NCBI RefSeq assembly: GCF_944387725.1
Contig: NZ_CALXGA010000007.1
Location: 1-50,864 of the forward strand
Length of the DNA stretch: 50,864 nucleotides
Reading direction: 5' to 3'
DNA from: an uncultured Intestinimonas sp.
Lineage (GTDB): Bacteria; Bacillota; Clostridia; Oscillospirales; Oscillospiraceae
The stretch's first letter is position 1. Each line of letters begins with the position of its first letter. The position numbers were made by a program, and so were the translations under genes. Positions 1 through 50,864 of this stretch are shown in pieces. The notes under the pieces were generated by a model, which saw only the letters and a program-made list of their open reading frames with translations, searched no databases and was not told the DNA's origin.

Positions 1-43
1 CCGCCGCCAGATATCCCCCCTGGCGAAGCCTGCGTTTCTGCAT
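1..43 (-). CDS. GldG-like ABC exporter auxiliary protein (5' end only)
   Basis: Only the first 14 codons (MQKRRLRQGGYLAA) are in the window. The ATG lies 14 bases after the permease stop codon and has a strong GAAGGAGG site ahead of it. The order ATPase, permease, then this gene is typical of GldA-GldF-GldG-like exporters, in which the third gene encodes a membrane-anchored GldG/DUF4350-type protein. The basic N-terminus fits the start of a membrane anchor. Identity is inferred from context; the family cannot be confirmed from 14 residues. Confidence 0.5.
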   Translation of the reverse strand, partial: MQKRRLRQGGYLAA

Positions 44-57
44 TTCGGCCACCTCCT

Positions 58-762
58 TCAGCCCCAGCGGCGCTTCTGGAGCGCCTGGACGGTGAGGAGC
101 ACAAAGAGCCCGGACAGGGACAGGTAGAGCACCACGCCACCCACGTCAAAGACGCTGTAGTAGGCGAAGTTGTAGAGCACCGAGGAGAAGGAGAACCGGG
201 AGAGCAGCCCGGCCAGGGCGTCGGGGAGGAAGTCCATCAGGTCGTCCCACAGGTAGAGCGCCAGCAGGGCGGCGAAGGTGCTCACGGCGGCGATGACCTG
301 ACTTTCGGTGAGGGAAGAGAGAAACATCCCCACCGCCGCAAAGACGCAGCCCATCAGGAAAAAGGCCAAGATAGAGGCGTAGTCGGAGGCCAGCTGTCCC
401 GTGCCGTTGGCGGCGATGATGAGAGGACACAGGCAGAAGAGGCCCATGGGGATAGCCAGCACCGTGAGCATGGAGAAATACTTCCCCAGCACCACTCCCG
501 TGAGGGAGACCGGGGCGGAGAGCAGGAGCTGGTCGGTGCGGGCGCGCCGCTCCTCGGCCATGGAGCGCATGGTGAGAATGGGCACCGCCACCAGAAAGAC
601 GACGATGCCGTTGAGCAGGGCGTAGGAAAACTGGGGGTAGCCATAGTAGAGGTTGTTGGCCATGAAGTAGATGCCGATAAAGAAGGTCACCACGGCGATG
701 AACACGCAGCCGGTCATATTGGTAAAGCAGGCCCGCACCTCCCGCAGATAGATGGCTTTCAT
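58..762 (-). CDS. ABC-2 type transporter permease (GldF-like)
   Basis: Membrane subunit of an ABC exporter, 234 aa. It starts MKAIYLREVRACFTNMTG and carries about six hydrophobic segments (for example near residues 17-35, 50-70, 95-125, 135-165 and 205-225). This is the usual size and pattern of the ABC-2/GldF permease family, including the conserved MRSMAEERR...TDQLLLSAPVS stretch after the second membrane segment. The ATG overlaps the TGA of the ATPase gene (ATGA), so the two are translationally coupled. A longer upstream reading exists but lies inside the ATPase gene and is rejected. The substrate is unknown. Confidence 0.85.
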   Translation of the reverse strand: MKAIYLREVRACFTNMTGCVFIAVVTFFIGIYFMANNLYYGYPQFSYALLNGIVVFLVAVPILTMRSMAEERRARTDQLLLSAPVSLTGVVLGKYFSMLTVLAIPMGLFCLCPLIIAANGTGQLASDYASILAFFLMGCVFAAVGMFLSSLTESQVIAAVSTFAALLALYLWDDLMDFLPDALAGLLSRFSFSSVLYNFAYYSVFDVGGVVLYLSLSGLFVLLTVQALQKRRWG

Positions 763-1754
763 GAGGGTTCCTCCTCTCCCGCCGGGTCCTCCGGCGCGGG
801 TTGGTCCGGGGGCTCCTCCGGGGCGTCGTCGGCGGTGAGCTGGAGAAAGACGTCCTCCAGGGTCATGCCTCCGGCGGTCAGGCCCAGCAGGGGAATGCCC
901 TCCCGGGCGCAGGCCCGGAAGACGGCCTCCCGGAGGTCTCCCCCGGCGCTCTCCAGGCGGAAGGCGCTCTCCCCCTCCGCCGCCCCGAGCAGGAGCTCCG
1001 CCGCCCCCGCCCCGGGGATGCCCTGGAGCAGGGCCAGGCCCTGGTCCGCCCCGGCCTTCAGGGTGACCTGGAGGAAGCGCTCCCCCGCCAGGTCCCGCTC
1101 CAGCTCCGCCGGGGTGCCGGAGGCCACCATGCGGCCTTGGCGGATGATGAGGATGCGGTCGCACACCGCCTGGACCTCCGCCAGCAGGTGGGAGCTGAGG
1201 ATGACGGTGTGCCTTTGGGTCAGGTCCCGGATGAGCGCGCGGATTTCAATAATCTGCTTGGGGTCCAGGCCCACAGTGGGCTCGTCCAGAATGACGATCT
1301 CCGGGTCCCCCAGCAGGGCCTGGGCGATGCCCACCCGCTGGCGGTAGCCCTTGGAGAGGTTGCGAATAAGCCGCCCCGCCACGCCGGTGAGCATGGTCAG
1401 AGCCTCCACCCGCTCCAGCTCCCCCTCCCGGTCCCGGGCCGGGACCCTTTTCAGGGCGGCGGCGAAGGCGAGATACTCCTCCACCGTCATGTCGGGGTAG
1501 AGGGGCGGCTGTTCCGGCAGGTAGCCGATGTGCCTTTTGGCCGCCTCTGGCTCCTCCGTCATGCTCAGCCCGTCCACCAGCACCTCCCCCTCTGTGGGGC
1601 CCAGGCAGCCGGTCATGATGTTCATGGTGGTGGACTTTCCGGCCCCGTTGGGGCCCAGGAAGCCGTAGGCCTGGCCCCCCTCCACCGTGAAGCTCAGACG
1701 GTCCACCGCCGTGCGGCGGCCATACCGCTTTACCAGGTCGCGCACTTCGATCAA
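759..1754 (-). CDS. ABC transporter ATP-binding protein (GldA-like)
   Basis: ATPase of the exporter, 331 aa. Walker A is GPNGAGKST at residues 34-42, the signature is in LSKGYRQRVGIAQALLGDPE, and Walker B is ILDEP. The start is a TTG at 1754, chosen because AAAGGAGG precedes it by 8 bases and the protein then begins at the usual IEVRDLVKRYG; the reading upstream to 2021 has no homology. The C-terminus ends in an acidic, proline-rich tail. The leader just ahead of the ribosome site holds an inverted repeat of C and G runs (1775-1795), which may fold. First gene of a three-gene operon. Confidence 0.9.
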   Translation of the reverse strand: MIEVRDLVKRYGRRTAVDRLSFTVEGGQAYGFLGPNGAGKSTTMNIMTGCLGPTEGEVLVDGLSMTEEPEAAKRHIGYLPEQPPLYPDMTVEEYLAFAAALKRVPARDREGELERVEALTMLTGVAGRLIRNLSKGYRQRVGIAQALLGDPEIVILDEPTVGLDPKQIIEIRALIRDLTQRHTVILSSHLLAEVQAVCDRILIIRQGRMVASGTPAELERDLAGERFLQVTLKAGADQGLALLQGIPGAGAAELLLGAAEGESAFRLESAGGDLREAVFRACAREGIPLLGLTAGGMTLEDVFLQLTADDAPEEPPDQPAPEDPAGEEEPS

Positions 1755-1947
1755 GGGCTTTTCCTCCTTTATCTCCCCCGGCCCTGGGCCGGGGGCGGTT
1801 TCATGCGGGAGAAAGCATAGCAGGCAAAGCTGAAAACAGGCTGAAATTCCCATGAACTTTTTGTAAACCGGCCCAGGGCGGAAACCGGCGGAATCACGCG
1901 CCGCCTTCGCCCTGGCAGAGGATGCGGACCTCGCCGTCTGAAACAGA

Positions 1948-1989
1948 CAACCGCAGAGGGAGCGCCCGAAGGCGCTGCCTCTGCGGTTG
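1948..1989 (-). terminator. Terminator-like hairpin after the M23 gene
   Basis: Long near-perfect inverted repeat (CAACCGCAGAGG paired with CCTCTGCGGTTG, with a second block AGCGCC/GGCGCT around a CGAA loop). It lies 56 bases after the M23 stop codon and is followed on the minus strand by a moderately T-rich stretch (GTCTGTTTC). It separates the hydrolase gene from the ABC operon. Between it and the ABC start (1755-1947) nothing else is clear; a weak extended -10-like TGCTATGCT occurs on the minus strand near 1813-1821. Confidence 0.65.
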
Positions 1990-2044
1990 GAAGAAAAACA
2001 ATCTGTTCCGGCCGGTACCATTTTGTGGGGCGGGTATCTGCCGG

Positions 2045-3574
2045 TCAGGGGAGATAGGCTGCGGGGTTGACCCGGGTGCCGTTGACCCGGATTTCAAAGT
2101 GGCAGTGGCTGCCGGTGGACCGGCCGGTGGAACCGGCCCGGGCGATGGTCTGGCCCTGGTAGACCTTGTCGCCGGTAGAGACCAGCAGGCTGGAGTTGTG
2201 GGCGTAGTAGGTCTGCTCGCCGTTGCTGTGGTCGATGACCACCAGGTAGCCATAGGAGCCCTGCCAGCCCGCGAAGCTGACGGTGCCGCCGTCGGAGGCC
2301 CGGATGCTGGTGCCGTAGGGGACGGCGATGTCCAGGCCGGAGTGGTAGCTGTAGGAGCCAAAGATATAGCGGTAGCCGAACCGGGAGGTGATGGAGCCGT
2401 ACACCGGCCAGATATAGTTGCCGGTGGGGTACCAGGAGGGGCGCTCCTTGGTGCCCACGGCGATGACCCGCTCAGTGGCCTCCCGGACCGTAGTGGTGGA
2501 GGTGACGTTGCGCTCCCGCTCCACGCCGTTGACATAGGTGACATCGGCGGTGACCAGAGCCTCGCCGGGGACGCCGGCCTCCAGCACGGCGGAATCTCCC
2601 TGATACATGCTGCTGTCCTCCACCTCCCGCACCGGGCAGGCAATCTCCTCGGTGTAGGTGTGGGTCTCGATGGTCTCCACCCCCAGGAAGGGGATTTCCT
2701 CCTTGATGTTGAGGATTTGCCCGATATAGAGCCGGTCCACATCCACGTCTGGGTTCAGGGCCTCCATCTCAGCCATAGTCATGTCATTGTCGAAAGCCAG
2801 GGCCATGAAGGTGTCGCCCTGCTGAACCTCGTAGGTGGTTTGGCCGTTTGTATTGGCGGTAAGCATGTCCAGCATGGACGCCGTGTCCTGCTGGGTATCG
2901 CTGGGGAAGTACTCCTTGGTGATGTGGACGTTCTTGGTGTACCCCACCGAAACGGTGTTCTCGTTGACATAGGGGGCGGAGAGCGTCTCCAACAGGGCGT
3001 CCAGCGTGGCCCGGTCGGCGGCGGCGCCCACCGTCTGGCCGTCCACAGAAAGGACGTAGCCCTGGGTAATCTCGCTGATCTGGTTGAACAGGTAGTTTTC
3101 AAAGTCAGCCACAGGGGTGAGGTCCCCGCTGCCGGAGAGGGCCGGGGCGTAGCTCACCGTGTGGGCAAGCTGGTAGTCATAGCCCAGAATCTCCGAAGCC
3201 CTGGACTCCACCCGCTCCATGGCCTGCTCAAAGACGCTCTGGCTGCGGACCAGGCCCAGGTCGGCGCCGTCCACCGTCACCACATAGGAGGGGGTGTAGA
3301 CGGTGCCCACCACCGCCGCCACGCCGATGACGGCGCTGAGGGCCAGGAAGGGCAGGGGGGAGAGCTTGGGCTTCCCCGCCACGGCCGACCAGGCCCGATG
3401 GAAGACGCGGGCGCCCTGGAGGCGCAGGACCCGGCCGCAGTCCGCAGCCTCCTCCCGAAATTTAGAAAACTGCTCCTTGAAGCGCTCGACCCTCTCTGCC
3501 CCGGTGGGGCTGTGGCCTTTGCGCCGTCTATGGAGCGGAAACTCGTTTTGCGGTGCGTGCAGGATTTCATCCAT
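2045..3574 (-). CDS. Membrane-anchored M23 peptidoglycan endopeptidase with LysM and G5 domains
   Basis: Cell-wall hydrolase expected to cut peptide cross-links outside the membrane, 509 aa. Order of parts: a basic cytoplasmic N-terminus, one membrane segment at about residues 74-93, a region of unknown fold, a LysM domain (about 248-290), a G5-like domain (about 295-372) and a C-terminal M23 peptidase domain (about 395-507). The zinc ligands are present: H411 and D415 in HSGLD, and H490/H492 in HCH. Start ATG at 3574 with AAAGGAGGGC upstream. It is monocistronic, with its own promoter and terminator. Possible WalR-type boxes lie upstream, which fits a role in wall turnover. Confidence 0.9.
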   Translation of the reverse strand: MDEILHAPQNEFPLHRRRKGHSPTGAERVERFKEQFSKFREEAADCGRVLRLQGARVFHRAWSAVAGKPKLSPLPFLALSAVIGVAAVVGTVYTPSYVVTVDGADLGLVRSQSVFEQAMERVESRASEILGYDYQLAHTVSYAPALSGSGDLTPVADFENYLFNQISEITQGYVLSVDGQTVGAAADRATLDALLETLSAPYVNENTVSVGYTKNVHITKEYFPSDTQQDTASMLDMLTANTNGQTTYEVQQGDTFMALAFDNDMTMAEMEALNPDVDVDRLYIGQILNIKEEIPFLGVETIETHTYTEEIACPVREVEDSSMYQGDSAVLEAGVPGEALVTADVTYVNGVERERNVTSTTTVREATERVIAVGTKERPSWYPTGNYIWPVYGSITSRFGYRYIFGSYSYHSGLDIAVPYGTSIRASDGGTVSFAGWQGSYGYLVVIDHSNGEQTYYAHNSSLLVSTGDKVYQGQTIARAGSTGRSTGSHCHFEIRVNGTRVNPAAYLP

Positions 3575-3657
3575 GTCTCGTAAAGCCCTCCTTTACCCAT
3601 CGCTCCGCAAATCTCTCAGGACTTGTAGAAGAAAAGTAACAGAGCGATCATAAAAGA

Positions 3658-3674
3658 TTACAAATGGTTACAAA
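3658..3674 (-). promoter_or_regulatory. Tandem TTACAAA direct repeat near the M23 transcription start
   Basis: On the plus strand TTACAAA occurs twice with a 10-base period (3658-3664 and 3668-3674), which reads TTTGTAA twice on the gene strand. The pair lies just downstream of the predicted -10 box, a position typical of a repressor or response-regulator site. It resembles the TGTWAH half-sites of WalR, but the period is 10 rather than 11. Confidence 0.4.
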
Positions 3675-3677
3675 CGA

Positions 3678-3706
3678 ATGATACTCGTTTTTCCTGGGGC
3701 CGTCAA
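3678..3706 (-). promoter_or_regulatory. Sigma-A-type promoter of the M23 gene
   Basis: On the minus strand TTGACG (3706-3701), a 17-base spacer and TATCAT (3683-3678). This gives a leader of about 100 bases before the ATG at 3574. The 468-base region 3575-4042 otherwise holds the divergent arsR control region and the two putative response-regulator sites, with no convincing small gene. Confidence 0.7.
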
Positions 3707-3868
3707 GCCTTTTTTGGGCGAAGCTGGTCGAAGGGTCCGCCACTTTTGACCCTCATAAATCCTGTGTTTTCTACAAGAATTCCATCATATTCACACAAAA
3801 TATGCCTGTTTCGGCAAAATCTCCATCGAAGTTCCCGGCAGCGTGAAAAAAATTTTCGTGATTTTGAC

Positions 3869-3885
3869 GTAACATTCCTGTAACA
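3869..3885 (-). promoter_or_regulatory. Candidate WalR (YycF) binding site
   Basis: On the minus strand TGTTAC-AGGAA-TGTTAC, a perfect fit to the published WalR consensus TGTWAH-N5-TGTWAH with 11-base period. It lies between the divergent M23 and arsR genes, about 165 bases upstream of the M23 -35 box and about 80 bases upstream of the arsR -35 box. WalR regulates wall hydrolases in other Firmicutes, and a WalR homologue is encoded at 46470. The distance to the M23 promoter is longer than usual for direct activation. Confidence 0.4.
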
Positions 3886-3967
3886 TAACTCCCCGCCGGA
3901 GGGCAGCTGGCGCTGGACAGGGCGGAGAACATCCGGCTCCCCCCTGCAAAAAAAGAACATTTCCCTC

Positions 3968-3995
3968 TTGACAAGGATGGGAAAAGAATTATAAT
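3968..3995 (+). promoter_or_regulatory. Sigma-A-type promoter of the metal-efflux operon
   Basis: TTGACA (3968-3973), a 16-base spacer and TATAAT (3990-3995), both perfect consensus hexamers. The ArsR-type palindrome follows directly, so bound repressor would block the start site. Confidence 0.85.
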
Positions 3996-3998
3996 TAT

Positions 3999-4018
3999 AT
4001 ATGAACAATAGCTCATAT
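3999..4018 (+). promoter_or_regulatory. ArsR/SmtB-type operator
   Basis: Inverted repeat ATATGA-N8-TCATAT lying between the -10 box and the start codon of the sensor gene. ArsR/SmtB family operators typically carry TGAA/TTCA half-sites in this position; here the left half reads ATATGAACA. It would be the autoregulatory site, released when the sensor binds metal. Confidence 0.75.
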
Positions 4019-4042
4019 GTTTAATAGAAGGAGGGATCACCC

Positions 4043-4405
4043 ATGGAAAAGCAGGAAGATCTGGAGCGGTGCGAGAGCGTCCACATCCACCAGGACCTTG
4101 TGGCGCAGGTCAACGCCGGGATGCCGGACGAGGAGATTCTCTACGACCTGGCGGAGCTCTTCAAGCTCTTCGCCGACTCCACCCGCATTAAGATTTTGTA
4201 CGTCCTGTTCGCCTCGGAGCTGTGCGTGTGCGATATCGCCCAGCTTTTGAACATGAGCCAGTCGGCCATTTCCCACCAGCTCCGGGCCCTGAAGCAGGCC
4301 AAGCTGGTCCGCTACCGCCGGGAGGGGAAGCAGGTCTTCTATTCTCTGGCCGACGGCCATGTGCGGACCATCCTGGGCCAGGGCATGGAGCATGTGGCAG
4401 AGTAA
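4043..4405 (+). CDS. ArsR/SmtB-family metal-responsive repressor (zinc/cadmium type)
   Basis: Winged-helix repressor of the efflux operon, 120 aa. The CadC-type alpha-3 site is visible as ELCVCD (C61, C63), with a further cysteine at residue 10. The SmtB-type alpha-5 zinc site is complete: D104, H106, H117 and E120, the same spacing as in SmtB. The recognition helix is SQSAISHQLRALK. Start ATG with GGAGG upstream. It lies behind a consensus promoter with an overlapping operator and is followed by a metallochaperone and a P-type ATPase, so zinc, cadmium or lead are the likely inducers. Confidence 0.92.
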   Translation: MEKQEDLERCESVHIHQDLVAQVNAGMPDEEILYDLAELFKLFADSTRIKILYVLFASELCVCDIAQLLNMSQSAISHQLRALKQAKLVRYRREGKQVFYSLADGHVRTILGQGMEHVAE

Positions 4406-4444
4406 GCTCCCCGCGCGTACGATTTTATAAAGGAGGCATTTCCC

Positions 4445-4663
4445 ATGAAAAAGAAATTCAAGCTCACTGATCTGGACTGTGCCAGCTGCGCGGCCAAGAT
4501 GGAGGCGGCCATCCAGAAGATCGACGGCGTCCACAGCGCCACCGTCAGCTTCCTGACCCAGAAGCTCACCCTGGAGGCCGACGACACCCGGTTCGACGAC
4601 ATTGTGGAGGAGGCGGTCCGGGTGTGCCGGAAAATCGAACCCGGCTGCGTCATCCAGCGCTGA
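4445..4663 (+). CDS. Free-standing heavy-metal-associated (HMA) domain protein
   Basis: Small metallochaperone of 72 aa covering a single HMA ferredoxin-like domain. The metal-binding motif is DCASC (residues 11-15), with the two cysteines separated by two residues. A strong AAAGGAGG precedes the ATG. It lies between the sensor and the ATPase, and the ATPase has no HMA domain of its own, so this protein probably serves as its detached N-terminal metal-binding domain. Soluble and cytoplasmic. Confidence 0.88.
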   Translation: MKKKFKLTDLDCASCAAKMEAAIQKIDGVHSATVSFLTQKLTLEADDTRFDDIVEEAVRVCRKIEPGCVIQR

Positions 4664-4698
4664 CCTGCCGCGCCATTCTGAATCCAGGAGGGATTTCC

Positions 4699-6621
4699 AT
4701 GACTCAGAAGCAGAAACGAACCCTTGGACGGATATTCCTTTCGGCGGCGCTGCTGGCTGCGGCGCGGCTGCTGCCCACCCTCTGGCTCCCCGGGGCCCTT
4801 CCCCTGGTGAGCGTCAGCCACGCCGCCCAGGACGGGAGCGCCGCCTTTTCCCTGGCCCCCTGGGCGCTCTATCTGGTCCCCTATCTGCTCATCGGCTGGG
4901 ACGTGCTGTGGAAGGCGGTGCGGAACATCGCCCACGGCCAGATCTTTGATGAGAACTTTCTCATGGCCCTGGCCACCGTGGGGGCCTTCGGCACCGGGGA
5001 GTATGCCGAGGCCGTCTTCGTCATGCTCTTCTACCAGGTGGGAGAGCTCTTCCAGGGCTACGCCGTGGGCAAGTCCCGCCAGTCCATCACCGCCCTGATG
5101 GACATCCGCCCCGACTGCGCCAACGTGGAGCGGGACGGGGCGCTCCTCCAGGTGGACCCCGACGAGGTAGAAGTGGGGGACACCATCGTCATCAAGGCCG
5201 GGGAGCGGGTGCCCCTGGACGGCGTGATTCTGGAGGGCCGTTCCACCCTGGACACCGCCGCCCTCACCGGGGAGTCCCTGCCCCGGGAGGCGGAGGCCGG
5301 CGATGATGTGATCTCCGGCTGCATCAACCTCTCCGGCCTGTTGAAGGTCCGGGTCACCAAGTCCTTTGAGGAGTCCACCGTGGCTAAAATTCTGGACCTG
5401 GTGGAGAACGCCGCCGGCAAAAAGGCCAAGGCGGAGAACTTCATCACCAAGTTTGCCCGGTACTACACCCCCAGCGTGGTGGCGGCGGCGGTGCTGCTGG
5501 CGGTGCTGCCCCCCCTGCTGGGGGACGGAGACTGGAGCAAGTGGTTCCACCAGGCCCTGGTCTTCCTGGTGATCTCCTGCCCCTGCGCCCTGGTGATCTC
5601 CGTGCCCCTGAGCTTCTTCGGCGGCATCGGCGGGGCCTCCCGGGCGGGTATTCTGGTGAAGGGCGGCAACTACTTAGAGGTTCTGGCCGACACCCAGATT
5701 GTGGTCTTTGACAAGACCGGCACCCTCACCAAGGGGGTCTTCAACGTCACCGCCATCCACCCGGACCAGTGCGATGAGGACCGGCTCCTGGAGCTGGCGG
5801 CCCTGGCGGAGAGCTATTCCGACCACCCCATCTCCCGCTCTCTGAAGGAGGCCTGCGGCAAGGAAATCGACAACAGCCGGGTGGACGGCGTGGAGGAGAT
5901 CGCCGGCCAGGGCGTCAAGGCCAGCGTGGACGGCGTGGAGGTCTGGGTGGGCAACGACAAGCTCATGGACGCCGCCGGCGCGGCCTGGCACCCCTGCCAC
6001 CGGGTTGGGACCACCGTACATGTGGCCTCCCAGGGGGTCTATCTGGGCCACATCGTCATCTCCGACGAGGTGAAGGAGGACGCCGCCCAGGCCATCGCCG
6101 GCCTGAAGACCATCGGGATTCAAAAGACGGTGATGCTCACCGGCGACGCCCAGGCCGTGGGGGAGGATGTGGCCCGGCGTCTGGGTCTGGACGAGGTCCA
6201 CACCCAGCTCCTGCCGGCGGACAAGGTGGACCAGGTGGAGGCCCTGCTCCGGGAGCGGACGGGGAAGGGGAAGCTGGCCTTTGTGGGGGACGGCATCAAC
6301 GACGCCCCCGTCCTCTCCCGGGCCGACCTGGGCATCGCCATGGGCGGCCTGGGCTCCGACGCCGCCATTGAGGCCGCCGACGTGGTCCTCATGGACGATA
6401 AGCCCTCCAAGATCGCCGTGGCCATCCGCATCGCCCGAAAGACCCTGAGCATCGTCCGGCAGAACATCGTCTTTGCCCTGGGGGTGAAGCTGCTGGTGCT
6501 GGTCCTGGGCGCGGTGGGCCGGGCCAACATGTGGGGGGCTGTCTTTGCCGACGTGGGGGTCTCGGTCCTCGCCATTCTCAACGCCATGCGGGCCCTCCGG
6601 GCGGGCCAGGGGGCGGAATAG
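4699..6621 (+). CDS. zntA: Zinc/cadmium/lead-exporting P1B-type ATPase
   Basis: ATP-driven metal exporter, 640 aa. Key motifs: TGES (190-193) in the actuator domain, CPC (294-296) in the transport segment, DKTGTLT with the phosphorylated D338, the HP motif in SDHPIS, and the hinge GDGINDAP. The last membrane segments carry a lysine and an FADVG aspartate, as in P1B-2 zinc/cadmium pumps. The N-terminal HMA domain of many relatives is absent and is supplied by the upstream gene. Start at 4699 was chosen for the AGGAGG site; an earlier in-frame ATG lies inside the HMA gene. The gene symbol is by family resemblance (zntA/cadA). Confidence 0.92.
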   Translation: MTQKQKRTLGRIFLSAALLAAARLLPTLWLPGALPLVSVSHAAQDGSAAFSLAPWALYLVPYLLIGWDVLWKAVRNIAHGQIFDENFLMALATVGAFGTGEYAEAVFVMLFYQVGELFQGYAVGKSRQSITALMDIRPDCANVERDGALLQVDPDEVEVGDTIVIKAGERVPLDGVILEGRSTLDTAALTGESLPREAEAGDDVISGCINLSGLLKVRVTKSFEESTVAKILDLVENAAGKKAKAENFITKFARYYTPSVVAAAVLLAVLPPLLGDGDWSKWFHQALVFLVISCPCALVISVPLSFFGGIGGASRAGILVKGGNYLEVLADTQIVVFDKTGTLTKGVFNVTAIHPDQCDEDRLLELAALAESYSDHPISRSLKEACGKEIDNSRVDGVEEIAGQGVKASVDGVEVWVGNDKLMDAAGAAWHPCHRVGTTVHVASQGVYLGHIVISDEVKEDAAQAIAGLKTIGIQKTVMLTGDAQAVGEDVARRLGLDEVHTQLLPADKVDQVEALLRERTGKGKLAFVGDGINDAPVLSRADLGIAMGGLGSDAAIEAADVVLMDDKPSKIAVAIRIARKTLSIVRQNIVFALGVKLLVLVLGAVGRANMWGAVFADVGVSVLAILNAMRALRAGQGAE

Positions 6622-6712
6622 CGCTGAGCACTCTCCACAGGCTGTGGAAATTATCGCCGGCACAACGGCCTGCAACGCCAAGCGCGAAGCGTCCGTCAAT
6701 GGTACGAAAACG

Positions 6713-6752
6713 CCCAGGTCACTTCCAAACAGGAAATGACCTGGGTGTTTTT
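6713..6752 (+). terminator. Terminator of the metal-efflux operon
   Basis: Stem CCCAGGTCAcTTCC / GGAAaTGACCTGGG with a short loop, followed by TGTTTTT. It lies 92 bases after the ATPase stop codon. The rest of the gap to 6893 shows no gene. Confidence 0.85.
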
Positions 6753-6893
6753 CACCGGCCGGGTGGGCCCGTTTCAGGACATTGGTTCCGGCCCCAGGGA
6801 GAATTTTTGCCCCGGGCGCAAACTTTTCTCCGCTCCAGGCGTCTAATCAACAGAAAGTCAGACAGGGGGCCGGAAGGGCCCCGCCGCGGAAGG

Positions 6894-7412
6894 ATGCTGC
6901 TTTCTTTGAAATATGATCTTCAGCAAAAACGCCAGCTCCTGGTGGACCACATTCTCAGCCGTCAGACGGATTTCTACCGCCTGGCCTTCAGCTATGTGAA
7001 AAACCAGGACGCGGCTATGGATGTGGTCCAGGAGGCCATCGTCAAGGCTCTGGAGAAGGTGGACACCCTCCGGGAGCCGGCCTACCTCAAGACCTGGTTT
7101 TACCGCATCCTGATCAACGAGGCCATGAACCACTTTCGCCGCAGCCGGGACCTGCTCCCCTACGACGACGCCCTGAACGACCAGCCCGCCAGCGCCCTGG
7201 ACCCCGGGACACGCCTGGACCTCTACGACGCCATCCAACGTCTCTCCTTCCCGGAGCAGACGGTGGTGAAGCTGCGCTTCTTTGAGGAACTGAAGCTGGA
7301 GGAGATCGCCCAGGCCACCGGCGTCAACCTGAACACGGTGAAATCCCGGCTCTACAAGGCCCTGAAAAAACTCAGAACCATGACTGGAGAGGAGATTGAC
7401 CATGCATCCTGA
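6894..7412 (+). CDS. ECF-type RNA polymerase sigma factor (SigV-like)
   Basis: 172 aa. Region 2 is visible as FYRLAFSYVKNQDAAMDVVQE and the following LKTWFYRILINEAMNHFR block. Region 4 runs from FPEQTVVKLRFFEELKLEEIA to the helix NLNTVKSRLYKALKKL. The start at 6894 (MLLSLKYDLQQ) was chosen from family length; its ribosome site (GGAAGG directly before the ATG) is poor, so the true start could differ slightly. It overlaps the next gene by 11 bases. The partner is an RsiV-like anti-sigma factor, which suggests a SigV-type envelope or lysozyme stress response. Confidence 0.85.
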   Translation: MLLSLKYDLQQKRQLLVDHILSRQTDFYRLAFSYVKNQDAAMDVVQEAIVKALEKVDTLREPAYLKTWFYRILINEAMNHFRRSRDLLPYDDALNDQPASALDPGTRLDLYDAIQRLSFPEQTVVKLRFFEELKLEEIAQATGVNLNTVKSRLYKALKKLRTMTGEEIDHAS

Positions 7413-8262
7413 TTGGGAACACGCAAAGCAAGCCTACCGAAGTCCCCAGCCCCCGGAGGGGTTTTCCGGAGGGGTGGAGGAGGCCATCCGCCGGGGGGAC
7501 CGGACCCGGCGGCGGCGTCTCACCGCCCGCCGGAGCCTCACCACCGCCCTGGCCGCCTGCGCCTGCTTCGTCCTGCTGGTGAACGCCAGCCCCACCTTCG
7601 CCCAGGCGGTGTCGGGGGTGCCGGTGCTGGGCCCCCTTGCCCGGGTCTTCACCGTGGCCGAGTACACTGCGGAGGATGACGGCCTCCTCCTGGACGTCCG
7701 CCTGCCCGGCCTGGAGAACACCGGAAATGAGGCCCTGGAAGAGCGGGTCAATGCCGAGATTACCACCCGGGTCCAGGCCCTCCTGGACGAGGCCCAGCAG
7801 CGGGCCCAGGAGGAGTGGGATGCCTACCTGGCCACCGGCGGGAACCCCGCAGATTACGCCCCGGCGGTCATCACCGCCGGCTATGAGGTCAAGTACCAGG
7901 GAGAGGGGTATCTCTCCTTTGTGGTGACCGTCACCCAGGTCCGGGCCACCGCCTCGGAGCAGTTCTTCCCCTACACCGTGGACCTGGCCACCGGCGAAGA
8001 CGTGACCCTCCGGGACCTCCTGGGGGAGGACTGGAAGGAGACCGTCAACGCCTCGGTGAAGGAGCAGATCGCCCAGCGCAGCCAGGACCCCGCCAACAGC
8101 TACTGGGACGGCAGCGGCGGCATCCAGGGCTTCACCTCCATCCGGGACGGCCAGCCCTTCTACCTGGGCGTCGACGGAAACCCCGTGGTGATGTTCGAGG
8201 AGTACGAGATTGCCCCCGGCTATATGGGCATCCAGGAATTTGAGATCCCCCTTGGGGAATAA
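7402..8262 (+). CDS. RsiV-like anti-sigma factor with DUF3298 domain
   Basis: Membrane-anchored anti-sigma factor, 286 aa. A basic cytoplasmic N-terminus (residues 1-44, with RRRR) is followed by one membrane segment at about 45-62 and a large extracytoplasmic part. The DUF4163/DUF3298 region is recognisable in PYTVDLATGEDVTLRDLL and the C-terminal FYLGVDGNPVVMFEEYEIAPG motif. In Bacillus RsiV this domain binds lysozyme and triggers cleavage that frees the sigma factor. Start ATG at 7402 with GGAGAGGAG upstream; it overlaps the sigma gene, so the two are coupled. Confidence 0.82.
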   Translation: MHPDWEHAKQAYRSPQPPEGFSGGVEEAIRRGDRTRRRRLTARRSLTTALAACACFVLLVNASPTFAQAVSGVPVLGPLARVFTVAEYTAEDDGLLLDVRLPGLENTGNEALEERVNAEITTRVQALLDEAQQRAQEEWDAYLATGGNPADYAPAVITAGYEVKYQGEGYLSFVVTVTQVRATASEQFFPYTVDLATGEDVTLRDLLGEDWKETVNASVKEQIAQRSQDPANSYWDGSGGIQGFTSIRDGQPFYLGVDGNPVVMFEEYEIAPGYMGIQEFEIPLGE

Positions 8263-8266
8263 CGGC

Positions 8267-8306
8267 AGACGGCAGCGGAGCCCATGCTCCGCTGCCGTCT
8301 TTCTGC
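8267..8306 (+). terminator. Terminator of the ECF/anti-sigma operon
   Basis: Perfect 14-base stem AGACGGCAGCGGAG / CTCCGCTGCCGTCT with a 6-base loop, followed by TTCTGCC. It lies directly after the anti-sigma stop codon and between convergent genes, so it may also slow transcripts leaving obgE. Confidence 0.8.
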
Positions 8307-8324
8307 CTTATTTGACAATAACGG

Positions 8325-9605
8325 TTATTTCTGATACTCAAACTCCAGATTGTAGAGGCAGACAGTGTCCCCGTCCTGGACCCCCATGGCCTCCATGCGC
8401 TGGAAGAGGCCGGACTCCCGGAGGACCCGGTCAAACCAGTTCCGGGACTCCACGTCCCCGAAGTTGACGTTGGCCATGAGCCGCTGGAGCCAGGGCCCGT
8501 CCACCATCCACACGCCGTCCACCTGCTCGATGGTGACCGCGCCGCTGGTGTCCAGCTGGGGGGGCTCCGGGACGTAGTCTGGCTCGTAGACCTGGATGGG
8601 GGGGAGGCTCTGGAGCCGCCCGGCGGCGTACCCCATGAGCTCGTCCACCCCCTGGTGGGTCACCGCCGAGAGGAGGAAGAAGGGCATTCCCTTGGCCTCC
8701 ACATGGGCCCGGAGGGCCTCCGCCAGGCAGGGGTCCTGGGCGATGTCCAGCTTGGCGCCGGCCACCACCATGGGCCGCTGGGCCAGCTCCGGGCTGTAGG
8801 CGGCCAGCTCCCGGCAGATGGCCTCAAAGTCCTCCACCGGGTCCCGGCCCTCCCGGCCGGAGACGTCTACCAGATGGATCAGCAGCCGGCAGCGGTCCAC
8901 ATGCCGCAGGAAGTCGTGGCCCAGGCCGGCCCCCTCCGCCGCCCCCTCGATGAGGCCGGGGATGTCGGCCAGGACGAAGGAGACCCCCTCCTCCAGGTAG
9001 ACCACCCCCAGGTTGGGCATGAGGGTTGTGAAGTGGTAGTCGGCAATCTTGGGCCGGGCCTTGGAGACCACCGACAGCAGCGTGGATTTCCCCACGTTGG
9101 GGAAGCCCACCAGTCCCACGTCGGCCAGGAGCTTGAGCTCCAGCACCACCTCCCGCTCCTGGCCGGGGAGCCCGGCCTTGGCGAAGTTGGGGGCCTGCCG
9201 GGTAGGGGTGGCGAAGTGCTTGTTGCCCCAGCCGCCGTTGCCCCCCCGGGCCAGCACAAAGGGCTGGTGGTCGGACATGTCCCGGATGATCTGGCCGGAT
9301 GCCGCGTCCCGGACGACGGTGCCCAGGGGAACCTTGATGACCAGGTCCTCCCCGTCCCGGCCGGAGCACCGCTTGCCGGAGCCGTCCATGCCGTTGCCCG
9401 CCACATACTTGCGCTTGTAGCGGAAGTCCATCAGGGTGGAGAGGTGGTCGTCCACCTGGAGGACGATGTCCCCCCCCCGGCCGCCGTCGCCGCCGTCGGG
9501 GCCGCCGGCGGCCACATACTTCTCCCGGTGGAAGGACACGGCCCCGTTGCCCCCCTTCCCGGAGCGCACCGTGATTTTGGCGGTGTCCACAAATGCTGCT
9601 GCCAT
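8325..9605 (-). CDS. obgE: Obg/CgtA GTPase
   Basis: Essential GTPase involved in 50S ribosome assembly, 426 aa. The glycine-rich Obg fold is at the N-terminus (VRSGKGGNGAVSFHREKY and the following GG repeats), the G domain starts with GFPNVGKST and holds the DIPG G3 motif, and a C-terminal OCT domain of about 70 residues is present. Start ATG with AGAGAGGAG upstream. It lies downstream of rplU-prp-rpmA, the conserved neighbourhood of obgE in Firmicutes, but here a terminator and a PPC-domain gene lie between. Confidence 0.96.
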   Translation of the reverse strand: MAAAFVDTAKITVRSGKGGNGAVSFHREKYVAAGGPDGGDGGRGGDIVLQVDDHLSTLMDFRYKRKYVAGNGMDGSGKRCSGRDGEDLVIKVPLGTVVRDAASGQIIRDMSDHQPFVLARGGNGGWGNKHFATPTRQAPNFAKAGLPGQEREVVLELKLLADVGLVGFPNVGKSTLLSVVSKARPKIADYHFTTLMPNLGVVYLEEGVSFVLADIPGLIEGAAEGAGLGHDFLRHVDRCRLLIHLVDVSGREGRDPVEDFEAICRELAAYSPELAQRPMVVAGAKLDIAQDPCLAEALRAHVEAKGMPFFLLSAVTHQGVDELMGYAAGRLQSLPPIQVYEPDYVPEPPQLDTSGAVTIEQVDGVWMVDGPWLQRLMANVNFGDVESRNWFDRVLRESGLFQRMEAMGVQDGDTVCLYNLEFEYQK

Positions 9606-9618
9606 GGCTGCTCCTCTC

Positions 9619-10038
9619 TTAAAACTCCATCAGGTTCAGGCCCACGGTCTCGCTGAACTTCCGGCCCACCTGGCCTTCCCAGACCTGGAGGAAGAGCTCC
9701 ATGGTAGCGCTGATGGTGCAGGCCGACAGGTGGCCGGCGCGGACCTCCCCTTCGGGGTTTGCAATGGTGATGTGGAGATGGAGATAGGGTGCCCCGTCCA
9801 TCCGGGTCACATTCCCCACCAGGGCCGCAATTTCGTATGTACCCTGGCAGCGCTGGGAGAGGTACTTCTTGTTCACGCTGTCAAAGACGCCCAGTGTCAC
9901 ATCCTTGGCCGCCCCCAGAGCCGAGATGGTGGCCAGGGTGATGCCCTTCTCCTCCACCAGCTTGGAGAGGGAGGCCACCACCTCCTCGCCGGGGTCCAGG
10001 CGGACCAGATAGCCTTGGGGAAAGCTGCGGTATTCCAT
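9619..10038 (-). CDS. PPC-domain (DUF296) putative DNA-binding protein
   Basis: 139 aa covering one PPC/DUF296 domain. The hallmark LHLHITIANPEGEVRAGHL stretch supplies the histidines that bind metal in structures of this family. Related proteins form trimers, and some carry AT-hooks; no AT-hook is seen here. Start ATG at 10038 follows AAAGGAG. It ends 13 bases before the obgE start, so the two are probably co-transcribed, but no promoter is obvious in the short gap after the rpmA terminator. The biological role is not known. Confidence 0.8.
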   Translation of the reverse strand: MEYRSFPQGYLVRLDPGEEVVASLSKLVEEKGITLATISALGAAKDVTLGVFDSVNKKYLSQRCQGTYEIAALVGNVTRMDGAPYLHLHITIANPEGEVRAGHLSACTISATMELFLQVWEGQVGRKFSETVGLNLMEF

Positions 10039-10090
10039 ATGGATGCTCCTTTCTCTCTGCCGGGCCCCGCGGAGAGTTTTGCGGGGTCCT

Positions 10091-10128
10091 GTAAAAAAAA
10101 GCCGCAAACAGTCCCGTTTGCGGCTTTT
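10091..10128 (-). terminator. Terminator of rplU-prp-rpmA
   Basis: Stem GCCGCAAAC / GTTTGCGGC followed on the minus strand by a run of eight T. It begins within 10 bases after the rpmA stop codon. The flanking A and T runs allow it to work in both directions. Confidence 0.92.
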
Positions 10129-10133
10129 CCGAC

Positions 10134-10418
10134 TTACTGGGCGATCTCCACAATGGAGACCTGCTTGCGGTCCTTGCCCAGGCGCTGGAACTTGACCCTG
10201 CCGTCCTTGAGGGCGAAGAGGGTGTCGTCGCTGCCCTTGCCCACGTTCACGCCGGGGTGGATGTGGGTGCCCCGCTGCCGCACCAGGATGTTGCCGGCCA
10301 GGACGAACTGGCCGTCGGCGCGCTTGACGCCCAGCCGCTTGGACTCAGAGTCCCGGCCGTTGCGGGTGGAGCCGACGCCCTTCTTGTGGGCGAAGAACTG
10401 AAGACCGATGTTCAGCAT
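10134..10418 (-). CDS. rpmA: 50S ribosomal protein L27 (bL27)
   Basis: 94 aa. The N-terminus [14 protein letters not shown] is the Firmicute form, in which the residues up to FF are removed by the Prp protease to expose the N-terminal tail that reaches the peptidyl transferase centre. The rest is typical ([23 protein letters not shown]). Third gene of the rplU-prp-rpmA operon, directly after the protease gene. Confidence 0.97.
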
Positions 10419-10422
10419 GGTG

Positions 10423-10758
10423 TTACACCTCCATGTCTAAGACGATGATGTTTTCGGGATACTCCTCGTGGAGACTGGAAAAATAGACCATCATGGCCGT
10501 GAGGAGAGTCTGACAGGTGCTCTCGTTGGCCGGTCCCAGTCCGCCGGGGAGCTTGAGGGAGAGGTAGGCGTCCTTTTCCCGGACCTTCACCGCAGCCTCC
10601 AGGCCCAGCACGTCGTTGACGGCGCACTCGGCCAGCCGGACCGCGCTGGTGACGGCGGCGCAGAGGATGTCCTCCCCCTGGGGGGCCAGGCCGCTGTGTC
10701 CCTGGACGGTAAAGCCCGTGACGCGGCTGCCCTGGGAAGTGAAAGTAACCTCGATCAC
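10423..10758 (-). CDS. prp: Ribosomal-processing cysteine protease Prp
   Basis: 111 aa. The catalytic residues correspond to H21 (in VQGHSG) and C33 (in DILCAAV), with the spacing of the Staphylococcus Prp family. It removes the N-terminal extension of L27, whose gene starts 4 bases downstream. Its place between rplU and rpmA is conserved in Firmicutes. No AGGAGG is obvious; it probably depends on coupling with rplU, which ends 6 bases upstream. Confidence 0.93.
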
Positions 10759-10764
10759 ACCGGA

Positions 10765-11076
10765 TCAGGCTTCGATCTTGCCGATGGCGACCTTGGTGTA
10801 GGGCTGGCGGTGGCCCTGGCGGCGGCGGTAGCCCTTCTTGGGGTTGTACTTGAAGATGCGGATCTTCTTGCCCTTGCCGTTTTTCACCACAGAGGCGCTG
10901 ACCTTCGCGCCCTCCACCACGGGAGCGCCGAAGGTGGCCTTGTCCCCGTCCAGCAGGGCCAGGACCTTGTCGAAGGTCACGTTCTCGCCGGCCTCCACAG
11001 GGAGCTTCTCGATGAAGAGGGTGTCGCCCTCGGCCACCTTGTACTGCTTGCCGCCGGTCTCGATGATGGCATACAT
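10765..11076 (-). CDS. rplU: 50S ribosomal protein L21 (bL21)
   Basis: 103 aa, standard length. Begins [14 protein letters not shown] and ends with the [18 protein letters not shown] block of this family. First gene of the rplU-prp-rpmA operon. A leader of about 90 bases separates the promoter from the ATG; it contains GC-rich inverted segments and is a possible L21-type leader, but I cannot fold it reliably by eye. Confidence 0.97.
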
Positions 11077-11172
11077 TTGTCTGGTTCACTCCTTCATAAC
11101 GGGCTCGCTGTCGGGGGTGGAGCGGGGCCGTCCGGCCCGCCCGCTTGGAAACCCAGTCAAAGCGGCTATAAC

Positions 11173-11201
11173 AGTATAGCAGCGCCTTTTCCCCTTGTCA
11201 A
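11173..11201 (-). promoter_or_regulatory. Promoter of rplU-prp-rpmA
   Basis: On the minus strand TTGACA, a 17-base spacer and TATACT, about 95 bases before the rplU start codon. Strong housekeeping-type promoter. Confidence 0.88.
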
Positions 11202-11243
11202 TGTATTTTTTGCCTTTCTCCGGCCCTTTTTCGCCCCGGGGCC

Positions 11244-12600
11244 TCAGGGCAGGTCCACTTGGATGGGCGGGTCGAAGACCGTGACCCGGTTGGAGGACAA
11301 CGGGATGGTGACGCTGTCCCAGGGGTAGTCCCAGAGGACCCGGTACTCCGTCATGGTCTCGCACCAGCCGTCCCCGTCCTCGTCGGTGCTGCTCATGGAC
11401 ATGCTGCCCCAGTCGTGCCGCCCCCCCTCCGGGTCGTAGTAATACCCGTCGAAGGTGACGGACTGACCGTCATTGCGGAAGGAGAGGTAGACGTTCCCCT
11501 CCCGGCGCTCTATGGTGAGGTCCCCCAGGGCCTCGGGCAGCCAGCCGGCCTCCCCGGCAGCAAGGTCCAGGGTGAAGGAGGTCCGGTCCTGGTCCAGCCA
11601 CTGGGCCTCCTGGATATAGAGGGTCAAATCCTGGTTTTCCGAGAAGTAGCAGCTCTCCAGCTGGATGGCCTCCCCGCCGCCGTAGGTGACGCTGGGCCTG
11701 TCATAGCGGTTCCCCGCCCCGTCCAGGGCGTAGCACTCCAGACGGCAGAGCTCCGCCGTGTTGTCCGGGTGGGCCTCCAGGGTGAGATCCATCCGGGTGG
11801 GGTCGATGGTCAGCTCGTCCAGGTAGAGGCGCTGGCCGTCCAGCGTAATCCACTGCCCCACCTCCACCGTCCGGCCGGGGCCCAGGAGGGTAGGGTCGAT
11901 GGTCAGGGGAAAGGTGAACTCCGCCAGCACCGGGGACCGGGGCGTGCTCTCTGCATCCGGCCAGGGGAGGGAGGCGTCCGGGGCCTCCGCCGGGCCTGCA
12001 AACTGGCCCTTGTTCCGGCCGGAGTCGGAGACCTCCAGCACCAGCTGAAGCTCCTCCGGCAGGTCCGCCCCGTCGAAGTAGAAGGTCGCCAGACGCCAGT
12101 GCGCCTCCGTCTCGCCGGGGTCCTCCCAGGCGGCCTCCTGGGAGCCAGCCGGGGGTTCCCCGTTTTCGTCCAGGAGGTCCGGGGTGATGTCCAGCCAGGT
12201 GTCCCCCGCCCAGGAGAGGGTGTAGAACACGTTCAGGGAGGTCTGCCACGATGAGGGATTCCACCGTGGCGGTGATGCCGTTTTGGGTCTGGGACTGGCC
12301 CACGGGCTGGACGTAGTCGTTTTCAAAGGCGGCCTTGAGGCTGGGCCGGAGGGCCACCGCCTGGGCCAGCTCCCGGACGAAGGGGACCCGCCGGCAGGCC
12401 ATGGCGAAGGGGGTGGAGCAGTTCACCAGCACCGCGAAGGCCGCCGCCGCGCCCCCCAGGGAGGCCAGGGGGACGCCCAGCCGCTTTCCACGGCGCTCCC
12501 GCCGGGCCCTGGCCCTGGCCCGGTCCACCGTCCCCGCCAGCTCCGGGGGGGGCTCCTTGAGCTGGGCCGCCAGAGCCCAGTATTCCTCGGTTCGGTTCAT
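11244..12600 (-). pseudogene. DUF4179-type anti-sigma factor, interrupted by a frameshift
   Basis: The N-terminal part (MNRTEEYWALAAQLKEPPPE, a membrane segment around residues 48-65, then NDYVQPVGQ...NGITATVESLIVAD) is in one frame. The rest (SLNVFYTLSWAGDTWLDITP and onward to 11244) is in another. Removing one base of the GG pair near 12240-12241 would join VAD to SLNVF and restore one protein of about 450 aa. Both frames stay open because of the GC content. The ATG overlaps the sigma-factor stop (ATGA). The frameshift may be a real inactivation or a sequencing error; if real, the partner sigma factor would be free of this control. Confidence 0.75.
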
Positions 12601-13076
12601 TGACCCGCCGCCTCCTCTCCGTCGGTGAGCGCCAGCCGCAAAAGCTGGAGGGCCTTCCGCTGCCGGGTGGCCGCAGTGCCCTGGGGGATGTCCAGGGTCC
12701 GGGCGGTCTCCGCCAGGGTCAGGCCGGTAAAGTAGCGCAGGATAATAACCTCCCGCAGATCCCGGGGGAGCCGCCCGATGGCGTCCCGGAGGGGGAGGGC
12801 ATCAAATTCCTCCTGGGCCGTCTCCGGCAGCTCGGCCACCGCCACCTCCCGTTTATTCCGCCGCAGCTCGGCGTGGCAGACGTTGATGAGGATGCGGGTG
12901 AGCCAGGTGTCGAAGTACCGCTCCTCCCGGAGCTTCCCGCAGGCGCGCAGCCCCCGGTAGACCGCCTCGTCCACGGCGTCCACCGCCAGGGACTGGCTTC
13001 CCAGGTACAGCCAGGCCATGCCGTAGAGCTTCTCCTTCAGGACATCGGCCCGGACGGCGTAGGCGTCCTCAGTCAT
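12597..13076 (-). CDS. ECF-type RNA polymerase sigma factor
   Basis: 159 aa. Region 2 covers MAWLYLGSQSLAVDAVDEAV and the FDTWLTRILINVCHAELRR block. Region 4 covers LPRDLREVIILRYFTGLTLAE and the helix PQGTAATRQRKALQLLR. It is translationally coupled to the frameshifted DUF4179 anti-sigma gene. GGAGGGAGG lies ahead of the ATG. The 129-base gap to mutY holds the divergent start regions; no ECF-type promoter is clear. Confidence 0.87.
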   Translation of the reverse strand: MTEDAYAVRADVLKEKLYGMAWLYLGSQSLAVDAVDEAVYRGLRACGKLREERYFDTWLTRILINVCHAELRRNKREVAVAELPETAQEEFDALPLRDAIGRLPRDLREVIILRYFTGLTLAETARTLDIPQGTAATRQRKALQLLRLALTDGEEAAGQ

Positions 13077-13125
13077 CCGGCCTCCCTCCTTTCACTCATT
13101 TAGATGCCTGGGCGGGCGGTTTTGA

Positions 13126-13154
13126 TTGCGCCGGAGAAAATTTTATTATATAAT
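13126..13154 (+). promoter_or_regulatory. Promoter of mutY
   Basis: TTGCGC, a 17-base spacer and TATAAT. TTGCGC as the -35 box recurs with the same spacing at 26188 (minus) and 34262 (plus), so it seems to be a common promoter form in this genome. Confidence 0.7.
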
Positions 13155-13205
13155 ACACCAAACGAACATCACGCCCCCCGTTGGGGGGTCTATGGAGGTA
13201 TTTTT

Positions 13206-14246
13206 TTGGAAGAACTGGAGCGCCTGCCCATTCCCCTGCTGGAGTGGTATCACGAAAATGCGCGAGTGCTGCCCTGGCGCAGCGACCCCACCCCCTACCA
13301 CGTCCTGGTGTCGGAGATCATGCTCCAGCAGACCCGGGTGACGGCGGTGCTGGACTACTACCGCCGGTTTCTGGAGGCCCTGCCCACGGCGGCCTGCCTG
13401 GCGGCGGTGGAGGAGGACAGGCTTTTGAAGCTGTGGCAGGGCCTGGGCTACTACAACCGGGCCCGGAACCTCCAGAAAGCCGCCCGGCAGGTGGTGGAGG
13501 ACTACGGCGGGGACTTCCCCCGGACCTATGAGGGGCTGCTGAAGCTCTCCGGGGTGGGGGAGTACACCGCCGGGGCCATCGCCTCCATCGCCTTCGGGGA
13601 GCCGGTGCCGGCGGTGGACGGCAACGTCCTCCGGGTGGTCGCCCGCCTCACCGGGGACGCCGGGGACATCACCCGGCCGGAGACCAGGCGCCGCATGGGG
13701 GCGGCCCTCCGGGCGGTGATCCCCCTCCGGGCGCCGGGGGACTTCAACCAGGCCATGATGGATTTGGGGGCCACGGTGTGCCTGCCCAATGGGGCCCCCC
13801 TGTGCGGGAAATGCCCCGCCGGGGACTTCTGCCGGGCCCGGCGGGAGGGCCGGACCGGGGAGCTGCCGGTGAAGCCCCCCAAAAAGGCCCGGCGGGTGGA
13901 GGAGCGGGTGGTCTTCCTGCTGTTCCATCAGGGAAAGGCGGCCCTCCGCCGCCGGGGGGAGAAGGGCCTGCTGGCGGGGCTGTGGGAGTACCCCAACGAG
14001 CCCGCCCCGGCGGAGGGGGCCCTGGCGGCCTGGGGGGTCCGGCCCCGGACCCTGGAGGAGGCCGGGGTGGGAAAGCACATCTTCACCCACATCGAGTGGC
14101 GGCTGCGGGCCCTGGCCGTGGAGGCCGAAGGGGCGGAGCTGCCCTCCGGCTGGGTGTGGGCCGGCCGGGAGGACCTCCTGGGGTCCTACGCCGTGCCCAA
14201 CGCCTTCCAGAGCTTCCAGGCGGCGGTGGAGGCCCGGGTGCGGTAA
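13206..14246 (+). CDS. mutY: A/G-specific adenine DNA glycosylase MutY
   Basis: Removes adenine mispaired with 8-oxoguanine, 346 aa. It has the HhH-GPD fold with SEIMLQQTRV (catalytic E37), LSGVGEYTAGAIASIAFG and the aspartate in VDGNV. Four iron-sulphur cysteines follow, spaced C-x7-C-x2-C-x5-C rather than the textbook C-x6. The C-terminal Nudix-like domain (from about residue 230) recognises 8-oxoguanine. Start is a TTG at 13206 with GGAGG seven bases upstream; reading further upstream runs into the promoter. Followed after 25 bases by the thymidine kinase gene. Confidence 0.94.
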   Translation: MEELERLPIPLLEWYHENARVLPWRSDPTPYHVLVSEIMLQQTRVTAVLDYYRRFLEALPTAACLAAVEEDRLLKLWQGLGYYNRARNLQKAARQVVEDYGGDFPRTYEGLLKLSGVGEYTAGAIASIAFGEPVPAVDGNVLRVVARLTGDAGDITRPETRRRMGAALRAVIPLRAPGDFNQAMMDLGATVCLPNGAPLCGKCPAGDFCRARREGRTGELPVKPPKKARRVEERVVFLLFHQGKAALRRRGEKGLLAGLWEYPNEPAPAEGALAAWGVRPRTLEEAGVGKHIFTHIEWRLRALAVEAEGAELPSGWVWAGREDLLGSYAVPNAFQSFQAAVEARVR

Positions 14247-14271
14247 TCAGAGACAGAGGAGAGCGGGAACG

Positions 14272-14850
14272 ATGGCAAAGCTGTACTTTCGCTACGGGGT
14301 CATGGGCTCCAGCAAGACGGCCAACGCGCTGATGGTGCGCTACAACTACGAGGAGCGGGGCCAGGAGGCCCTGCTGGTGAAGCCGGAGATCGACCAGCGG
14401 GACGGGGCCAAGTTCGTGGCCTCCCGGATGGGGCTCTCCCACCCCTGCGTCTACTTCTCCGAGCTGCACGCCATGCCGGAGGAGGCGCTCAAGCGCTACG
14501 CCTGCGTCATTGTGGACGAGGCCCAGTTTTTGAGCCGGGAGGAGGTCCAGCACCTGGTCCACATCGTGGACGACTGGGGCATCCCGGTGATCTGCTACGG
14601 CCTGCGGGCCGACTTCTCCGGGGCCCTCTTCCCCGGCTCCCAGGAGCTGCTGGCCACGGCCGACATCATTGAGGAGGTCAAGACCATCTGCTGGTGCGGC
14701 AAAAAGGCCACCTGCAACGCCCGCTTTGACCGAGAGGGGCGGGTCCTCCGGGAGGGGGAGCAGGTGGTCCTGGGGGCCAACGACCAGTATATCGGCCTGT
14801 GCCGCAAGCACTGGCGGGAGGGGAATCTGGGGCCGGAGTTCTCCCGGTAA
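14272..14850 (+). CDS. tdk: Thymidine kinase (type II, TK1-like)
   Basis: Salvage enzyme that phosphorylates thymidine, 192 aa, the usual length. Walker B is VIVDEAQFL, and the lasso/zinc region has CWCGKKATC and a later cysteine in GLCRKHW. The P-loop reads GVMGSSKT (residues 9-16): the glycine before the lysine is a serine, a departure from G-x4-G-K-T. Start ATG with GAGGAGAG upstream. It is probably co-transcribed with mutY. No clear terminator follows; the next promoter is at 14916. Confidence 0.88.
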   Translation: MAKLYFRYGVMGSSKTANALMVRYNYEERGQEALLVKPEIDQRDGAKFVASRMGLSHPCVYFSELHAMPEEALKRYACVIVDEAQFLSREEVQHLVHIVDDWGIPVICYGLRADFSGALFPGSQELLATADIIEEVKTICWCGKKATCNARFDREGRVLREGEQVVLGANDQYIGLCRKHWREGNLGPEFSR

Positions 14851-14915
14851 GCGCCGGGACGCGGCCGGGGATTGGGACCGCTCTGAGACGGGCGTGGCGG
14901 ACGCGTCTAAATGAG

Positions 14916-14944
14916 TTGCTGAGGCGGAATTTTTTTGCTATAAT
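14916..14944 (+). promoter_or_regulatory. Promoter of the shikimate-kinase-like/DEAD-helicase pair
   Basis: TTGCTG, a 17-base spacer containing a T7 run, and TATAAT. It lies 37 bases before the ATG at 14981. Confidence 0.78.
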
Positions 14945-14980
14945 CATCATCTGATAGGAGCGCGGTCGAAGGGGAACACT

Positions 14981-15535
14981 ATGGACAACATCATTCTCAT
15001 CGGAATGCCGGGGGCGGGGAAGAGCACCGTAGGGGTGCTGCTGGCCAAGGCCCTGGGATACAACTTCCTGGATACCGATCTGCTGCTCCAGGAGCAGGAG
15101 GGGATGCTCCTCCAGGATCTGGTGGACGCCCTGGGAGTGGAGGATTTTCTGGATCGGGAGGCCGATGCCCTCTGCGCACTGGACTGCCGGCGCACGGTCA
15201 TCGCGCCCGGTGGGAGCGCGGTGTGCCGGGCGCACTCCATGGCCCGGCTGGGGGAGCTGGGCCGGGTGGTCTACCTCCGCCTCCCGCTGGAGGCCCTGGA
15301 GCGCAGGCTCCAGAATATCTCCACCCGGGGCATCGCCATGGCTCCGGGGGAGACGCTGTCGGACCTCTACGCCTTCCGGTCCCCTCTCTACCAGCGGTAC
15401 GCCGGCCTCACCGTGGACGTGGGGGAGCTGACCCTGGAGGAGACCGTGGCTGCGGTGCTCCAGGGCCTGGACCGCTGGGGAGAGGCCCCGGCAGACCCTT
15501 CAATTAATCCACAAAAAAGGACCGAGACAAGATGA
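14981..15535 (+). CDS. Shikimate kinase-like protein
   Basis: P-loop kinase of 184 aa with the overall pattern of AroK. P-loop is GMPGAGKST (residues 8-16), the acidic pair is DTD (31-33), and the lid/adenine region is RSPLYQRYAG. Two residues that bind shikimate in AroK differ: the arginine of F-R-x-x-E is a leucine (L57 in FLDRE), and the GGG loop reads PGGSAV. It may therefore use another small alcohol substrate, although many Clostridial genomes annotate such genes as shikimate kinase. Its stop codon overlaps the helicase start (ATGA). Confidence 0.7.
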   Translation: MDNIILIGMPGAGKSTVGVLLAKALGYNFLDTDLLLQEQEGMLLQDLVDALGVEDFLDREADALCALDCRRTVIAPGGSAVCRAHSMARLGELGRVVYLRLPLEALERRLQNISTRGIAMAPGETLSDLYAFRSPLYQRYAGLTVDVGELTLEETVAAVLQGLDRWGEAPADPSINPQKRTETR

Positions 15536-17265
15536 ATTTTAAGGAATTAGGGCTCATCGCCCCCATCCTCAAGGCCCTGGCGGCCCAGGGCTATACCGAA
15601 CCCACCCCCATTCAGCGCCAGGCCATCCCCCCGGCCCTCCGGGGCCGGGACGTGCTGGGCTGCGCCCAGACCGGCACCGGCAAGACCTGCGCCTTTGCCG
15701 CCCCCATCCTCCAGCGGCTTCACGCCGACGTGGTGATGGGACCCAGGTATATTCGCGCCCTGATCCTCACGCCCACCCGGGAGCTGGCCCTCCAGATTCA
15801 GGCGTCCTTCCAGAGCTACGGCCGCAACCTGCCTCTGCGCTCCGCTGTCATCTTCGGCGGCGTGGGCCAGCAGCCCCAGGTGGAAAAGCTCAAGAAGGGC
15901 GTGGACATCCTGGTGGCCACCCCCGGCCGCCTGCTGGACCTCCAGGGCCAGGGCCTCCTGGACTTGAGCCGGGTGGAGATCTTCGTCCTGGACGAGGCCG
16001 ACCGGATGCTGGACATGGGCTTCATCCATGACGTCCGCCGGGTCCTGAAGCTCCTGCCGGAGAAAAAGCAGACCCTCTTCTTCTCCGCCACCATGCCCCC
16101 GGAGGTCATGGACCTGGTGAACGCCCTCCTCCACGACCCGGTCCGGGTGGCGGTGGACCCGGTATCCTCCCCGGTGGAGGTCATTGACCAGCGGCTCTAC
16201 TTTGTGGACAAGGGCAGCAAGTCCAAGCTCCTGGCCTATCTCCTCCAGACCCTGGAGGCGAAGAACGCCCTGGTCTTCACCCGCACCAAGCACGGGGCCA
16301 ACAAGGTGGCCGGGGACCTCCAGAAGGCGGGCATCTCAGCCGCCGCCATCCACGGCAACAAGTCCCAGACCGCCCGGCAGCAGGCTCTCTCCGACTTCAA
16401 GGCGGGGCGGGTCCGGTGCCTGGTGGCCACCGACATCGCCGCCCGGGGCATCGACATCGAGGAGCTCTCCCACGTCTTCAACTACAATCTGCCGGAGGTG
16501 CCCGAGACCTACGTCCACCGCATCGGCCGCACCGGCCGGGCGGGGCACGGCGGGGCCGCCATCTCCTTCTGTGACTATGCGGAGAAGGAGTACCTCAAGG
16601 GCATGGAGCGGCTTCTGGGCAGGCCTATCCCGGTGGTGGAGGACCACCCCTGGCCCATGCAGGTTTTCGAGGTCCCCAAGGACGCTAGAGGCCGGGCTGT
16701 CAACGCCGAGGACGCCGAGGCCCGGGCCGCCGCCAGGGAGCGCCGCCGCCAGCGGGATGCCGCCCAGACCCGGCAGGCCCAGGACGCCCCCCTCCAGCCC
16801 GCCCCCGCCAAGCGGCGGGAGCCCCGCTGGCAGAAGGCCAGCCGGCCCGGCGTCCTGGACGCGGTGCTCCCCGAGCGCACCGCCGGGGCCCCGGAGGAGG
16901 TTCTGGGCGAATTCTCCCGGCCCGACCCCCTCTCCTCCGACCACATCATGGACGCCACCGCCCGGCTCCTGGCCCCCCGGAAGCGGAGCCTCCGGCCGGA
17001 GCCCCGATCCCAGGAGGGTGGCGCCAGCCAGAGCCGCCGCCGCAGGGGGAAGTCTCAGGGGGAGGGCGCCTCCCAGCCGGCCCGGCGGGTCCGAGAGGCC
17101 CAGCCCCCCAAGGCGGCTCCAGCCCCCGCCGGCAAAAAGCGCCGGGACCGGGGCCGCGGACCCCGGGGCGGACGCCCCCCAGTTCTCCCCCAGAAGAGCG
17201 GGGCCGTGAAGGACTCCACTGAGCAGCCCAGCCTGATGAAGCCCTACTATATGGAACACGACTGA
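15532..17265 (+). CDS. DEAD-box RNA helicase with basic C-terminal tail
   Basis: ATP-dependent RNA helicase, 577 aa. Motifs in order: Q motif (TPIQRQ), AQTGTGKT (45-52), PTRELA, DEAD (154-157), SAT (185-187), and HRIGRTGRAG (329-338). The core ends near residue 385. A long tail of about 190 residues, rich in arginine, proline and alanine, follows; such tails bind RNA in RhlE/CsdA-like helicases. There is no recognisable DbpA domain. Translationally coupled to the kinase-like gene upstream. Likely roles are ribosome assembly or RNA decay; the exact orthologue cannot be named. Confidence 0.92.
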   Translation: MNFKELGLIAPILKALAAQGYTEPTPIQRQAIPPALRGRDVLGCAQTGTGKTCAFAAPILQRLHADVVMGPRYIRALILTPTRELALQIQASFQSYGRNLPLRSAVIFGGVGQQPQVEKLKKGVDILVATPGRLLDLQGQGLLDLSRVEIFVLDEADRMLDMGFIHDVRRVLKLLPEKKQTLFFSATMPPEVMDLVNALLHDPVRVAVDPVSSPVEVIDQRLYFVDKGSKSKLLAYLLQTLEAKNALVFTRTKHGANKVAGDLQKAGISAAAIHGNKSQTARQQALSDFKAGRVRCLVATDIAARGIDIEELSHVFNYNLPEVPETYVHRIGRTGRAGHGGAAISFCDYAEKEYLKGMERLLGRPIPVVEDHPWPMQVFEVPKDARGRAVNAEDAEARAAARERRRQRDAAQTRQAQDAPLQPAPAKRREPRWQKASRPGVLDAVLPERTAGAPEEVLGEFSRPDPLSSDHIMDATARLLAPRKRSLRPEPRSQEGGASQSRRRRGKSQGEGASQPARRVREAQPPKAAPAPAGKKRRDRGRGPRGGRPPVLPQKSGAVKDSTEQPSLMKPYYMEHD

Positions 17266-17282
17266 CGTCAACACGCCCAAAA

Positions 17283-17308
17283 GGGGCCCCGCCGGAGGGC
17301 GGGGCCCC
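17283..17308 (+). terminator. GC hairpin after the DEAD-box helicase
   Basis: Perfect 11-base stem GGGGCCCCGCC / GGCGGGGCCCC with a GGAG loop, 18 bases after the stop codon. The tail (CAGCTCCTTTCTC) is only moderately T-rich. This stem is also the last hairpin of the repeat element at 17283-17395. Confidence 0.65.
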
Positions 17309-17395
17309 CAGCTCCTTTCTCATCCTCGGGCGAAGTAAATTCGCCCTGCGGAAATGCTTCGCTGCGCTGCGTATTTGCGGCGGCACTCGCCGCCG
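17283..17395 (-). repeat. Multi-hairpin intergenic repeat, copy 1 (diverged)
   Basis: Read on the minus strand, this gap between the helicase and cinA shows the same order as the copies at 32079 and 47208. A GC hairpin (GGCGGC/GCCGCC) comes first, then an AAAT/ATTT-bounded hairpin, the conserved CCGCAGGGCG, a stem closed by CGCCCGAGGATG, and a last GC hairpin. The linkers CGCAGGGC and CCGAGGATG match the other copies. The stems differ in sequence but still pair. No protein is encoded. Confidence 0.65.
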
Positions 17396-17426
17396 GCGCC
17401 GGTGTTGGCGATTGGAGGTCTTTACC

Positions 17427-18686
17427 ATGTCTCATACTGCCGAGCTCATCGCTGTGGGCACCGAGCTGCTGCTGGGCAGCATCGCCAACACCGACGCCCA
17501 GATGATCTCCCAGGGCCTGTCCGCCCTGGGCATCAACGTCTACTATCACACCGTGGTGGGGGACAACCCCGAACGCCTCCGCTCCGCTGTGGACATCGCC
17601 AAGGGCCGCGCCGACATCCTCATCACCACTGGCGGCCTGGGTCCCACCTGCGACGACCTCACCAAACAGACCCTGGCCGACGCCTTCGGCCTCCCCCTGG
17701 AGTTTCACCAGCCCTCTGCCGCGCGCATCGCCGGCTACTTCCAGCGGCTCCACCCCACCCGGCCCATGACGGAGAACAACCTCCAGCAGGCCATGCTCCC
17801 CAAGGGCTGCACCGTCCTGGAAAACGACTGGGGCACCGCCCCGGGCTGTGCCTTTCAGGCACAGGGGGTCCATGTAATCATGCTCCCCGGCCCCCCCAGA
17901 GAGTGCCGGGCCATGTTCACCCACCGGGCCCTGACCTACCTGCGCACCCTCTCCGACGGCGCCATTGTCTCCCGGACCCTGAAGATCTTCGGCATGGGGG
18001 AGTCCTCTGTGGAGGCCCTTCTGCGGGAGCAGATGAACGCTATGACCAACCCCACCCTGGCCCCCTACGCCAAAGAGGGGGAGGTGGAGCTGCGCATCAC
18101 CGCCAAGGCCCCCAGTGAGGCGGAGGCCCGGGCCCTCATCGCCCCGGTGGAGGCGCAGCTCCGGGCCCTGCTGGGGGATGTGGTCTACGGCGCCGACGTC
18201 AAGAACCTGGAAAGCGCCGTCTTCGCCCTCCTGAAGGACCGGGGGCTTACCTTCGGCGCCGCCGAATCCTGCACCGGCGGCCTCATCGCCAAGCGCATGA
18301 CCGACCTGCCCGGCGCCTCGGCGGTCTTCCGGGGCGGAGTGGTGAGCTACACCAACGCCGTGAAGCACAGCGTCCTGGGGGTCCCCCAGGCGCTGCTGGA
18401 CCAGTTCGGGGCGGTTTCCCCCCAGGTGGCCCAGGCCATGGCGGAGGGGGCCCGGCGGGTGCTGGACTGCGGCCTGGCCGTCTCCACCACCGGGGTAGCG
18501 GGGCCGGACACCGACGAGCGGGGCAATCCCGTGGGGCTGGTGTATGTGGCCCTGGCGGGGCCGGACTTCTGCCACGTCCGGGAACTCCGGCTGGGGGCCT
18601 CTGGCCGGGCCGGGGTCCGAAACCGGGCCGCCCTCCACGCCTTCGACCAGGTCCGGCGTTCTCTCACTGGCCTGCCCCTGGACTGA
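17427..18686 (+). CDS. cinA: CinA family protein (MoaB-like plus nicotinamide-nucleotide amidase domain)
   Basis: 419 aa. The N-terminal MoCF/COG1058 domain (about residues 1-165) has IAVGTELLLG and TTGGLGPTCDDLTKQ. The C-terminal PncC domain (about 265-419) has AAESCTGGLIAKRMTD and SYTNAVKHSVLGV and deamidates nicotinamide mononucleotide in characterised relatives. Both domains are full length. Start ATG at 17427 was chosen for GGAGG 8 bases upstream. It ends 12 bases before the convergent C-S lyase gene. Confidence 0.93.
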   Translation: MSHTAELIAVGTELLLGSIANTDAQMISQGLSALGINVYYHTVVGDNPERLRSAVDIAKGRADILITTGGLGPTCDDLTKQTLADAFGLPLEFHQPSAARIAGYFQRLHPTRPMTENNLQQAMLPKGCTVLENDWGTAPGCAFQAQGVHVIMLPGPPRECRAMFTHRALTYLRTLSDGAIVSRTLKIFGMGESSVEALLREQMNAMTNPTLAPYAKEGEVELRITAKAPSEAEARALIAPVEAQLRALLGDVVYGADVKNLESAVFALLKDRGLTFGAAESCTGGLIAKRMTDLPGASAVFRGGVVSYTNAVKHSVLGVPQALLDQFGAVSPQVAQAMAEGARRVLDCGLAVSTTGVAGPDTDERGNPVGLVYVALAGPDFCHVRELRLGASGRAGVRNRAALHAFDQVRRSLTGLPLD

Positions 18687-18698
18687 CGGGCCTGCCCT

Positions 18699-19859
18699 TT
18701 ACCCGTTGCGGCGTATCCCGTCCCTGAGCCGCTGGAGGCCGTCCAGCATCCGGCTGCGGGGGCAGGCCAGGTTCATGCGCAGAAACCGCGCCCCATTTCC
18801 CCGGTAGACGTTGCCCGGGGAGAGGCACAGGCCGGCCTGCGCCCGGATCTGCCGGGCCAGCGCCCCGGAGTCCCCGGTTACCACCCCGCAGTCCAGCCAC
18901 AGCAGATAGGTGCCGTGGGAGATCACGGGCCGGACCTGGGGCAGCTCCCGGGCCAGGAAGTCCCGGGCCTGGGCCTTGTTCTCCGCCAGGTAGGCCCGCA
19001 GGGCATCCAGCCAGGGGCCGCCCCGGGTAAAGGCGGCGATGGCCGCCTCCGCCGCGAAGCAGTTGGGCTCGGCCACCTCGTCGGTGTTGAGGGCCCGCCA
19101 GACCTTGTGCCGCAGGACGCCGTCGGGCACCACCACCGCTGAGGTCTGAAGCCCCGCCAGATTGAAGGCCTTGGTGGGGGCGATGCAGGTGATGCTGTTC
19201 TGGCGGCAGTGCTCCGACACCGAGGCGAAGGGGAGGTAGTCACAGCCGGGGTCGGTCAGATCGCAGTGGATCTCGTCGGAGAGGACCATGACATGGTGCT
19301 TCCAGCACAGCTCGCCGACGCGCGCCAGGGTCTCCCGGTCCCAGATGGTCCCCACGGGGTTGTGGGGGTTGCAGAGGATCAGCATGGTGGTCTGCGGGTC
19401 GGCCAGCTTTCCCTCCAGGTCCGCCCAGTCCAGCCCGTACGTCCCATCCCGGTAGGGCAGCGGGCATTCCAGCACCCTCCTGCCGTTGTTCTCAATGGAG
19501 TGGAAGAAAATGTTGTATACCGGGGTCATGGTCAGGATATTCTCCCCCGGCGTGGTGAGCTTGCGCACCACGCTGGAGATGGTGGGCACCACGCCGGTGG
19601 AGAATATCAGCCAGTCCCGCTCCATGTGAAAGCCGTGCCGGTCCCGCCACCAGCCGAGGATGGCGTCATACCACGCCTCCGGCACATCGGTGTAGCCGTA
19701 GATCCCGTGGGAGGCCCTGTCCCGGACGGCGGCGATGATCTCCGGCGCGGTGAGAAAATCCATGTCCGCAATCCACATGGGCAGCTCGTGCCCGGCCACA
19801 TCCCATTTGGCGGCATGGGTGCCCCGGCGGTCCACCACTTGGTCAAAATCATACTGCAT
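18699..19859 (-). CDS. patB: PatB/MalY-type C-S lyase (PLP-dependent)
   Basis: Fold-type I PLP enzyme of 386 aa, likely a cystathionine beta-lyase. Family landmarks: ADMDF near residue 32, GIYGYTDVPEAWYDAI, CNPHNPVG, SDEIHCDL (cofactor aspartate) and APTKAFNLAG, which contains the Schiff-base lysine. The C-terminal FLRMNLACPRSR binds the substrate carboxylate. Start ATG with AAAGGGGAAAG upstream. It lies just after the strong hairpin at 19879-19932, and no own promoter is obvious, so read-through or an undetected promoter is needed. Symbol by family resemblance. Confidence 0.9.
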   Translation of the reverse strand: MQYDFDQVVDRRGTHAAKWDVAGHELPMWIADMDFLTAPEIIAAVRDRASHGIYGYTDVPEAWYDAILGWWRDRHGFHMERDWLIFSTGVVPTISSVVRKLTTPGENILTMTPVYNIFFHSIENNGRRVLECPLPYRDGTYGLDWADLEGKLADPQTTMLILCNPHNPVGTIWDRETLARVGELCWKHHVMVLSDEIHCDLTDPGCDYLPFASVSEHCRQNSITCIAPTKAFNLAGLQTSAVVVPDGVLRHKVWRALNTDEVAEPNCFAAEAAIAAFTRGGPWLDALRAYLAENKAQARDFLARELPQVRPVISHGTYLLWLDCGVVTGDSGALARQIRAQAGLCLSPGNVYRGNGARFLRMNLACPRSRMLDGLQRLRDGIRRNG

Positions 19860-19878
19860 ACGCTCTTTCCCCTTTCCA

Positions 19879-19932
19879 AATAGCCCCTCCCATCCCGACG
19901 GCCGGCCGCCGTCGGGATGGGAGGGGGCTATT
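19879..19932 (-). terminator. Strong hairpin after the solute-binding protein remnant
   Basis: Inverted repeat of about 23 bases per arm (AATAGCCCC...CCCGACGG paired with CCGTCGGG...GGGGGCTATT), one base bulged. The TAG stop of the remnant gene lies inside the stem. On the minus strand it is followed by TTTGGAAAGG, so the T tract is short. It may be a terminator or an attenuator ahead of the C-S lyase gene. Confidence 0.65.
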
Positions 19933-20272
19933 CTGTGGTAATATCTGTGCCAAAATACTGTTCCGACAGCTCCGAGAGCGCGCCGGACGCCCGCATCTCC
20001 TCCAGGGCCTCATTGATGGCGGCCACCAGCCGCTCATTGCCCTTGGGAACGGGAATCTGGGAGGAGGTGGTGGCGTCGGTGGACGCCACGATCCTGACCG
20101 GGGTATCCGGGTGCTTGTTCATGTAGTCATAGAAGGCCGTCTCCGCGTTGAGCATACAGTCGGCCCGGCCGCTGAGAACCAGCTCGACGCCCTCGGCCAC
20201 GGAGTCCACGCTGACCAGCTCCGCGCCGTAGCCCTCCGCCTCCTGTCCCCAGCTGCTGGTCAGGTTCTGGGC
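19928..20272 (-). pseudogene. Amino-acid ABC transporter solute-binding protein, C-terminal fragment
   Basis: About 114 codons remain (AQNLTSSWGQEAEGYGAELV through SELSEQYFGTDITTE), matching the last third of a family 3 solute-binding protein. The ASTDATTSSQIPVPKGNERL stretch is typical. No start codon, signal peptide or N-terminal lobe is present. The 5' end is fused, out of frame, to an SDR oxidoreductase fragment near 20273-20285, which points to a deletion that removed the end of one gene and the start of the other. No companion permease or ATPase genes are nearby. Confidence 0.8.
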
Positions 20273-20611
20273 CGCCCAGGTTGGTATTCATGACATACAT
20301 CATCCAGTCGTCGTCAGTCTCGTCGATGAGCTTCTGCTCGCCGATGCCGGCGTTGTTGATGAGGATGTCCACGTCGCGGAATTCCTTCAGGGCCATCTCA
20401 AAGACCCGCTTGGTGTCCTCGGTGGAGCATACGTCGGCCACCACGCCCACGGCCCTGCCGCCCTTGGCCCGGATGTTCTCCACCACCTGGTCCAGCTTCT
20501 CCTGGTGCCGGGCCGTGAGGACCACCGCCTCCCCCTCCTGGGCGAACAGCTCGGCCATGGTCTGCCCCATGCCGTAGCTGGACCCGGTGATGATGGCCGT
20601 CTTTCCCGCTA

Positions 20612-20773
20612 GGGCTTGTTTGAAAAATAGCAATGTGTCCAGCGGCGAGGGATTTTGGGCCGCCGGCAAGCAATTTTTTCGCAGGAATCCTGGCGGATTG
20701 CAAGGAAAAATTGCGCCGTCCAGGGGGCGAAAGCCCCGCTGATTGGGCATGTTGACTTTTTTCAAACAAGCCC
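20612..20773 (+). mobile_element. MITE, copy A (162 bp)
   Basis: Bounded by GGGCTTGTTTGAAAA and the matching CAAACAAGCCC end, and flanked by TA on both sides (20610-20611 and 20774-20775). Inside is a second inverted repeat (GCAATTTTTT / AAAAATTGC). It has no coding capacity of its own. It sits in codon 6 of the SDR gene, directly beside copy B; the two share one TA. The terminal repeats match the insertion sequence at the right edge of the window. Confidence 0.88.
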
Positions 20774-20775
20774 TA

Positions 20776-20937
20776 GGGCTTGTTTGAAAATTGGCGATGT
20801 GTCCAGCAGCGAGGGATTTTGGGCCTCTGGCAAGCAATTTTTTCGCAGGAATCCTGGCGGATTGCAAGGAAAAATTGCGCCGTCCAGGGGGCAAAAGACC
20901 CGCTGATTGGGCATGTTGACTTTTTTCAAACAAGCCC
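20776..20937 (+). mobile_element. MITE, copy B (162 bp)
   Basis: Same orientation and nearly the same sequence as copy A, flanked by TA at 20774-20775 and 20938-20939. One copy must have inserted into the flanking TA of the other, leaving a head-to-tail pair. Confidence 0.88.
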
Positions 20938-21126
20938 TAACATCTGCTCTTCCATCTTGCGTCTGCTCCTTTTCTATGGAGGCGTCCCGTTGGAACGTGG
21001 CGCTGTTTCCCTGCCCATAGTATCCCACAGCAGATATCATATGTAAAATACTTATTACAAATTTGTTCCGATAGGTTTTCTCTATGCCTTTTATCGGTCT
21101 ATTGCGATGGTTCAAACCGAGCGCCA

Positions 21127-21282
21127 GGGCCTGCTTGAACCATCGCAATGTGTCCAGCATTGAGGATTTTAGCCTGCTGGCATGCAATTTTTGCAGGAGT
21201 CGGGACGGACTTCAAAAAATTGCGCCGCTCAGGAGACAAAAGCCCCGCCGGTTGGGCATGTTGACATTTTTCAAACAAGCCC
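21127..21282 (+). mobile_element. MITE, copy C (diverged, 156 bp)
   Basis: Right end is intact (CAAACAAGCCC then TA at 21283). Left end is diverged (GGGCCTGCTTGAAC), and the interior has small deletions, so it looks older than the other copies. The region 20956-21126 before it holds no gene. It shows an inverted repeat (ATTGCGATGGTTCAA at 21101-21115, repeated inverted inside the MITE at 21135-21149), so part of a second element end may be present. Confidence 0.75.
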
Positions 21283-21319
21283 TAAACGCCTCAGGGCATC
21301 CTTCCGATTCCGGCGGGGC

Positions 21320-21652
21320 TTACTCCTCCTGTTTGGCCTGATACTCCTCGCCCCAGCTGTACATGGCGTCCAGGATCGGTTTCAGGCTGCGCCCCAGCTC
21401 GGTCAGGGTGTACTCCACCCGGGGCGGGACCTCCGGGTAGACGGTGCGGGTCAGAAGTCCGCTTTGCTCCATCTCCCGGAGCTGGGCGGTCAAGACCTTC
21501 TGGCTCACAGTTCCAATGGATTTTTTCAGCTCGCCAAAGCGCTTGGTTCCGGGTATCAGGTCCCGGAGCACCAGCACCTTCCATTTGTCGCTGATCAGTG
21601 TCAGGGTGGTCTCCACAGGGCAGGCCGGGAGAGCCTTGGTTACAGCTGCCAT
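21320..21652 (-). CDS. HxlR-family transcriptional regulator
   Basis: 110 aa winged-helix regulator. It begins with the family pattern CPVETTLTLISDKWKVLVLRDL, where the cysteine is redox- or aldehyde-sensing in some members. GTKRFGELKKSIGTVSQKVLT (recognition helix) and VEYTLTELGRSL follow. Start ATG at 21652 with AAGGGGG upstream. It is divergent from the broken NTF2-like gene, and HxlR genes commonly control a neighbouring oxidoreductase or SnoaL-like gene. The SDR and NTF2-like remnants on either side may be its lost targets. Confidence 0.9.
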   Translation of the reverse strand: MAAVTKALPACPVETTLTLISDKWKVLVLRDLIPGTKRFGELKKSIGTVSQKVLTAQLREMEQSGLLTRTVYPEVPPRVEYTLTELGRSLKPILDAMYSWGEEYQAKQEE

Positions 21653-21780
21653 CACACAGTTCCCCCTTATCGGAATCTCTCTGGGCTGTATGCGCCAATT
21701 TTACCGTTACGCCCAAACCGGTGTCAAGGGGCAAATGGGAATTCTAAAAAATTTTGGCGGCGGCTCAAAGGGTTCCGCTT

Positions 21781-21801
21781 GGTAACGGTCCATTTGTTAC
21801 C
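21781..21801. promoter_or_regulatory. Candidate HxlR operator
   Basis: Palindrome GGTAAC-N9-GTTACC in the region between the divergent HxlR and NTF2-like genes. Spacing and symmetry suit a dimeric winged-helix regulator. Assignment to HxlR is by position only. Confidence 0.45.
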
Positions 21802-21833
21802 TTCTGCTGCCTATCCCACAAGATTGTGCGTAC

Positions 21834-21862
21834 TTTTCAACGGTCTCTGTCTGGGGTATGAT
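21834..21862 (+). promoter_or_regulatory. Promoter of the NTF2-like gene
   Basis: TTTTCA, a 17-base spacer and TATGAT, ending 57 bases before the ATG at 21920. It is downstream of the GGTAAC/GTTACC palindrome. Confidence 0.55.
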
Positions 21863-21919
21863 ACAGACCCAAGGTCGGGAAAGCCCCGCCGGATACCAGC
21901 CCAAAAGGAGCGATGCAAG

Positions 21920-22394
21920 ATGAAGCATACCAAGAAAATCGGAGCCCTGTCCCTGGCGGCGGCGCTGTCCCTGCCGACGGGGTCTCCGGCCTGAATGCCG
22001 CCCTGGCCGCTCTGGCGGAACAGGGCATCCAGATGGTCTACGACCAGACCCACATGGTTCTGGCACAGGGGAATTTTGTCCTGGCGGTGAGCGAGGGCGC
22101 CTACGGCGGTGCGCCCACCAGCTGCTACGACCTGTGGCGGGTGGAAAACGGCAAGATCGCCGATCACTGGGATGTGATGGAGACCATCGCCGAGGCCTAG
22201 GGCTTGTTTGAAACATGTCAACATGCCCAACCGGCGGGTCTTTTGTCCCCTGGACGGCGCAATTTTTCCTTGAAATCCGCCAGGATTCCTGCGAAAAAAT
22301 TGCTTGCCAGAGGCCCAAAATCCCTCGCTGCTGGACACATCGCCAGTTTTCAAACAAGCCCTACGCCTGGCAGAACGGCAACGGCAAATTCTGA
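21920..22394 (+). pseudogene. SnoaL/NTF2-like secreted protein, decayed and MITE-interrupted
   Basis: AAAAGGAG and an ATG start a signal-peptide-like sequence (MKHTKKIGALSLAAALSLPT) that soon hits a stop at 21992. In another frame the C-terminal half of an NTF2-like domain follows (IQMVYDQTHMVLAQGNFVLA, SEGAYGGAPTSCYDLWRVEN, GKIADHWDVMETIAEA). An internal deletion or frameshift is therefore present. The end is cut by MITE D: removing it restores EAYAWQNGNGKF and a TGA at 22392, the usual NGKF-type end of this family. No product of normal function is expected. Confidence 0.8.
22200..22361 (-). mobile_element. MITE, copy D (162 bp, inverted)
   Basis: Opposite orientation to copies A, B, C and E. 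Flanked by TA (22198-22199 and 22362-22363), the duplication of a single TA in a tyrosine codon of the NTF2-like gene. The first TA plus the first G of the element now forms the stop codon TAG. Confidence 0.9.
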
Positions 22395-22421
22395 CCGGCC
22401 ACTGTCCGAAGAAACAACAGA

Positions 22422-22458
22422 GACCGGACCCGAGGGCTTCCCGCCTTCGGGTCCGGTC
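22422..22458 (-). terminator. Terminator of the trmO/AlgX-like transcription unit
   Basis: Perfect 12-base stem GACCGGACCCGA / TCGGGTCCGGTC, followed on the minus strand by TCTGTTGTTTCTT. It lies 33 bases after the stop codon of the AlgX-like gene. Confidence 0.75.
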
Positions 22459-22490
22459 CCCTTCGCGTTCGCGGGGCGTCCGGCTGAGGT

Positions 22491-23849
22491 TCAGCCCCCT
22501 CCTGTCCCGCCCAGGGCGGGCTTTTCAGCGGCGGGGGGCATAGACTGGTAGAAGGGCTGGGGGGTGTCGGAGAAGAAGTCAAAAAGGGTGTCCAGGGCGG
22601 TGCTCCCGGCGGTGTACATCACCAGCACCAGGTCTGGCTCCAGCCAGCCCACATAGGTGAGCAGGTCGCCCTGGAAGTACCGCAGGTCGATGGTGATGAG
22701 CTCGGAGCAGTTCAGGGCCAGGAAGGGGGTGAGCACGCAGGCGTAGGAGTCCCGCAGGAGCATGATCCGGGGTCCGTCCTCGTTGTCGTGGTTGGTAATG
22801 GTGGCCATGGGGTAGTCCCCGCCGGCATAGAAGGTGTAGGGGTTGCCCCCGAACCAGTCCAGCTCCTCCAGCCGCTCCGGAAAGAGGATGGACTCCTCCA
22901 GAGGCCCGGTGCGCTCCAGGTCGTAAAAGGGCACCGAATAGGTAAAATCTGTGTCAAAGGCCGGGGTCCACACCTCGAAATCGTCCACGCCGCCGTAGAG
23001 GGAACCCACCCGCTTGCCCTGGCTGCCCAAGAACCAGTCGGAGAGAGTGCTCCGCCGGAAGCTGCCAGGGTCGGTGTTTCGGTCGGGGAAGTCCCATCCA
23101 AAATCGGCCTCCAGCCGCCGGCAGAGGTCCTGGTTGGCCAGAAAGGCGGCCTCCGGGGTCCAGTGGTGGTCGGTGCGGAAGAAGAAGGAAGACCAGTCCC
23201 GCCCGGTGGCGGCGAAGCTCTCCCGCAGGTCCAGGGTGGGGACCCCCTGTTCCTCCAGCACTGCCAGCACCTGGTCGGCGTAGTCGTCGCCGTAGTCCGT
23301 CACCCCCTCGGGCAGCCGGGGATCACCGGCCTGGAGCTTCTGGGGGGCCTGGACGTAGAGCAGGGGGATCTCCCGGTCCTCCAGGGCCAGGGCCAGCCGG
23401 GCCGCCGCCCGGCCGTGCTCCGAGACGTCCAGGGGCTCGGCGTTTACAAAGGTCAGGGCGCCGTCGGAGAGCTTGACCACTGAATACTGGGGGTCCACGT
23501 CTTCCACCACCGTCCGGTCTGAGAGGGCCTGCACCCCGCCATAGAGCTGGATGAAGAGGTGCCCCCGGTCCAGGGCGCTGTTGGCCGCAGCGTCCGCTGT
23601 GGAGAGGAAGTCCTGGACGTGTTCCAGGGCCGGCTCGGTCTCCGCCGGCAGGCCATAACCCCCCTGGTCCGGGGCGCTCCGGGCATAGTGTAAGGGTGCG
23701 GCGGCGGTATAGGCCCCCACGTTCCGCTGGGGGAGCCGTACCCCTGTCCGCTCCGGGGCTGTATTCGTCAGCCCGGTGAGCAACAGGGCTCCCCCGGCGG
23801 CGGTGGCCGCCAGGAAGAGCACCGCGCCGGAATTGCTGTGTGTCCGCAA
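22491..23849 (-). CDS. AlgX/AlgJ (DHHW)-type SGNH hydrolase-like membrane protein
   Basis: 452 aa. One N-terminal membrane anchor (about residues 8-27) precedes a long extracytoplasmic domain. The TDHHWTPEAA motif is the mark of the DHHW/AlgX family, and a later LLRDSYACVLTPF stretch carries the SGNH-type serine. Such proteins modify or handle cell-surface polysaccharide, often as partners of MBOAT O-acetyltransferases; no MBOAT gene is nearby. The start is a TTG at 23849 with AAAGGAG eight bases upstream; a longer reading from 23975 overlaps the end of trmO and lacks homology. It follows trmO by 52 bases. Confidence 0.78.
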   Translation of the reverse strand: MRTHSNSGAVLFLAATAAGGALLLTGLTNTAPERTGVRLPQRNVGAYTAAAPLHYARSAPDQGGYGLPAETEPALEHVQDFLSTADAAANSALDRGHLFIQLYGGVQALSDRTVVEDVDPQYSVVKLSDGALTFVNAEPLDVSEHGRAAARLALALEDREIPLLYVQAPQKLQAGDPRLPEGVTDYGDDYADQVLAVLEEQGVPTLDLRESFAATGRDWSSFFFRTDHHWTPEAAFLANQDLCRRLEADFGWDFPDRNTDPGSFRRSTLSDWFLGSQGKRVGSLYGGVDDFEVWTPAFDTDFTYSVPFYDLERTGPLEESILFPERLEELDWFGGNPYTFYAGGDYPMATITNHDNEDGPRIMLLRDSYACVLTPFLALNCSELITIDLRYFQGDLLTYVGWLEPDLVLVMYTAGSTALDTLFDFFSDTPQPFYQSMPPAAEKPALGGTGGG

Positions 23850-23901
23850 GGGAAGTCTCCTTTCCGGGGCTGGGCCCCAGGATGTCTGCTGCGGGCGGTC
23901 C

Positions 23902-24591
23902 TCACGCCAGGGGCTGGATCTCCCGGACGGTGAGGACCGGGCCGTCCACCGTAAAGCGGACGTTCCATCCGGCAAAGGCCATGCCGTAGACCCGATCCGT
24001 GCCGTTCTGGTAGGGGGGGCGGGGATCCCGGGCCAGGACCCCCAGCAGGGCCTCCCGCTTGTCCGGGGGAATCCGGGTCAGAAGGGCCTCCGGGCAGGCC
24101 ACCTCCAGAAGCGCCCCGCCGCCGGCGCCGGCAAAGCCCCCGGAGGCGTCGGGGTGGCAGTCGCCGTAGGGGAGGTAGGGCTTGAGGTCCAGAATGGGGG
24201 TGCCATCCATCAGGTCGGCCCCGGAGACCACCAGCACCGGACCCTCCGGGGTGTGGAGGTCCACCTTCTCCAGCCGCACTGACGAAAGGCCGATGGGGTT
24301 GGGCCGGAAGGGGGAGCGGGTGGCGAAGACCCCCATGCGGACGTTGCCCCCCAGCCGGGGCGGGCGCACGGTGGGGGACCAGCCCTCCCGCACCGAGGCT
24401 GAAAAGAGCCAGAGCAGCCAGAGGTGGGAAAAGCCCTCCAGCCCCCGGAGGGCGGCGGGGTCCCGGTAGTCCGGCTCAAAGACCACCGTGGCCCGGAGGG
24501 CCTCCACCAGGCCGCTCTGCCGGGGAATGCCGAATTTGGTGGGAAAGTCGCTGCGGATGCGGGCCACGCATTTGAGAGGGGGCAGGTCCAT
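23902..24591 (-). CDS. trmO: tRNA (N6-threonylcarbamoyladenosine(37)-N6)-methyltransferase TrmO
   Basis: 229 aa, full length. The TsaA/UPF0066 core is clear: FPTKFGIPRQSGL, LEGFSHLWLLWLF, GVFATRSPFRPNPIGLS and DLMDGTPILDLKPYLPY. The C-terminal part ends with the short RFTVDGPVLTV segment seen in bacterial TrmO. The enzyme methylates t6A37 in threonine tRNAs using S-adenosylmethionine. Start ATG with GAAGGAGG upstream. It lies 90 bases downstream of the GGDEF gene and is transcribed in the same direction. Confidence 0.92.
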   Translation of the reverse strand: MDLPPLKCVARIRSDFPTKFGIPRQSGLVEALRATVVFEPDYRDPAALRGLEGFSHLWLLWLFSASVREGWSPTVRPPRLGGNVRMGVFATRSPFRPNPIGLSSVRLEKVDLHTPEGPVLVVSGADLMDGTPILDLKPYLPYGDCHPDASGGFAGAGGGALLEVACPEALLTRIPPDKREALLGVLARDPRPPYQNGTDRVYGMAFAGWNVRFTVDGPVLTVREIQPLA

Positions 24592-24681
24592 GGGGCCTCC
24601 TTCTCCCGCCGGGGCGGGGTGAGTTTCCGGGGGACAGGGCCGCCGGTCCGGTAAGGGCTGCGCAAGCCGCCGCGAGGGGGG

Positions 24682-26085
24682 CTATTCCTGCGGGCCGGAT
24701 ATCGCCGGCCGGGTGGTTCTGCCCCGCAGGGCGGGGCGGTTGCGGTCCAGGGGCCGGAGCTGGTAGCGGCCCCGGCCATGCTGCTTGCTGCCGTAGAGGA
24801 GCAGATCGGCCTCCTGGTACAGGGCGGAGAAGGCGGCTGGGCCGCTGCCGTAGACGCCCCCAAAGGACAGGCTGGAGCCGCTGAGGGGATAGCGGGCCTG
24901 GATCTCCGCATGGTACTGCCGCCCCATCTCCTCCAGCCTCTGCCGGATGACCTCCGGACCGGTGCAGGGCTGGATAAAGACGCCGAACTCGTCGCCCCCC
25001 AGCCGCAGAATGATGTCGCCGCTCCGAAAACCGGCCTTGATGTGCCGGGCCACAAAGCACAGGAGCCTGTCCCCCTCCTGATGGCCGTAGAGGTCGTTGA
25101 CCTGTTTGAAAAAGTCGATGTCCAGCAGGAGGAACATCCAGGGCAGGTCCTCCCTCAGGGCCCGGGCAATCTGCTCCTCCCCACCCCTGCGGTTGTAGAC
25201 GCCGGTGAGGGGGTCCAGCCGGGCCTCCCGCAGCAGAAGCTCCTGCTGCCGCACCCGCTCGGTCATATCCGACACCAGGCAGATGGCGGCATCCCGGCCC
25301 TCCGGCGTGACGATACGCTTGCCCGTCTCATAGACCCAGAGGTAATCCCCGTCCTTCTTCCTCATACGGTACTCCAGCTCATAGCGGCCCTTCCGAAAGG
25401 CCAGCTGGGAGAACAGGCTGTCCAGAATGGGCCGGTCGTCCACATGGACAGCGTTGCTGACCAGTCCGCCGGTGGCGGCCAGAAACTCCTCGTGGGTGTA
25501 GCCCAGCATGTCCAGCAGGGTGTCGTTGACGGCGTAGAAGGGGAAGCCCTCCTCCAGATAGGCCCCGATGACGCCCCCGGGGAGGAGCTCCCCCAGCAGA
25601 GAGACCAGCCCCAGCTGGGCCGGCGCCTCCAGCGCCTGGGCGGCACAGTCGGCAAAGCGCAGAGGGAAGAACGCCCCGGCGGCCTGGTTGGAGCTGGCCT
25701 CCGACATATGGAGAGAGGCGATCAGCAGCCTCCCATCCCGCTCCTGAAGGCTGGCGGTGAAGCGGGCAGCGAACTCGATCACTCGGCCGCCGTCGGCCGC
25801 CAGGGTGGTGGTCATTTGGCACAGGCAGTCCCAGAGGCCGGGGGCGCGCTCCTTTTCGTGATAACGGCTGATCTGGTAGTGGATGGGCCCGGGCAGGGCG
25901 GAAAACTGTTCCCGGAGCAGGGCGGCGAACTCCGCCTGGCTGACGGCCACCTCCTCCGCGCCGGCGCCCAGGCTGTAGAGGTCCTCCGTCAGCAGGGAGA
26001 GGGTTTTTTCCAGGTCCCGCTCCACCAGATAGGCATGGAAAAATTGGTCCAGGGCCTCATAGGCCGAGCGCTTCCCGTTGCACAT
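24682..26085 (-). CDS. GGDEF diguanylate cyclase with SnoaL-like and PAS domains
   Basis: 467 aa, no membrane segment. Residues 1-130 resemble an NTF2/SnoaL-like domain (YEALDQFFHAYLVERDLEKT), about 165-285 form a PAS domain (GFPFYAVNDTLLDMLGYTHE and the DGDYLWVYETGKRI motif), and about 287-450 form the GGDEF domain. The active site GGDEF is intact (363-367). The inhibitory I-site RSGD (354-357) sits at the standard five-residue distance, so product inhibition by cyclic di-GMP is expected. Start at 26085 with GAGGGGG upstream; the longer reading to 26385 crosses the promoter and is rejected. Confidence 0.9.
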   Translation of the reverse strand: MCNGKRSAYEALDQFFHAYLVERDLEKTLSLLTEDLYSLGAGAEEVAVSQAEFAALLREQFSALPGPIHYQISRYHEKERAPGLWDCLCQMTTTLAADGGRVIEFAARFTASLQERDGRLLIASLHMSEASSNQAAGAFFPLRFADCAAQALEAPAQLGLVSLLGELLPGGVIGAYLEEGFPFYAVNDTLLDMLGYTHEEFLAATGGLVSNAVHVDDRPILDSLFSQLAFRKGRYELEYRMRKKDGDYLWVYETGKRIVTPEGRDAAICLVSDMTERVRQQELLLREARLDPLTGVYNRRGGEEQIARALREDLPWMFLLLDIDFFKQVNDLYGHQEGDRLLCFVARHIKAGFRSGDIILRLGGDEFGVFIQPCTGPEVIRQRLEEMGRQYHAEIQARYPLSGSSLSFGGVYGSGPAAFSALYQEADLLLYGSKQHGRGRYQLRPLDRNRPALRGRTTRPAISGPQE

Positions 26086-26164
26086 AGCACTTGCCCCCTC
26101 TAAATGCGGAGGCAGACTCGCACAGGATGGCCACGATCTTCCCGTCCGCGTATTTTGTGGTCTC

Positions 26165-26193
26165 ATTTTATCACAGCACAGGGCCGGGCGCAA
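26165..26193 (-). promoter_or_regulatory. Promoter of the GGDEF gene
   Basis: On the minus strand TTGCGC, a 17-base spacer and TAAAAT, about 80 bases ahead of the ATG. The AT-rich stretch 26195-26250 lies just upstream of it. The gap 26086-26556 otherwise holds only the serine dehydratase scar and MITE E. Confidence 0.7.
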
Positions 26194-26318
26194 GATAAAA
26201 CTTACCATATTAGATAAAAATATGGAGTTTTTTACAAAATATTGTAATATTCGCCGAAGAGCGCACAGGTTGGCGGCGAAGCCTTCCGCCCAAAGTATTG
26301 GAATTGAGTGGGCCCCGT

Positions 26319-26357
26319 GCCTATCATGATAGGGCCCATGATGTCGAAGATGCTTAT
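26319..26357 (-). pseudogene. Scar of an L-serine dehydratase beta-subunit gene (sdaAB)
   Basis: On the minus strand a GGAAAGGAG site is followed after seven bases by ATA and then codons for SIFDIMGPIMIG. This matches the nearly invariant N-terminus of SdaAB (MSIFDIxGPxMIGPSSSHT), with the ATG changed to ATA. Similarity ends after 13 codons, where PSSSHT should follow. It is a remnant of a deletion and encodes nothing useful. The codon identity plus the ribosome site in the correct place make chance unlikely, but the match is short. Confidence 0.6.
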
Positions 26358-26406
26358 AGAAGAGCTCCTTTCCAAAGGGGCGCACAAGGACCCGTGTGGA
26401 GTACTA

Positions 26407-26568
26407 GGGCTTGTTTGAAAATTGGCGATGTGTCCGGCAGCGAGGGATTTTGGGCCGCTGGCAAGCAATTTTGACCCAGGAATCCTGGCGGATTTCAAGG
26501 AAAAATTGCGCCGTCCAGGGGACAAAAGACCCGCCGGTTGGGCATGTTGACATGTTTCAAACAAGCCC
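26407..26568 (+). mobile_element. MITE, copy E (162 bp)
   Basis: Flanked by TA at 26405-26406 and 26569-26570. Same orientation as copies A and B. It lies between the small RHH gene and the serine dehydratase scar and supplies the last codons and the TGA stop of the RHH gene. The left flank (GGAGTAC then TA) resembles the end of the second MITE type at 50784-50792. Confidence 0.88.
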
Positions 26569-26790
26569 TAAGGGATCTTCCGCTTTTTTTGCGCCAGGAA
26601 AAACGCCGTCCAAAGCCAGGTCCAGACCCAGCTCCCGCCCCAAAAGATCGCACACCAGCCGGGACACCGACACGCCCCGTCCGGCGGCAGCGGCTTTGAT
26701 CGCCTCTCTGTATCGTGCAGGAACGGAGACCGAGAAGGTATAATAATTCTTCTGCCGGTATTGATTGACAGCCTTTTGGGATGTCGCCAT
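26557..26790 (-). CDS. Small Arc/ribbon-helix-helix-like protein with MITE-derived stop
   Basis: 77 aa. The N-terminus MATSQKAVNQYRQKNYYTFS plus VSVPARYREAIKAAAAGRGV is the pattern of short RHH proteins annotated as Arc-family regulators or antitoxins. The start at 26790 has GGAGG eight bases upstream. The last three residues (GLV) and the TGA come from MITE E; without the insertion the frame would continue for about 16 more codons. It is 89 bases downstream of uvrA on the same strand. No toxin gene is adjacent. Its function is unknown. Confidence 0.7.
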   Translation of the reverse strand: MATSQKAVNQYRQKNYYTFSVSVPARYREAIKAAAAGRGVSVSRLVCDLLGRELGLDLALDGVFPGAKKAEDPLGLV

Positions 26791-26879
26791 GCCAGCCACC
26801 TCCAGGCCTTTGTGCTGGGCCTGCGGACGGGGCTGGGCCTGTGGGAGAGCTTCCGGCCCAAAGGAAGCCCCTGACCCCG

Positions 26880-29705
26880 CTATTCCAGCGCTCTTTTCAG
26901 ATACTGTCCGGTGTAGGACGCCTGGCAGGCGGCCACCTCCTCAGGGGTGCCGGTGCAGACCACCCGCCCGCCGCCGTCGCCCCCCTCGGGGCCCAGATCG
27001 ATGAGGTAGTCGGCGGTCTTGATGACGTCCAGGTTGTGCTCGATGACCACCACCGTGTTCCCCAGGTCCACCAGGCGCTGGAGGACCTCCAGGAGCTTGT
27101 GGACGTCGTAGGTGTGGAGCCCGGTGGTGGGCTCGTCCAGGATATAGATGGTCTTGCCGGTGGAGCGCTTGGCCAGCTCGGTGGCCAGCTTCACCCGCTG
27201 GGCCTCGCCGCCGGAGAGCTCGGTGGAGGGCTGGCCCAGCTTGATATAGGAAAGGCCCACATCGCGGAGGGTCTGGAGCTTGTTGTAAATCCGGGGCAGG
27301 TTTTCAAAAAAGGGCAGGGCCTCGTCCACCGTCATCTCCAGGACCTCGTAGATGTTCTTCCCCTTGTAGCGCACCTCCAGGGTCTCCCGGTTGTACCGTT
27401 TGCCCTTGCATACCTCACAGGGGACGTAGATGTCGGGGAGGAAGTGCATCTCGATCTTGATGAGGCCGTCCCCGGCACAGGCCTCGCACCGGCCCCCCCG
27501 GACGTTGAAGGAGAACCGCCCCGGCCCGTAGCCCCGGGCCTTGGCGTCGGGGGTGGAGGCGAAGAGGTCCCGGATGTCGTTGAAGAGGCCGGTGTAGGTG
27601 GCGGGGTTGGACCGGGGGGTCCGGCCGATGGGGGACTGGTCGATGTCGATGACCTTGTCCAGAAACTCCTCCCCCTCCAGGGCGTCGTGCCTGCCGGGGC
27701 GGACCTTCACCCGGTTTAAGTCGGCCCCCAGGCGCTTGTAGAGGATTTCGTTCACCAGGGAGGACTTGCCGGAGCCAGAGACCCCGGTGACGCAGGTGAA
27801 GGTCCCCAGGGGGATGGACACGTCCACATGGCGCAGATTGTTCTCAGCCGCCCCCCGGATGGTGAGGCTGTGGCCGCTGCCCGTCCGGCGCTCCGACGGC
27901 ACGGGGATGCTCCGGCGGCCTGAGAGGTAGTCCCCGGTGATGGAGCCGGGGGTGTTCATAATCTCCTCGGCGGTGCCGCAGGCCACCACCTCCCCGCCGT
28001 GGACCCCGGCCCCGGGGCCGATGTCCACGATATAGTCGGCGGCGCGCATGGTATCCTCGTCGTGCTCCACCACCAGGAGGGTGTTGCCCAGGTCCCGGAG
28101 GTGCTTCATGGTGTCCAGGAGCATGTCGTTGTCCCGCTGGTGGAGGCCGATGGAGGGCTCGTCCAGGATATAGAGCACCCCCATGAGGGAGGAGCCGATC
28201 TGGGTAGCCAGGCGGATGCGCTGGCTCTCTCCTCCGGAAAGGGTGGCCGCCGCCCGGCTGAGGGTCAGGTACTGGAGTCCCACCGACTGGAGGAAGCCCA
28301 GGCGGTTTTTGATCTCCTTGAGAATCCGCTCGGCGATGCGCATCTTCTGGGGGGAGAGCTCCAGATGGCCGATGAAGTCCAGGGCCTGGGTCACCGACTT
28401 GTGGCAGAAGGCGTCGATGTCGATGTCCCCCACGGTGACGGCCAGAGCCTCCTTCCGAAGCCGCCGGCCCCCGCAGTCGGGGCAGGGCCGCTGGCTCATG
28501 CACTCCTCCAGCTCCCGGCGCATGGCGTCGGACTGGGTCTCCCGGTAGCGGCGCTCCAGGTTGTTCACCACCCCCTCGAAGGCCTGCATCAGGGTCCCCT
28601 GGCCGTTGGCCCGGTCGTAGGTGAGCTTGAGCTTCTCCCCCTTGGTGCCGTAGAGGATCACGTCCATCACCTCCGGGGGCAGGTCCTTCACCGGGGTGGT
28701 GAGCTTGAAGCCGTACTTTTTGGCCAGGGCCTCGAAGTACATCCGGGAGATGGAGTCCCCCTTGACGTTGTTCCAGCCCGAGGCGGTGATGGCCCCCTCC
28801 AGGATGGAGAGGGAGGGGTTGGGAAGGATGAGGGCGGGGTCCACCTTGAGCTGGGCGCCCAGGCCGGTGCAGGTGGGGCAGGCCCCAAAGGGGTTGTTGA
28901 AGGAGAACATCCGGGGGGAGAGCTCCTCGATGGAGATGCCGCAGTCCTCACAGGCGTAGTTCTGGGAGAAGAGGATGTCCCGGTCCTCCCCCACGATGTT
29001 GATGAGCACCAGCCCCCCCGAGAGGCCTGAGGCGGTCTCCACCGAGTCGGTGAGCCGCCGGGCGACGTCGGGCTGGATCACCAGCCGGTCCACCACCACC
29101 TCAATGGAGTGCTTTTTGTTCTTGTCCAGCTTGATCTCCTCGGTGAGGTCGTAGAGGGAGCCGTCCGCCCGGACCCGGACGTAACCAGACTTCCGGGCGT
29201 CTTCGAAGATTTTCTGGTGCTCCCCCTTCTTGCCCCGGACCACAGGGGCCATGACCTGGACCCGGGTGGCCTCCGGCAGGGCCATGACCTGGTCGATGAT
29301 CTGGTCGATGGTCTGCTGCTGGATCTCTTTGCCGCACTTGGGGCAGTGGGGGGTGCCCACCCGGGCCCACAGGAGCCGGAGGTAGTCGTAAATCTCCGTC
29401 ACCGTCCCCACGGTGGATCGGGGGTTCTTGGAGGTGGTCTTTTGGTCGATGGAGATGGCGGGGGAGAGGCCGTCAATGTAGTCCACATCGGGCTTCTCCA
29501 TCTGGCCCAGGAACATCCGGGCGTAGGAGCTCAGGGACTCCACATACCGCCGCTGTCCCTCGGCGTAGATGGTGTCGAAGGCTAGGGAGGACTTCCCCGA
29601 CCCGGACAGGCCGGTGAGCACCACCAGCTTGTCCCGGGGGATGGTGACGTCGATGTTTTTCAGGTTGTTGGCGCGGGCGCCCTTGACGGAAATGTGGTCC
29701 AACAT
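26880..29705 (-). CDS. uvrA: Excinuclease ABC subunit A
   Basis: DNA damage recognition ATPase of nucleotide excision repair, 941 aa, full length. Two ABC modules are seen: the first P-loop is [14 protein letters not shown] near residue 31 and the second is [14 protein letters not shown]. Both signature sequences ([28 protein letters not shown]) and zinc-finger cysteine pairs (CPKC, CPDC, CEAC/CEVC) are present. Start ATG with AAAGGAG upstream. uvrB and uvrC are not in the window. Confidence 0.97.
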
Positions 29706-29730
29706 AGACTTGTCGTGCTCCTTTAGGTTT

Positions 29731-30144
29731 TCACAAAATTAAAATCAGGGTTCCCACAGCAATCAGAGCGCCGCCGAGGATGCCCTTCACCGTCACCGTC
29801 TCGTGGAGGATAACAAAGGCCAGCACCATGGTCAGCACCACGCTGAGCTTGTCAATGGGGGCCACCTTGCTGGCCTCTCCCAGCTGGAGGGCCCGGTAGT
29901 AAAAGAGCCAGGACGCCCCGGTGGCCAGGCCGGAGAGGACCAAGAAGAGCCAGCTCCGGGGGGCAATATCGGATATGCCGTGCTGCTTGCCGGTGAGAAA
30001 GACAATGCCCCAGGCCATCACCAGCACCACAGCCGTCCGTATGGCGGTGGCCAGATTGCTGTCCACGTTTTCGATGCCGATCTTGGCGAGAATGGAGGTC
30101 AGGGCGGCAAAGACCGCCGAGAGCAGGGCAAACCAAATCCACAT
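29731..30144 (-). CDS. EamA-family small membrane transporter (half-size)
   Basis: 137 aa with four to five membrane segments, covering a single EamA domain; typical DMT transporters have two such domains in tandem. Landmarks: [20 protein letters not shown] at the N-terminus, [20 protein letters not shown], and [20 protein letters not shown]. Half-size EamA proteins are common in bacteria and probably act as dimers. Start ATG with AAAAAGGAGG upstream. It is 25 bases upstream of uvrA on the same strand. The substrate is unknown. Confidence 0.82.
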
Positions 30145-30235
30145 GGCAAAGCGCCTCCTTTTTTCAGGATGCTCCGGTGGACCAGAGTTGGTTGGAACAG
30201 GGACGCGGCGGTTTTCCGCCCGGTCCCATGGGACC

Positions 30236-31012
30236 TCAGGGGGTCAAGAAGAGCCCCGCCAGATAGGCGAATAGGGCCAGGCCGGTGAGGAAGCACCAGC
30301 CCGCCTTCCGGCTGAAGAGCTCCCACTCCGAGGGCTCCGCCGATTCCGGGTCCTGGATGCGGAAGCGCAGGTTCCAGCGGAACAGGGGGTCGGCAAACCA
30401 GATGGCGGCCGCCCCGAGCGCCGAGCAGAAGAGCCCCAGGAAGTAGAGGGTCCAGACGCCCCGGTGGGTGAGCTCCGGCTCCAGGACCAGCTCCAGGAGG
30501 AAGGAGACCGCAGGGGCGTCGGGGTCTTCCGCCGCCTCTTCCGAGAGGTCATAGGTCTGGCCGCCGGCGGAGACCGTGACGGCAAAGGTGTCCCATTCCC
30601 GCCCGTCCTCCCACACCAGCCAGGTGAAGCCGCTGCGGTACCACCAGCCGCCCCGGAAGAGGATTTCGTCCCCCTCCCGTACCTCCACGCCGGTGAGCAC
30701 ATCGGAGAGCTCATGGCCCTGGGGCACGGCGGAGGAGTCCAGGGCCACGGCGTAGGGGCCGTAGGCCGTGTCTCCCAGCCGGTAGGCCACCTCCCCCGCC
30801 GGGGAGACGGTGAAGACGGCCCGCCGGCCCTCCAGCCGCCCGGCGTAGCGGGTGGAGCCCGCCCCCTCGGAGCGCACCAGCAGGGCGCCCCGGTAGAAAA
30901 TGCCCTCCCGGCTGGACACCAGGGGGTACAATATGGTAAAGATGACCAGCATGGCCGCCTGGAGGACCAGCAGGACTCTGGGCAGCCGGGACAGGGATTT
31001 CCAGGTCTCCAT
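30236..31012 (-). CDS. Two-pass membrane protein of unknown function
   Basis: 258 aa. A hydrophobic segment near residues 13-32 is followed by an extracytoplasmic beta-rich region of about 150 residues (GIFYRGALLVRSEGAGSTRY, FRGGWWYRSGFTWLVWEDGR). Another membrane pair (about 185-208 and 238-257) has a short cytoplasmic loop between them (FRWNLRFRIQDPESAEPSEW). I do not recognise the family. Start ATG with GAGGTATG upstream. A GC hairpin without a T run (30200-30227) follows the stop codon and may separate it from the EamA gene. Confidence 0.7.
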   Translation of the reverse strand: METWKSLSRLPRVLLVLQAAMLVIFTILYPLVSSREGIFYRGALLVRSEGAGSTRYAGRLEGRRAVFTVSPAGEVAYRLGDTAYGPYAVALDSSAVPQGHELSDVLTGVEVREGDEILFRGGWWYRSGFTWLVWEDGREWDTFAVTVSAGGQTYDLSEEAAEDPDAPAVSFLLELVLEPELTHRGVWTLYFLGLFCSALGAAAIWFADPLFRWNLRFRIQDPESAEPSEWELFSRKAGWCFLTGLALFAYLAGLFLTP

Positions 31013-31184
31013 GGGGCATACCTCCTCGGTTTCCCATTCAGGCGGGGGCGCCGGAAAAAGAACCGCCGGATTGCACCCCCCTTATTGTATCACAATCTCC
31101 TTAGTTTTCAAAGCAGTTCCGTGTTTTCTGTCCGCCATTCTCACTACGGAGCCGGTGGTGCGGGCTCTTGCTTTGTGGGACGTT

Positions 31185-31661
31185 TCACGGGGTTGGGCTG
31201 GGAACCCGGTCCGAAAGGGGGACTGCTTCCGGTGGGGCCTCCCAGGCCAGGAGAAATTCCGGCTCCCCGGTGGCCGCCTCCCGCTCCTCGGCCTGAAGGC
31301 GGAAGCCCTCCCGCCGGTAAAAGCGGAGGGCCCCGCAGTTTTTCCGGTAGACATGGAGGGTCAGGCGGACGTGCCGGGCCTTGACATGGTTCAGAAGGGC
31401 CCTGCCCACCCCCTGGGAGCGGAACCCCTCCGCCACGAAGCGTCCAGACAGGTACGCCCCGGTGAGGCCCGCGAAGCCCAGGAGGGCGCCATTCGCGCCC
31501 TGACAGACCCAGACCTCCGCCTGGGGCAGCAGTTCCCCCACCGCCTCCCGGTGGGAGGTCCAGTAGGAGGCCGGAAGAAAGGCATGGGCGCTGAGGTTGG
31601 CGGAGAGCCAGAGGTCCAGGACGGACTCCAGGTCCGATGGCTGGAATGGACGGATACGCAT
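31185..31661 (-). CDS. GNAT-family N-acetyltransferase
   Basis: 158 aa, one GNAT domain. It begins MRIRPFQPSDLESVLDLW; the acetyl-CoA binding loop is AEGFRSQGVGRALLNHVK (the Q/RxxGxG/A motif), and the C-terminal beta-bulge region is VYRKNCGALRFYRREGF. This arrangement resembles ElaA/YjaB-like small acetyltransferases. The start at 31661 follows GGGAGG; a reading to 31751 runs into the rpsR terminator and is rejected. The acceptor substrate cannot be predicted. Confidence 0.87.
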   Translation of the reverse strand: MRIRPFQPSDLESVLDLWLSANLSAHAFLPASYWTSHREAVGELLPQAEVWVCQGANGALLGFAGLTGAYLSGRFVAEGFRSQGVGRALLNHVKARHVRLTLHVYRKNCGALRFYRREGFRLQAEEREAATGEPEFLLAWEAPPEAVPLSDRVPSPTP

Positions 31662-31733
31662 GGGCGATGCCTCCCCAAATGGATTTTCTGGAGCTGGCGG
31701 CGGATTGGATGGCGGCGGCTTTGGCCGCATGTG

Positions 31734-31778
31734 AAAAAACATGGTTCCCACATACCGGCGTACATGGGAACCATGTTT
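31734..31778 (-). terminator. Terminator of the rpsF-ssb-rpsR operon
   Basis: Stem built from ACATGGTTCCCA and its complement, followed on the minus strand by TTTTTT. It starts 25 bases after the rpsR stop codon. Confidence 0.9.
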
Positions 31779-31802
31779 GATCTCTTTGGATGCCTGCCGA
31801 GC

Positions 31803-32042
31803 TCAGTCGGTGACAAAGGGCAGCAGGGCGATCTGGCGGGCCTGCTTAATGGCCTGGGTGAGCTGGCGCTGGTGCATGGCGCAGGTGCCGGTGGTCCGGC
31901 GGGGCAGAATCTTGGAGCGCTCAGAGAGGAACCGGCGCAGCTTGGCGGCGTCCTTGTAGTCGATGTGCTCGACCTTGTCCACACAGAAGCTGCAAACCTT
32001 GCGGCGCTTCCGTCCGCGGGGACGATCTCGATCCATAGGCAT
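31803..32042 (-). CDS. rpsR: 30S ribosomal protein S18 (bS18)
   Basis: 79 aa. The [20 protein letters not shown] start and the [20 protein letters not shown] and [19 protein letters not shown] blocks are diagnostic; several cysteines are kept (zinc-type S18). Start ATG at 32042 with AAGGAGG 8 bases upstream. Last gene of rpsF-ssb-rpsR, but separated from ssb by about 400 bases of repeat elements, which is unusual because these genes are normally tightly packed. Confidence 0.96.
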
Positions 32043-32078
32043 GGTGGATACCCTCCTTATCGTAATTTCAGTAGGGGC

Positions 32079-32216
32079 GGGCCCCCGCGCAAGCGGGGAC
32101 GCCGCAGGTGCGGCGTACAAGCGTTTTGGCCGGAGGCCAAAACCTTGCCGCAGGGCGGATTCACTCCGCCCGAGGATGTCAAAAATCTTGGGGTCCCATT
32201 TTGATGGGAAGCATCC
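32079..32216 (+). repeat. Multi-hairpin intergenic repeat, copy 2 (138 bp)
   Basis: Order of parts: stem 1 (CCCCCGC/GCGGGG), stem 2 (CGCCGCA/TGCGGCG), linker TACAAGCG, stem 3 (TTTTGGCC/GGCCAAAA), linker CCTTG, CCGCAGGGCGGA paired with TCCGCCC (stem 4), linker GAGGATG, then AAAAATCTTGGGGTCCCATT leading into stem 5. It begins GGGCCCCC, as copy 5 begins GGGCCCC. It starts 36 bases upstream of the rpsR start codon, with the gene on the opposite strand. Confidence 0.85.
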
Positions 32217-32308
32217 GGGCCCCCGCGCAAGCGGGGACGCCGCAGGGCGGATTCACTCCGCCCGAGGATGTCAAAAATCCTGGGGTCCCATTTTGATGGG
32301 AAGCATCC
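32217..32308 (+). repeat. Multi-hairpin intergenic repeat, copy 3 (92 bp, stem 3 deleted)
   Basis: Nearly identical to copies 2 and 4 but missing 46 bases that include half of stem 2, the TACAAGCG linker and stem 3. The deletion lies between two GCCGCAGG direct repeats, so it looks like a recombination or slippage product. Confidence 0.85.
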
Positions 32309-32443
32309 GGGCCCCCGCGCAAGCGGGGACGCCGCAGGTGCGGCGTACAAGCGTTTTGGCCGGAGGCCAAAACCTTGCCGCAGGGCGGATTCACTCCGCC
32401 CGAGGATGTCAAAAATCTTGGGGTCCCATTTTGATGCAGAGCA
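32309..32443 (+). repeat. Multi-hairpin intergenic repeat, copy 4
   Basis: Full copy, identical to copy 2 over most of its length, ending in CCCATTTTGATGC. This end pairs with GCATCAAAATGGGA, which contains the last codons and stop codon of ssb, forming a perfect stem across the gene end. Copies 2 to 4 form a tandem array between ssb and rpsR. Confidence 0.82.
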
Positions 32444-32941
32444 TCAAAATGGGAGATCGCCGTCGTCATCCTCCACCTCGGCAAACTGGTTCCCGCCGCC
32501 CATGGGGGCGGAGTAGGCCGGAGGCGGAACAGGGGCGCTGGGGGCGGGGGCCGCCGGCGCGGCGTAGCTGCCGCCGTAACCGCCGCCATGATAGCCGCCG
32601 TAGCCTCCCTCGCCGTCCCGCTTGGAGTCACCGAAGTAGACATTGTCGGCCACCACCTCGGCGGCGACGCGGCGGTTGCCGTCCCGGTCGGTGTAGTCCC
32701 GCATTTGCAGGCGGCCCTCCACCACGGCCATGCGGCCCTTGGAGAAGAACCGGGAGACAAACTCGGCGGTACTCCGCCAGGCCACAATGTTGATGAAGTC
32801 GGCCTTCTTCTCGCCGGTCTCCCGGTCCTTGTAGTCCCGGTCCACCGCCAGGCGGAAGGAGGTCACAGCCACCCCGGAGGTGGTGTGGCGCATTTCCGGG
32901 TCGGCCACCAGCCGGCCCTGGAGGAAAATTTTGTTGAGCAT
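32444..32941 (-). CDS. ssb: Single-stranded DNA-binding protein
   Basis: 165 aa. The OB fold covers about residues 1-110 (MLNKIFLQGRLVADPEMRHT, FINIVAWRSTAEFVSRFFSK, VEGRLQMRDYTDRDGNRR). A glycine-, alanine- and proline-rich linker follows, and the acidic tip DDDGDLPF recruits repair and replication partners. Middle gene of rpsF-ssb-rpsR. Its stop codon lies inside a hairpin made with repeat copy 4. Confidence 0.97.
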   Translation of the reverse strand: MLNKIFLQGRLVADPEMRHTTSGVAVTSFRLAVDRDYKDRETGEKKADFINIVAWRSTAEFVSRFFSKGRMAVVEGRLQMRDYTDRDGNRRVAAEVVADNVYFGDSKRDGEGGYGGYHGGGYGGSYAAPAAPAPSAPVPPPAYSAPMGGGNQFAEVEDDDGDLPF

Positions 32942-32953
32942 GGCAGGGCCCTC

Positions 32954-33253
32954 TTACTGCTCGTCCTTGCAGACAATCATGGAGCGCATCACGCCGTCAG
33001 TGATCCGCAGCACGCGGTCCAGCTCGGCAGGGAAGGCGGCGTCTGCCGTAAAGGTCATGAGCACATAGTAGCCCTCGTTGAGGTCGTTGATGGGATAGGC
33101 CAGGCGGCGCTTGCCCCACTCATCCACTTCGGCCACGGTACCCCGGGCCTCGGCCATGGTCTTGAACTTCGCCACCATGGCGGCGGTGGCCTCCTCACCC
33201 AGAGCGGGGTCGAGGATGTAAACCACCTCGTAATTGCCGTTGATCTTTGCCAT
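32954..33253 (-). CDS. rpsF: 30S ribosomal protein S6 (bS6)
   Basis: 99 aa. NYEVVYILDPALGEEA, the EVDEWGKRRLAYPINDLNEG block and VLRITDGVMRSM are typical. The start at 33253 was chosen for AAGGAGG ahead of it; an upstream reading to 33304 crosses the leader hairpin. First gene of the rpsF-ssb-rpsR operon. Confidence 0.96.
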   Translation of the reverse strand: MAKINGNYEVVYILDPALGEEATAAMVAKFKTMAEARGTVAEVDEWGKRRLAYPINDLNEGYYVLMTFTADAAFPAELDRVLRITDGVMRSMIVCKDEQ

Positions 33254-33280
33254 AGTTTTGCACCTCCTTATGGACATATG

Positions 33281-33302
33281 GCCCCCGCGCCCATGCGGGG
33301 GC
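33281..33302 (-). promoter_or_regulatory. Hairpin in the rpsF leader
   Basis: Perfect 8-base stem GCCCCCGC / GCGGGGGC with a 6-base loop, between the promoter and the rpsF ribosome site. In many bacteria an S6:S18-binding RNA structure controls this operon from the same place; I cannot confirm its conserved loop by eye. The stem also resembles stem 1 of the nearby multi-hairpin repeats. Confidence 0.5.
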
Positions 33303-33335
33303 AAGGATGACGCCTGTTTGGAAACAAGCTACATT

Positions 33336-33363
33336 ATTATATACAAATTCATGGATTTGTCAA
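33336..33363 (-). promoter_or_regulatory. Promoter of rpsF-ssb-rpsR
   Basis: On the minus strand TTGACA, a 16-base spacer and TATAAT, both perfect. About 80 bases of leader precede the rpsF ATG. Confidence 0.9.
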
Positions 33364-33402
33364 GAGAAATTTCTCATTTTTGGGCCGTGGACGCGGACAA
33401 TC

Positions 33403-33431
33403 TTGCCATTCCCGCCGGGACCTGCTATGAT
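33403..33431 (+). promoter_or_regulatory. Promoter of sfsA
   Basis: TTGCCA, a 17-base spacer and TATGAT, 47 bases before the ATG. Divergent from the rpsF promoter. Confidence 0.7.
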
Positions 33432-33478
33432 GACAGAGAATAGGGGCGGGACCACCGCCCCGGACAGGGGGGAGCGGT

Positions 33479-34171
33479 ATGCGCTACGGCAGGGTGGAGG
33501 CGGCCCGGTTTCTTCGCCGGCCCAACCGCTTTGTGGCGGAGGTGGATCTGGAGGGGCGGACCGAGACGGTCCATGTGAAAAACACCGGCCGCTGCCGGGA
33601 GCTGCTGACGCCAGGGGCCCAGGTCTACCTGGCCCCTGGGACCAATCCCGCCCGGAAGACGGCCTGGGACCTCATCGCCGTGGAGAAGGGGCCCCTCCTC
33701 ATCAACATGGACGCCCAGGCCCCCAACCGGGTTTTCGGCGAGTGGGCCGCCGCCGGGCGCTTTGTCCCCGGTCTCACCCTTTTGAAGCCGGAGACGGCCT
33801 GGGGGCGCTCCCGCTTTGACTTCTACTGGGAGGCGGGGCCGGAGCGCCGGGGCTTCGTGGAGGTCAAGGGGGTGACCCTGGAGCAGGACGGCGTGGCCGC
33901 CTTCCCCGACGCCCCCACGGAGCGGGGGGTCCGCCACCTGGAGGAGCTCGCCGCCGCCCGGCGGGAGGGGTATGCCTGCGCCGTCTGCTTCGTGCTTCAG
34001 ATGAAGGGCCCCGTCCTCTTCCGGCCCAATGAAGCGACCCACCCCGCCTTTGGGGCGGCCCTCCGGGCGGCGGCGGAGGCCGGGGTGGAGGTGCTGGTCC
34101 GCGACTGCCGGGTGACGCCGGGGGAGCTGTGGCTGGACGCCCCGGTGCCCGCCGACCTGGGGCCGGTCTGA
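33479..34171 (+). CDS. sfsA: SfsA family DNA/RNA nuclease
   Basis: 230 aa. Family landmarks are VKNTGRCRELLTPGAQVYLA, the nuclease-like RSRFDFYW and FVEVKGVTLEQDGVAAFPDA, then PTERGVRHLEELAA. SfsA proteins have an OB fold plus a nuclease-like domain; in E. coli the gene was linked to maltose metabolism. Start ATG with AGGGGGGAG upstream. A GC hairpin without a T run (34174-34198) follows the stop codon and may act as a weak terminator. Confidence 0.92.
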   Translation: MRYGRVEAARFLRRPNRFVAEVDLEGRTETVHVKNTGRCRELLTPGAQVYLAPGTNPARKTAWDLIAVEKGPLLINMDAQAPNRVFGEWAAAGRFVPGLTLLKPETAWGRSRFDFYWEAGPERRGFVEVKGVTLEQDGVAAFPDAPTERGVRHLEELAAARREGYACAVCFVLQMKGPVLFRPNEATHPAFGAALRAAAEAGVEVLVRDCRVTPGELWLDAPVPADLGPV

Positions 34172-34261
34172 ACCCGGCCGGCAGGCTCCGCCGGCCCGTT
34201 GTCCGCTGGGCGCATGGCTGTGGTTCCATCCAGCTGTGAGCCAGAACTTCGGCCCCCGGCA

Positions 34262-34290
34262 TTGCGCGGCGGGCCCGGCTGTGGTATGAT
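34262..34290 (+). promoter_or_regulatory. Promoter of the SGNH hydrolase gene
   Basis: TTGCGC, a 17-base spacer and TATGAT, about 75 bases before the ATG at 34364. Confidence 0.7.
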
Positions 34291-34363
34291 GGACAGCGGC
34301 AGCCAAGCCGAATACGGACACCGGCCTCCCGCCTCTGGAGGCCCGGGAGAAAGGGGAAGGAAG

Positions 34364-34960
34364 ATGGCCTACCGAATCGTCGCCTTCGGCGACTCCAACA
34401 CCTGCTGCTGCCTGGGGGACACCGGGAAAATCGGCCCCCTGGAGGACGCCTGGCCCGCCAAGCTGGAGGGGCTGCTCCGGGCCCGGGGGCGGGACGTCCA
34501 GGTGGAAAACCAGGGCCGTCCCGGCGTCCAGGGCGACTTTGCCATGGAAAGGTTTTCCGAGGCGGCGGCGGGGGCAAGCCTGTGCATCCTGGGCTTCGGC
34601 TCCAACGACGTCAAGAAGCTGGAGGTCCCCCTGGGCGAGTTCCTCTCGGAGATTTCCGACGTGCTGGACCAGGCGGCGGATGCCCACCTTCCCCTGATCC
34701 TGCTGGGCATTCCCTGGTTCTCCCAGGAGGCGGCGGGCCCGGAGCTCCAGGCCCGCCTGCCGGTCTGGAACGAATCCCTCTCCAGCCTGTGCGACCAGCT
34801 CAGCATCCCCTTTGTGGACCTCTGCGCCCCCTTCCGGGACGGTCCGGAGCGCCGGTGCTGCGGGAAGTCCGCCTCCCAGGGCTGCCTGTCTGCCCAGGCC
34901 CACACCAAGGTGGCCCAGCTCCTCCTCCCCCTGGTGCTGGCGCAGATGGACAAAGGCTGA
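34364..34960 (+). CDS. SGNH/GDSL-family hydrolase
   Basis: 198 aa esterase-like protein without signal peptide. Block I FGDSNT contains the catalytic serine, block III reads FGSNDVK, and near the C-terminus AQAHTKVAQ supplies a histidine in the position of block V. The usual DxxH aspartate is not obvious (SAQAH). It resembles the arylesterase/TesA-type subfamily. The start at 34364 was chosen for GGGGAAGGAAG upstream; an earlier start at 34199 would include the promoter. Confidence 0.85.
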   Translation: MAYRIVAFGDSNTCCCLGDTGKIGPLEDAWPAKLEGLLRARGRDVQVENQGRPGVQGDFAMERFSEAAAGASLCILGFGSNDVKKLEVPLGEFLSEISDVLDQAADAHLPLILLGIPWFSQEAAGPELQARLPVWNESLSSLCDQLSIPFVDLCAPFRDGPERRCCGKSASQGCLSAQAHTKVAQLLLPLVLAQMDKG

Positions 34961-34988
34961 GCAGTCCGCCCCCGGCAAAGACCTGAGA

Positions 34989-35035
34989 AAAAGGCTGCTG
35001 AAAGCCATCAAACCGGCGGTTCTCAGCAGCCTTTT
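34989..35035 (+). terminator. Bidirectional terminator between SGNH hydrolase and UvrD-like gene
   Basis: Stem AAAAGGCTGCTGA / TCAGCAGCCTTTT with a loop of about 22 bases. It lies between convergent genes, with a T run on both strands. Confidence 0.8.
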
Positions 35036-35067
35036 CCGGGCCTGAAAGCCTGTATGCTGCGCCCCCC

Positions 35068-37203
35068 TCAGCGCCCGCTGTCCGGCAGGAAATGGGCCAG
35101 GGCAATCTGTCCCCGCTTCAGGCAAACGATAAGGTCTAACCGCTTTACGCCAAATTCCGGGAAGGAGATGGTGGCGATGCTCCCGGCCCGGTCCCGCAGG
35201 AGGCCCCGGCCGAACCTTTTGTGGACCACCTCCACGCCGGGGAGGTAGTCCTTCTCCCAGACCGCCGCCTGCTCCGCCGTGGGGCCCGCCGCTGGCTTGG
35301 GGCGGGGACGCGGCTGCGCCGGCTGGTTCCGGGGTGCGGCCTCCTCCCCCAAGAGCTGCCGGACAAAGCTGAGCCCCGCCTCCCGGGGGGCGCCGAATTT
35401 CTCCCGGTAGGTCAGCAGCTCCAGCCGCTCCCTGGCCCGGGTGACCCCCACATAGAAGAGCCGCCGCTCTTCCTCCAGAGCCGCCCGGTCCTCCGGGGAC
35501 AGGCCCTCCTCCTCCCGGAGGGAGGGGAACACCCCGTCCACCACGTCGATGAGGAGCACCCGGTCATACTCCAGCCCCTTGCTGGCGTGGATGGTGGAGA
35601 GCACAAAGGGACTCTCCGCCTGGCCGCCCCCCGCCGCGATCCCCTGGAGCTCCTGAAGCCGGGCCAGAAAGGGCCCCGTCTCCCGGGTCTGGTTGGCCAG
35701 GGCCAGGAGAATGTCCAGCCTGGAGGCATCCAGCTTCTGCTCCTTCAGATATTCTCCGTAGCCCATGTATTTCACAATGCGCTGGAGGGCCGCGAAGCTG
35801 GTGAGCCGGGGCAGCTTGGCAAAGTGGGTCTGCATGGCCTTGACCCGGCCCGCCTGCCAGGGCTCCAGGCCGCCGGCGTTCAGCAGGGTCTCAAAGACCG
35901 TCTCCCCCTCCCGCTGGAAGCGCAGCCGCTCCTCCAGCAGGCGCTTTTTGAGCTTCAGGTCCAGCTTGTAGTAAAACCGCAGAAAGGCCTCCCGGTCGCA
36001 GTTGTGGAAGGCAAAGCGCAGAATGTCCGTCAGGTCCCGGACCACCGGGCTGGTGAAAAAGAAGCCCTCCCGCTGCCGGCAGGCGTAGGGCACCCCCTCC
36101 CGATCCAGCAGGTCCAGGAGGGGGAGGGCGCTGTCGTTGTTTCGGTAGAGCACCGCTGTGGGCCGCTGACAGTCCCGGGCCACCTGGAGCAGATAGCTGG
36201 CCTGCCGGCTGTAGTCCGCCAGCTCTATCTTCCGAATGGGCTCCCCCTGGGGATGGTCCGTGCGCATGTGCTTGGGGCGCCGGCTTTGATTTTGCTGGAT
36301 GAAGGCGTCCGCGCGCGTCACAATGGACTGGGTGGAGCGGTAATTGGTCTCCATAAACAGGACCCTGGCCCCCGGCCAGTTCTCCTCAAATGTCAGCAGC
36401 GCCTGGGGCCAGGCCGCCCGAAAGCCGTAGATACTCTGGTCCTCGTCCCCCACCAGGAAGAAGTTCCGGCGCTCCCGGGCCAGCAGGGCCAGAATGGCGT
36501 GCTGTATCTTGGAGGTGTCCTGGGCCTCATCCAGGCTGAGATAGCGGTACCGCCGCTGGTAGTGAGCCAGGACGCCGGGCTCCCGCCGGAGGATGCGCAG
36601 GGCGAAGACCATCTGGTCGTCGAAGTCCATGAGCCGGCTCCGGCGCAGGAAGTCCTGATACGCAAAGTACACCGCCGGAAAGTCCATGCCCTCCACCCGG
36701 TGGGCGTGGATCTCCGCCTCGGAGAGCATCATGTTTTTGCAGTAGGTGATGTGGGTCCGGGCGTCCTTGATCTGCTGCTCCGAGGGGTAGGCCCCTCCGG
36801 TCCTGGAGAGCAGGTCCCGCACTGCGGCGTTGAGCCGGCCCTCGTTGTCCGCCAGTGCAAAGGGGGTGCTCCCCCGCCGCCGGGCGTAGAAGCGGATGAT
36901 GGAGGCGCACAGGCCGTTGATGGTCCGAAAGGTGAGCCGGCCGGTGAACCGCTCCCCGAAGAGGGCCTGAAAGCGCCGCTTCATATCCCCGGCGGCGGCC
37001 ACGGTGTAGGTGACGGTGAGGAGCTCCTCCGGGGCGGCTCCCTTGCAGTACAGGAGATAGCCCAGCCGGGTCACCAAAACGGTGGTCTTGCCGCTGCCCG
37101 GCACCGCCAGAAGCAGCACGGGACCCTCCGTCTGGCGCACGGCGGCCTCCTGCTGGGGATTGAGCCGGATGGAAAAGGCAGTTTGAAATTCTTGGTAGGT
37201 CAT
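35068..37203 (-). CDS. UvrD/PcrA-like superfamily 1 DNA helicase
   Basis: 711 aa. Motifs: Walker A AVPGSGKT (about 33-40), Walker B in SLDEAQDTSKIQ, motif III VGDEDQSIYGFR, motif IV NYRSTQSIV, motif V TIHASKGLEYDRVLLIDVVD and motif VI YVGVTRARERL. A short C-terminal domain (VVHKRFGRGLLRDRAGSIAT) resembles the Tudor-like tail of PcrA/UvrD that contacts RNA polymerase or UvrB. It is somewhat shorter than housekeeping PcrA (about 730-750 aa), and motif Ia is unusual (VTYTVAAAGDMKRR), so it may be a second UvrD paralogue. Start ATG; the ribosome site (CAGGAGC) is modest. Confidence 0.9.
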   Translation of the reverse strand: MTYQEFQTAFSIRLNPQQEAAVRQTEGPVLLLAVPGSGKTTVLVTRLGYLLYCKGAAPEELLTVTYTVAAAGDMKRRFQALFGERFTGRLTFRTINGLCASIIRFYARRRGSTPFALADNEGRLNAAVRDLLSRTGGAYPSEQQIKDARTHITYCKNMMLSEAEIHAHRVEGMDFPAVYFAYQDFLRRSRLMDFDDQMVFALRILRREPGVLAHYQRRYRYLSLDEAQDTSKIQHAILALLARERRNFFLVGDEDQSIYGFRAAWPQALLTFEENWPGARVLFMETNYRSTQSIVTRADAFIQQNQSRRPKHMRTDHPQGEPIRKIELADYSRQASYLLQVARDCQRPTAVLYRNNDSALPLLDLLDREGVPYACRQREGFFFTSPVVRDLTDILRFAFHNCDREAFLRFYYKLDLKLKKRLLEERLRFQREGETVFETLLNAGGLEPWQAGRVKAMQTHFAKLPRLTSFAALQRIVKYMGYGEYLKEQKLDASRLDILLALANQTRETGPFLARLQELQGIAAGGGQAESPFVLSTIHASKGLEYDRVLLIDVVDGVFPSLREEEGLSPEDRAALEEERRLFYVGVTRARERLELLTYREKFGAPREAGLSFVRQLLGEEAAPRNQPAQPRPRPKPAAGPTAEQAAVWEKDYLPGVEVVHKRFGRGLLRDRAGSIATISFPEFGVKRLDLIVCLKRGQIALAHFLPDSGR

Positions 37204-37329
37204 GTCTGGGCTCCTGAAAAAACTTACTTTAAATATAGCACACAGAGGCTGCGGCGTCGAGGGCGGTCCATGCTGTCTGATAAATGTATCTATACAAAAT
37301 TGTTATACATATATGCCTCTTCCTTACTA

Positions 37330-37359
37330 TAGACAGTTTCCCGAACTCCATGCTATACT
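37330..37359 (+). promoter_or_regulatory. Promoter of the chemoreceptor-like gene
   Basis: TAGACA, an 18-base spacer and TATACT, 57 bases before the ATG. The area around it is AT-rich compared with the rest of the window. Confidence 0.6.
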
Positions 37360-37416
37360 TTATTTATCCTTTTTCTTTATTCTGGAAGAGGCGAGAGTTC
37401 AAAAGGGGGTTTCACA

Positions 37417-38241
37417 ATGCAGTCCAACGAGGTTTTGCTCCAGCAGTTTCTTCCGGCCTTCCGGGCGCTGGGGGCGGCGATGGGGTACAGCATTGCTGTT
37501 ACTGACCTGGAAAAATACATTTTTTATCTCCCCAGCGGCAAGCTGGACCTGAGGATCAAGCCAGGCGACCCCATTCCCGACAACACCGCTGTCCGGCGCT
37601 CCATAGACGGGGGCAGCACCATCTCTCTCCGGGGAGACATCAACACCTTTGGCATCCCCTACCTGGTCCGCTCCTTTCCCCTGCGGGACGGGAGCCGGCA
37701 GATCATCGGCGGCTGCGCCGTCCTTCAGGCCACCGAGACCGAGGACCAGCTCCAAAAGCTCTCCCAGGACCTGGCTGCCGCCATTGAGACCCTCTCCAAC
37801 TCCTCTGACGGCATCGCCCGGCGCATCGAGGAGATGCGGACCGGCAGCGACCAGCTCCTCCAGAGCATGGAGGGGACCTGCGGCGCCATCCAGAACTCCC
37901 GGAGCATCACCGAGTTCGTCCGCAAGGTCTCTCAGCAGAGCGACCTGCTGTCCATCAACGCCGTCATCGAAGCCGCCCGGACCGGCGTCCGGGACAGCGC
38001 TTTCCATGTGGTGGCCAAGGAGATGCGGAGCCTGGCCCAGGACACCAAGGAGTCCGTGGAGAAGATCAACGACATTCTCTCCCAGATCCGCTCCAGCAGC
38101 CAGCAGAACTCCGCTGAGGTGGAGGCTCTCCACACCCTGGTGACCCAAATCAGCGAGGAGATCGGGAGTATCTTTTCCACCATCCGCCAGGTCAACGAGA
38201 CCGCTTCCACCCTTCAAAGGATCTCCTCCGCCCTGATCTGA
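37417..38241 (+). CDS. Soluble methyl-accepting chemotaxis-like protein
   Basis: 274 aa without membrane segments or signal peptide. The N-terminal 110 residues form a PAS/GAF-like sensing region (FLPAFRALGAAMGYSIAVTD, PYLVRSFPLRDGSRQIIGGC). The C-terminal part is a signalling coiled coil with SDLLSINAVIEAARTG and FHVVAKEMRSLAQDTKES, equivalent to the hairpin tip and flanks of MCPs. The signalling domain is short and lacks the long adaptation helices. No che genes are in the window, so it may work on a non-chemotaxis pathway. Start ATG with AAAAGGGGG upstream. Confidence 0.85.
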   Translation: MQSNEVLLQQFLPAFRALGAAMGYSIAVTDLEKYIFYLPSGKLDLRIKPGDPIPDNTAVRRSIDGGSTISLRGDINTFGIPYLVRSFPLRDGSRQIIGGCAVLQATETEDQLQKLSQDLAAAIETLSNSSDGIARRIEEMRTGSDQLLQSMEGTCGAIQNSRSITEFVRKVSQQSDLLSINAVIEAARTGVRDSAFHVVAKEMRSLAQDTKESVEKINDILSQIRSSSQQNSAEVEALHTLVTQISEEIGSIFSTIRQVNETASTLQRISSALI

Positions 38242-38245
38242 GGGG

Positions 38246-38274
38246 TCATAACCCCGCCCCCGCCCGCATATGCT
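38246..38274 (+). promoter_or_regulatory. Sigma-E-like sporulation promoter of spoIIP
   Basis: TCATAAC, a 14-base spacer and CATATGCT, a good fit to the Bacillus mother-cell sigma-E pattern (KMATATT-N14-CATACAMT). It lies 34 bases before the spoIIP start codon. spoIIP is under sigma-E in Bacillus, which supports the assignment. Confidence 0.65.
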
Positions 38275-38308
38275 CGTAGAGAGACTGAGGAAAGGGCGGG
38301 GAGGAGCC

Positions 38309-39475
38309 ATGCAAAGGGGACAAGGCCAGTGGCCCAGGCTGCTGCGGAGGGGCGCAGCCCTTTTTCTTGCCACGGTGACGGTGTGGCTGCTGTCTCTGAC
38401 GGCGGACACGGGCTCGGCGGCTGTGGCCCTCCGCACTCTGGCGGAGAGCCCCGCCTTTGTCTCAGCCGCCCTGCGGGCCGAGCTGGGGAACCTGCCAGAG
38501 GACCCGGCGGACTCGGAGGGTCTGACGGGCTGGCAGCAGCTGATCCTCAGCCAGTCCCCGGCCCTGATGGCCGGGGTGGAGGAGGTCCCCGACAGCGCCC
38601 CGGCGGCGGAGCCGGCCCAGGACACCCCCGCCCCCACGGAGCCCGACGACCCGGAGGACCCGGAGGTCCTTCCGGCGGTGACCACCGCCCCGGAGGATAT
38701 TGTGGGCCGGACCCTGACGCCAGTCAGCGGCGACGGCTACGACTCCGCCCAGGGGGTCTACATTGAAAACCGCCCCGGCCTGGACCTGGACGTGGCCGCC
38801 CTGGCCAGCGCCGATCTGAGCCTGGAGCTGCCGAAGGAGGGCCCACAGGTCCTCATCGTGCACACCCACGGCAGCGAGGCATACACCCCCGACGGCACGG
38901 ACACCTATGTCCCCACCGGGGAGTGCCGAACCCTGGACACCGCCAAAAACGTGGTCCGGGTGGGGGATGAGATCGCCAGAGTCCTTACGGAGATGGGCCT
39001 CACCGTGGTCCACGATACCCAGCTCTACGACTACCCGGAGTATAACGGGGCCTACGACCGGTCCCTGGCGGCGGTGGAGGCCTGGCTGGAGCAGTACCCC
39101 AGCATCCGGGTGGTGCTGGACGTCCACCGGGACGCCCTGGTGGGGGAGGACGGCACCATCTACAAGCCCATCACCACCGTGGGCGGGGAGCAGGCGGCCC
39201 AGGTCATGCTGGTCATGGGCTCCAACGCCCTCTACGACCACCCAGGCTGGCAGGAGAATCTGAGCCTGGCGGTGAAAATTCAGAAGGAGATGAATACCCT
39301 CTGGCCCACCCTGGCCCGGCCCATCGGCCTGCGGGAGAACCGCTACAACCAGCAGACCGCCACCGGCTCCCTGCTGGTGGAGGTGGGAGCCCACGGCAAT
39401 ACCCTCCAGGAGGCCCTCGCCGCCGCCCGGATGTTCGCCCGGGCCGCCGGGGCCGTGCTGCTGGAATATCAGTAA
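38309..39475 (+). CDS. spoIIP: Stage II sporulation protein P
   Basis: Peptidoglycan amidase/endopeptidase of the engulfment complex (SpoIIDMP), 388 aa. An N-terminal membrane anchor (about 12-33) is followed by an acidic, proline-rich linker (about 90-130) and the amidase domain (about 175-388). Landmarks are VLIVHTHGSEAYTP (zinc histidine region, 182-194), VLDVHRDAL near 269, and ENRYNQQTATGSLLVEVGAHGNT with its glutamate. It indicates that the host makes endospores. The start at 38309 has GAGGAGCC upstream; an earlier in-frame ATG at 38270 overlaps the predicted promoter. Confidence 0.94.
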   Translation: MQRGQGQWPRLLRRGAALFLATVTVWLLSLTADTGSAAVALRTLAESPAFVSAALRAELGNLPEDPADSEGLTGWQQLILSQSPALMAGVEEVPDSAPAAEPAQDTPAPTEPDDPEDPEVLPAVTTAPEDIVGRTLTPVSGDGYDSAQGVYIENRPGLDLDVAALASADLSLELPKEGPQVLIVHTHGSEAYTPDGTDTYVPTGECRTLDTAKNVVRVGDEIARVLTEMGLTVVHDTQLYDYPEYNGAYDRSLAAVEAWLEQYPSIRVVLDVHRDALVGEDGTIYKPITTVGGEQAAQVMLVMGSNALYDHPGWQENLSLAVKIQKEMNTLWPTLARPIGLRENRYNQQTATGSLLVEVGAHGNTLQEALAAARMFARAAGAVLLEYQ

Positions 39476-39510
39476 AACCGTTCCATGCGTCCACTGGGCA
39501 GTCATGGCGT

Positions 39511-39555
39511 CACTCAAATGCAGGGCTTGCAGCCCTGTGTTTGGGTGATTTTTTT
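39511..39555 (+). terminator. Terminator of spoIIP
   Basis: Stem CACTCAAA..CAGGGC / GCCCTG..TTTGGGTG followed by ATTTTTTT, 36 bases after the stop codon. The remaining gap to 39688 shows no gene. Confidence 0.88.
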
Positions 39556-39688
39556 ACCGGGCCAGGGGACCACGGCGGGATTGGGCGCTGGCCGCGCCTT
39601 GGCAGGCAGCGTTCGGTTGTCGTGGCGCTCCCTGGAAGGACAAAGGGGCGCAGCTCGCAGTCCCATCCCAACCGGCGGGGCAAACCCT

Positions 39689-40282
39689 TCACGCATAGAT
39701 CTTGCCCATATATAAGATCTTTGCCATGGTCTTGTAGTCCACCCTGTCCCAGTTGATATCGTTCCATCCAGAGGCAGAAACGTCCTCCACCCACCGCGCC
39801 ATGGCCTCCAGATACCCGTCGATGGCCGTGTTGGCCCACGCCCTTGGATGTGACAGAAAATCCCGGCGCAGTTCCTCCAAAAAGGCCAAAAAGCCCTCCT
39901 TTCCGGAGATTCCCGCAATCCGGTCCATCAATTCCCTGCTTCCCATAGTCTCCTGGTCCTCCTCCGTCTCCAAGCGCGTACAGAATCGGGCCAGCGCACC
40001 ATTCTGGATGATATCCTGGAGGACCGCCTGAATCACTTCCTTGGACAGTTCAGAAACCAAGATCATGCTGTCTGCACAAAAATAGGTCCCGCGAAGACAT
40101 TCCCCAGACAGTGTATTCATTTTCCGCAGAGTCTTGATATTTTGGTAAGTGAAGAAGCTCGCGGCCCATCTTCTCCCGCTGCTGAGGGTAACGACCACAT
40201 CCGCGTTGCTGTCCAGCAGGTCAAAGGACCCAGCCGCCGCCTCGAATTCATACCAAATGGTTTTGATTGTCTCCCGCTCCAT
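39689..40282 (-). CDS. Uncharacterised protein (C-terminus DUF7660-like)
   Basis: 197 aa, predicted soluble. The N-terminal half (IWYEFEAAAGSFDLLDSNAD, FFTYQNIKTLRKMN) has a mixed beta pattern I do not recognise. The C-terminal half (FLAFLEELRRDFLSHPRAWA, NTAIDGYLEAMARWVEDVSA, MAKILYMGKIYA) resembles the short DUF7660 domain, judged from memory of its pattern only. Related small proteins occur beside polymorphic toxins, but no toxin is seen here. Start ATG with a weak site (GGTTGTGGG); codon use looks slightly less GC-rich than the neighbours. Confidence 0.65.
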   Translation of the reverse strand: MERETIKTIWYEFEAAAGSFDLLDSNADVVVTLSSGRRWAASFFTYQNIKTLRKMNTLSGECLRGTYFCADSMILVSELSKEVIQAVLQDIIQNGALARFCTRLETEEDQETMGSRELMDRIAGISGKEGFLAFLEELRRDFLSHPRAWANTAIDGYLEAMARWVEDVSASGWNDINWDRVDYKTMAKILYMGKIYA

Positions 40283-40426
40283 CCCACAACCTCGTTTCCC
40301 TTTGCAAGCCGCCCCCGGAGGCCGCAGGCCATTGGCAGAAAGGGCGGCACACAGGCTCTATGCCCATGTGCCGTCCGCTGTTCCACACGGCGTCCAGCGC
40401 CCGGGGCGCCCCGCCGCGATCCGTCT

Positions 40427-42154
40427 TTATTTCCGCAGGCCCTCGGCCCAGGCGGCGTACCTGGCCACCTTCTCGCCGCATTCGGCCCTGGAGCCGCCGC
40501 TGGCCAGGATGTAGACCTTGACCTTGGGCTCGGTGCCGGAGGGGCGGACAATGAGGCTGGCGCCGTCGGCAAGCTCATAGCGCAGGACGTTGGAGCCGCT
40601 GAGCTCCATGGCGCTCCTGACGCCGGTGGCCGCGTCAACCACGGAGCCGTCCTGGTAGTCCTTCCGCTCCTTCACCGCCACGCCGGCAATCTCCGCCGGG
40701 GGCTGTGCCCGGAGGTCCGCCATCAGGGCGGCCATCTTCCGCAGGCCGTCCAGGCCGGGCATCACCAGGTTCAGGGTCTTCTCCCCGTACCAGCCGTACT
40801 TCTCATAAAGCTTCAGCAGGGCGTCGTACAGAGTCATGCCCTCTCCGGCGTACCAGGCCGCCATCTCGGTGAGGCACAGGGCGGCGGTGACGGCGTCCTT
40901 GTCCCGGACATAGTCCCCCAGCATATAACCGTAGCTCTCCTCGTAGGAGAAGATCACCTTGCCCTCCCCGGCCGACTCCAGGGCGTCCTTCTTCTCCGCC
41001 AGGAACTTGAAGCCCGTGAAGGTGTCGTAGCACTTCAGGCCGTTGACCTCGGCCACCTTCCGGGCCATCTCGGTGGTGACGATGGTCTTCAGGGCCACCG
41101 GGTTTTCCGGCATCTTGCCGGTGCGGCGCTTGGCCCCGATGAGGTAGTCCAGCAGCAGCACTCCGGTCTGGTTGCCGGAGATGGTGACGTACTCCCCCCG
41201 GTCGTTCTTCACCATAATGCCCACCCGGTCGGCGTCGGGGTCGGAACCCAGGATGAAGTCGGCCCCCTCCTTCTTCGCCAGGTCCACCGCCAGGTAGAAG
41301 CCCTCGGGGTTCTCCGGGTTGGGGGAGGCCACCGTGGGGAAATTGCCGTCAATGACCATCTGCTCCGGGACGCACAGGACGTGCTTCATGCCCATGCGGC
41401 GGAGGACCTCCGGGATGAGCTTGTAGCCGGTGCCGTGGAAGGGAGTGTAGACCATCTTGAAGGTGCCGGCCACCTTCTCCACCGCCGCCCGGTCGTTGAG
41501 CTGTCCCATGACGTTTTCCAGGAAGGCTTCGTCGGTCTCCGCCCCCAGGAGGGTGATGAGCCCCTGGGCCACCGCCTGGTCGTAGTCCATGCGCCGGATG
41601 GAGGTGAAGATGTCCAGCTCCTCCATCTTTTTGGCAATGGCGGAGGCGTGGCGGGGCGGGAGCTGGGCCCCGTCCTGCCAGTAGACCTTATAGCCGTTGT
41701 ACTCCTTGGGGTTGTGGCTGGCGGTGACATTCACGCCGGCGATACAGTGGTACGCCCGGACGGCAAAGGAGAGCTCCGGGGTGGGGCGCAGGGCGTCGAA
41801 GAGCCGCACGGGGATGCCGTTGCCCGCCATGACGCAGGCGGTCTCCCGGGCGAACTCCTGGGAGTGGTTCCGGCAGTCGAAGCACACCGCCACCCCCCGC
41901 CGGGCGGCCTCGGCCCCTTCGGCCAGGATGACCTCCGCGAAGGCCTGGGTGGCGTGCCGGACCACATGGACGTTCATCTGGTGCAGGCCCACGCACATGG
42001 TTCCCCGCAGACCGGCGGTGCCGAACTCCAGAGGGGCGAAAAAGCGGCTTTCGATCTCCTTCTCGTCGTTGGCGATGCCCTCCAGCTCGGCCTTCTCCTC
42101 CGGGGAGAGGGCGGCGCTGTGGAGCCATTTTTCATAGGTATCACGGTAGGACAT
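40427..42154 (-). CDS. pgcA: Alpha-D-phosphohexomutase (phosphoglucomutase/phosphomannomutase)
   Basis: 575 aa, the length of the PgcA/PGM2-like subgroup. Motifs: FGTAGLRGTM near the start, the phosphoserine loop TASHNPKEYNGYK, metal loop DPDADR, sugar-binding loop FSYEESYGYM, and phosphate-binding loop RPSGTEPKVKVY. It converts glucose 1-phosphate and 6-phosphate for cell-envelope glycan and storage polymers. Start ATG with GAGGAGG upstream. It is monocistronic behind its own promoter. Confidence 0.95.
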   Translation of the reverse strand: MSYRDTYEKWLHSAALSPEEKAELEGIANDEKEIESRFFAPLEFGTAGLRGTMCVGLHQMNVHVVRHATQAFAEVILAEGAEAARRGVAVCFDCRNHSQEFARETACVMAGNGIPVRLFDALRPTPELSFAVRAYHCIAGVNVTASHNPKEYNGYKVYWQDGAQLPPRHASAIAKKMEELDIFTSIRRMDYDQAVAQGLITLLGAETDEAFLENVMGQLNDRAAVEKVAGTFKMVYTPFHGTGYKLIPEVLRRMGMKHVLCVPEQMVIDGNFPTVASPNPENPEGFYLAVDLAKKEGADFILGSDPDADRVGIMVKNDRGEYVTISGNQTGVLLLDYLIGAKRRTGKMPENPVALKTIVTTEMARKVAEVNGLKCYDTFTGFKFLAEKKDALESAGEGKVIFSYEESYGYMLGDYVRDKDAVTAALCLTEMAAWYAGEGMTLYDALLKLYEKYGWYGEKTLNLVMPGLDGLRKMAALMADLRAQPPAEIAGVAVKERKDYQDGSVVDAATGVRSAMELSGSNVLRYELADGASLIVRPSGTEPKVKVYILASGGSRAECGEKVARYAAWAEGLRK

Positions 42155-42186
42155 GGGAAGGACCTCCTCTTTGTGTGGTACTTATC

Positions 42187-42216
42187 AGTATAACACAAAA
42201 GTCCCTTCGGCTTCAA
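42187..42216 (-). promoter_or_regulatory. Promoter of pgcA
   Basis: On the minus strand TTGAAG, an 18-base spacer and TATACT, about 30 bases before the start codon. Confidence 0.7.
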
Positions 42217-42254
42217 TGGGGATCTGTCCATTTTACCAGGGAAATGGGCAAATC

Positions 42255-42273
42255 CTCCGCAAAAACTGCGGAG
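42255..42273 (-). terminator. Terminator-like hairpin after rlmH
   Basis: Stem CTCCGCA / TGCGGAG with a 5-base loop, 2 bases after the rlmH stop codon, followed on the minus strand by GATTTGCCCATTT. The T run is short, so termination may be partial. Confidence 0.55.
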
Positions 42274-42275
42274 AC

Positions 42276-42758
42276 TTACTTGTGGTAGCCGGAGCCCTCC
42301 CGAATCTTGAAGGCCCGGTAGATCTGCTCCAAAAGCATCACCCGGGCCAGGTGGTGGGGGAAGGTCATGGGGGACATGGAGAGCCGCATCCGGGCCTCTG
42401 CTTTGAGCTTCTCGTCCAGCCCGTGGGAGCCCCCCACCAGGAAGACCATCTGCCGGGCGCTGCTTCCCTCCCAGGCGTTCAGACAGTCGGCCAGCTCCCG
42501 GCTGGAGCACATCCGGCCCTCCACGCACAGGGCCGTCACCCAGGCGCCGGGGGGGAGCTTGCCCCGAATGGCCGCCGCCTCCTTCTCCAGAGCCTTTTCG
42601 ATCTGGGCCGGAGCGGGGTCCCTGGGCAGGCGCTCCTCCGGCAGCTCCACCACCTGGAGCTTGCAGTAGGCCGACAGCCGCTTGGCGTACTCGGCGCAGG
42701 CGTCCTGGTAAAAGCGCTCCTTCAGCTTGCCCACGCAGATAAGATGGATGCTCTTCAC
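42276..42758 (-). CDS. rlmH: 23S rRNA (pseudouridine(1915)-N3)-methyltransferase RlmH
   Basis: 160 aa SPOUT methyltransferase. IHLICVGKLKERFYQDACAE at the start, FLVGGSHGLDEKLKAEARMR and the C-terminal MTFPHHLARVMLLEQIYRAF are diagnostic; the knot binds S-adenosylmethionine. The start is a GTG at 42758, chosen for GGAGG ahead of it. It lies 13 bases after the walJ stop codon; this order (walJ then rlmH) recalls the yycJ region of Bacillus. Confidence 0.95.
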   Translation of the reverse strand: MKSIHLICVGKLKERFYQDACAEYAKRLSAYCKLQVVELPEERLPRDPAPAQIEKALEKEAAAIRGKLPPGAWVTALCVEGRMCSSRELADCLNAWEGSSARQMVFLVGGSHGLDEKLKAEARMRLSMSPMTFPHHLARVMLLEQIYRAFKIREGSGYHK

Positions 42759-42771
42759 GGAAGGCCCCTCC

Positions 42772-43560
42772 TTACACCGGGTAGGTGGGCCCGGTCCCGG
42801 ACCGGGGGGCCACCTCCAAAAGCACGTCCCGCCCAGGCTGAGCACCGCAGTCCAGCAGGGCAGTGCTCACAGCGGCATAGGCGTGCTCAGGGGTGTTGTT
42901 CTCGGCGGAGAGGTGGGCCAGCACCACAGTCCGGGTCCCCGCCTCCACGGCGGAGCGGGCCAGGGCGCCCCCCGCCTCGTTGGACAGATGGCCACACTCC
43001 CCCAGGATGCGCCGCTTCAAGGGGAGGGGATAGGGCCCCGACAGGAGCCGCTCCTCGTCGTAATTAGCCTCCACCAGCACCAGAGAAGCCCCGGCTATTC
43101 CTGCCCGGACGTCCTGGGTCACCACCCCCAGGTCGGTGACCACGGCGGCCTTCCGCCCCCCGCCGGAGACAGCAAAGCCCATGGGCGCGGCTGCGTCGTG
43201 GAGGGTGGGAAAGGTCTCCACGTCCAGGCCCCCCAGGGTGAAGGCCGCGCCTGGGGCCACGGGATGGAGCAAGTCCTCCAGGGCGGCTATGCGGTAGCAC
43301 AGCTGCCGTCCGGTGCCGGGGCTGGTGTAGACTGGCACCCGGTACCGCTTGGCCAGGGCGGCCAGGCCGGAGATGTGGTCGGTGTGCTCATGGGTAATGA
43401 GCACGCCCGCCAGGGCGGCCGGTTCCAGGCCCAGGGCCCCCAGGGCCCCGGTGATCCGGCGGCAGGAGATGCCCGCGTCCAGGAGCACATGGGTCTCCCC
43501 GTCGGAGAGGAGGGCGCAGTTCCCGGAGGAGCCGCTGGCCAGCGTGGTGAGTGTCAGCAA
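42772..43560 (-). CDS. walJ: WalJ/YycJ-like metallo-beta-lactamase-fold hydrolase
   Basis: 262 aa. The metal-binding motif HEHTDH is followed by further ligands in LHDA and near the C-terminus (LAHLSAENN). The start LASGSSGNCALL is the WalJ/YycJ signature. WalJ is encoded in the walRK operon of Bacillus and is thought to coordinate wall metabolism with replication. Here it sits about 3 kb from walRK on the opposite strand, between murA and rlmH. The RNase-like activity of the fold is not proven for this protein. Confidence 0.88.
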   Translation of the reverse strand: MLTLTTLASGSSGNCALLSDGETHVLLDAGISCRRITGALGALGLEPAALAGVLITHEHTDHISGLAALAKRYRVPVYTSPGTGRQLCYRIAALEDLLHPVAPGAAFTLGGLDVETFPTLHDAAAPMGFAVSGGGRKAAVVTDLGVVTQDVRAGIAGASLVLVEANYDEERLLSGPYPLPLKRRILGECGHLSNEAGGALARSAVEAGTRTVVLAHLSAENNTPEHAYAAVSTALLDCGAQPGRDVLLEVAPRSGTGPTYPV

Positions 43561-43637
43561 GGAAATCGCTCCTATGTACGGTTTTTCGGCAGCGCAGCCG
43601 GGGCAACGTGTTCCGCCGCTCCGGCTGCGTCTTTCTT

Positions 43638-44939
43638 TCAGCCCGCCGAGGCCTGGGGCTTTCCCTCGTCTGGGATGACCATCACCCGGATGTCGGCCCC
43701 CACGCCGGAGAGCTTGCGGACAATGTCCTCATAGCCCCGCTCAATGAAGTGGACGCAGTCCACCTCCGTGGTGCCCTGGGCGGCCAGTCCGGCGATGACC
43801 ATGGCCGCCCCCGCCCGGAGGTCACAGGCCTGCACCGGGGCCCCGGTGAGCCGGTCCACCCCCTCGATGACGGCCACCTTGCCGTCCACCTGGATGCGGG
43901 CCCCCATGCGGCGGATCTCGTCCACATAGCGGTAGCGGCTGTCCCAGACCCCCTCGGTGATGACGCTGGTGCCCTCCGCCTGGCACAGGGCCACGGCAAT
44001 CTGGGGCTGCATATCGGTGGGGAAGCCGGGATAGGGCAGGGTCTTGACGTTGGCCCGGGTCAGGCGGCGGTTGGGGTCCCGGCGGACCACCACGAAGTCG
44101 TCGGACTCCTCCACCTCCACCCCCATCTCCATGAGCTTGACGGTGATGCAGTCCAGGTGCTTGGGGATGACGTTCCGAATGCGCGCCTCTCCCCCGGCGG
44201 CGGCCACAGCGGCCATATAGGTCCCGGCCTCGATCTGGTCGGGAATGATGGAGTAGGTCCCGCCTCCCAGGCGGTCCACCCCCCGGATTTTGATGACGTC
44301 GGTCCCCGCCCCCATGATGTCGGCCCCCATGGAGTTGAGGAAGTTGGCCAGGTCCACAATATGGGGCTCCTTGGCGGCGTTTTCGATGATGGTCATGCCC
44401 TTGGCCAGGGTGGCCGCCAGCATGATGTTCATGGTGGCCCCCACGGAGACGATGTCCAGGTAGACCTGTCCCCCCCGCAGGCGCCCCCCCTGTGCCGAAG
44501 CGTTGATATAGCCGCCGCTGACGTCCACGTCGGCCCCCATGGCCACAAAGCCCTTGATGTGCTGGTCGATGGGCCGGGCCCCCAGATGGCAGCCCCCCGG
44601 CGGGGGCACCTGGGAGAGGCCGAACCGGCCCAGCAGGGCCCCGATGAGGTAATAGGAGGCCCGAATCTGCCGGGCCATGCTGTCGGGCACCTTGGCGTTC
44701 TGGATGTGGGTGCAGTCGATGTCCACCGTGGTCCGGTCCACGGTGCGCACGTCGGCGCCCAGCTCCTGGAGAATCTTCAATAACAGGGTCACGTCGCTGA
44801 TCTGGGGGATGTTCTCAATCCGGCACACCCCGTCCACCAACAGGGCGGCGGGAATAATGGCCACCGCGGCGTTCTTGGCGCCGCTGATGTCAATCTCCCC
44901 GTACAACGGCCTGCCTCCCTGGATCACATACTTCGTCAA
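43638..44939 (-). CDS. murA: UDP-N-acetylglucosamine 1-carboxyvinyltransferase
   Basis: First committed enzyme of peptidoglycan synthesis, 433 aa. K22 and N23 (SGAKNAAV) are present, and the fosfomycin-targeted cysteine is C117 in PPPGGCHLGARPID. YSIIPDQIEAGTYM and TVKLMEMGVEVEE are typical. Start ATG at 44939; the ribosome site is moderate (GAAGGTGC). It heads a murA-walJ-rlmH unit of envelope and ribosome genes with its own promoter at 45075-45103. Confidence 0.96.
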   Translation of the reverse strand: MTKYVIQGGRPLYGEIDISGAKNAAVAIIPAALLVDGVCRIENIPQISDVTLLLKILQELGADVRTVDRTTVDIDCTHIQNAKVPDSMARQIRASYYLIGALLGRFGLSQVPPPGGCHLGARPIDQHIKGFVAMGADVDVSGGYINASAQGGRLRGGQVYLDIVSVGATMNIMLAATLAKGMTIIENAAKEPHIVDLANFLNSMGADIMGAGTDVIKIRGVDRLGGGTYSIIPDQIEAGTYMAAVAAAGGEARIRNVIPKHLDCITVKLMEMGVEVEESDDFVVVRRDPNRRLTRANVKTLPYPGFPTDMQPQIAVALCQAEGTSVITEGVWDSRYRYVDEIRRMGARIQVDGKVAVIEGVDRLTGAPVQACDLRAGAAMVIAGLAAQGTTEVDCVHFIERGYEDIVRKLSGVGADIRVMVIPDEGKPQASAG

Positions 44940-45074
44940 TACCGCACCTTCTATTCTCTCGCAGCTCCCCGGCGGGGCCGGGGGCGCGTATCAAGGGCCG
45001 GTTTTTCCCCCGGCCCTGGTAAATGCTGACTCCGGCGGGGGTCCAATGCCGTCCGCCCGCTCCAATACAAGGAT

Positions 45075-45103
45075 ATTATATCATTCCTAGTATGTAAAAT
45101 CAA
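45075..45103 (-). promoter_or_regulatory. Promoter of murA
   Basis: On the minus strand TTGATT, a 17-base spacer and TATAAT, with about 130 bases of leader before the murA start. Confidence 0.75.
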
Positions 45104-45181
45104 AAGAAATTTTACGCAAATGTTACGGCATTCTTTTCTGGAAAAGATTTCACGAAGTGGTGTGCCCGGAACCGGCCGGTT

Positions 45182-45670
45182 TTATTCCAGCCGCTCCCTG
45201 GAATCGTCAAAAAGAACGGCCAGGGCCCGGCCGCACAGCCGGAGGCGTCCGGCCTCCTGGGGCGGGGGCCCCTCCTGGGGGAGACCCAGCCCCGCCAGGA
45301 GGCGGCGGGCCCCCTGGGCCTCCTCTGGAAGGGTCAGCCAGCGCCGATCCCCCTGCCAAACCGCCTCGGCCTGAGCGCACAGGCCGCCCAGGTCCCGGGC
45401 GGCGGCCAGGAGCCCCTCCAGCTCCGGGAAGGGGTACCACACCCGCCGGGGGGCCAGGGAGCGGACAAAGAGCAGCAGCCCATCCCGCTGGGGATAGGCC
45501 TCCAGCTCCAGGGGGTGCTCCAGGGTCAGGCCCGCCAGGGCGGCCCCCTCCCGGACCAGGGCCAGGGCCTCTTCCAGGTTCAGCGCCTCCGGGTCCGTCC
45601 CCCGGGCCCACAGCTCCTCCCGGGTCATGGTGAGGAGGGCTCCCCGCCCTCCCACCGGCTGCATCGTCAT
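45182..45670 (-). CDS. Divergent MecA-like adaptor protein
   Basis: 162 aa. The N-terminus (LLTMTREELWARGTDPEALN) follows the MecA pattern of a short strand, then LTREDLxxRG and an acidic helix. The C-terminal half (YPFPELEGLLAAARDLGGLC, AVWQGDRRWLTLPEE, CGRALAVLFDD) matches the order of elements in the ClpC-binding domain of MecA. It is shorter than MecA (about 220 aa) and the similarity is weak, so the call is tentative. If correct, it would deliver proteins to the ClpCP protease. Start ATG at 45670 with GGAGG upstream. Confidence 0.55.
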   Translation of the reverse strand: MTMQPVGGRGALLTMTREELWARGTDPEALNLEEALALVREGAALAGLTLEHPLELEAYPQRDGLLLFVRSLAPRRVWYPFPELEGLLAAARDLGGLCAQAEAVWQGDRRWLTLPEEAQGARRLLAGLGLPQEGPPPQEAGRLRLCGRALAVLFDDSRERLE

Positions 45671-45780
45671 ATCCGTACCTCCAGTCTCTCCCGCCGGGGC
45701 GAGAGACAGTTTTGTACCCTCCATTATAGAGGACCGGTCCTCCGGGTAGAAGCTGTAATCCCTGGAGATAACGGGAATGA

Positions 45781-45809
45781 TTGCAGTTTTTCCAAATTCA
45801 TGATATACT
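45781..45809 (+). promoter_or_regulatory. Promoter of the Nudix gene
   Basis: TTGCAG, a 17-base spacer and TATACT, about 60 bases before the start codon. It may also drive walRK, as no clear promoter lies between the Nudix gene and walR. Confidence 0.75.
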
Positions 45810-45867
45810 AGAGGGCGAAAACAAATTCAGGCCCGGGCCGCCTCCGGGCGGACAGGAGCGGAGAAGC

Positions 45868-46404
45868 ATGGAGTTTGAGGAAAAGACGGTATCCAGCAGG
45901 CCGGTGTTCAAGGGGGTCATCGTAGACCTGCGGGTGGACCATGTGCGCCTGCCCAACGGCAGAAGCGCCAAGCGGGAGGTGGTCTCCCACCCCGGGGGCG
46001 TGTGCGTGGTCCCCTACCACGACGACGGCACGGTCACCGTGGTCCGACAATTCCGATACCCCATTGGCCGGGTCATCACGGAGCTCCCCGCCGGCAAGCT
46101 GGAGCGGGGAGAGGACCACCGCCTGGCCGGTATCCGGGAGCTGGAGGAGGAGACCGGCCTCACCGCCGGGGAATTCACCTACCTGGGGGGGATGCTCTCC
46201 TCCCCAGGCTTTTCCGATGAGGTCATCCACCTCTACCTGGCCAGGGGGCTCCGCCAGGGGAAGCAGCACCTGGACCCAGACGAGTTTCTGGCGTACCGGC
46301 GGGTGCCCTTCCCGGAGCTGTTGGACCAGGTTATGCGGGGAGAGCTCCAGGACGGCAAGACCGTCGCGGGCCTGCTGAAGACCAAGGTTTTCCTGGGCCT
46401 GTGA
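45868..46404 (+). CDS. nudF: ADP-ribose pyrophosphatase (Nudix hydrolase)
   Basis: 178 aa. The Nudix box is complete: GKLERGE, seven residues, then RELEEETGL. The EFEEKTVSSRPVFKGVIVDL start, VVRQFRYPIGR and PGFSDEVIHLYLA are typical of ADP-sugar pyrophosphatases. It hydrolyses ADP-ribose to AMP and ribose 5-phosphate. The start at 45868 has AGGAGCGGAG upstream. It lies 65 bases before walR on the same strand. Confidence 0.92.
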   Translation: MEFEEKTVSSRPVFKGVIVDLRVDHVRLPNGRSAKREVVSHPGGVCVVPYHDDGTVTVVRQFRYPIGRVITELPAGKLERGEDHRLAGIRELEEETGLTAGEFTYLGGMLSSPGFSDEVIHLYLARGLRQGKQHLDPDEFLAYRRVPFPELLDQVMRGELQDGKTVAGLLKTKVFLGL

Positions 46405-46410
46405 GCAGCC

Positions 46411-46442
46411 AGGCCCGCCGGAGCGTCAGCTCCTGCGGGCCT
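46411..46442 (+). terminator. Hairpin between the Nudix gene and walR
   Basis: Inverted repeat AGGCCCGC..GGAGC / GCTCC..GCGGGCCT with a 4-base loop and one mismatch, followed by TGAGTTCG. There is no T run, so it may be a weak terminator, an RNA-processing site or a stabilising stem. Confidence 0.45.
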
Positions 46443-46469
46443 TGAGTTCGAACGAAAGGAAGGCACACC

Positions 46470-47168
46470 ATGGGAAAGACCATCCTCATCGTGGAGGACG
46501 AGAAGAATATTGTGGACATCCTCAGCTACAACCTGAATAAGGAGGGCTACGCCACCCTGGAGGCCTACGACGGCGACGCCGGCCTCCAGCTTGCTCTGGA
46601 GCAGGACCCCGACCTCATTCTGCTGGACCTGATGCTGCCCAGGAAGAGCGGCTTTGACGTCTGCCGGGACCTGCGGACGGAGGGCCGCACCACCCCCATC
46701 ATCATGCTCACCGCCCGGGAGGAGGAGACCGACAAGGTGCTGGGGCTGGAGCTGGGGGCAGACGACTATATCACCAAGCCCTTTTCCATGCGGGAGCTTC
46801 TGGCCCGAGTGAAGGCCAACATCCGCCGGAGCACCATGGCCCCCTCCGCCGGGACGGCCCCTGCGGGCCGGATGGAGCTGGGCCGCATCGCCATTGACAC
46901 CGAGCTGCTGATGGCCTACAAGGACAACCTGCCCCTGGACCTGACCCAGCGGGAATACGAGCTGCTCAAGTTCCTGGCCTCCAACCCGGGAAAGGTCTTC
47001 TCCCGGGAGGCGCTGATGGAAAATGTGTGGAACTACGAGGGCTATGTGGGGGACGTCCGGGCGGTGGACGTCGCCGTCCGCCGGCTCCGGGAAAAAGTGG
47101 AGGACGACCCGGCCTCTCCGCAGTTTGTCATTACCAGAAGAGGGCTGGGGTACCTCTTCAACGCCTGA
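46470..47168 (+). CDS. walR: OmpR/PhoB-type response regulator (WalR-like)
   Basis: 232 aa. The receiver domain has the acidic pocket E9/D10, phospho-acceptor D53 (LLDLMLP), T81 and K103 (TKPFS). The winged-helix DNA-binding domain spans about 135-232 (LTQREYELLKFLASNPGKVF, VAVRRLREKVEDDP, TRRGLGYLF). Next to a PAS-containing kinase and a YycH-like gene it is best read as WalR, the regulator of wall metabolism; PhoP is the main alternative. Its last 22 codons and the following bases are duplicated at 47348-47421. Confidence 0.88.
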   Translation: MGKTILIVEDEKNIVDILSYNLNKEGYATLEAYDGDAGLQLALEQDPDLILLDLMLPRKSGFDVCRDLRTEGRTTPIIMLTAREEETDKVLGLELGADDYITKPFSMRELLARVKANIRRSTMAPSAGTAPAGRMELGRIAIDTELLMAYKDNLPLDLTQREYELLKFLASNPGKVFSREALMENVWNYEGYVGDVRAVDVAVRRLREKVEDDPASPQFVITRRGLGYLFNA

Positions 47169-47175
47169 GTACGGC
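47102..47175 (+). repeat. 74-bp direct repeat, first copy (end of walR)
   Basis: The last 22 codons of walR, its stop codon and seven following bases. An identical 74-base copy lies 246 bases downstream. Confidence 0.95.
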
Positions 47176-47207
47176 ACAGCGCTGCGGAGGCTGGGGCGTC
47201 CTCCACA

Positions 47208-47347
47208 GGGCCCCATCGCAGATGGGGCGGCGCGTCAGCGCCGTACAAGCGTTTCGGGCCAACGGCCCGAAACCTTGGCGCAGGGCAATTTATTTGCCCC
47301 GAGCATGTTCCATCCCAATGGGGTCCCCATGCGGCGCCGCATGGGGC
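47208..47347 (+). repeat. Multi-hairpin intergenic repeat, copy 5 (140 bp)
   Basis: Same order as copy 2 with different stem sequences: CCCCAT/ATGGGG, CGGCGC/GCGCCG, linker TACAAGCG, TTTCGGGCC/GGCCCGAAA, linker CCTTG, GCGCAGGGCAA paired with TTGCCC, linker CCGAGCATG, then GGGGTCCCCATGCGG paired with CCGCATGGGG. It lies between walR and walK. The end CGCCGCATGGGGC occurs again at 47452-47464, just before the walK ribosome site. Confidence 0.85.
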
Positions 47348-47421
47348 GGACGACCCGGCCTCTCCGCAGTTTGTCATTACCAGAAGAGGGCTGGGGTACC
47401 TCTTCAACGCCTGAGTACGGC
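47348..47421 (+). repeat. 74-bp direct repeat, second copy
   Basis: Exact copy of 47102-47175 without a start codon, so it is not a gene. Together with the flanking partial repeat end at 47452-47464 it points to a past 246-bp tandem duplication whose second repeat element was later mostly lost. The region 47422-47481 then leads into the AAAGGAGG site of walK. Confidence 0.95.
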
Positions 47422-47481
47422 CGTTTGTGAAGAAATGCCCTATACGGCAGCGCCGCATGGGGCAGAAAGGAGGACGCCCGG

Positions 47482-49266
47482 ATGTTTCGCTCCCTGCATA
47501 TGAAGCTGGTGCTCATTATGGTGCTGCTCATCATGTCTCTGATGCTGGTGGTGGGCGTCTTCCTGATGAACGCCGTGGTGCGCTTCTATCTCAACGACTT
47601 CAACCAGCGCATGAGCAATATGTTCTCCGACGAGAACCGGGAGTTCTACGAGGACCTCACCAATCCCTACGACGGGGAGGAGAACGGCGTAGAGGGCCTG
47701 GAGGATGTCCTGCGGGCCAACATGGGCGAGCTGGGGGTGGACGGCCGCACCCGGAACTACTTCATCCTGGACGCCGCCACAGGGGCCTACCTGGCCGGCT
47801 CCGACGACGATCTGGGGGAGAGCCTGAACAAGAGCCCCAACGTCCTCAGCGCCCTGCGCACCGGAGAACCCGCCTCCAGCAGCGACATTACCGCCGACTA
47901 CATGGACGTGGCCATTCCCATTACCCGGGGGGACGTGACCTACATCATCCAGATCTACGACAACCGCCAGAGCGCCTCCCAGCTCAACAGCGCCCTCTTC
48001 ATGCTCATCATCCAGTCCCTGATCTTCGGCCTGATTTCCTCCGTGCTCCTGTCCTTCCTGCTGGCCAAGACCATGATTACCCCCATTGAGCGCCTCACCG
48101 ACGGGGCCCGGCGGGTGGCCGCCGGGGACTTCTCCCGCAAGCTGGAGGTGGGCTCCAAGGACGAGATTGGCATTCTCACCGCCACCTTCAACTCCATGGC
48201 CCGGCAGCTCCAGGCCACCATCCGGGAGGCCGAGAACGAGCGCAACAAGCTGGACACCCTCTTCCTCCATATGACTGACGGCGTGGTGGCCTTCAGCCGG
48301 ACAGGCGCCGTCATTCAGAAAAATCCCGCCGCCGAGGACATGCTGGGCCGGGTCATCGACGAGCGCGTCACCTATGCCGACCTCTTCGCCGATGCCGCCC
48401 CCATCTCCGAGGTCCTGGCCCTGGAGCAGCCTGCCTATCTGGACAGGGAGTGCGTTGCCGGAAACCGGACCCTGGAGCTGCTGATGGCCCCCTTCGACCA
48501 GGAGCGGGACGAGGGGGGCGTCCTGGTGGTCATCCACGACGTCACCACCCAGCGCCGGAACGAGGAGATGCGCCGGGAGTTCGTTGCCAACGTCTCCCAT
48601 GAGCTGCGCACCCCCCTTACCAACATCCGCAGCTACGCCGAGACCCTGGCGGACGGGATCGGGGACATCCCCCCGGGGATGGAGAAAAACTTCCTGGGGG
48701 TCATCCTCAACGAGTCCGACCGCATGACCCACATCGTCCAGGACCTGCTGACCCTCTCCCGGTTCGACTCCGGACGCAGCGAGCTCAAGCTGGAGAAGTT
48801 TCCCTTCGGCGCGGCGGTCCGGGATATCTGCAACGCCGTGCTCATGGAGGTCCAGCGCCGCGGCCACACCCTCACCCTGAACCTGCCGGACCAGCTCCCC
48901 GACATTGTGGCCGACCGGGACCGGGTGCTCCAGGTGATGATGAACATCGTCTCCAACGCCATCAAGTACACCCCCGACGGCGGGCGGATTCACATCTCTG
49001 CCGGCCGCAACGCGCTGCGGGTGTGGATGGAGGTCAGCGACAACGGCATCGGCATCCCGCCCCAGGACCGGCCCCGGATTTTCGAGCGGTTCTATCGGGT
49101 GGACAAGGCTCGCTCCCGGGAGTCGGGCGGTACCGGCCTGGGCCTGTCCATCGCCAAGGAAATTGTGGACCGCCATGAGGGCATCATCGCCCTGGTGGAC
49201 CGGCCGGGCCCCGGCACCACCATCCGCGTCGAGCTGCCCGTCGAGGGACCCGCCCATGGAAAATAA
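47482..49266 (+). CDS. walK: Sensor histidine kinase (WalK-like)
   Basis: 594 aa. Two membrane segments (about 8-32 and 172-195) flank an extracellular domain of about 140 residues. HAMP (about 196-248), PAS (about 255-355), HisKA with H373 in FVANVSHELRTP, and HATPase (N box NIVSNAIKYTPDGG, then DNGIGI and GGTGLGLSIAKEI) follow in the WalK order. Start ATG with AAAGGAGG upstream. The intergenic repeat and the duplicated walR end separate it from walR by 313 bases, which is unusual for this pair. It overlaps the next gene by 11 bases. Confidence 0.9.
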   Translation: MFRSLHMKLVLIMVLLIMSLMLVVGVFLMNAVVRFYLNDFNQRMSNMFSDENREFYEDLTNPYDGEENGVEGLEDVLRANMGELGVDGRTRNYFILDAATGAYLAGSDDDLGESLNKSPNVLSALRTGEPASSSDITADYMDVAIPITRGDVTYIIQIYDNRQSASQLNSALFMLIIQSLIFGLISSVLLSFLLAKTMITPIERLTDGARRVAAGDFSRKLEVGSKDEIGILTATFNSMARQLQATIREAENERNKLDTLFLHMTDGVVAFSRTGAVIQKNPAAEDMLGRVIDERVTYADLFADAAPISEVLALEQPAYLDRECVAGNRTLELLMAPFDQERDEGGVLVVIHDVTTQRRNEEMRREFVANVSHELRTPLTNIRSYAETLADGIGDIPPGMEKNFLGVILNESDRMTHIVQDLLTLSRFDSGRSELKLEKFPFGAAVRDICNAVLMEVQRRGHTLTLNLPDQLPDIVADRDRVLQVMMNIVSNAIKYTPDGGRIHISAGRNALRVWMEVSDNGIGIPPQDRPRIFERFYRVDKARSRESGGTGLGLSIAKEIVDRHEGIIALVDRPGPGTTIRVELPVEGPAHGK

Positions 49267-50632
49267 CCGGAAGCGCCGCCTCATCGAGTGGGGCAAAAAC
49301 GTCCTCATTGCCGCCCTGGCCCTCTCGGCCCTCTACCTGTCGGGCCGCACCCAGCTCTACGGCCAGGGGGACCAGGGCCTCTTCTCCTCCCTCCTCTCCC
49401 TCCTGCCGGAGCCGGAGGAGACGGACGCCGCCCAGACTGTGGGCCAGTGGACCCAGGGCAGCGTCCCCCGGCCCGTCCGCATGGTGATTCTCAGCCCCCA
49501 GGGCAGCGCCGGGATTCAGTACGGCAACGCCGCCCTGGACCCCTGCTTCCACGACCTCATCAATCCCCTGGCCGACGCCCTGGCCGGGGCCTCCCCCCCG
49601 GAGGAGGCCAGCGCCGAGGAATTCCGGGCGGCCCTCACCGCCAACGTGCCGGGGGTCTACCTGGACTTCCTGGGGGATCTCCCCCTGCCCAACCTGGCGG
49701 CCTGGCTCAGCGGCGGCCGCACCTCCAGCGCAAGCCTCACCGCCTCCGCCCGCCGCCTGCTCCTCACCATCGGGGAAGGGGGTCAGGCCCTCCTCTATTA
49801 TATCGACGCCGAAAGCGGCCTCTGCTATGTCTCCCAGACCTCCGGAGACCTGGCGGACCGGCTGATCCGGTTTGCGGAGGCCGCAGCCCCCAACGGGGCC
49901 GCCTTTGCCTTTGAGAGCGGGGAGGCCTACGCTGTTCTGGACCCCTACACCCTGCTGGAGGGCACCGCCTCCCCCCGGCCGGGCTGCTACTCGGCCTCCA
50001 ACCCGGCGCCCATCGAGAGCTCCGGCGGCAGCGGCTACGGGGAGGCCTTCGACGCCCTGGTGCGGAACCTCTCCTTTCAGCCCCAGTCGGCCTCCTACCA
50101 GTCGGGGCGGGATGTGGTGGTCCAGGAGGGATCGGAGCGGCTGCGGGTGTCGGAATCGGGGCTGGTGACCTACACCGCCCCGGAACTGGCCGACCCCCGC
50201 TACCCCATCCAGGGCCTGAGCCAGGACCCGGAGGACTGGGAGCTGGTGGGCAGCGCCTGGGCCTTTGTAGAGACGGTCTTCCAGACGGCCTCCACCCCTC
50301 TCTACGGGGAGGCCCGGCTCTACGCCACGGGCCTGGAGGAGTTGGAGGGGGGCGGCGCGGCCGTCACCTTCGGCTATCAACTGGACGGGGCCCCGGTTTA
50401 TGTGGGGACGAACGGCTGGGCCGCCCGGGTGGAAATCACCGGACAGGCCATTACAGGCTACCAGCTCCAGCTGCGCAGCTACACCTATCTGGAGGAGGGG
50501 CGCCAGGTCCTGCCGGAGCTCCAGGCCACCGCCGCCCTGGAGGCCATGGGGCTGGAGGGCTCCGAGCTGATGCTCTACTACTATGACGACCTCAGGAGCG
50601 GCACGGTGAGCGCGGACTGGGGGGCCTTCTAG
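49256..50632 (+). CDS. YycH-like regulatory protein of the WalRK system
   Basis: 458 aa. One N-terminal membrane anchor (about 14-28, VLIAALALSALYLSG) and a large extracytoplasmic domain. Sequence similarity to YycH is low by eye, but size, topology and position directly after walK support the call; YycH and YycI modulate WalK in Bacillus and Staphylococcus. The ATG lies inside the end of walK. The stop codon TAG is made from the TA target plus the first G of the MITE that follows, so the natural C-terminus may have been longer. Confidence 0.75.
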   Translation: MENNRKRRLIEWGKNVLIAALALSALYLSGRTQLYGQGDQGLFSSLLSLLPEPEETDAAQTVGQWTQGSVPRPVRMVILSPQGSAGIQYGNAALDPCFHDLINPLADALAGASPPEEASAEEFRAALTANVPGVYLDFLGDLPLPNLAAWLSGGRTSSASLTASARRLLLTIGEGGQALLYYIDAESGLCYVSQTSGDLADRLIRFAEAAAPNGAAFAFESGEAYAVLDPYTLLEGTASPRPGCYSASNPAPIESSGGSGYGEAFDALVRNLSFQPQSASYQSGRDVVVQEGSERLRVSESGLVTYTAPELADPRYPIQGLSQDPEDWELVGSAWAFVETVFQTASTPLYGEARLYATGLEELEGGGAAVTFGYQLDGAPVYVGTNGWAARVEITGQAITGYQLQLRSYTYLEEGRQVLPELQATAALEAMGLEGSELMLYYYDDLRSGTVSADWGAF

Positions 50633-50790
50633 TACTCTGCCAAGCCAGAACCTTGCATTTGCTTTTCGGCGGAATTTCCGCATCCCTTCGTGATCGTCCT
50701 TGGTGGGCGTCAGCCCACCGGCGTCCTCTGCCTTGTTCTGCAAAAATTACGCTCGAAATTCAATCTGCAAGTTCTAACTTGGTAGAGTAC
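50632..50790. mobile_element. Second MITE type (159 bp)
   Basis: Terminal inverted repeats of about 26 bases with a few mismatches (GTACTCTGCCAAG... and ...CTTGGTAGAGTAC), flanked by TA on both sides (50630-50631 and 50791-50792). It has no coding capacity. Its sequence is unrelated to the 162-bp MITEs. It sits at the very end of the yycH-like gene. Confidence 0.8.
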
Positions 50791-50792
50791 TA

Positions 50793-50864
50793 GGGCTTGT
50801 TTGAAAAATCAGGAGGCTTGTACTAAAGCAACAAAATAGCAATGGCGGCAAGGTAAACGAAGGC
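50793..50864. mobile_element. Insertion sequence, right part cut off by the window edge
   Basis: Begins GGGCTTGTTTGAAAAA after a TA, the same terminal repeat as the five MITEs, and continues with the end of a transposase gene. TA target duplication and the MITE relation suggest an IS5-family element. The rest lies outside the window. Confidence 0.75.
50823..50864 (-). CDS. Transposase, C-terminal end only
   Basis: Thirteen codons and a TAG stop on the minus strand, reading AFVYLAAIAILLL. A hydrophobic end of this form, ending 30 bases from the terminal repeat, fits an IS5-family DDE transposase. The remainder is outside the window, so the family is inferred from the end sequence, the terminal repeat and the TA target. 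Confidence 0.6.
   Translation of the reverse strand, partial: AFVYLAAIAILLL

What the first reader, a model, noticed from the sequence alone, without database searches (positions are those of the whole stretch)
17283..47347. A dispersed multi-hairpin element with compensating stem changes
Copies at 17283-17395 (minus), 32079-32443 (three in tandem) and 47208-47347 share short unpaired linkers: TACAAGCG (not in the 17.3-kb copy), CCTTG (likewise absent there), CGCAGGGC, CCGAG-N-ATG and GGGGTCCC. The hairpins between them have different sequences that still pair. For example stem 3 is TTTTGGCC/GGCCAAAA in one copy and TTTCGGGCC/GGCCCGAAA in another, and stem 2 is CGCCGCA/TGCGGCG against CGGCGC/GCGCCG. 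Conserved linkers with covarying stems point to selection on structure, as RNA or as a folded single-stranded DNA transposition substrate. The copies sit between co-directional genes (helicase/cinA, ssb/rpsR, walR/walK). I know of no named family with this layout.
Basis: partly seen in the sequence, partly recalled or inferred. Interest (0 to 1): 0.78.

Follow-up and report, generated by a model that had tools for sequence, protein, structure and literature searches.

The report
Gene-end-copying hairpin element in gut bacteria
A small folded DNA element, scattered in many copies through some gut bacteria, sits at the ends of ordinary genes together with a second, still intact copy of the gene's last stretch and a short mirror-image copy of the insertion point; we found no described family with this design.

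Summary
The copies belong to a structured element. A covariance model matches 16-48 places in ten of eleven genomes of the genus (1 in the eleventh) and 94 in a genome of another Oscillospirales family; candidates scored were capped, so these are lower bounds. Covariation is strong (18 of 26 pairs doubly changed in a structure-blind alignment). Rfam has no match.

In 132 of 172 element blocks the element lies between two direct copies (median visible length 67 bp) of a neighbouring gene's end; control 1 of 678. The order is gene body, copy A, X, element, copy B. X is a short inverted copy of the target across the left end of A. In a symmetric test a gene runs across that left boundary in 93 of 132 loci, across the right one in 7. 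A and B differ mostly at synonymous sites (296:54 sense, 24:9 antisense), so both stay coding-competent. A segment has changed places between A and B at uvrB in two species. Relatives have empty sites.

Best reading: a non-autonomous, folded mobile element that spares its target gene. The enzyme is unknown. RAYT-like genes lie beside uvrB in five species; no causal link is shown.

The parts
   Evidence: ORF; orthologues and empty sites
47099..47175 (+). A: first copy of the gene end, contiguous with the gene body, with the stop codon
   Evidence: D1
47187..47206 (+). X: inverted copy of the target, pairs with 47097-47116 across the left boundary of A
   Evidence: I1, 90% complementary
47211..47227 (+). 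H1 hairpin CCCCATC/GATGGGG
   Evidence: sequence; not part of the model, covariation of H1 not counted
47228..47243 (+). H2 hairpin CGGCGC/GCGCCG
   Evidence: sequence; covarying helix 1
47246..47277 (+). H3: CAAG ... CTTG with bulged C, stem GTTTCGGGCC/GGCCCGAAAC
   Evidence: helix 2
47278..47304 (+). H4 with GCA/GA internal loop and the covarying N-N' pair (47278 with 47304)
   Evidence: helices 3 and 4
47325..47346 (+). H5 terminal hairpin after GGGGTCCC
   Evidence: the stretch in this position folds with z below -2 against base shuffles in 103 of 110 loci
47345..47421 (+). B: second copy of the gene end; alignment start overlaps the end of H5 by two bases
   Evidence: D1
32079..32206 (+). 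element copy, complete
32215..32298 (+). deletion derivative of the element
32309..32436 (+). element copy, complete, third of the tandem; its last arm merges with the end of the ssb gene (minus strand)
17301..17400 (-). diverged element copy upstream of cinA, antisense to it
17395..17412 (-). X of the 17-kb copy, pairs with 17481-17498 inside cinA; no copy B found here
   Evidence: flank score 8

Best explanation
This is a family of non-autonomous mobile DNA elements of Oscillospirales. The conserved core E (H1-H5, about 150 nt) is recognised as a folded single strand. SHOWN: typical occupied sites read gene body - A - X - E - B. A and B are two copies of the same gene end (visible length mostly 40-110 bp), and X is an inverted copy of the target around the left end of A, clear in about half the loci. 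A completes the gene, so insertion is harmless. B is kept as a coding-competent copy. Sites without X, E or B exist in relatives, and A and B have exchanged a segment at one site. INFERRED: the unit is gained and lost at the same sites on evolutionary time scales, through recombination between A and B and through an excision and re-insertion step guided by the X/target pairing. Both copies therefore take turns as the working gene end, and selection keeps both. INFERRED AND WEAK: the enzyme is a trans-acting HUH/Y1-type protein, perhaps RAYT-like.
For: Structure. Copy number: 16-48 matches in ten of eleven genus genomes, 1 in the other, 94 in G042 (69 and 150 candidates scored per genome). Direct repeats: 132 of 172 blocks at score 20 or more, 1 of 678 permuted pairs (orthologous pairs left out of that control); B starts 28-34 nt after the model end (interquartile). 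X: helix score with the target around the A boundary has median 32, against 18 for other loci's targets and 23 for the B side; 68 of 131 exceed the control's 99th percentile. X pairs better with the A side than with the B side in 106 loci, equally in 5, worse in 20. With a target window of -120 to +60 the best helix spans the boundary in 92 of 130 loci, and in 67 of the 72 that score 32 or more. A gene frame runs across the left boundary in 93 of 132 loci and across the right one in 7. A/B differences: 296 synonymous to 54 (104 sense loci), 24 to 9 (20 antisense loci); if only A were constrained 46% synonymous is expected, nominal p 5e-51 and 0.0016, not corrected for shared ancestry. Empty sites without a model match: walR in G004 and G024, uvrB in G001, G002, G005, G008. 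Segment swap at uvrB between G003 and G006. Tandem blocks 24 of 174.
Against: No transposition was observed and no enzyme identified. Y1, RVT_1, DDE_Tnp_1 and TnpB Pfam searches are negative in G042 (94 matches) and G020 (16), although the Y1 model also missed RAYT-like genes that are present. 800 kb of G042's 1.9 Mb held 41 copies and no RAYT-like gene by tblastn with two queries. 40 of 172 blocks show no repeat at score 20, and in G042 only 5 of 33 tested copies reach it, against a control maximum of 53.5 there. X is not above the control's 99th percentile in 63 of 131 loci. 37 of 132 loci pass the gene-span test on neither side. Some sites look vertically inherited across genera (infB, truB). 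At uvrB the empty G001 end resembles A of G006 (8 differences of 84) more than B (17), which does not fit a simple 'B native, A foreign' story. Informative sites on exchange are 53 parallel to 31 swapped, and some swapped ones may be convergence. Most genus genomes are MAGs.
Confidence: 0.6

Rival explanations
1. The element is a REP/REPIN-like substrate of a RAYT transposase, a new branch of a known kind.
For: RAYT-like genes (NCBIfam REP_Tyr_transpos 65.8 and 67.4 bits, below its cut-off of 80) lie downstream of uvrB, next to an element, in G003, G006, G007 and G009, and without one in G001. Hairpins and an intergenic dispersed distribution fit.
Against: RAYT genes are described as always flanked by two inverted REPs (PMC2817692, abstract passage seen); here an element is on one side only or absent, within the 480-782 bp held beyond the gene. 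That paper also says IS200/IS605 members make no larger target duplications. No RAYT-like gene in 800 kb of G042.
Confidence: 0.2
2. An intron-like RNA: A-X-E is removed from the transcript, X acting as an internal guide across the 5' junction, joining gene body to B.
For: X pairs across the body/A boundary like a guide sequence; B keeps its stop in register in 50 of 55 sense loci.
Against: 20 of 125 loci with a called gene are antisense to it yet have the same layout, and there too A/B differences are mostly synonymous. No Rfam intron match. A makes splicing unnecessary.
Confidence: 0.1
3. A structured 3' UTR or terminator RNA under ordinary selection, with the flanking repeats made by replication slippage at its hairpins.
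For: Strong hairpins; 105 of 125 loci with a called gene are in its sense; some copies abut terminator-like hairpins (by eye).
Against: Does not explain X, the antisense copies at gene starts, or the shared core in dozens of unrelated loci.
Confidence: 0.12
4. A miniature relative of IS1634-type DDE elements, which are recalled to make long, variable target duplications.
For: Long variable direct repeats.
Against: DDE_Tnp_1 absent in G042, G020, G032 and eight of the eleven genus genomes; X is unexplained. Terminal inverted repeats of the IS1634 kind were not searched for; the IS1634 property is recalled, not read here.
Confidence: 0.04

Closest known systems
Mobile ORFs of fungal mitochondrial DNA that carry a replacement C-terminus (Allomyces atp6; Glomus atp6, atp9, cox2, nad3; PMC3630166, passages seen)
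   Same: The insertion brings a copy that completes the gene; the native end is displaced downstream; for atp6 the native end is said to differ from a relative's only by synonymous changes.
   Different: Those encode a homing endonuclease and are long; here I saw no ORF, a conserved hairpin core, an inverted target copy X, and tens of sites per genome.
REPs/REPINs with RAYT transposases (PMC2817692, PMC3116915, passages seen)
   Same: Short, folded, dispersed, non-autonomous; Y1-type genes occur in some host genomes.
   Different: Core of five hairpins rather than two REPs; long gene-end repeats; X; no inverted pair around the RAYT gene in the held flanks.
IS200/IS605 elements (recalled; duplication statement from a passage of PMC2817692)
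   Same: Short guide-like pairing with the cleavage flank is a known principle (recalled).
   Different: Pairing of about 13-21 nt in the clear cases instead of about 4 (recalled); long direct repeats; no tnpA inside.
IS1634/IS1549 (recalled)
   Same: Long, variable target duplications.
   Different: Full DDE insertion sequences with terminal inverted repeats.

Membership tests
REP/REPIN with RAYT | RAYT gene flanked by two inverted copies | tested here: not met
   Five uvrB loci: element on one side in four, none in G001; only 480-782 bp held beyond the gene
REP/REPIN with RAYT | Y1 REP-associated transposase in copy-rich genomes | tested here: inconclusive
   RAYT-like genes found in G001, G003, G006, G007, G009; none in 800 kb of G042; the own genome was tested only with PF01797, which misses them
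IS200/IS605 | no larger target duplication | tested here: not met
   132 of 172 blocks have long direct repeats
IS1634-like DDE MITE | matching DDE transposase in copy-rich genomes | tested here: not met
   PF01609 absent in G042, G020, G032 and eight of eleven genus genomes
IS1634-like DDE MITE | terminal inverted repeats | not tested
   no search made for them
OMEGA/TnpB guide RNA | TnpB-family nuclease in copy-rich genomes | tested here: not met
   PF07282 absent in G042, G020, G032, G009, G005; present in G000 and G010; IscB not searched
Group I/II intron | intron core matching Rfam | tested here: not met
   (window, one element locus, seven loci)
Retroelement | reverse transcriptase in copy-rich genomes | tested here: not met
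   PF00078 absent in G042, G020 and eight of eleven genus genomes
Known Rfam RNA | match above gathering score | tested here: not met
Replacement-end homing element (as in fungal mtDNA) | insertion carries a gene end that completes the gene, another gene end displaced | tested here: met
   which copy is native is not settled
Replacement-end homing element (as in fungal mtDNA) | encodes or uses a homing endonuclease | not tested
   no endonuclease families searched

The most novel reading that the evidence does not exclude
A new class of guided homing element: a folded nucleic acid whose short guide (X) is copied from each new target at insertion, which returns to that same site in empty chromosomes, and which protects its host gene by carrying a replacement gene end. 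Repeated loss and return keep two alternating, coding-competent gene ends alive.
Probability: 0.25. Interest if true: 0.93.

Novelty: categorically new. Interest (0 to 1): 0.85.

Why it matters
If right, bacteria have a way of inserting DNA into genes without breaking them, by duplicating the gene's end, in many copies per genome and at recurrent genes (by my reading uvrB, infB, walR, truB, uvrC, prfC). It leaves a readable record: a guide-like inverted target copy and two selected gene ends. It would add a bacterial counterpart to the fungal replacement-end elements. It also gives an open question, how hairpin elements without genes spread, a testable system, with the isolate Vescimonas fastidiosa MM35 as one named carrier.

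Tried and rejected
Splicing was my favourite for a time, because X spans the boundary and B is coding. I moved away when the antisense loci showed the same layout and mostly synonymous A/B differences. An RNA-guided nuclease of the TnpB kind was not found in copy-rich G042. I first concluded 'no Y1 enzyme'. That was wrong as a general statement: reading downstream of uvrB showed RAYT-like genes that score 16.6-18.2 bits with PF01797, below its cut-off of 23. So every Pfam negative here is only as good as its model. The pattern scan of viral contigs gave 19 stretches, and cmsearch found no element in any of them at E 0.001. Three records deposited as phage carry the element; I looked at the genes of one and it reads as a bacterial contig. 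Literature searches found no description of this element; only openly licensed papers are held, and I saw search listings plus found passages of PMC3630166, PMC8040213, PMC2817692 and PMC3116915, none in full. One script stopped with an error in the 26th of 28 clusters, so its totals were never printed; I used only rows it printed.

Two statistics are biased and I do not rest on them: the counts of X pairing with body over element end (269:8) and A over B (30:5) were taken on helices chosen to fit the A side, and '68 of 68 span the boundary' used a narrow window centred on it. One search replaces both. In one search the count '125 loci with the gene on the left' tested the left side only; one search gives the symmetric test (93 left, 7 right, of which 5 both; 37 neither).

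Rows left out: of 33 core sequences printed, 26 went into (duplicates, near-duplicates and odd or wrong cuts dropped). Of 123 matches, one partial was dropped. Of 57 matches, three were left out (L020 and L355, already present as other loci, and a partial of L349). Blocks L418-L437 use the positions. In one search, 33 of the 41 matches were used. Orthologous sites in several species were counted as separate loci.
Full report
WHERE. The window is contig 7 of a 2.18-Mb draft genome, 85% complete. This is an inference.

THE ELEMENT IS REAL. The copies of the finding are present. A DNA search of the own genome lists 14 matches, 13 of them at E 1e-5 or better. Twenty-six copies from the own genome and relatives were aligned by MAFFT alone. 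The structure is H2, then CAAG-H3-CTTG with a bulged C, then H4 with a GCA/GA internal loop and a TTCAY loop. It has 94.0% of 667 cells paired, 18 of 26 pairs changed on both sides, and 0 of 500 shuffles as high; slid versions reach at most 50.5% paired. A covariance model matches 16-48 places in the own genome and nine of ten others of the genus, 1 in the tenth, and something in 22 of 60 genomes searched, the own included (69 candidates scored per genome). G042, of another family, has 94 matches among 150 scored candidates and G020 has 16. Over the order 16 of 147 genomes match, with copy-rich genera in two families (28 candidates scored per genome). Neither the gathering search of the window nor two permissive searches of element loci name it in Rfam.

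THE FLANKS. Each locus was oriented along the element and the 300 bases on either side compared. In 132 of 172 blocks the best direct repeat scores 20 or more, against 1 of 678 when left and right flanks of different, non-orthologous loci are paired. An earlier control without that exclusion had one high score among 300, 72, which I take for an orthologous pair. The right copy, B, begins 28-34 nt after the model end (interquartile), that is, just after the terminal hairpin H5. The H5 stretch folds with z below -2 against base shuffles in 103 of 110 loci. Visible repeat lengths run from 38 to 111 (5th to 95th percentile), median 67. In the window this is the 77-bp repeat around the 47-kb copy.

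WHICH GENE PART IS COPIED. A codon-usage score trained on four window genes calls a gene on the left of A in 125 of the 132 loci: 105 in the sense of the element, 20 antisense to it. A stricter, symmetric test asks whether the frame of the outside 234 bases goes on for 30 bases into the repeat. It is met at the left boundary in 93 of 132 loci and at the right boundary in 7 (5 of them both); 37 meet it at neither, some because the repeat or the held flank is short. In 68 loci examined singly the stop of sense genes mostly lies within about 15 bases of the visible end of A. So the element typically lies just outside a gene, next to a full copy of that gene's end, and a second copy follows it. 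By my own reading of the translations, from recalled protein motifs, targets include walR, uvrB, infB, groEL, ssb/rpsR, uvrC, truB, lepA and prfC; truB is confirmed by annotation.

X. Between A and the element lies X, complementary to the target around the left end of A. Its helix score with that target has median 32, against 18 for other loci's targets and 23 for the B side; 68 of 131 loci exceed the control's 99th percentile, with helices of 13-21 bases. X pairs better with the A side than with the B side in 106 loci, equally in 5, worse in 20. In a wide window (120 bases before to 60 after) the best helix spans the boundary in 92 of 130 loci, and in 67 of the 72 with score 32 or more. At walR in eight species X keeps its pairing while the spacer beside it is unrelated between species (by eye). 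X therefore looks maintained, not just left over. In the window X is 47187-47206 and, for the cinA copy, 17395-17412. I found no convincing X for the 32-kb group (best helix score 21, which falls on the H1 stem).

B IS KEPT CODING. Counting codon by codon inside the repeat, first codon left out, sense loci (104, 1893 codons) show 56, 32 and 296 differences at positions 1, 2 and 3, with 296 synonymous and 54 non-synonymous codons. Antisense loci (20, 281 codons) show 6, 7 and 26, with 24 to 9. A random change is synonymous in 29.8% of cases. If only A were constrained, 46% synonymous would be expected; the observed 85% and 73% give p of 5e-51 and 0.0016. These are nominal, since loci are not all independent. 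The first codon at the junction is the exception: 2 synonymous to 13 non-synonymous in 55 sense loci. That count anchors on the stop codon and gives 168 to 63 overall, a less extreme ratio because that codon is included and a few loci lose register; the stop is in register in 50 of 55.

EXCHANGE AND LOSS. At walR the site is occupied in G000, G001, G003, G005, G006 and G009; in G010 A, X and B are there but the core is interrupted and the model does not match; G002 has an element but no second gene end that I recognised; G004 and G024 have a single gene end and no match. At uvrB it is occupied in G003, G004, G006, G007 and G009 (there in tandem), and G001, G002, G005 and G008 have a single gene end and no match. 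A and B are identical over 66 bases at walR in G000, G005 and G009 but differ between those species. At uvrB the left segment of A in G003 is the left segment of B in G006 and the reverse, including a TCG/AGC serine switch that convergence would hardly make. Over all pairs of orthologous sites 53 informative positions are parallel and 31 swapped. Tandem arrays occur in 24 of 174 blocks. In many printed pairs of close species A and B differ more than the gene body does (rows), as expected if lineages of A and B are older than the species and trade places. Against the simplest import story, the empty G001 end is nearer to A of G006 (8 of 84) than to B (17), and about equally far from A and B of G003 (15 and 14).

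OTHER GENERA. The truB-start site is also occupied in the isolate Vescimonas fastidiosa MM35 (NZ_AP023416.1, about 428.4 kb), with A, X-like sequence, element and B. infB is occupied in a second genus (L176). In G042 the core is recognisable with other linkers. Five of 33 tested copies reach a repeat score of 20, one of them plainly a gene end with its stop (L482); the control there reaches 53.5 because repeats abound.

ENZYME. Pfam searches over 60 genomes for Y1_Tnp, RVT_1, DDE_Tnp_1 and TnpB are negative in G042 and G020. Reading the uvrB loci showed a RAYT-like gene downstream in G001, G003, G006 and G009 and a second kind in G007. NCBIfam places both kinds nearest REP_Tyr_transpos (E 3.8e-18 and 1.2e-18, 65.8 and 67.4 bits, cut-off 80) while PF01797 gives 16.6-18.2 bits. 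No PDB sequence matches at E 0.01. So the Y1 negative is unreliable. No RAYT-like gene and no HUH-like ORF appears in 800 kb of G042. The element lies beside the RAYT-like gene in four of the five loci and only on one side.

READING. The layout is best explained by an element that inserts as a unit, leaves the gene whole, and can be lost without a visible scar. Constraint on B in both orientations argues against a role in the mRNA alone and for a DNA-level turnover in which either copy may become the working end. How X is made is open: copying of the target by fold-back synthesis during insertion would give its sequence, and selection for pairing would keep it. The nearest precedent known to me is fungal mitochondrial mobile ORFs with replacement C-termini (PMC3630166, passages). 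Those carry an endonuclease gene; in this element I saw no ORF.

LIMITS. Most genus genomes are MAGs; G005, G009 and G032 are 99% complete and show the same layout. One genome per species is held, so polymorphism within a species was not testable. Nothing here measures transcription or movement.

Noticed in passing
L439 1955-2455, L441, L440, L442, L438 (downstream of uvrB): RAYT-like Y1 transposase genes sit downstream of uvrB in five Intestinimonas-like genomes, two different kinds at the same place, and are missed by Pfam PF01797 at its cut-off.
   Followed up: partly
L352 (G010 walR site): The core of the walR-site element is interrupted by another hairpin-rich stretch (GGGCCCCCAAACGAAGCCC...GGGTTCGTTTGGG).
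   Followed up: no
L274 (G009, 556300-558700): Two tandem copies are identical in the core but the loop of H5 reads CTTTG in one and CAAAG in the other, as if the hairpin had flipped.
   Followed up: no
window 32215-32298: The middle tandem copy seems to have lost its centre by deletion between two CCGCAGG repeats.
   Followed up: no
G042, G066, G084, G128: All four sampled genomes of one genus in another family saturate the search (28 of 28 scored candidates match); the intergenic regions of G042 that I read are full of GC-rich palindromes, some next to terminator-like hairpins or tRNAs.
   Followed up: partly
MT838705.1, MT838853.1, MT839134.1 (L468-L470): Records deposited as bacteriophage carry this element; MT838705 encodes what I read as a peptide chain release factor 3-like protein and looks like a bacterial contig. 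The other two were not read.
   Followed up: partly
L025/L166, L033, L030, L177, L200, L203: A subclass of copies ends in a GGGTGGAG...GGACCC-like hairpin directly followed by a terminator-like hairpin; in L166 the terminator itself appears to be the duplicated stretch.
   Followed up: no
window 32424-32454: In the ssb-rpsR copies the last hairpin arm coincides with the end of the ssb coding sequence, so the element end overlaps the gene end.
   Followed up: no
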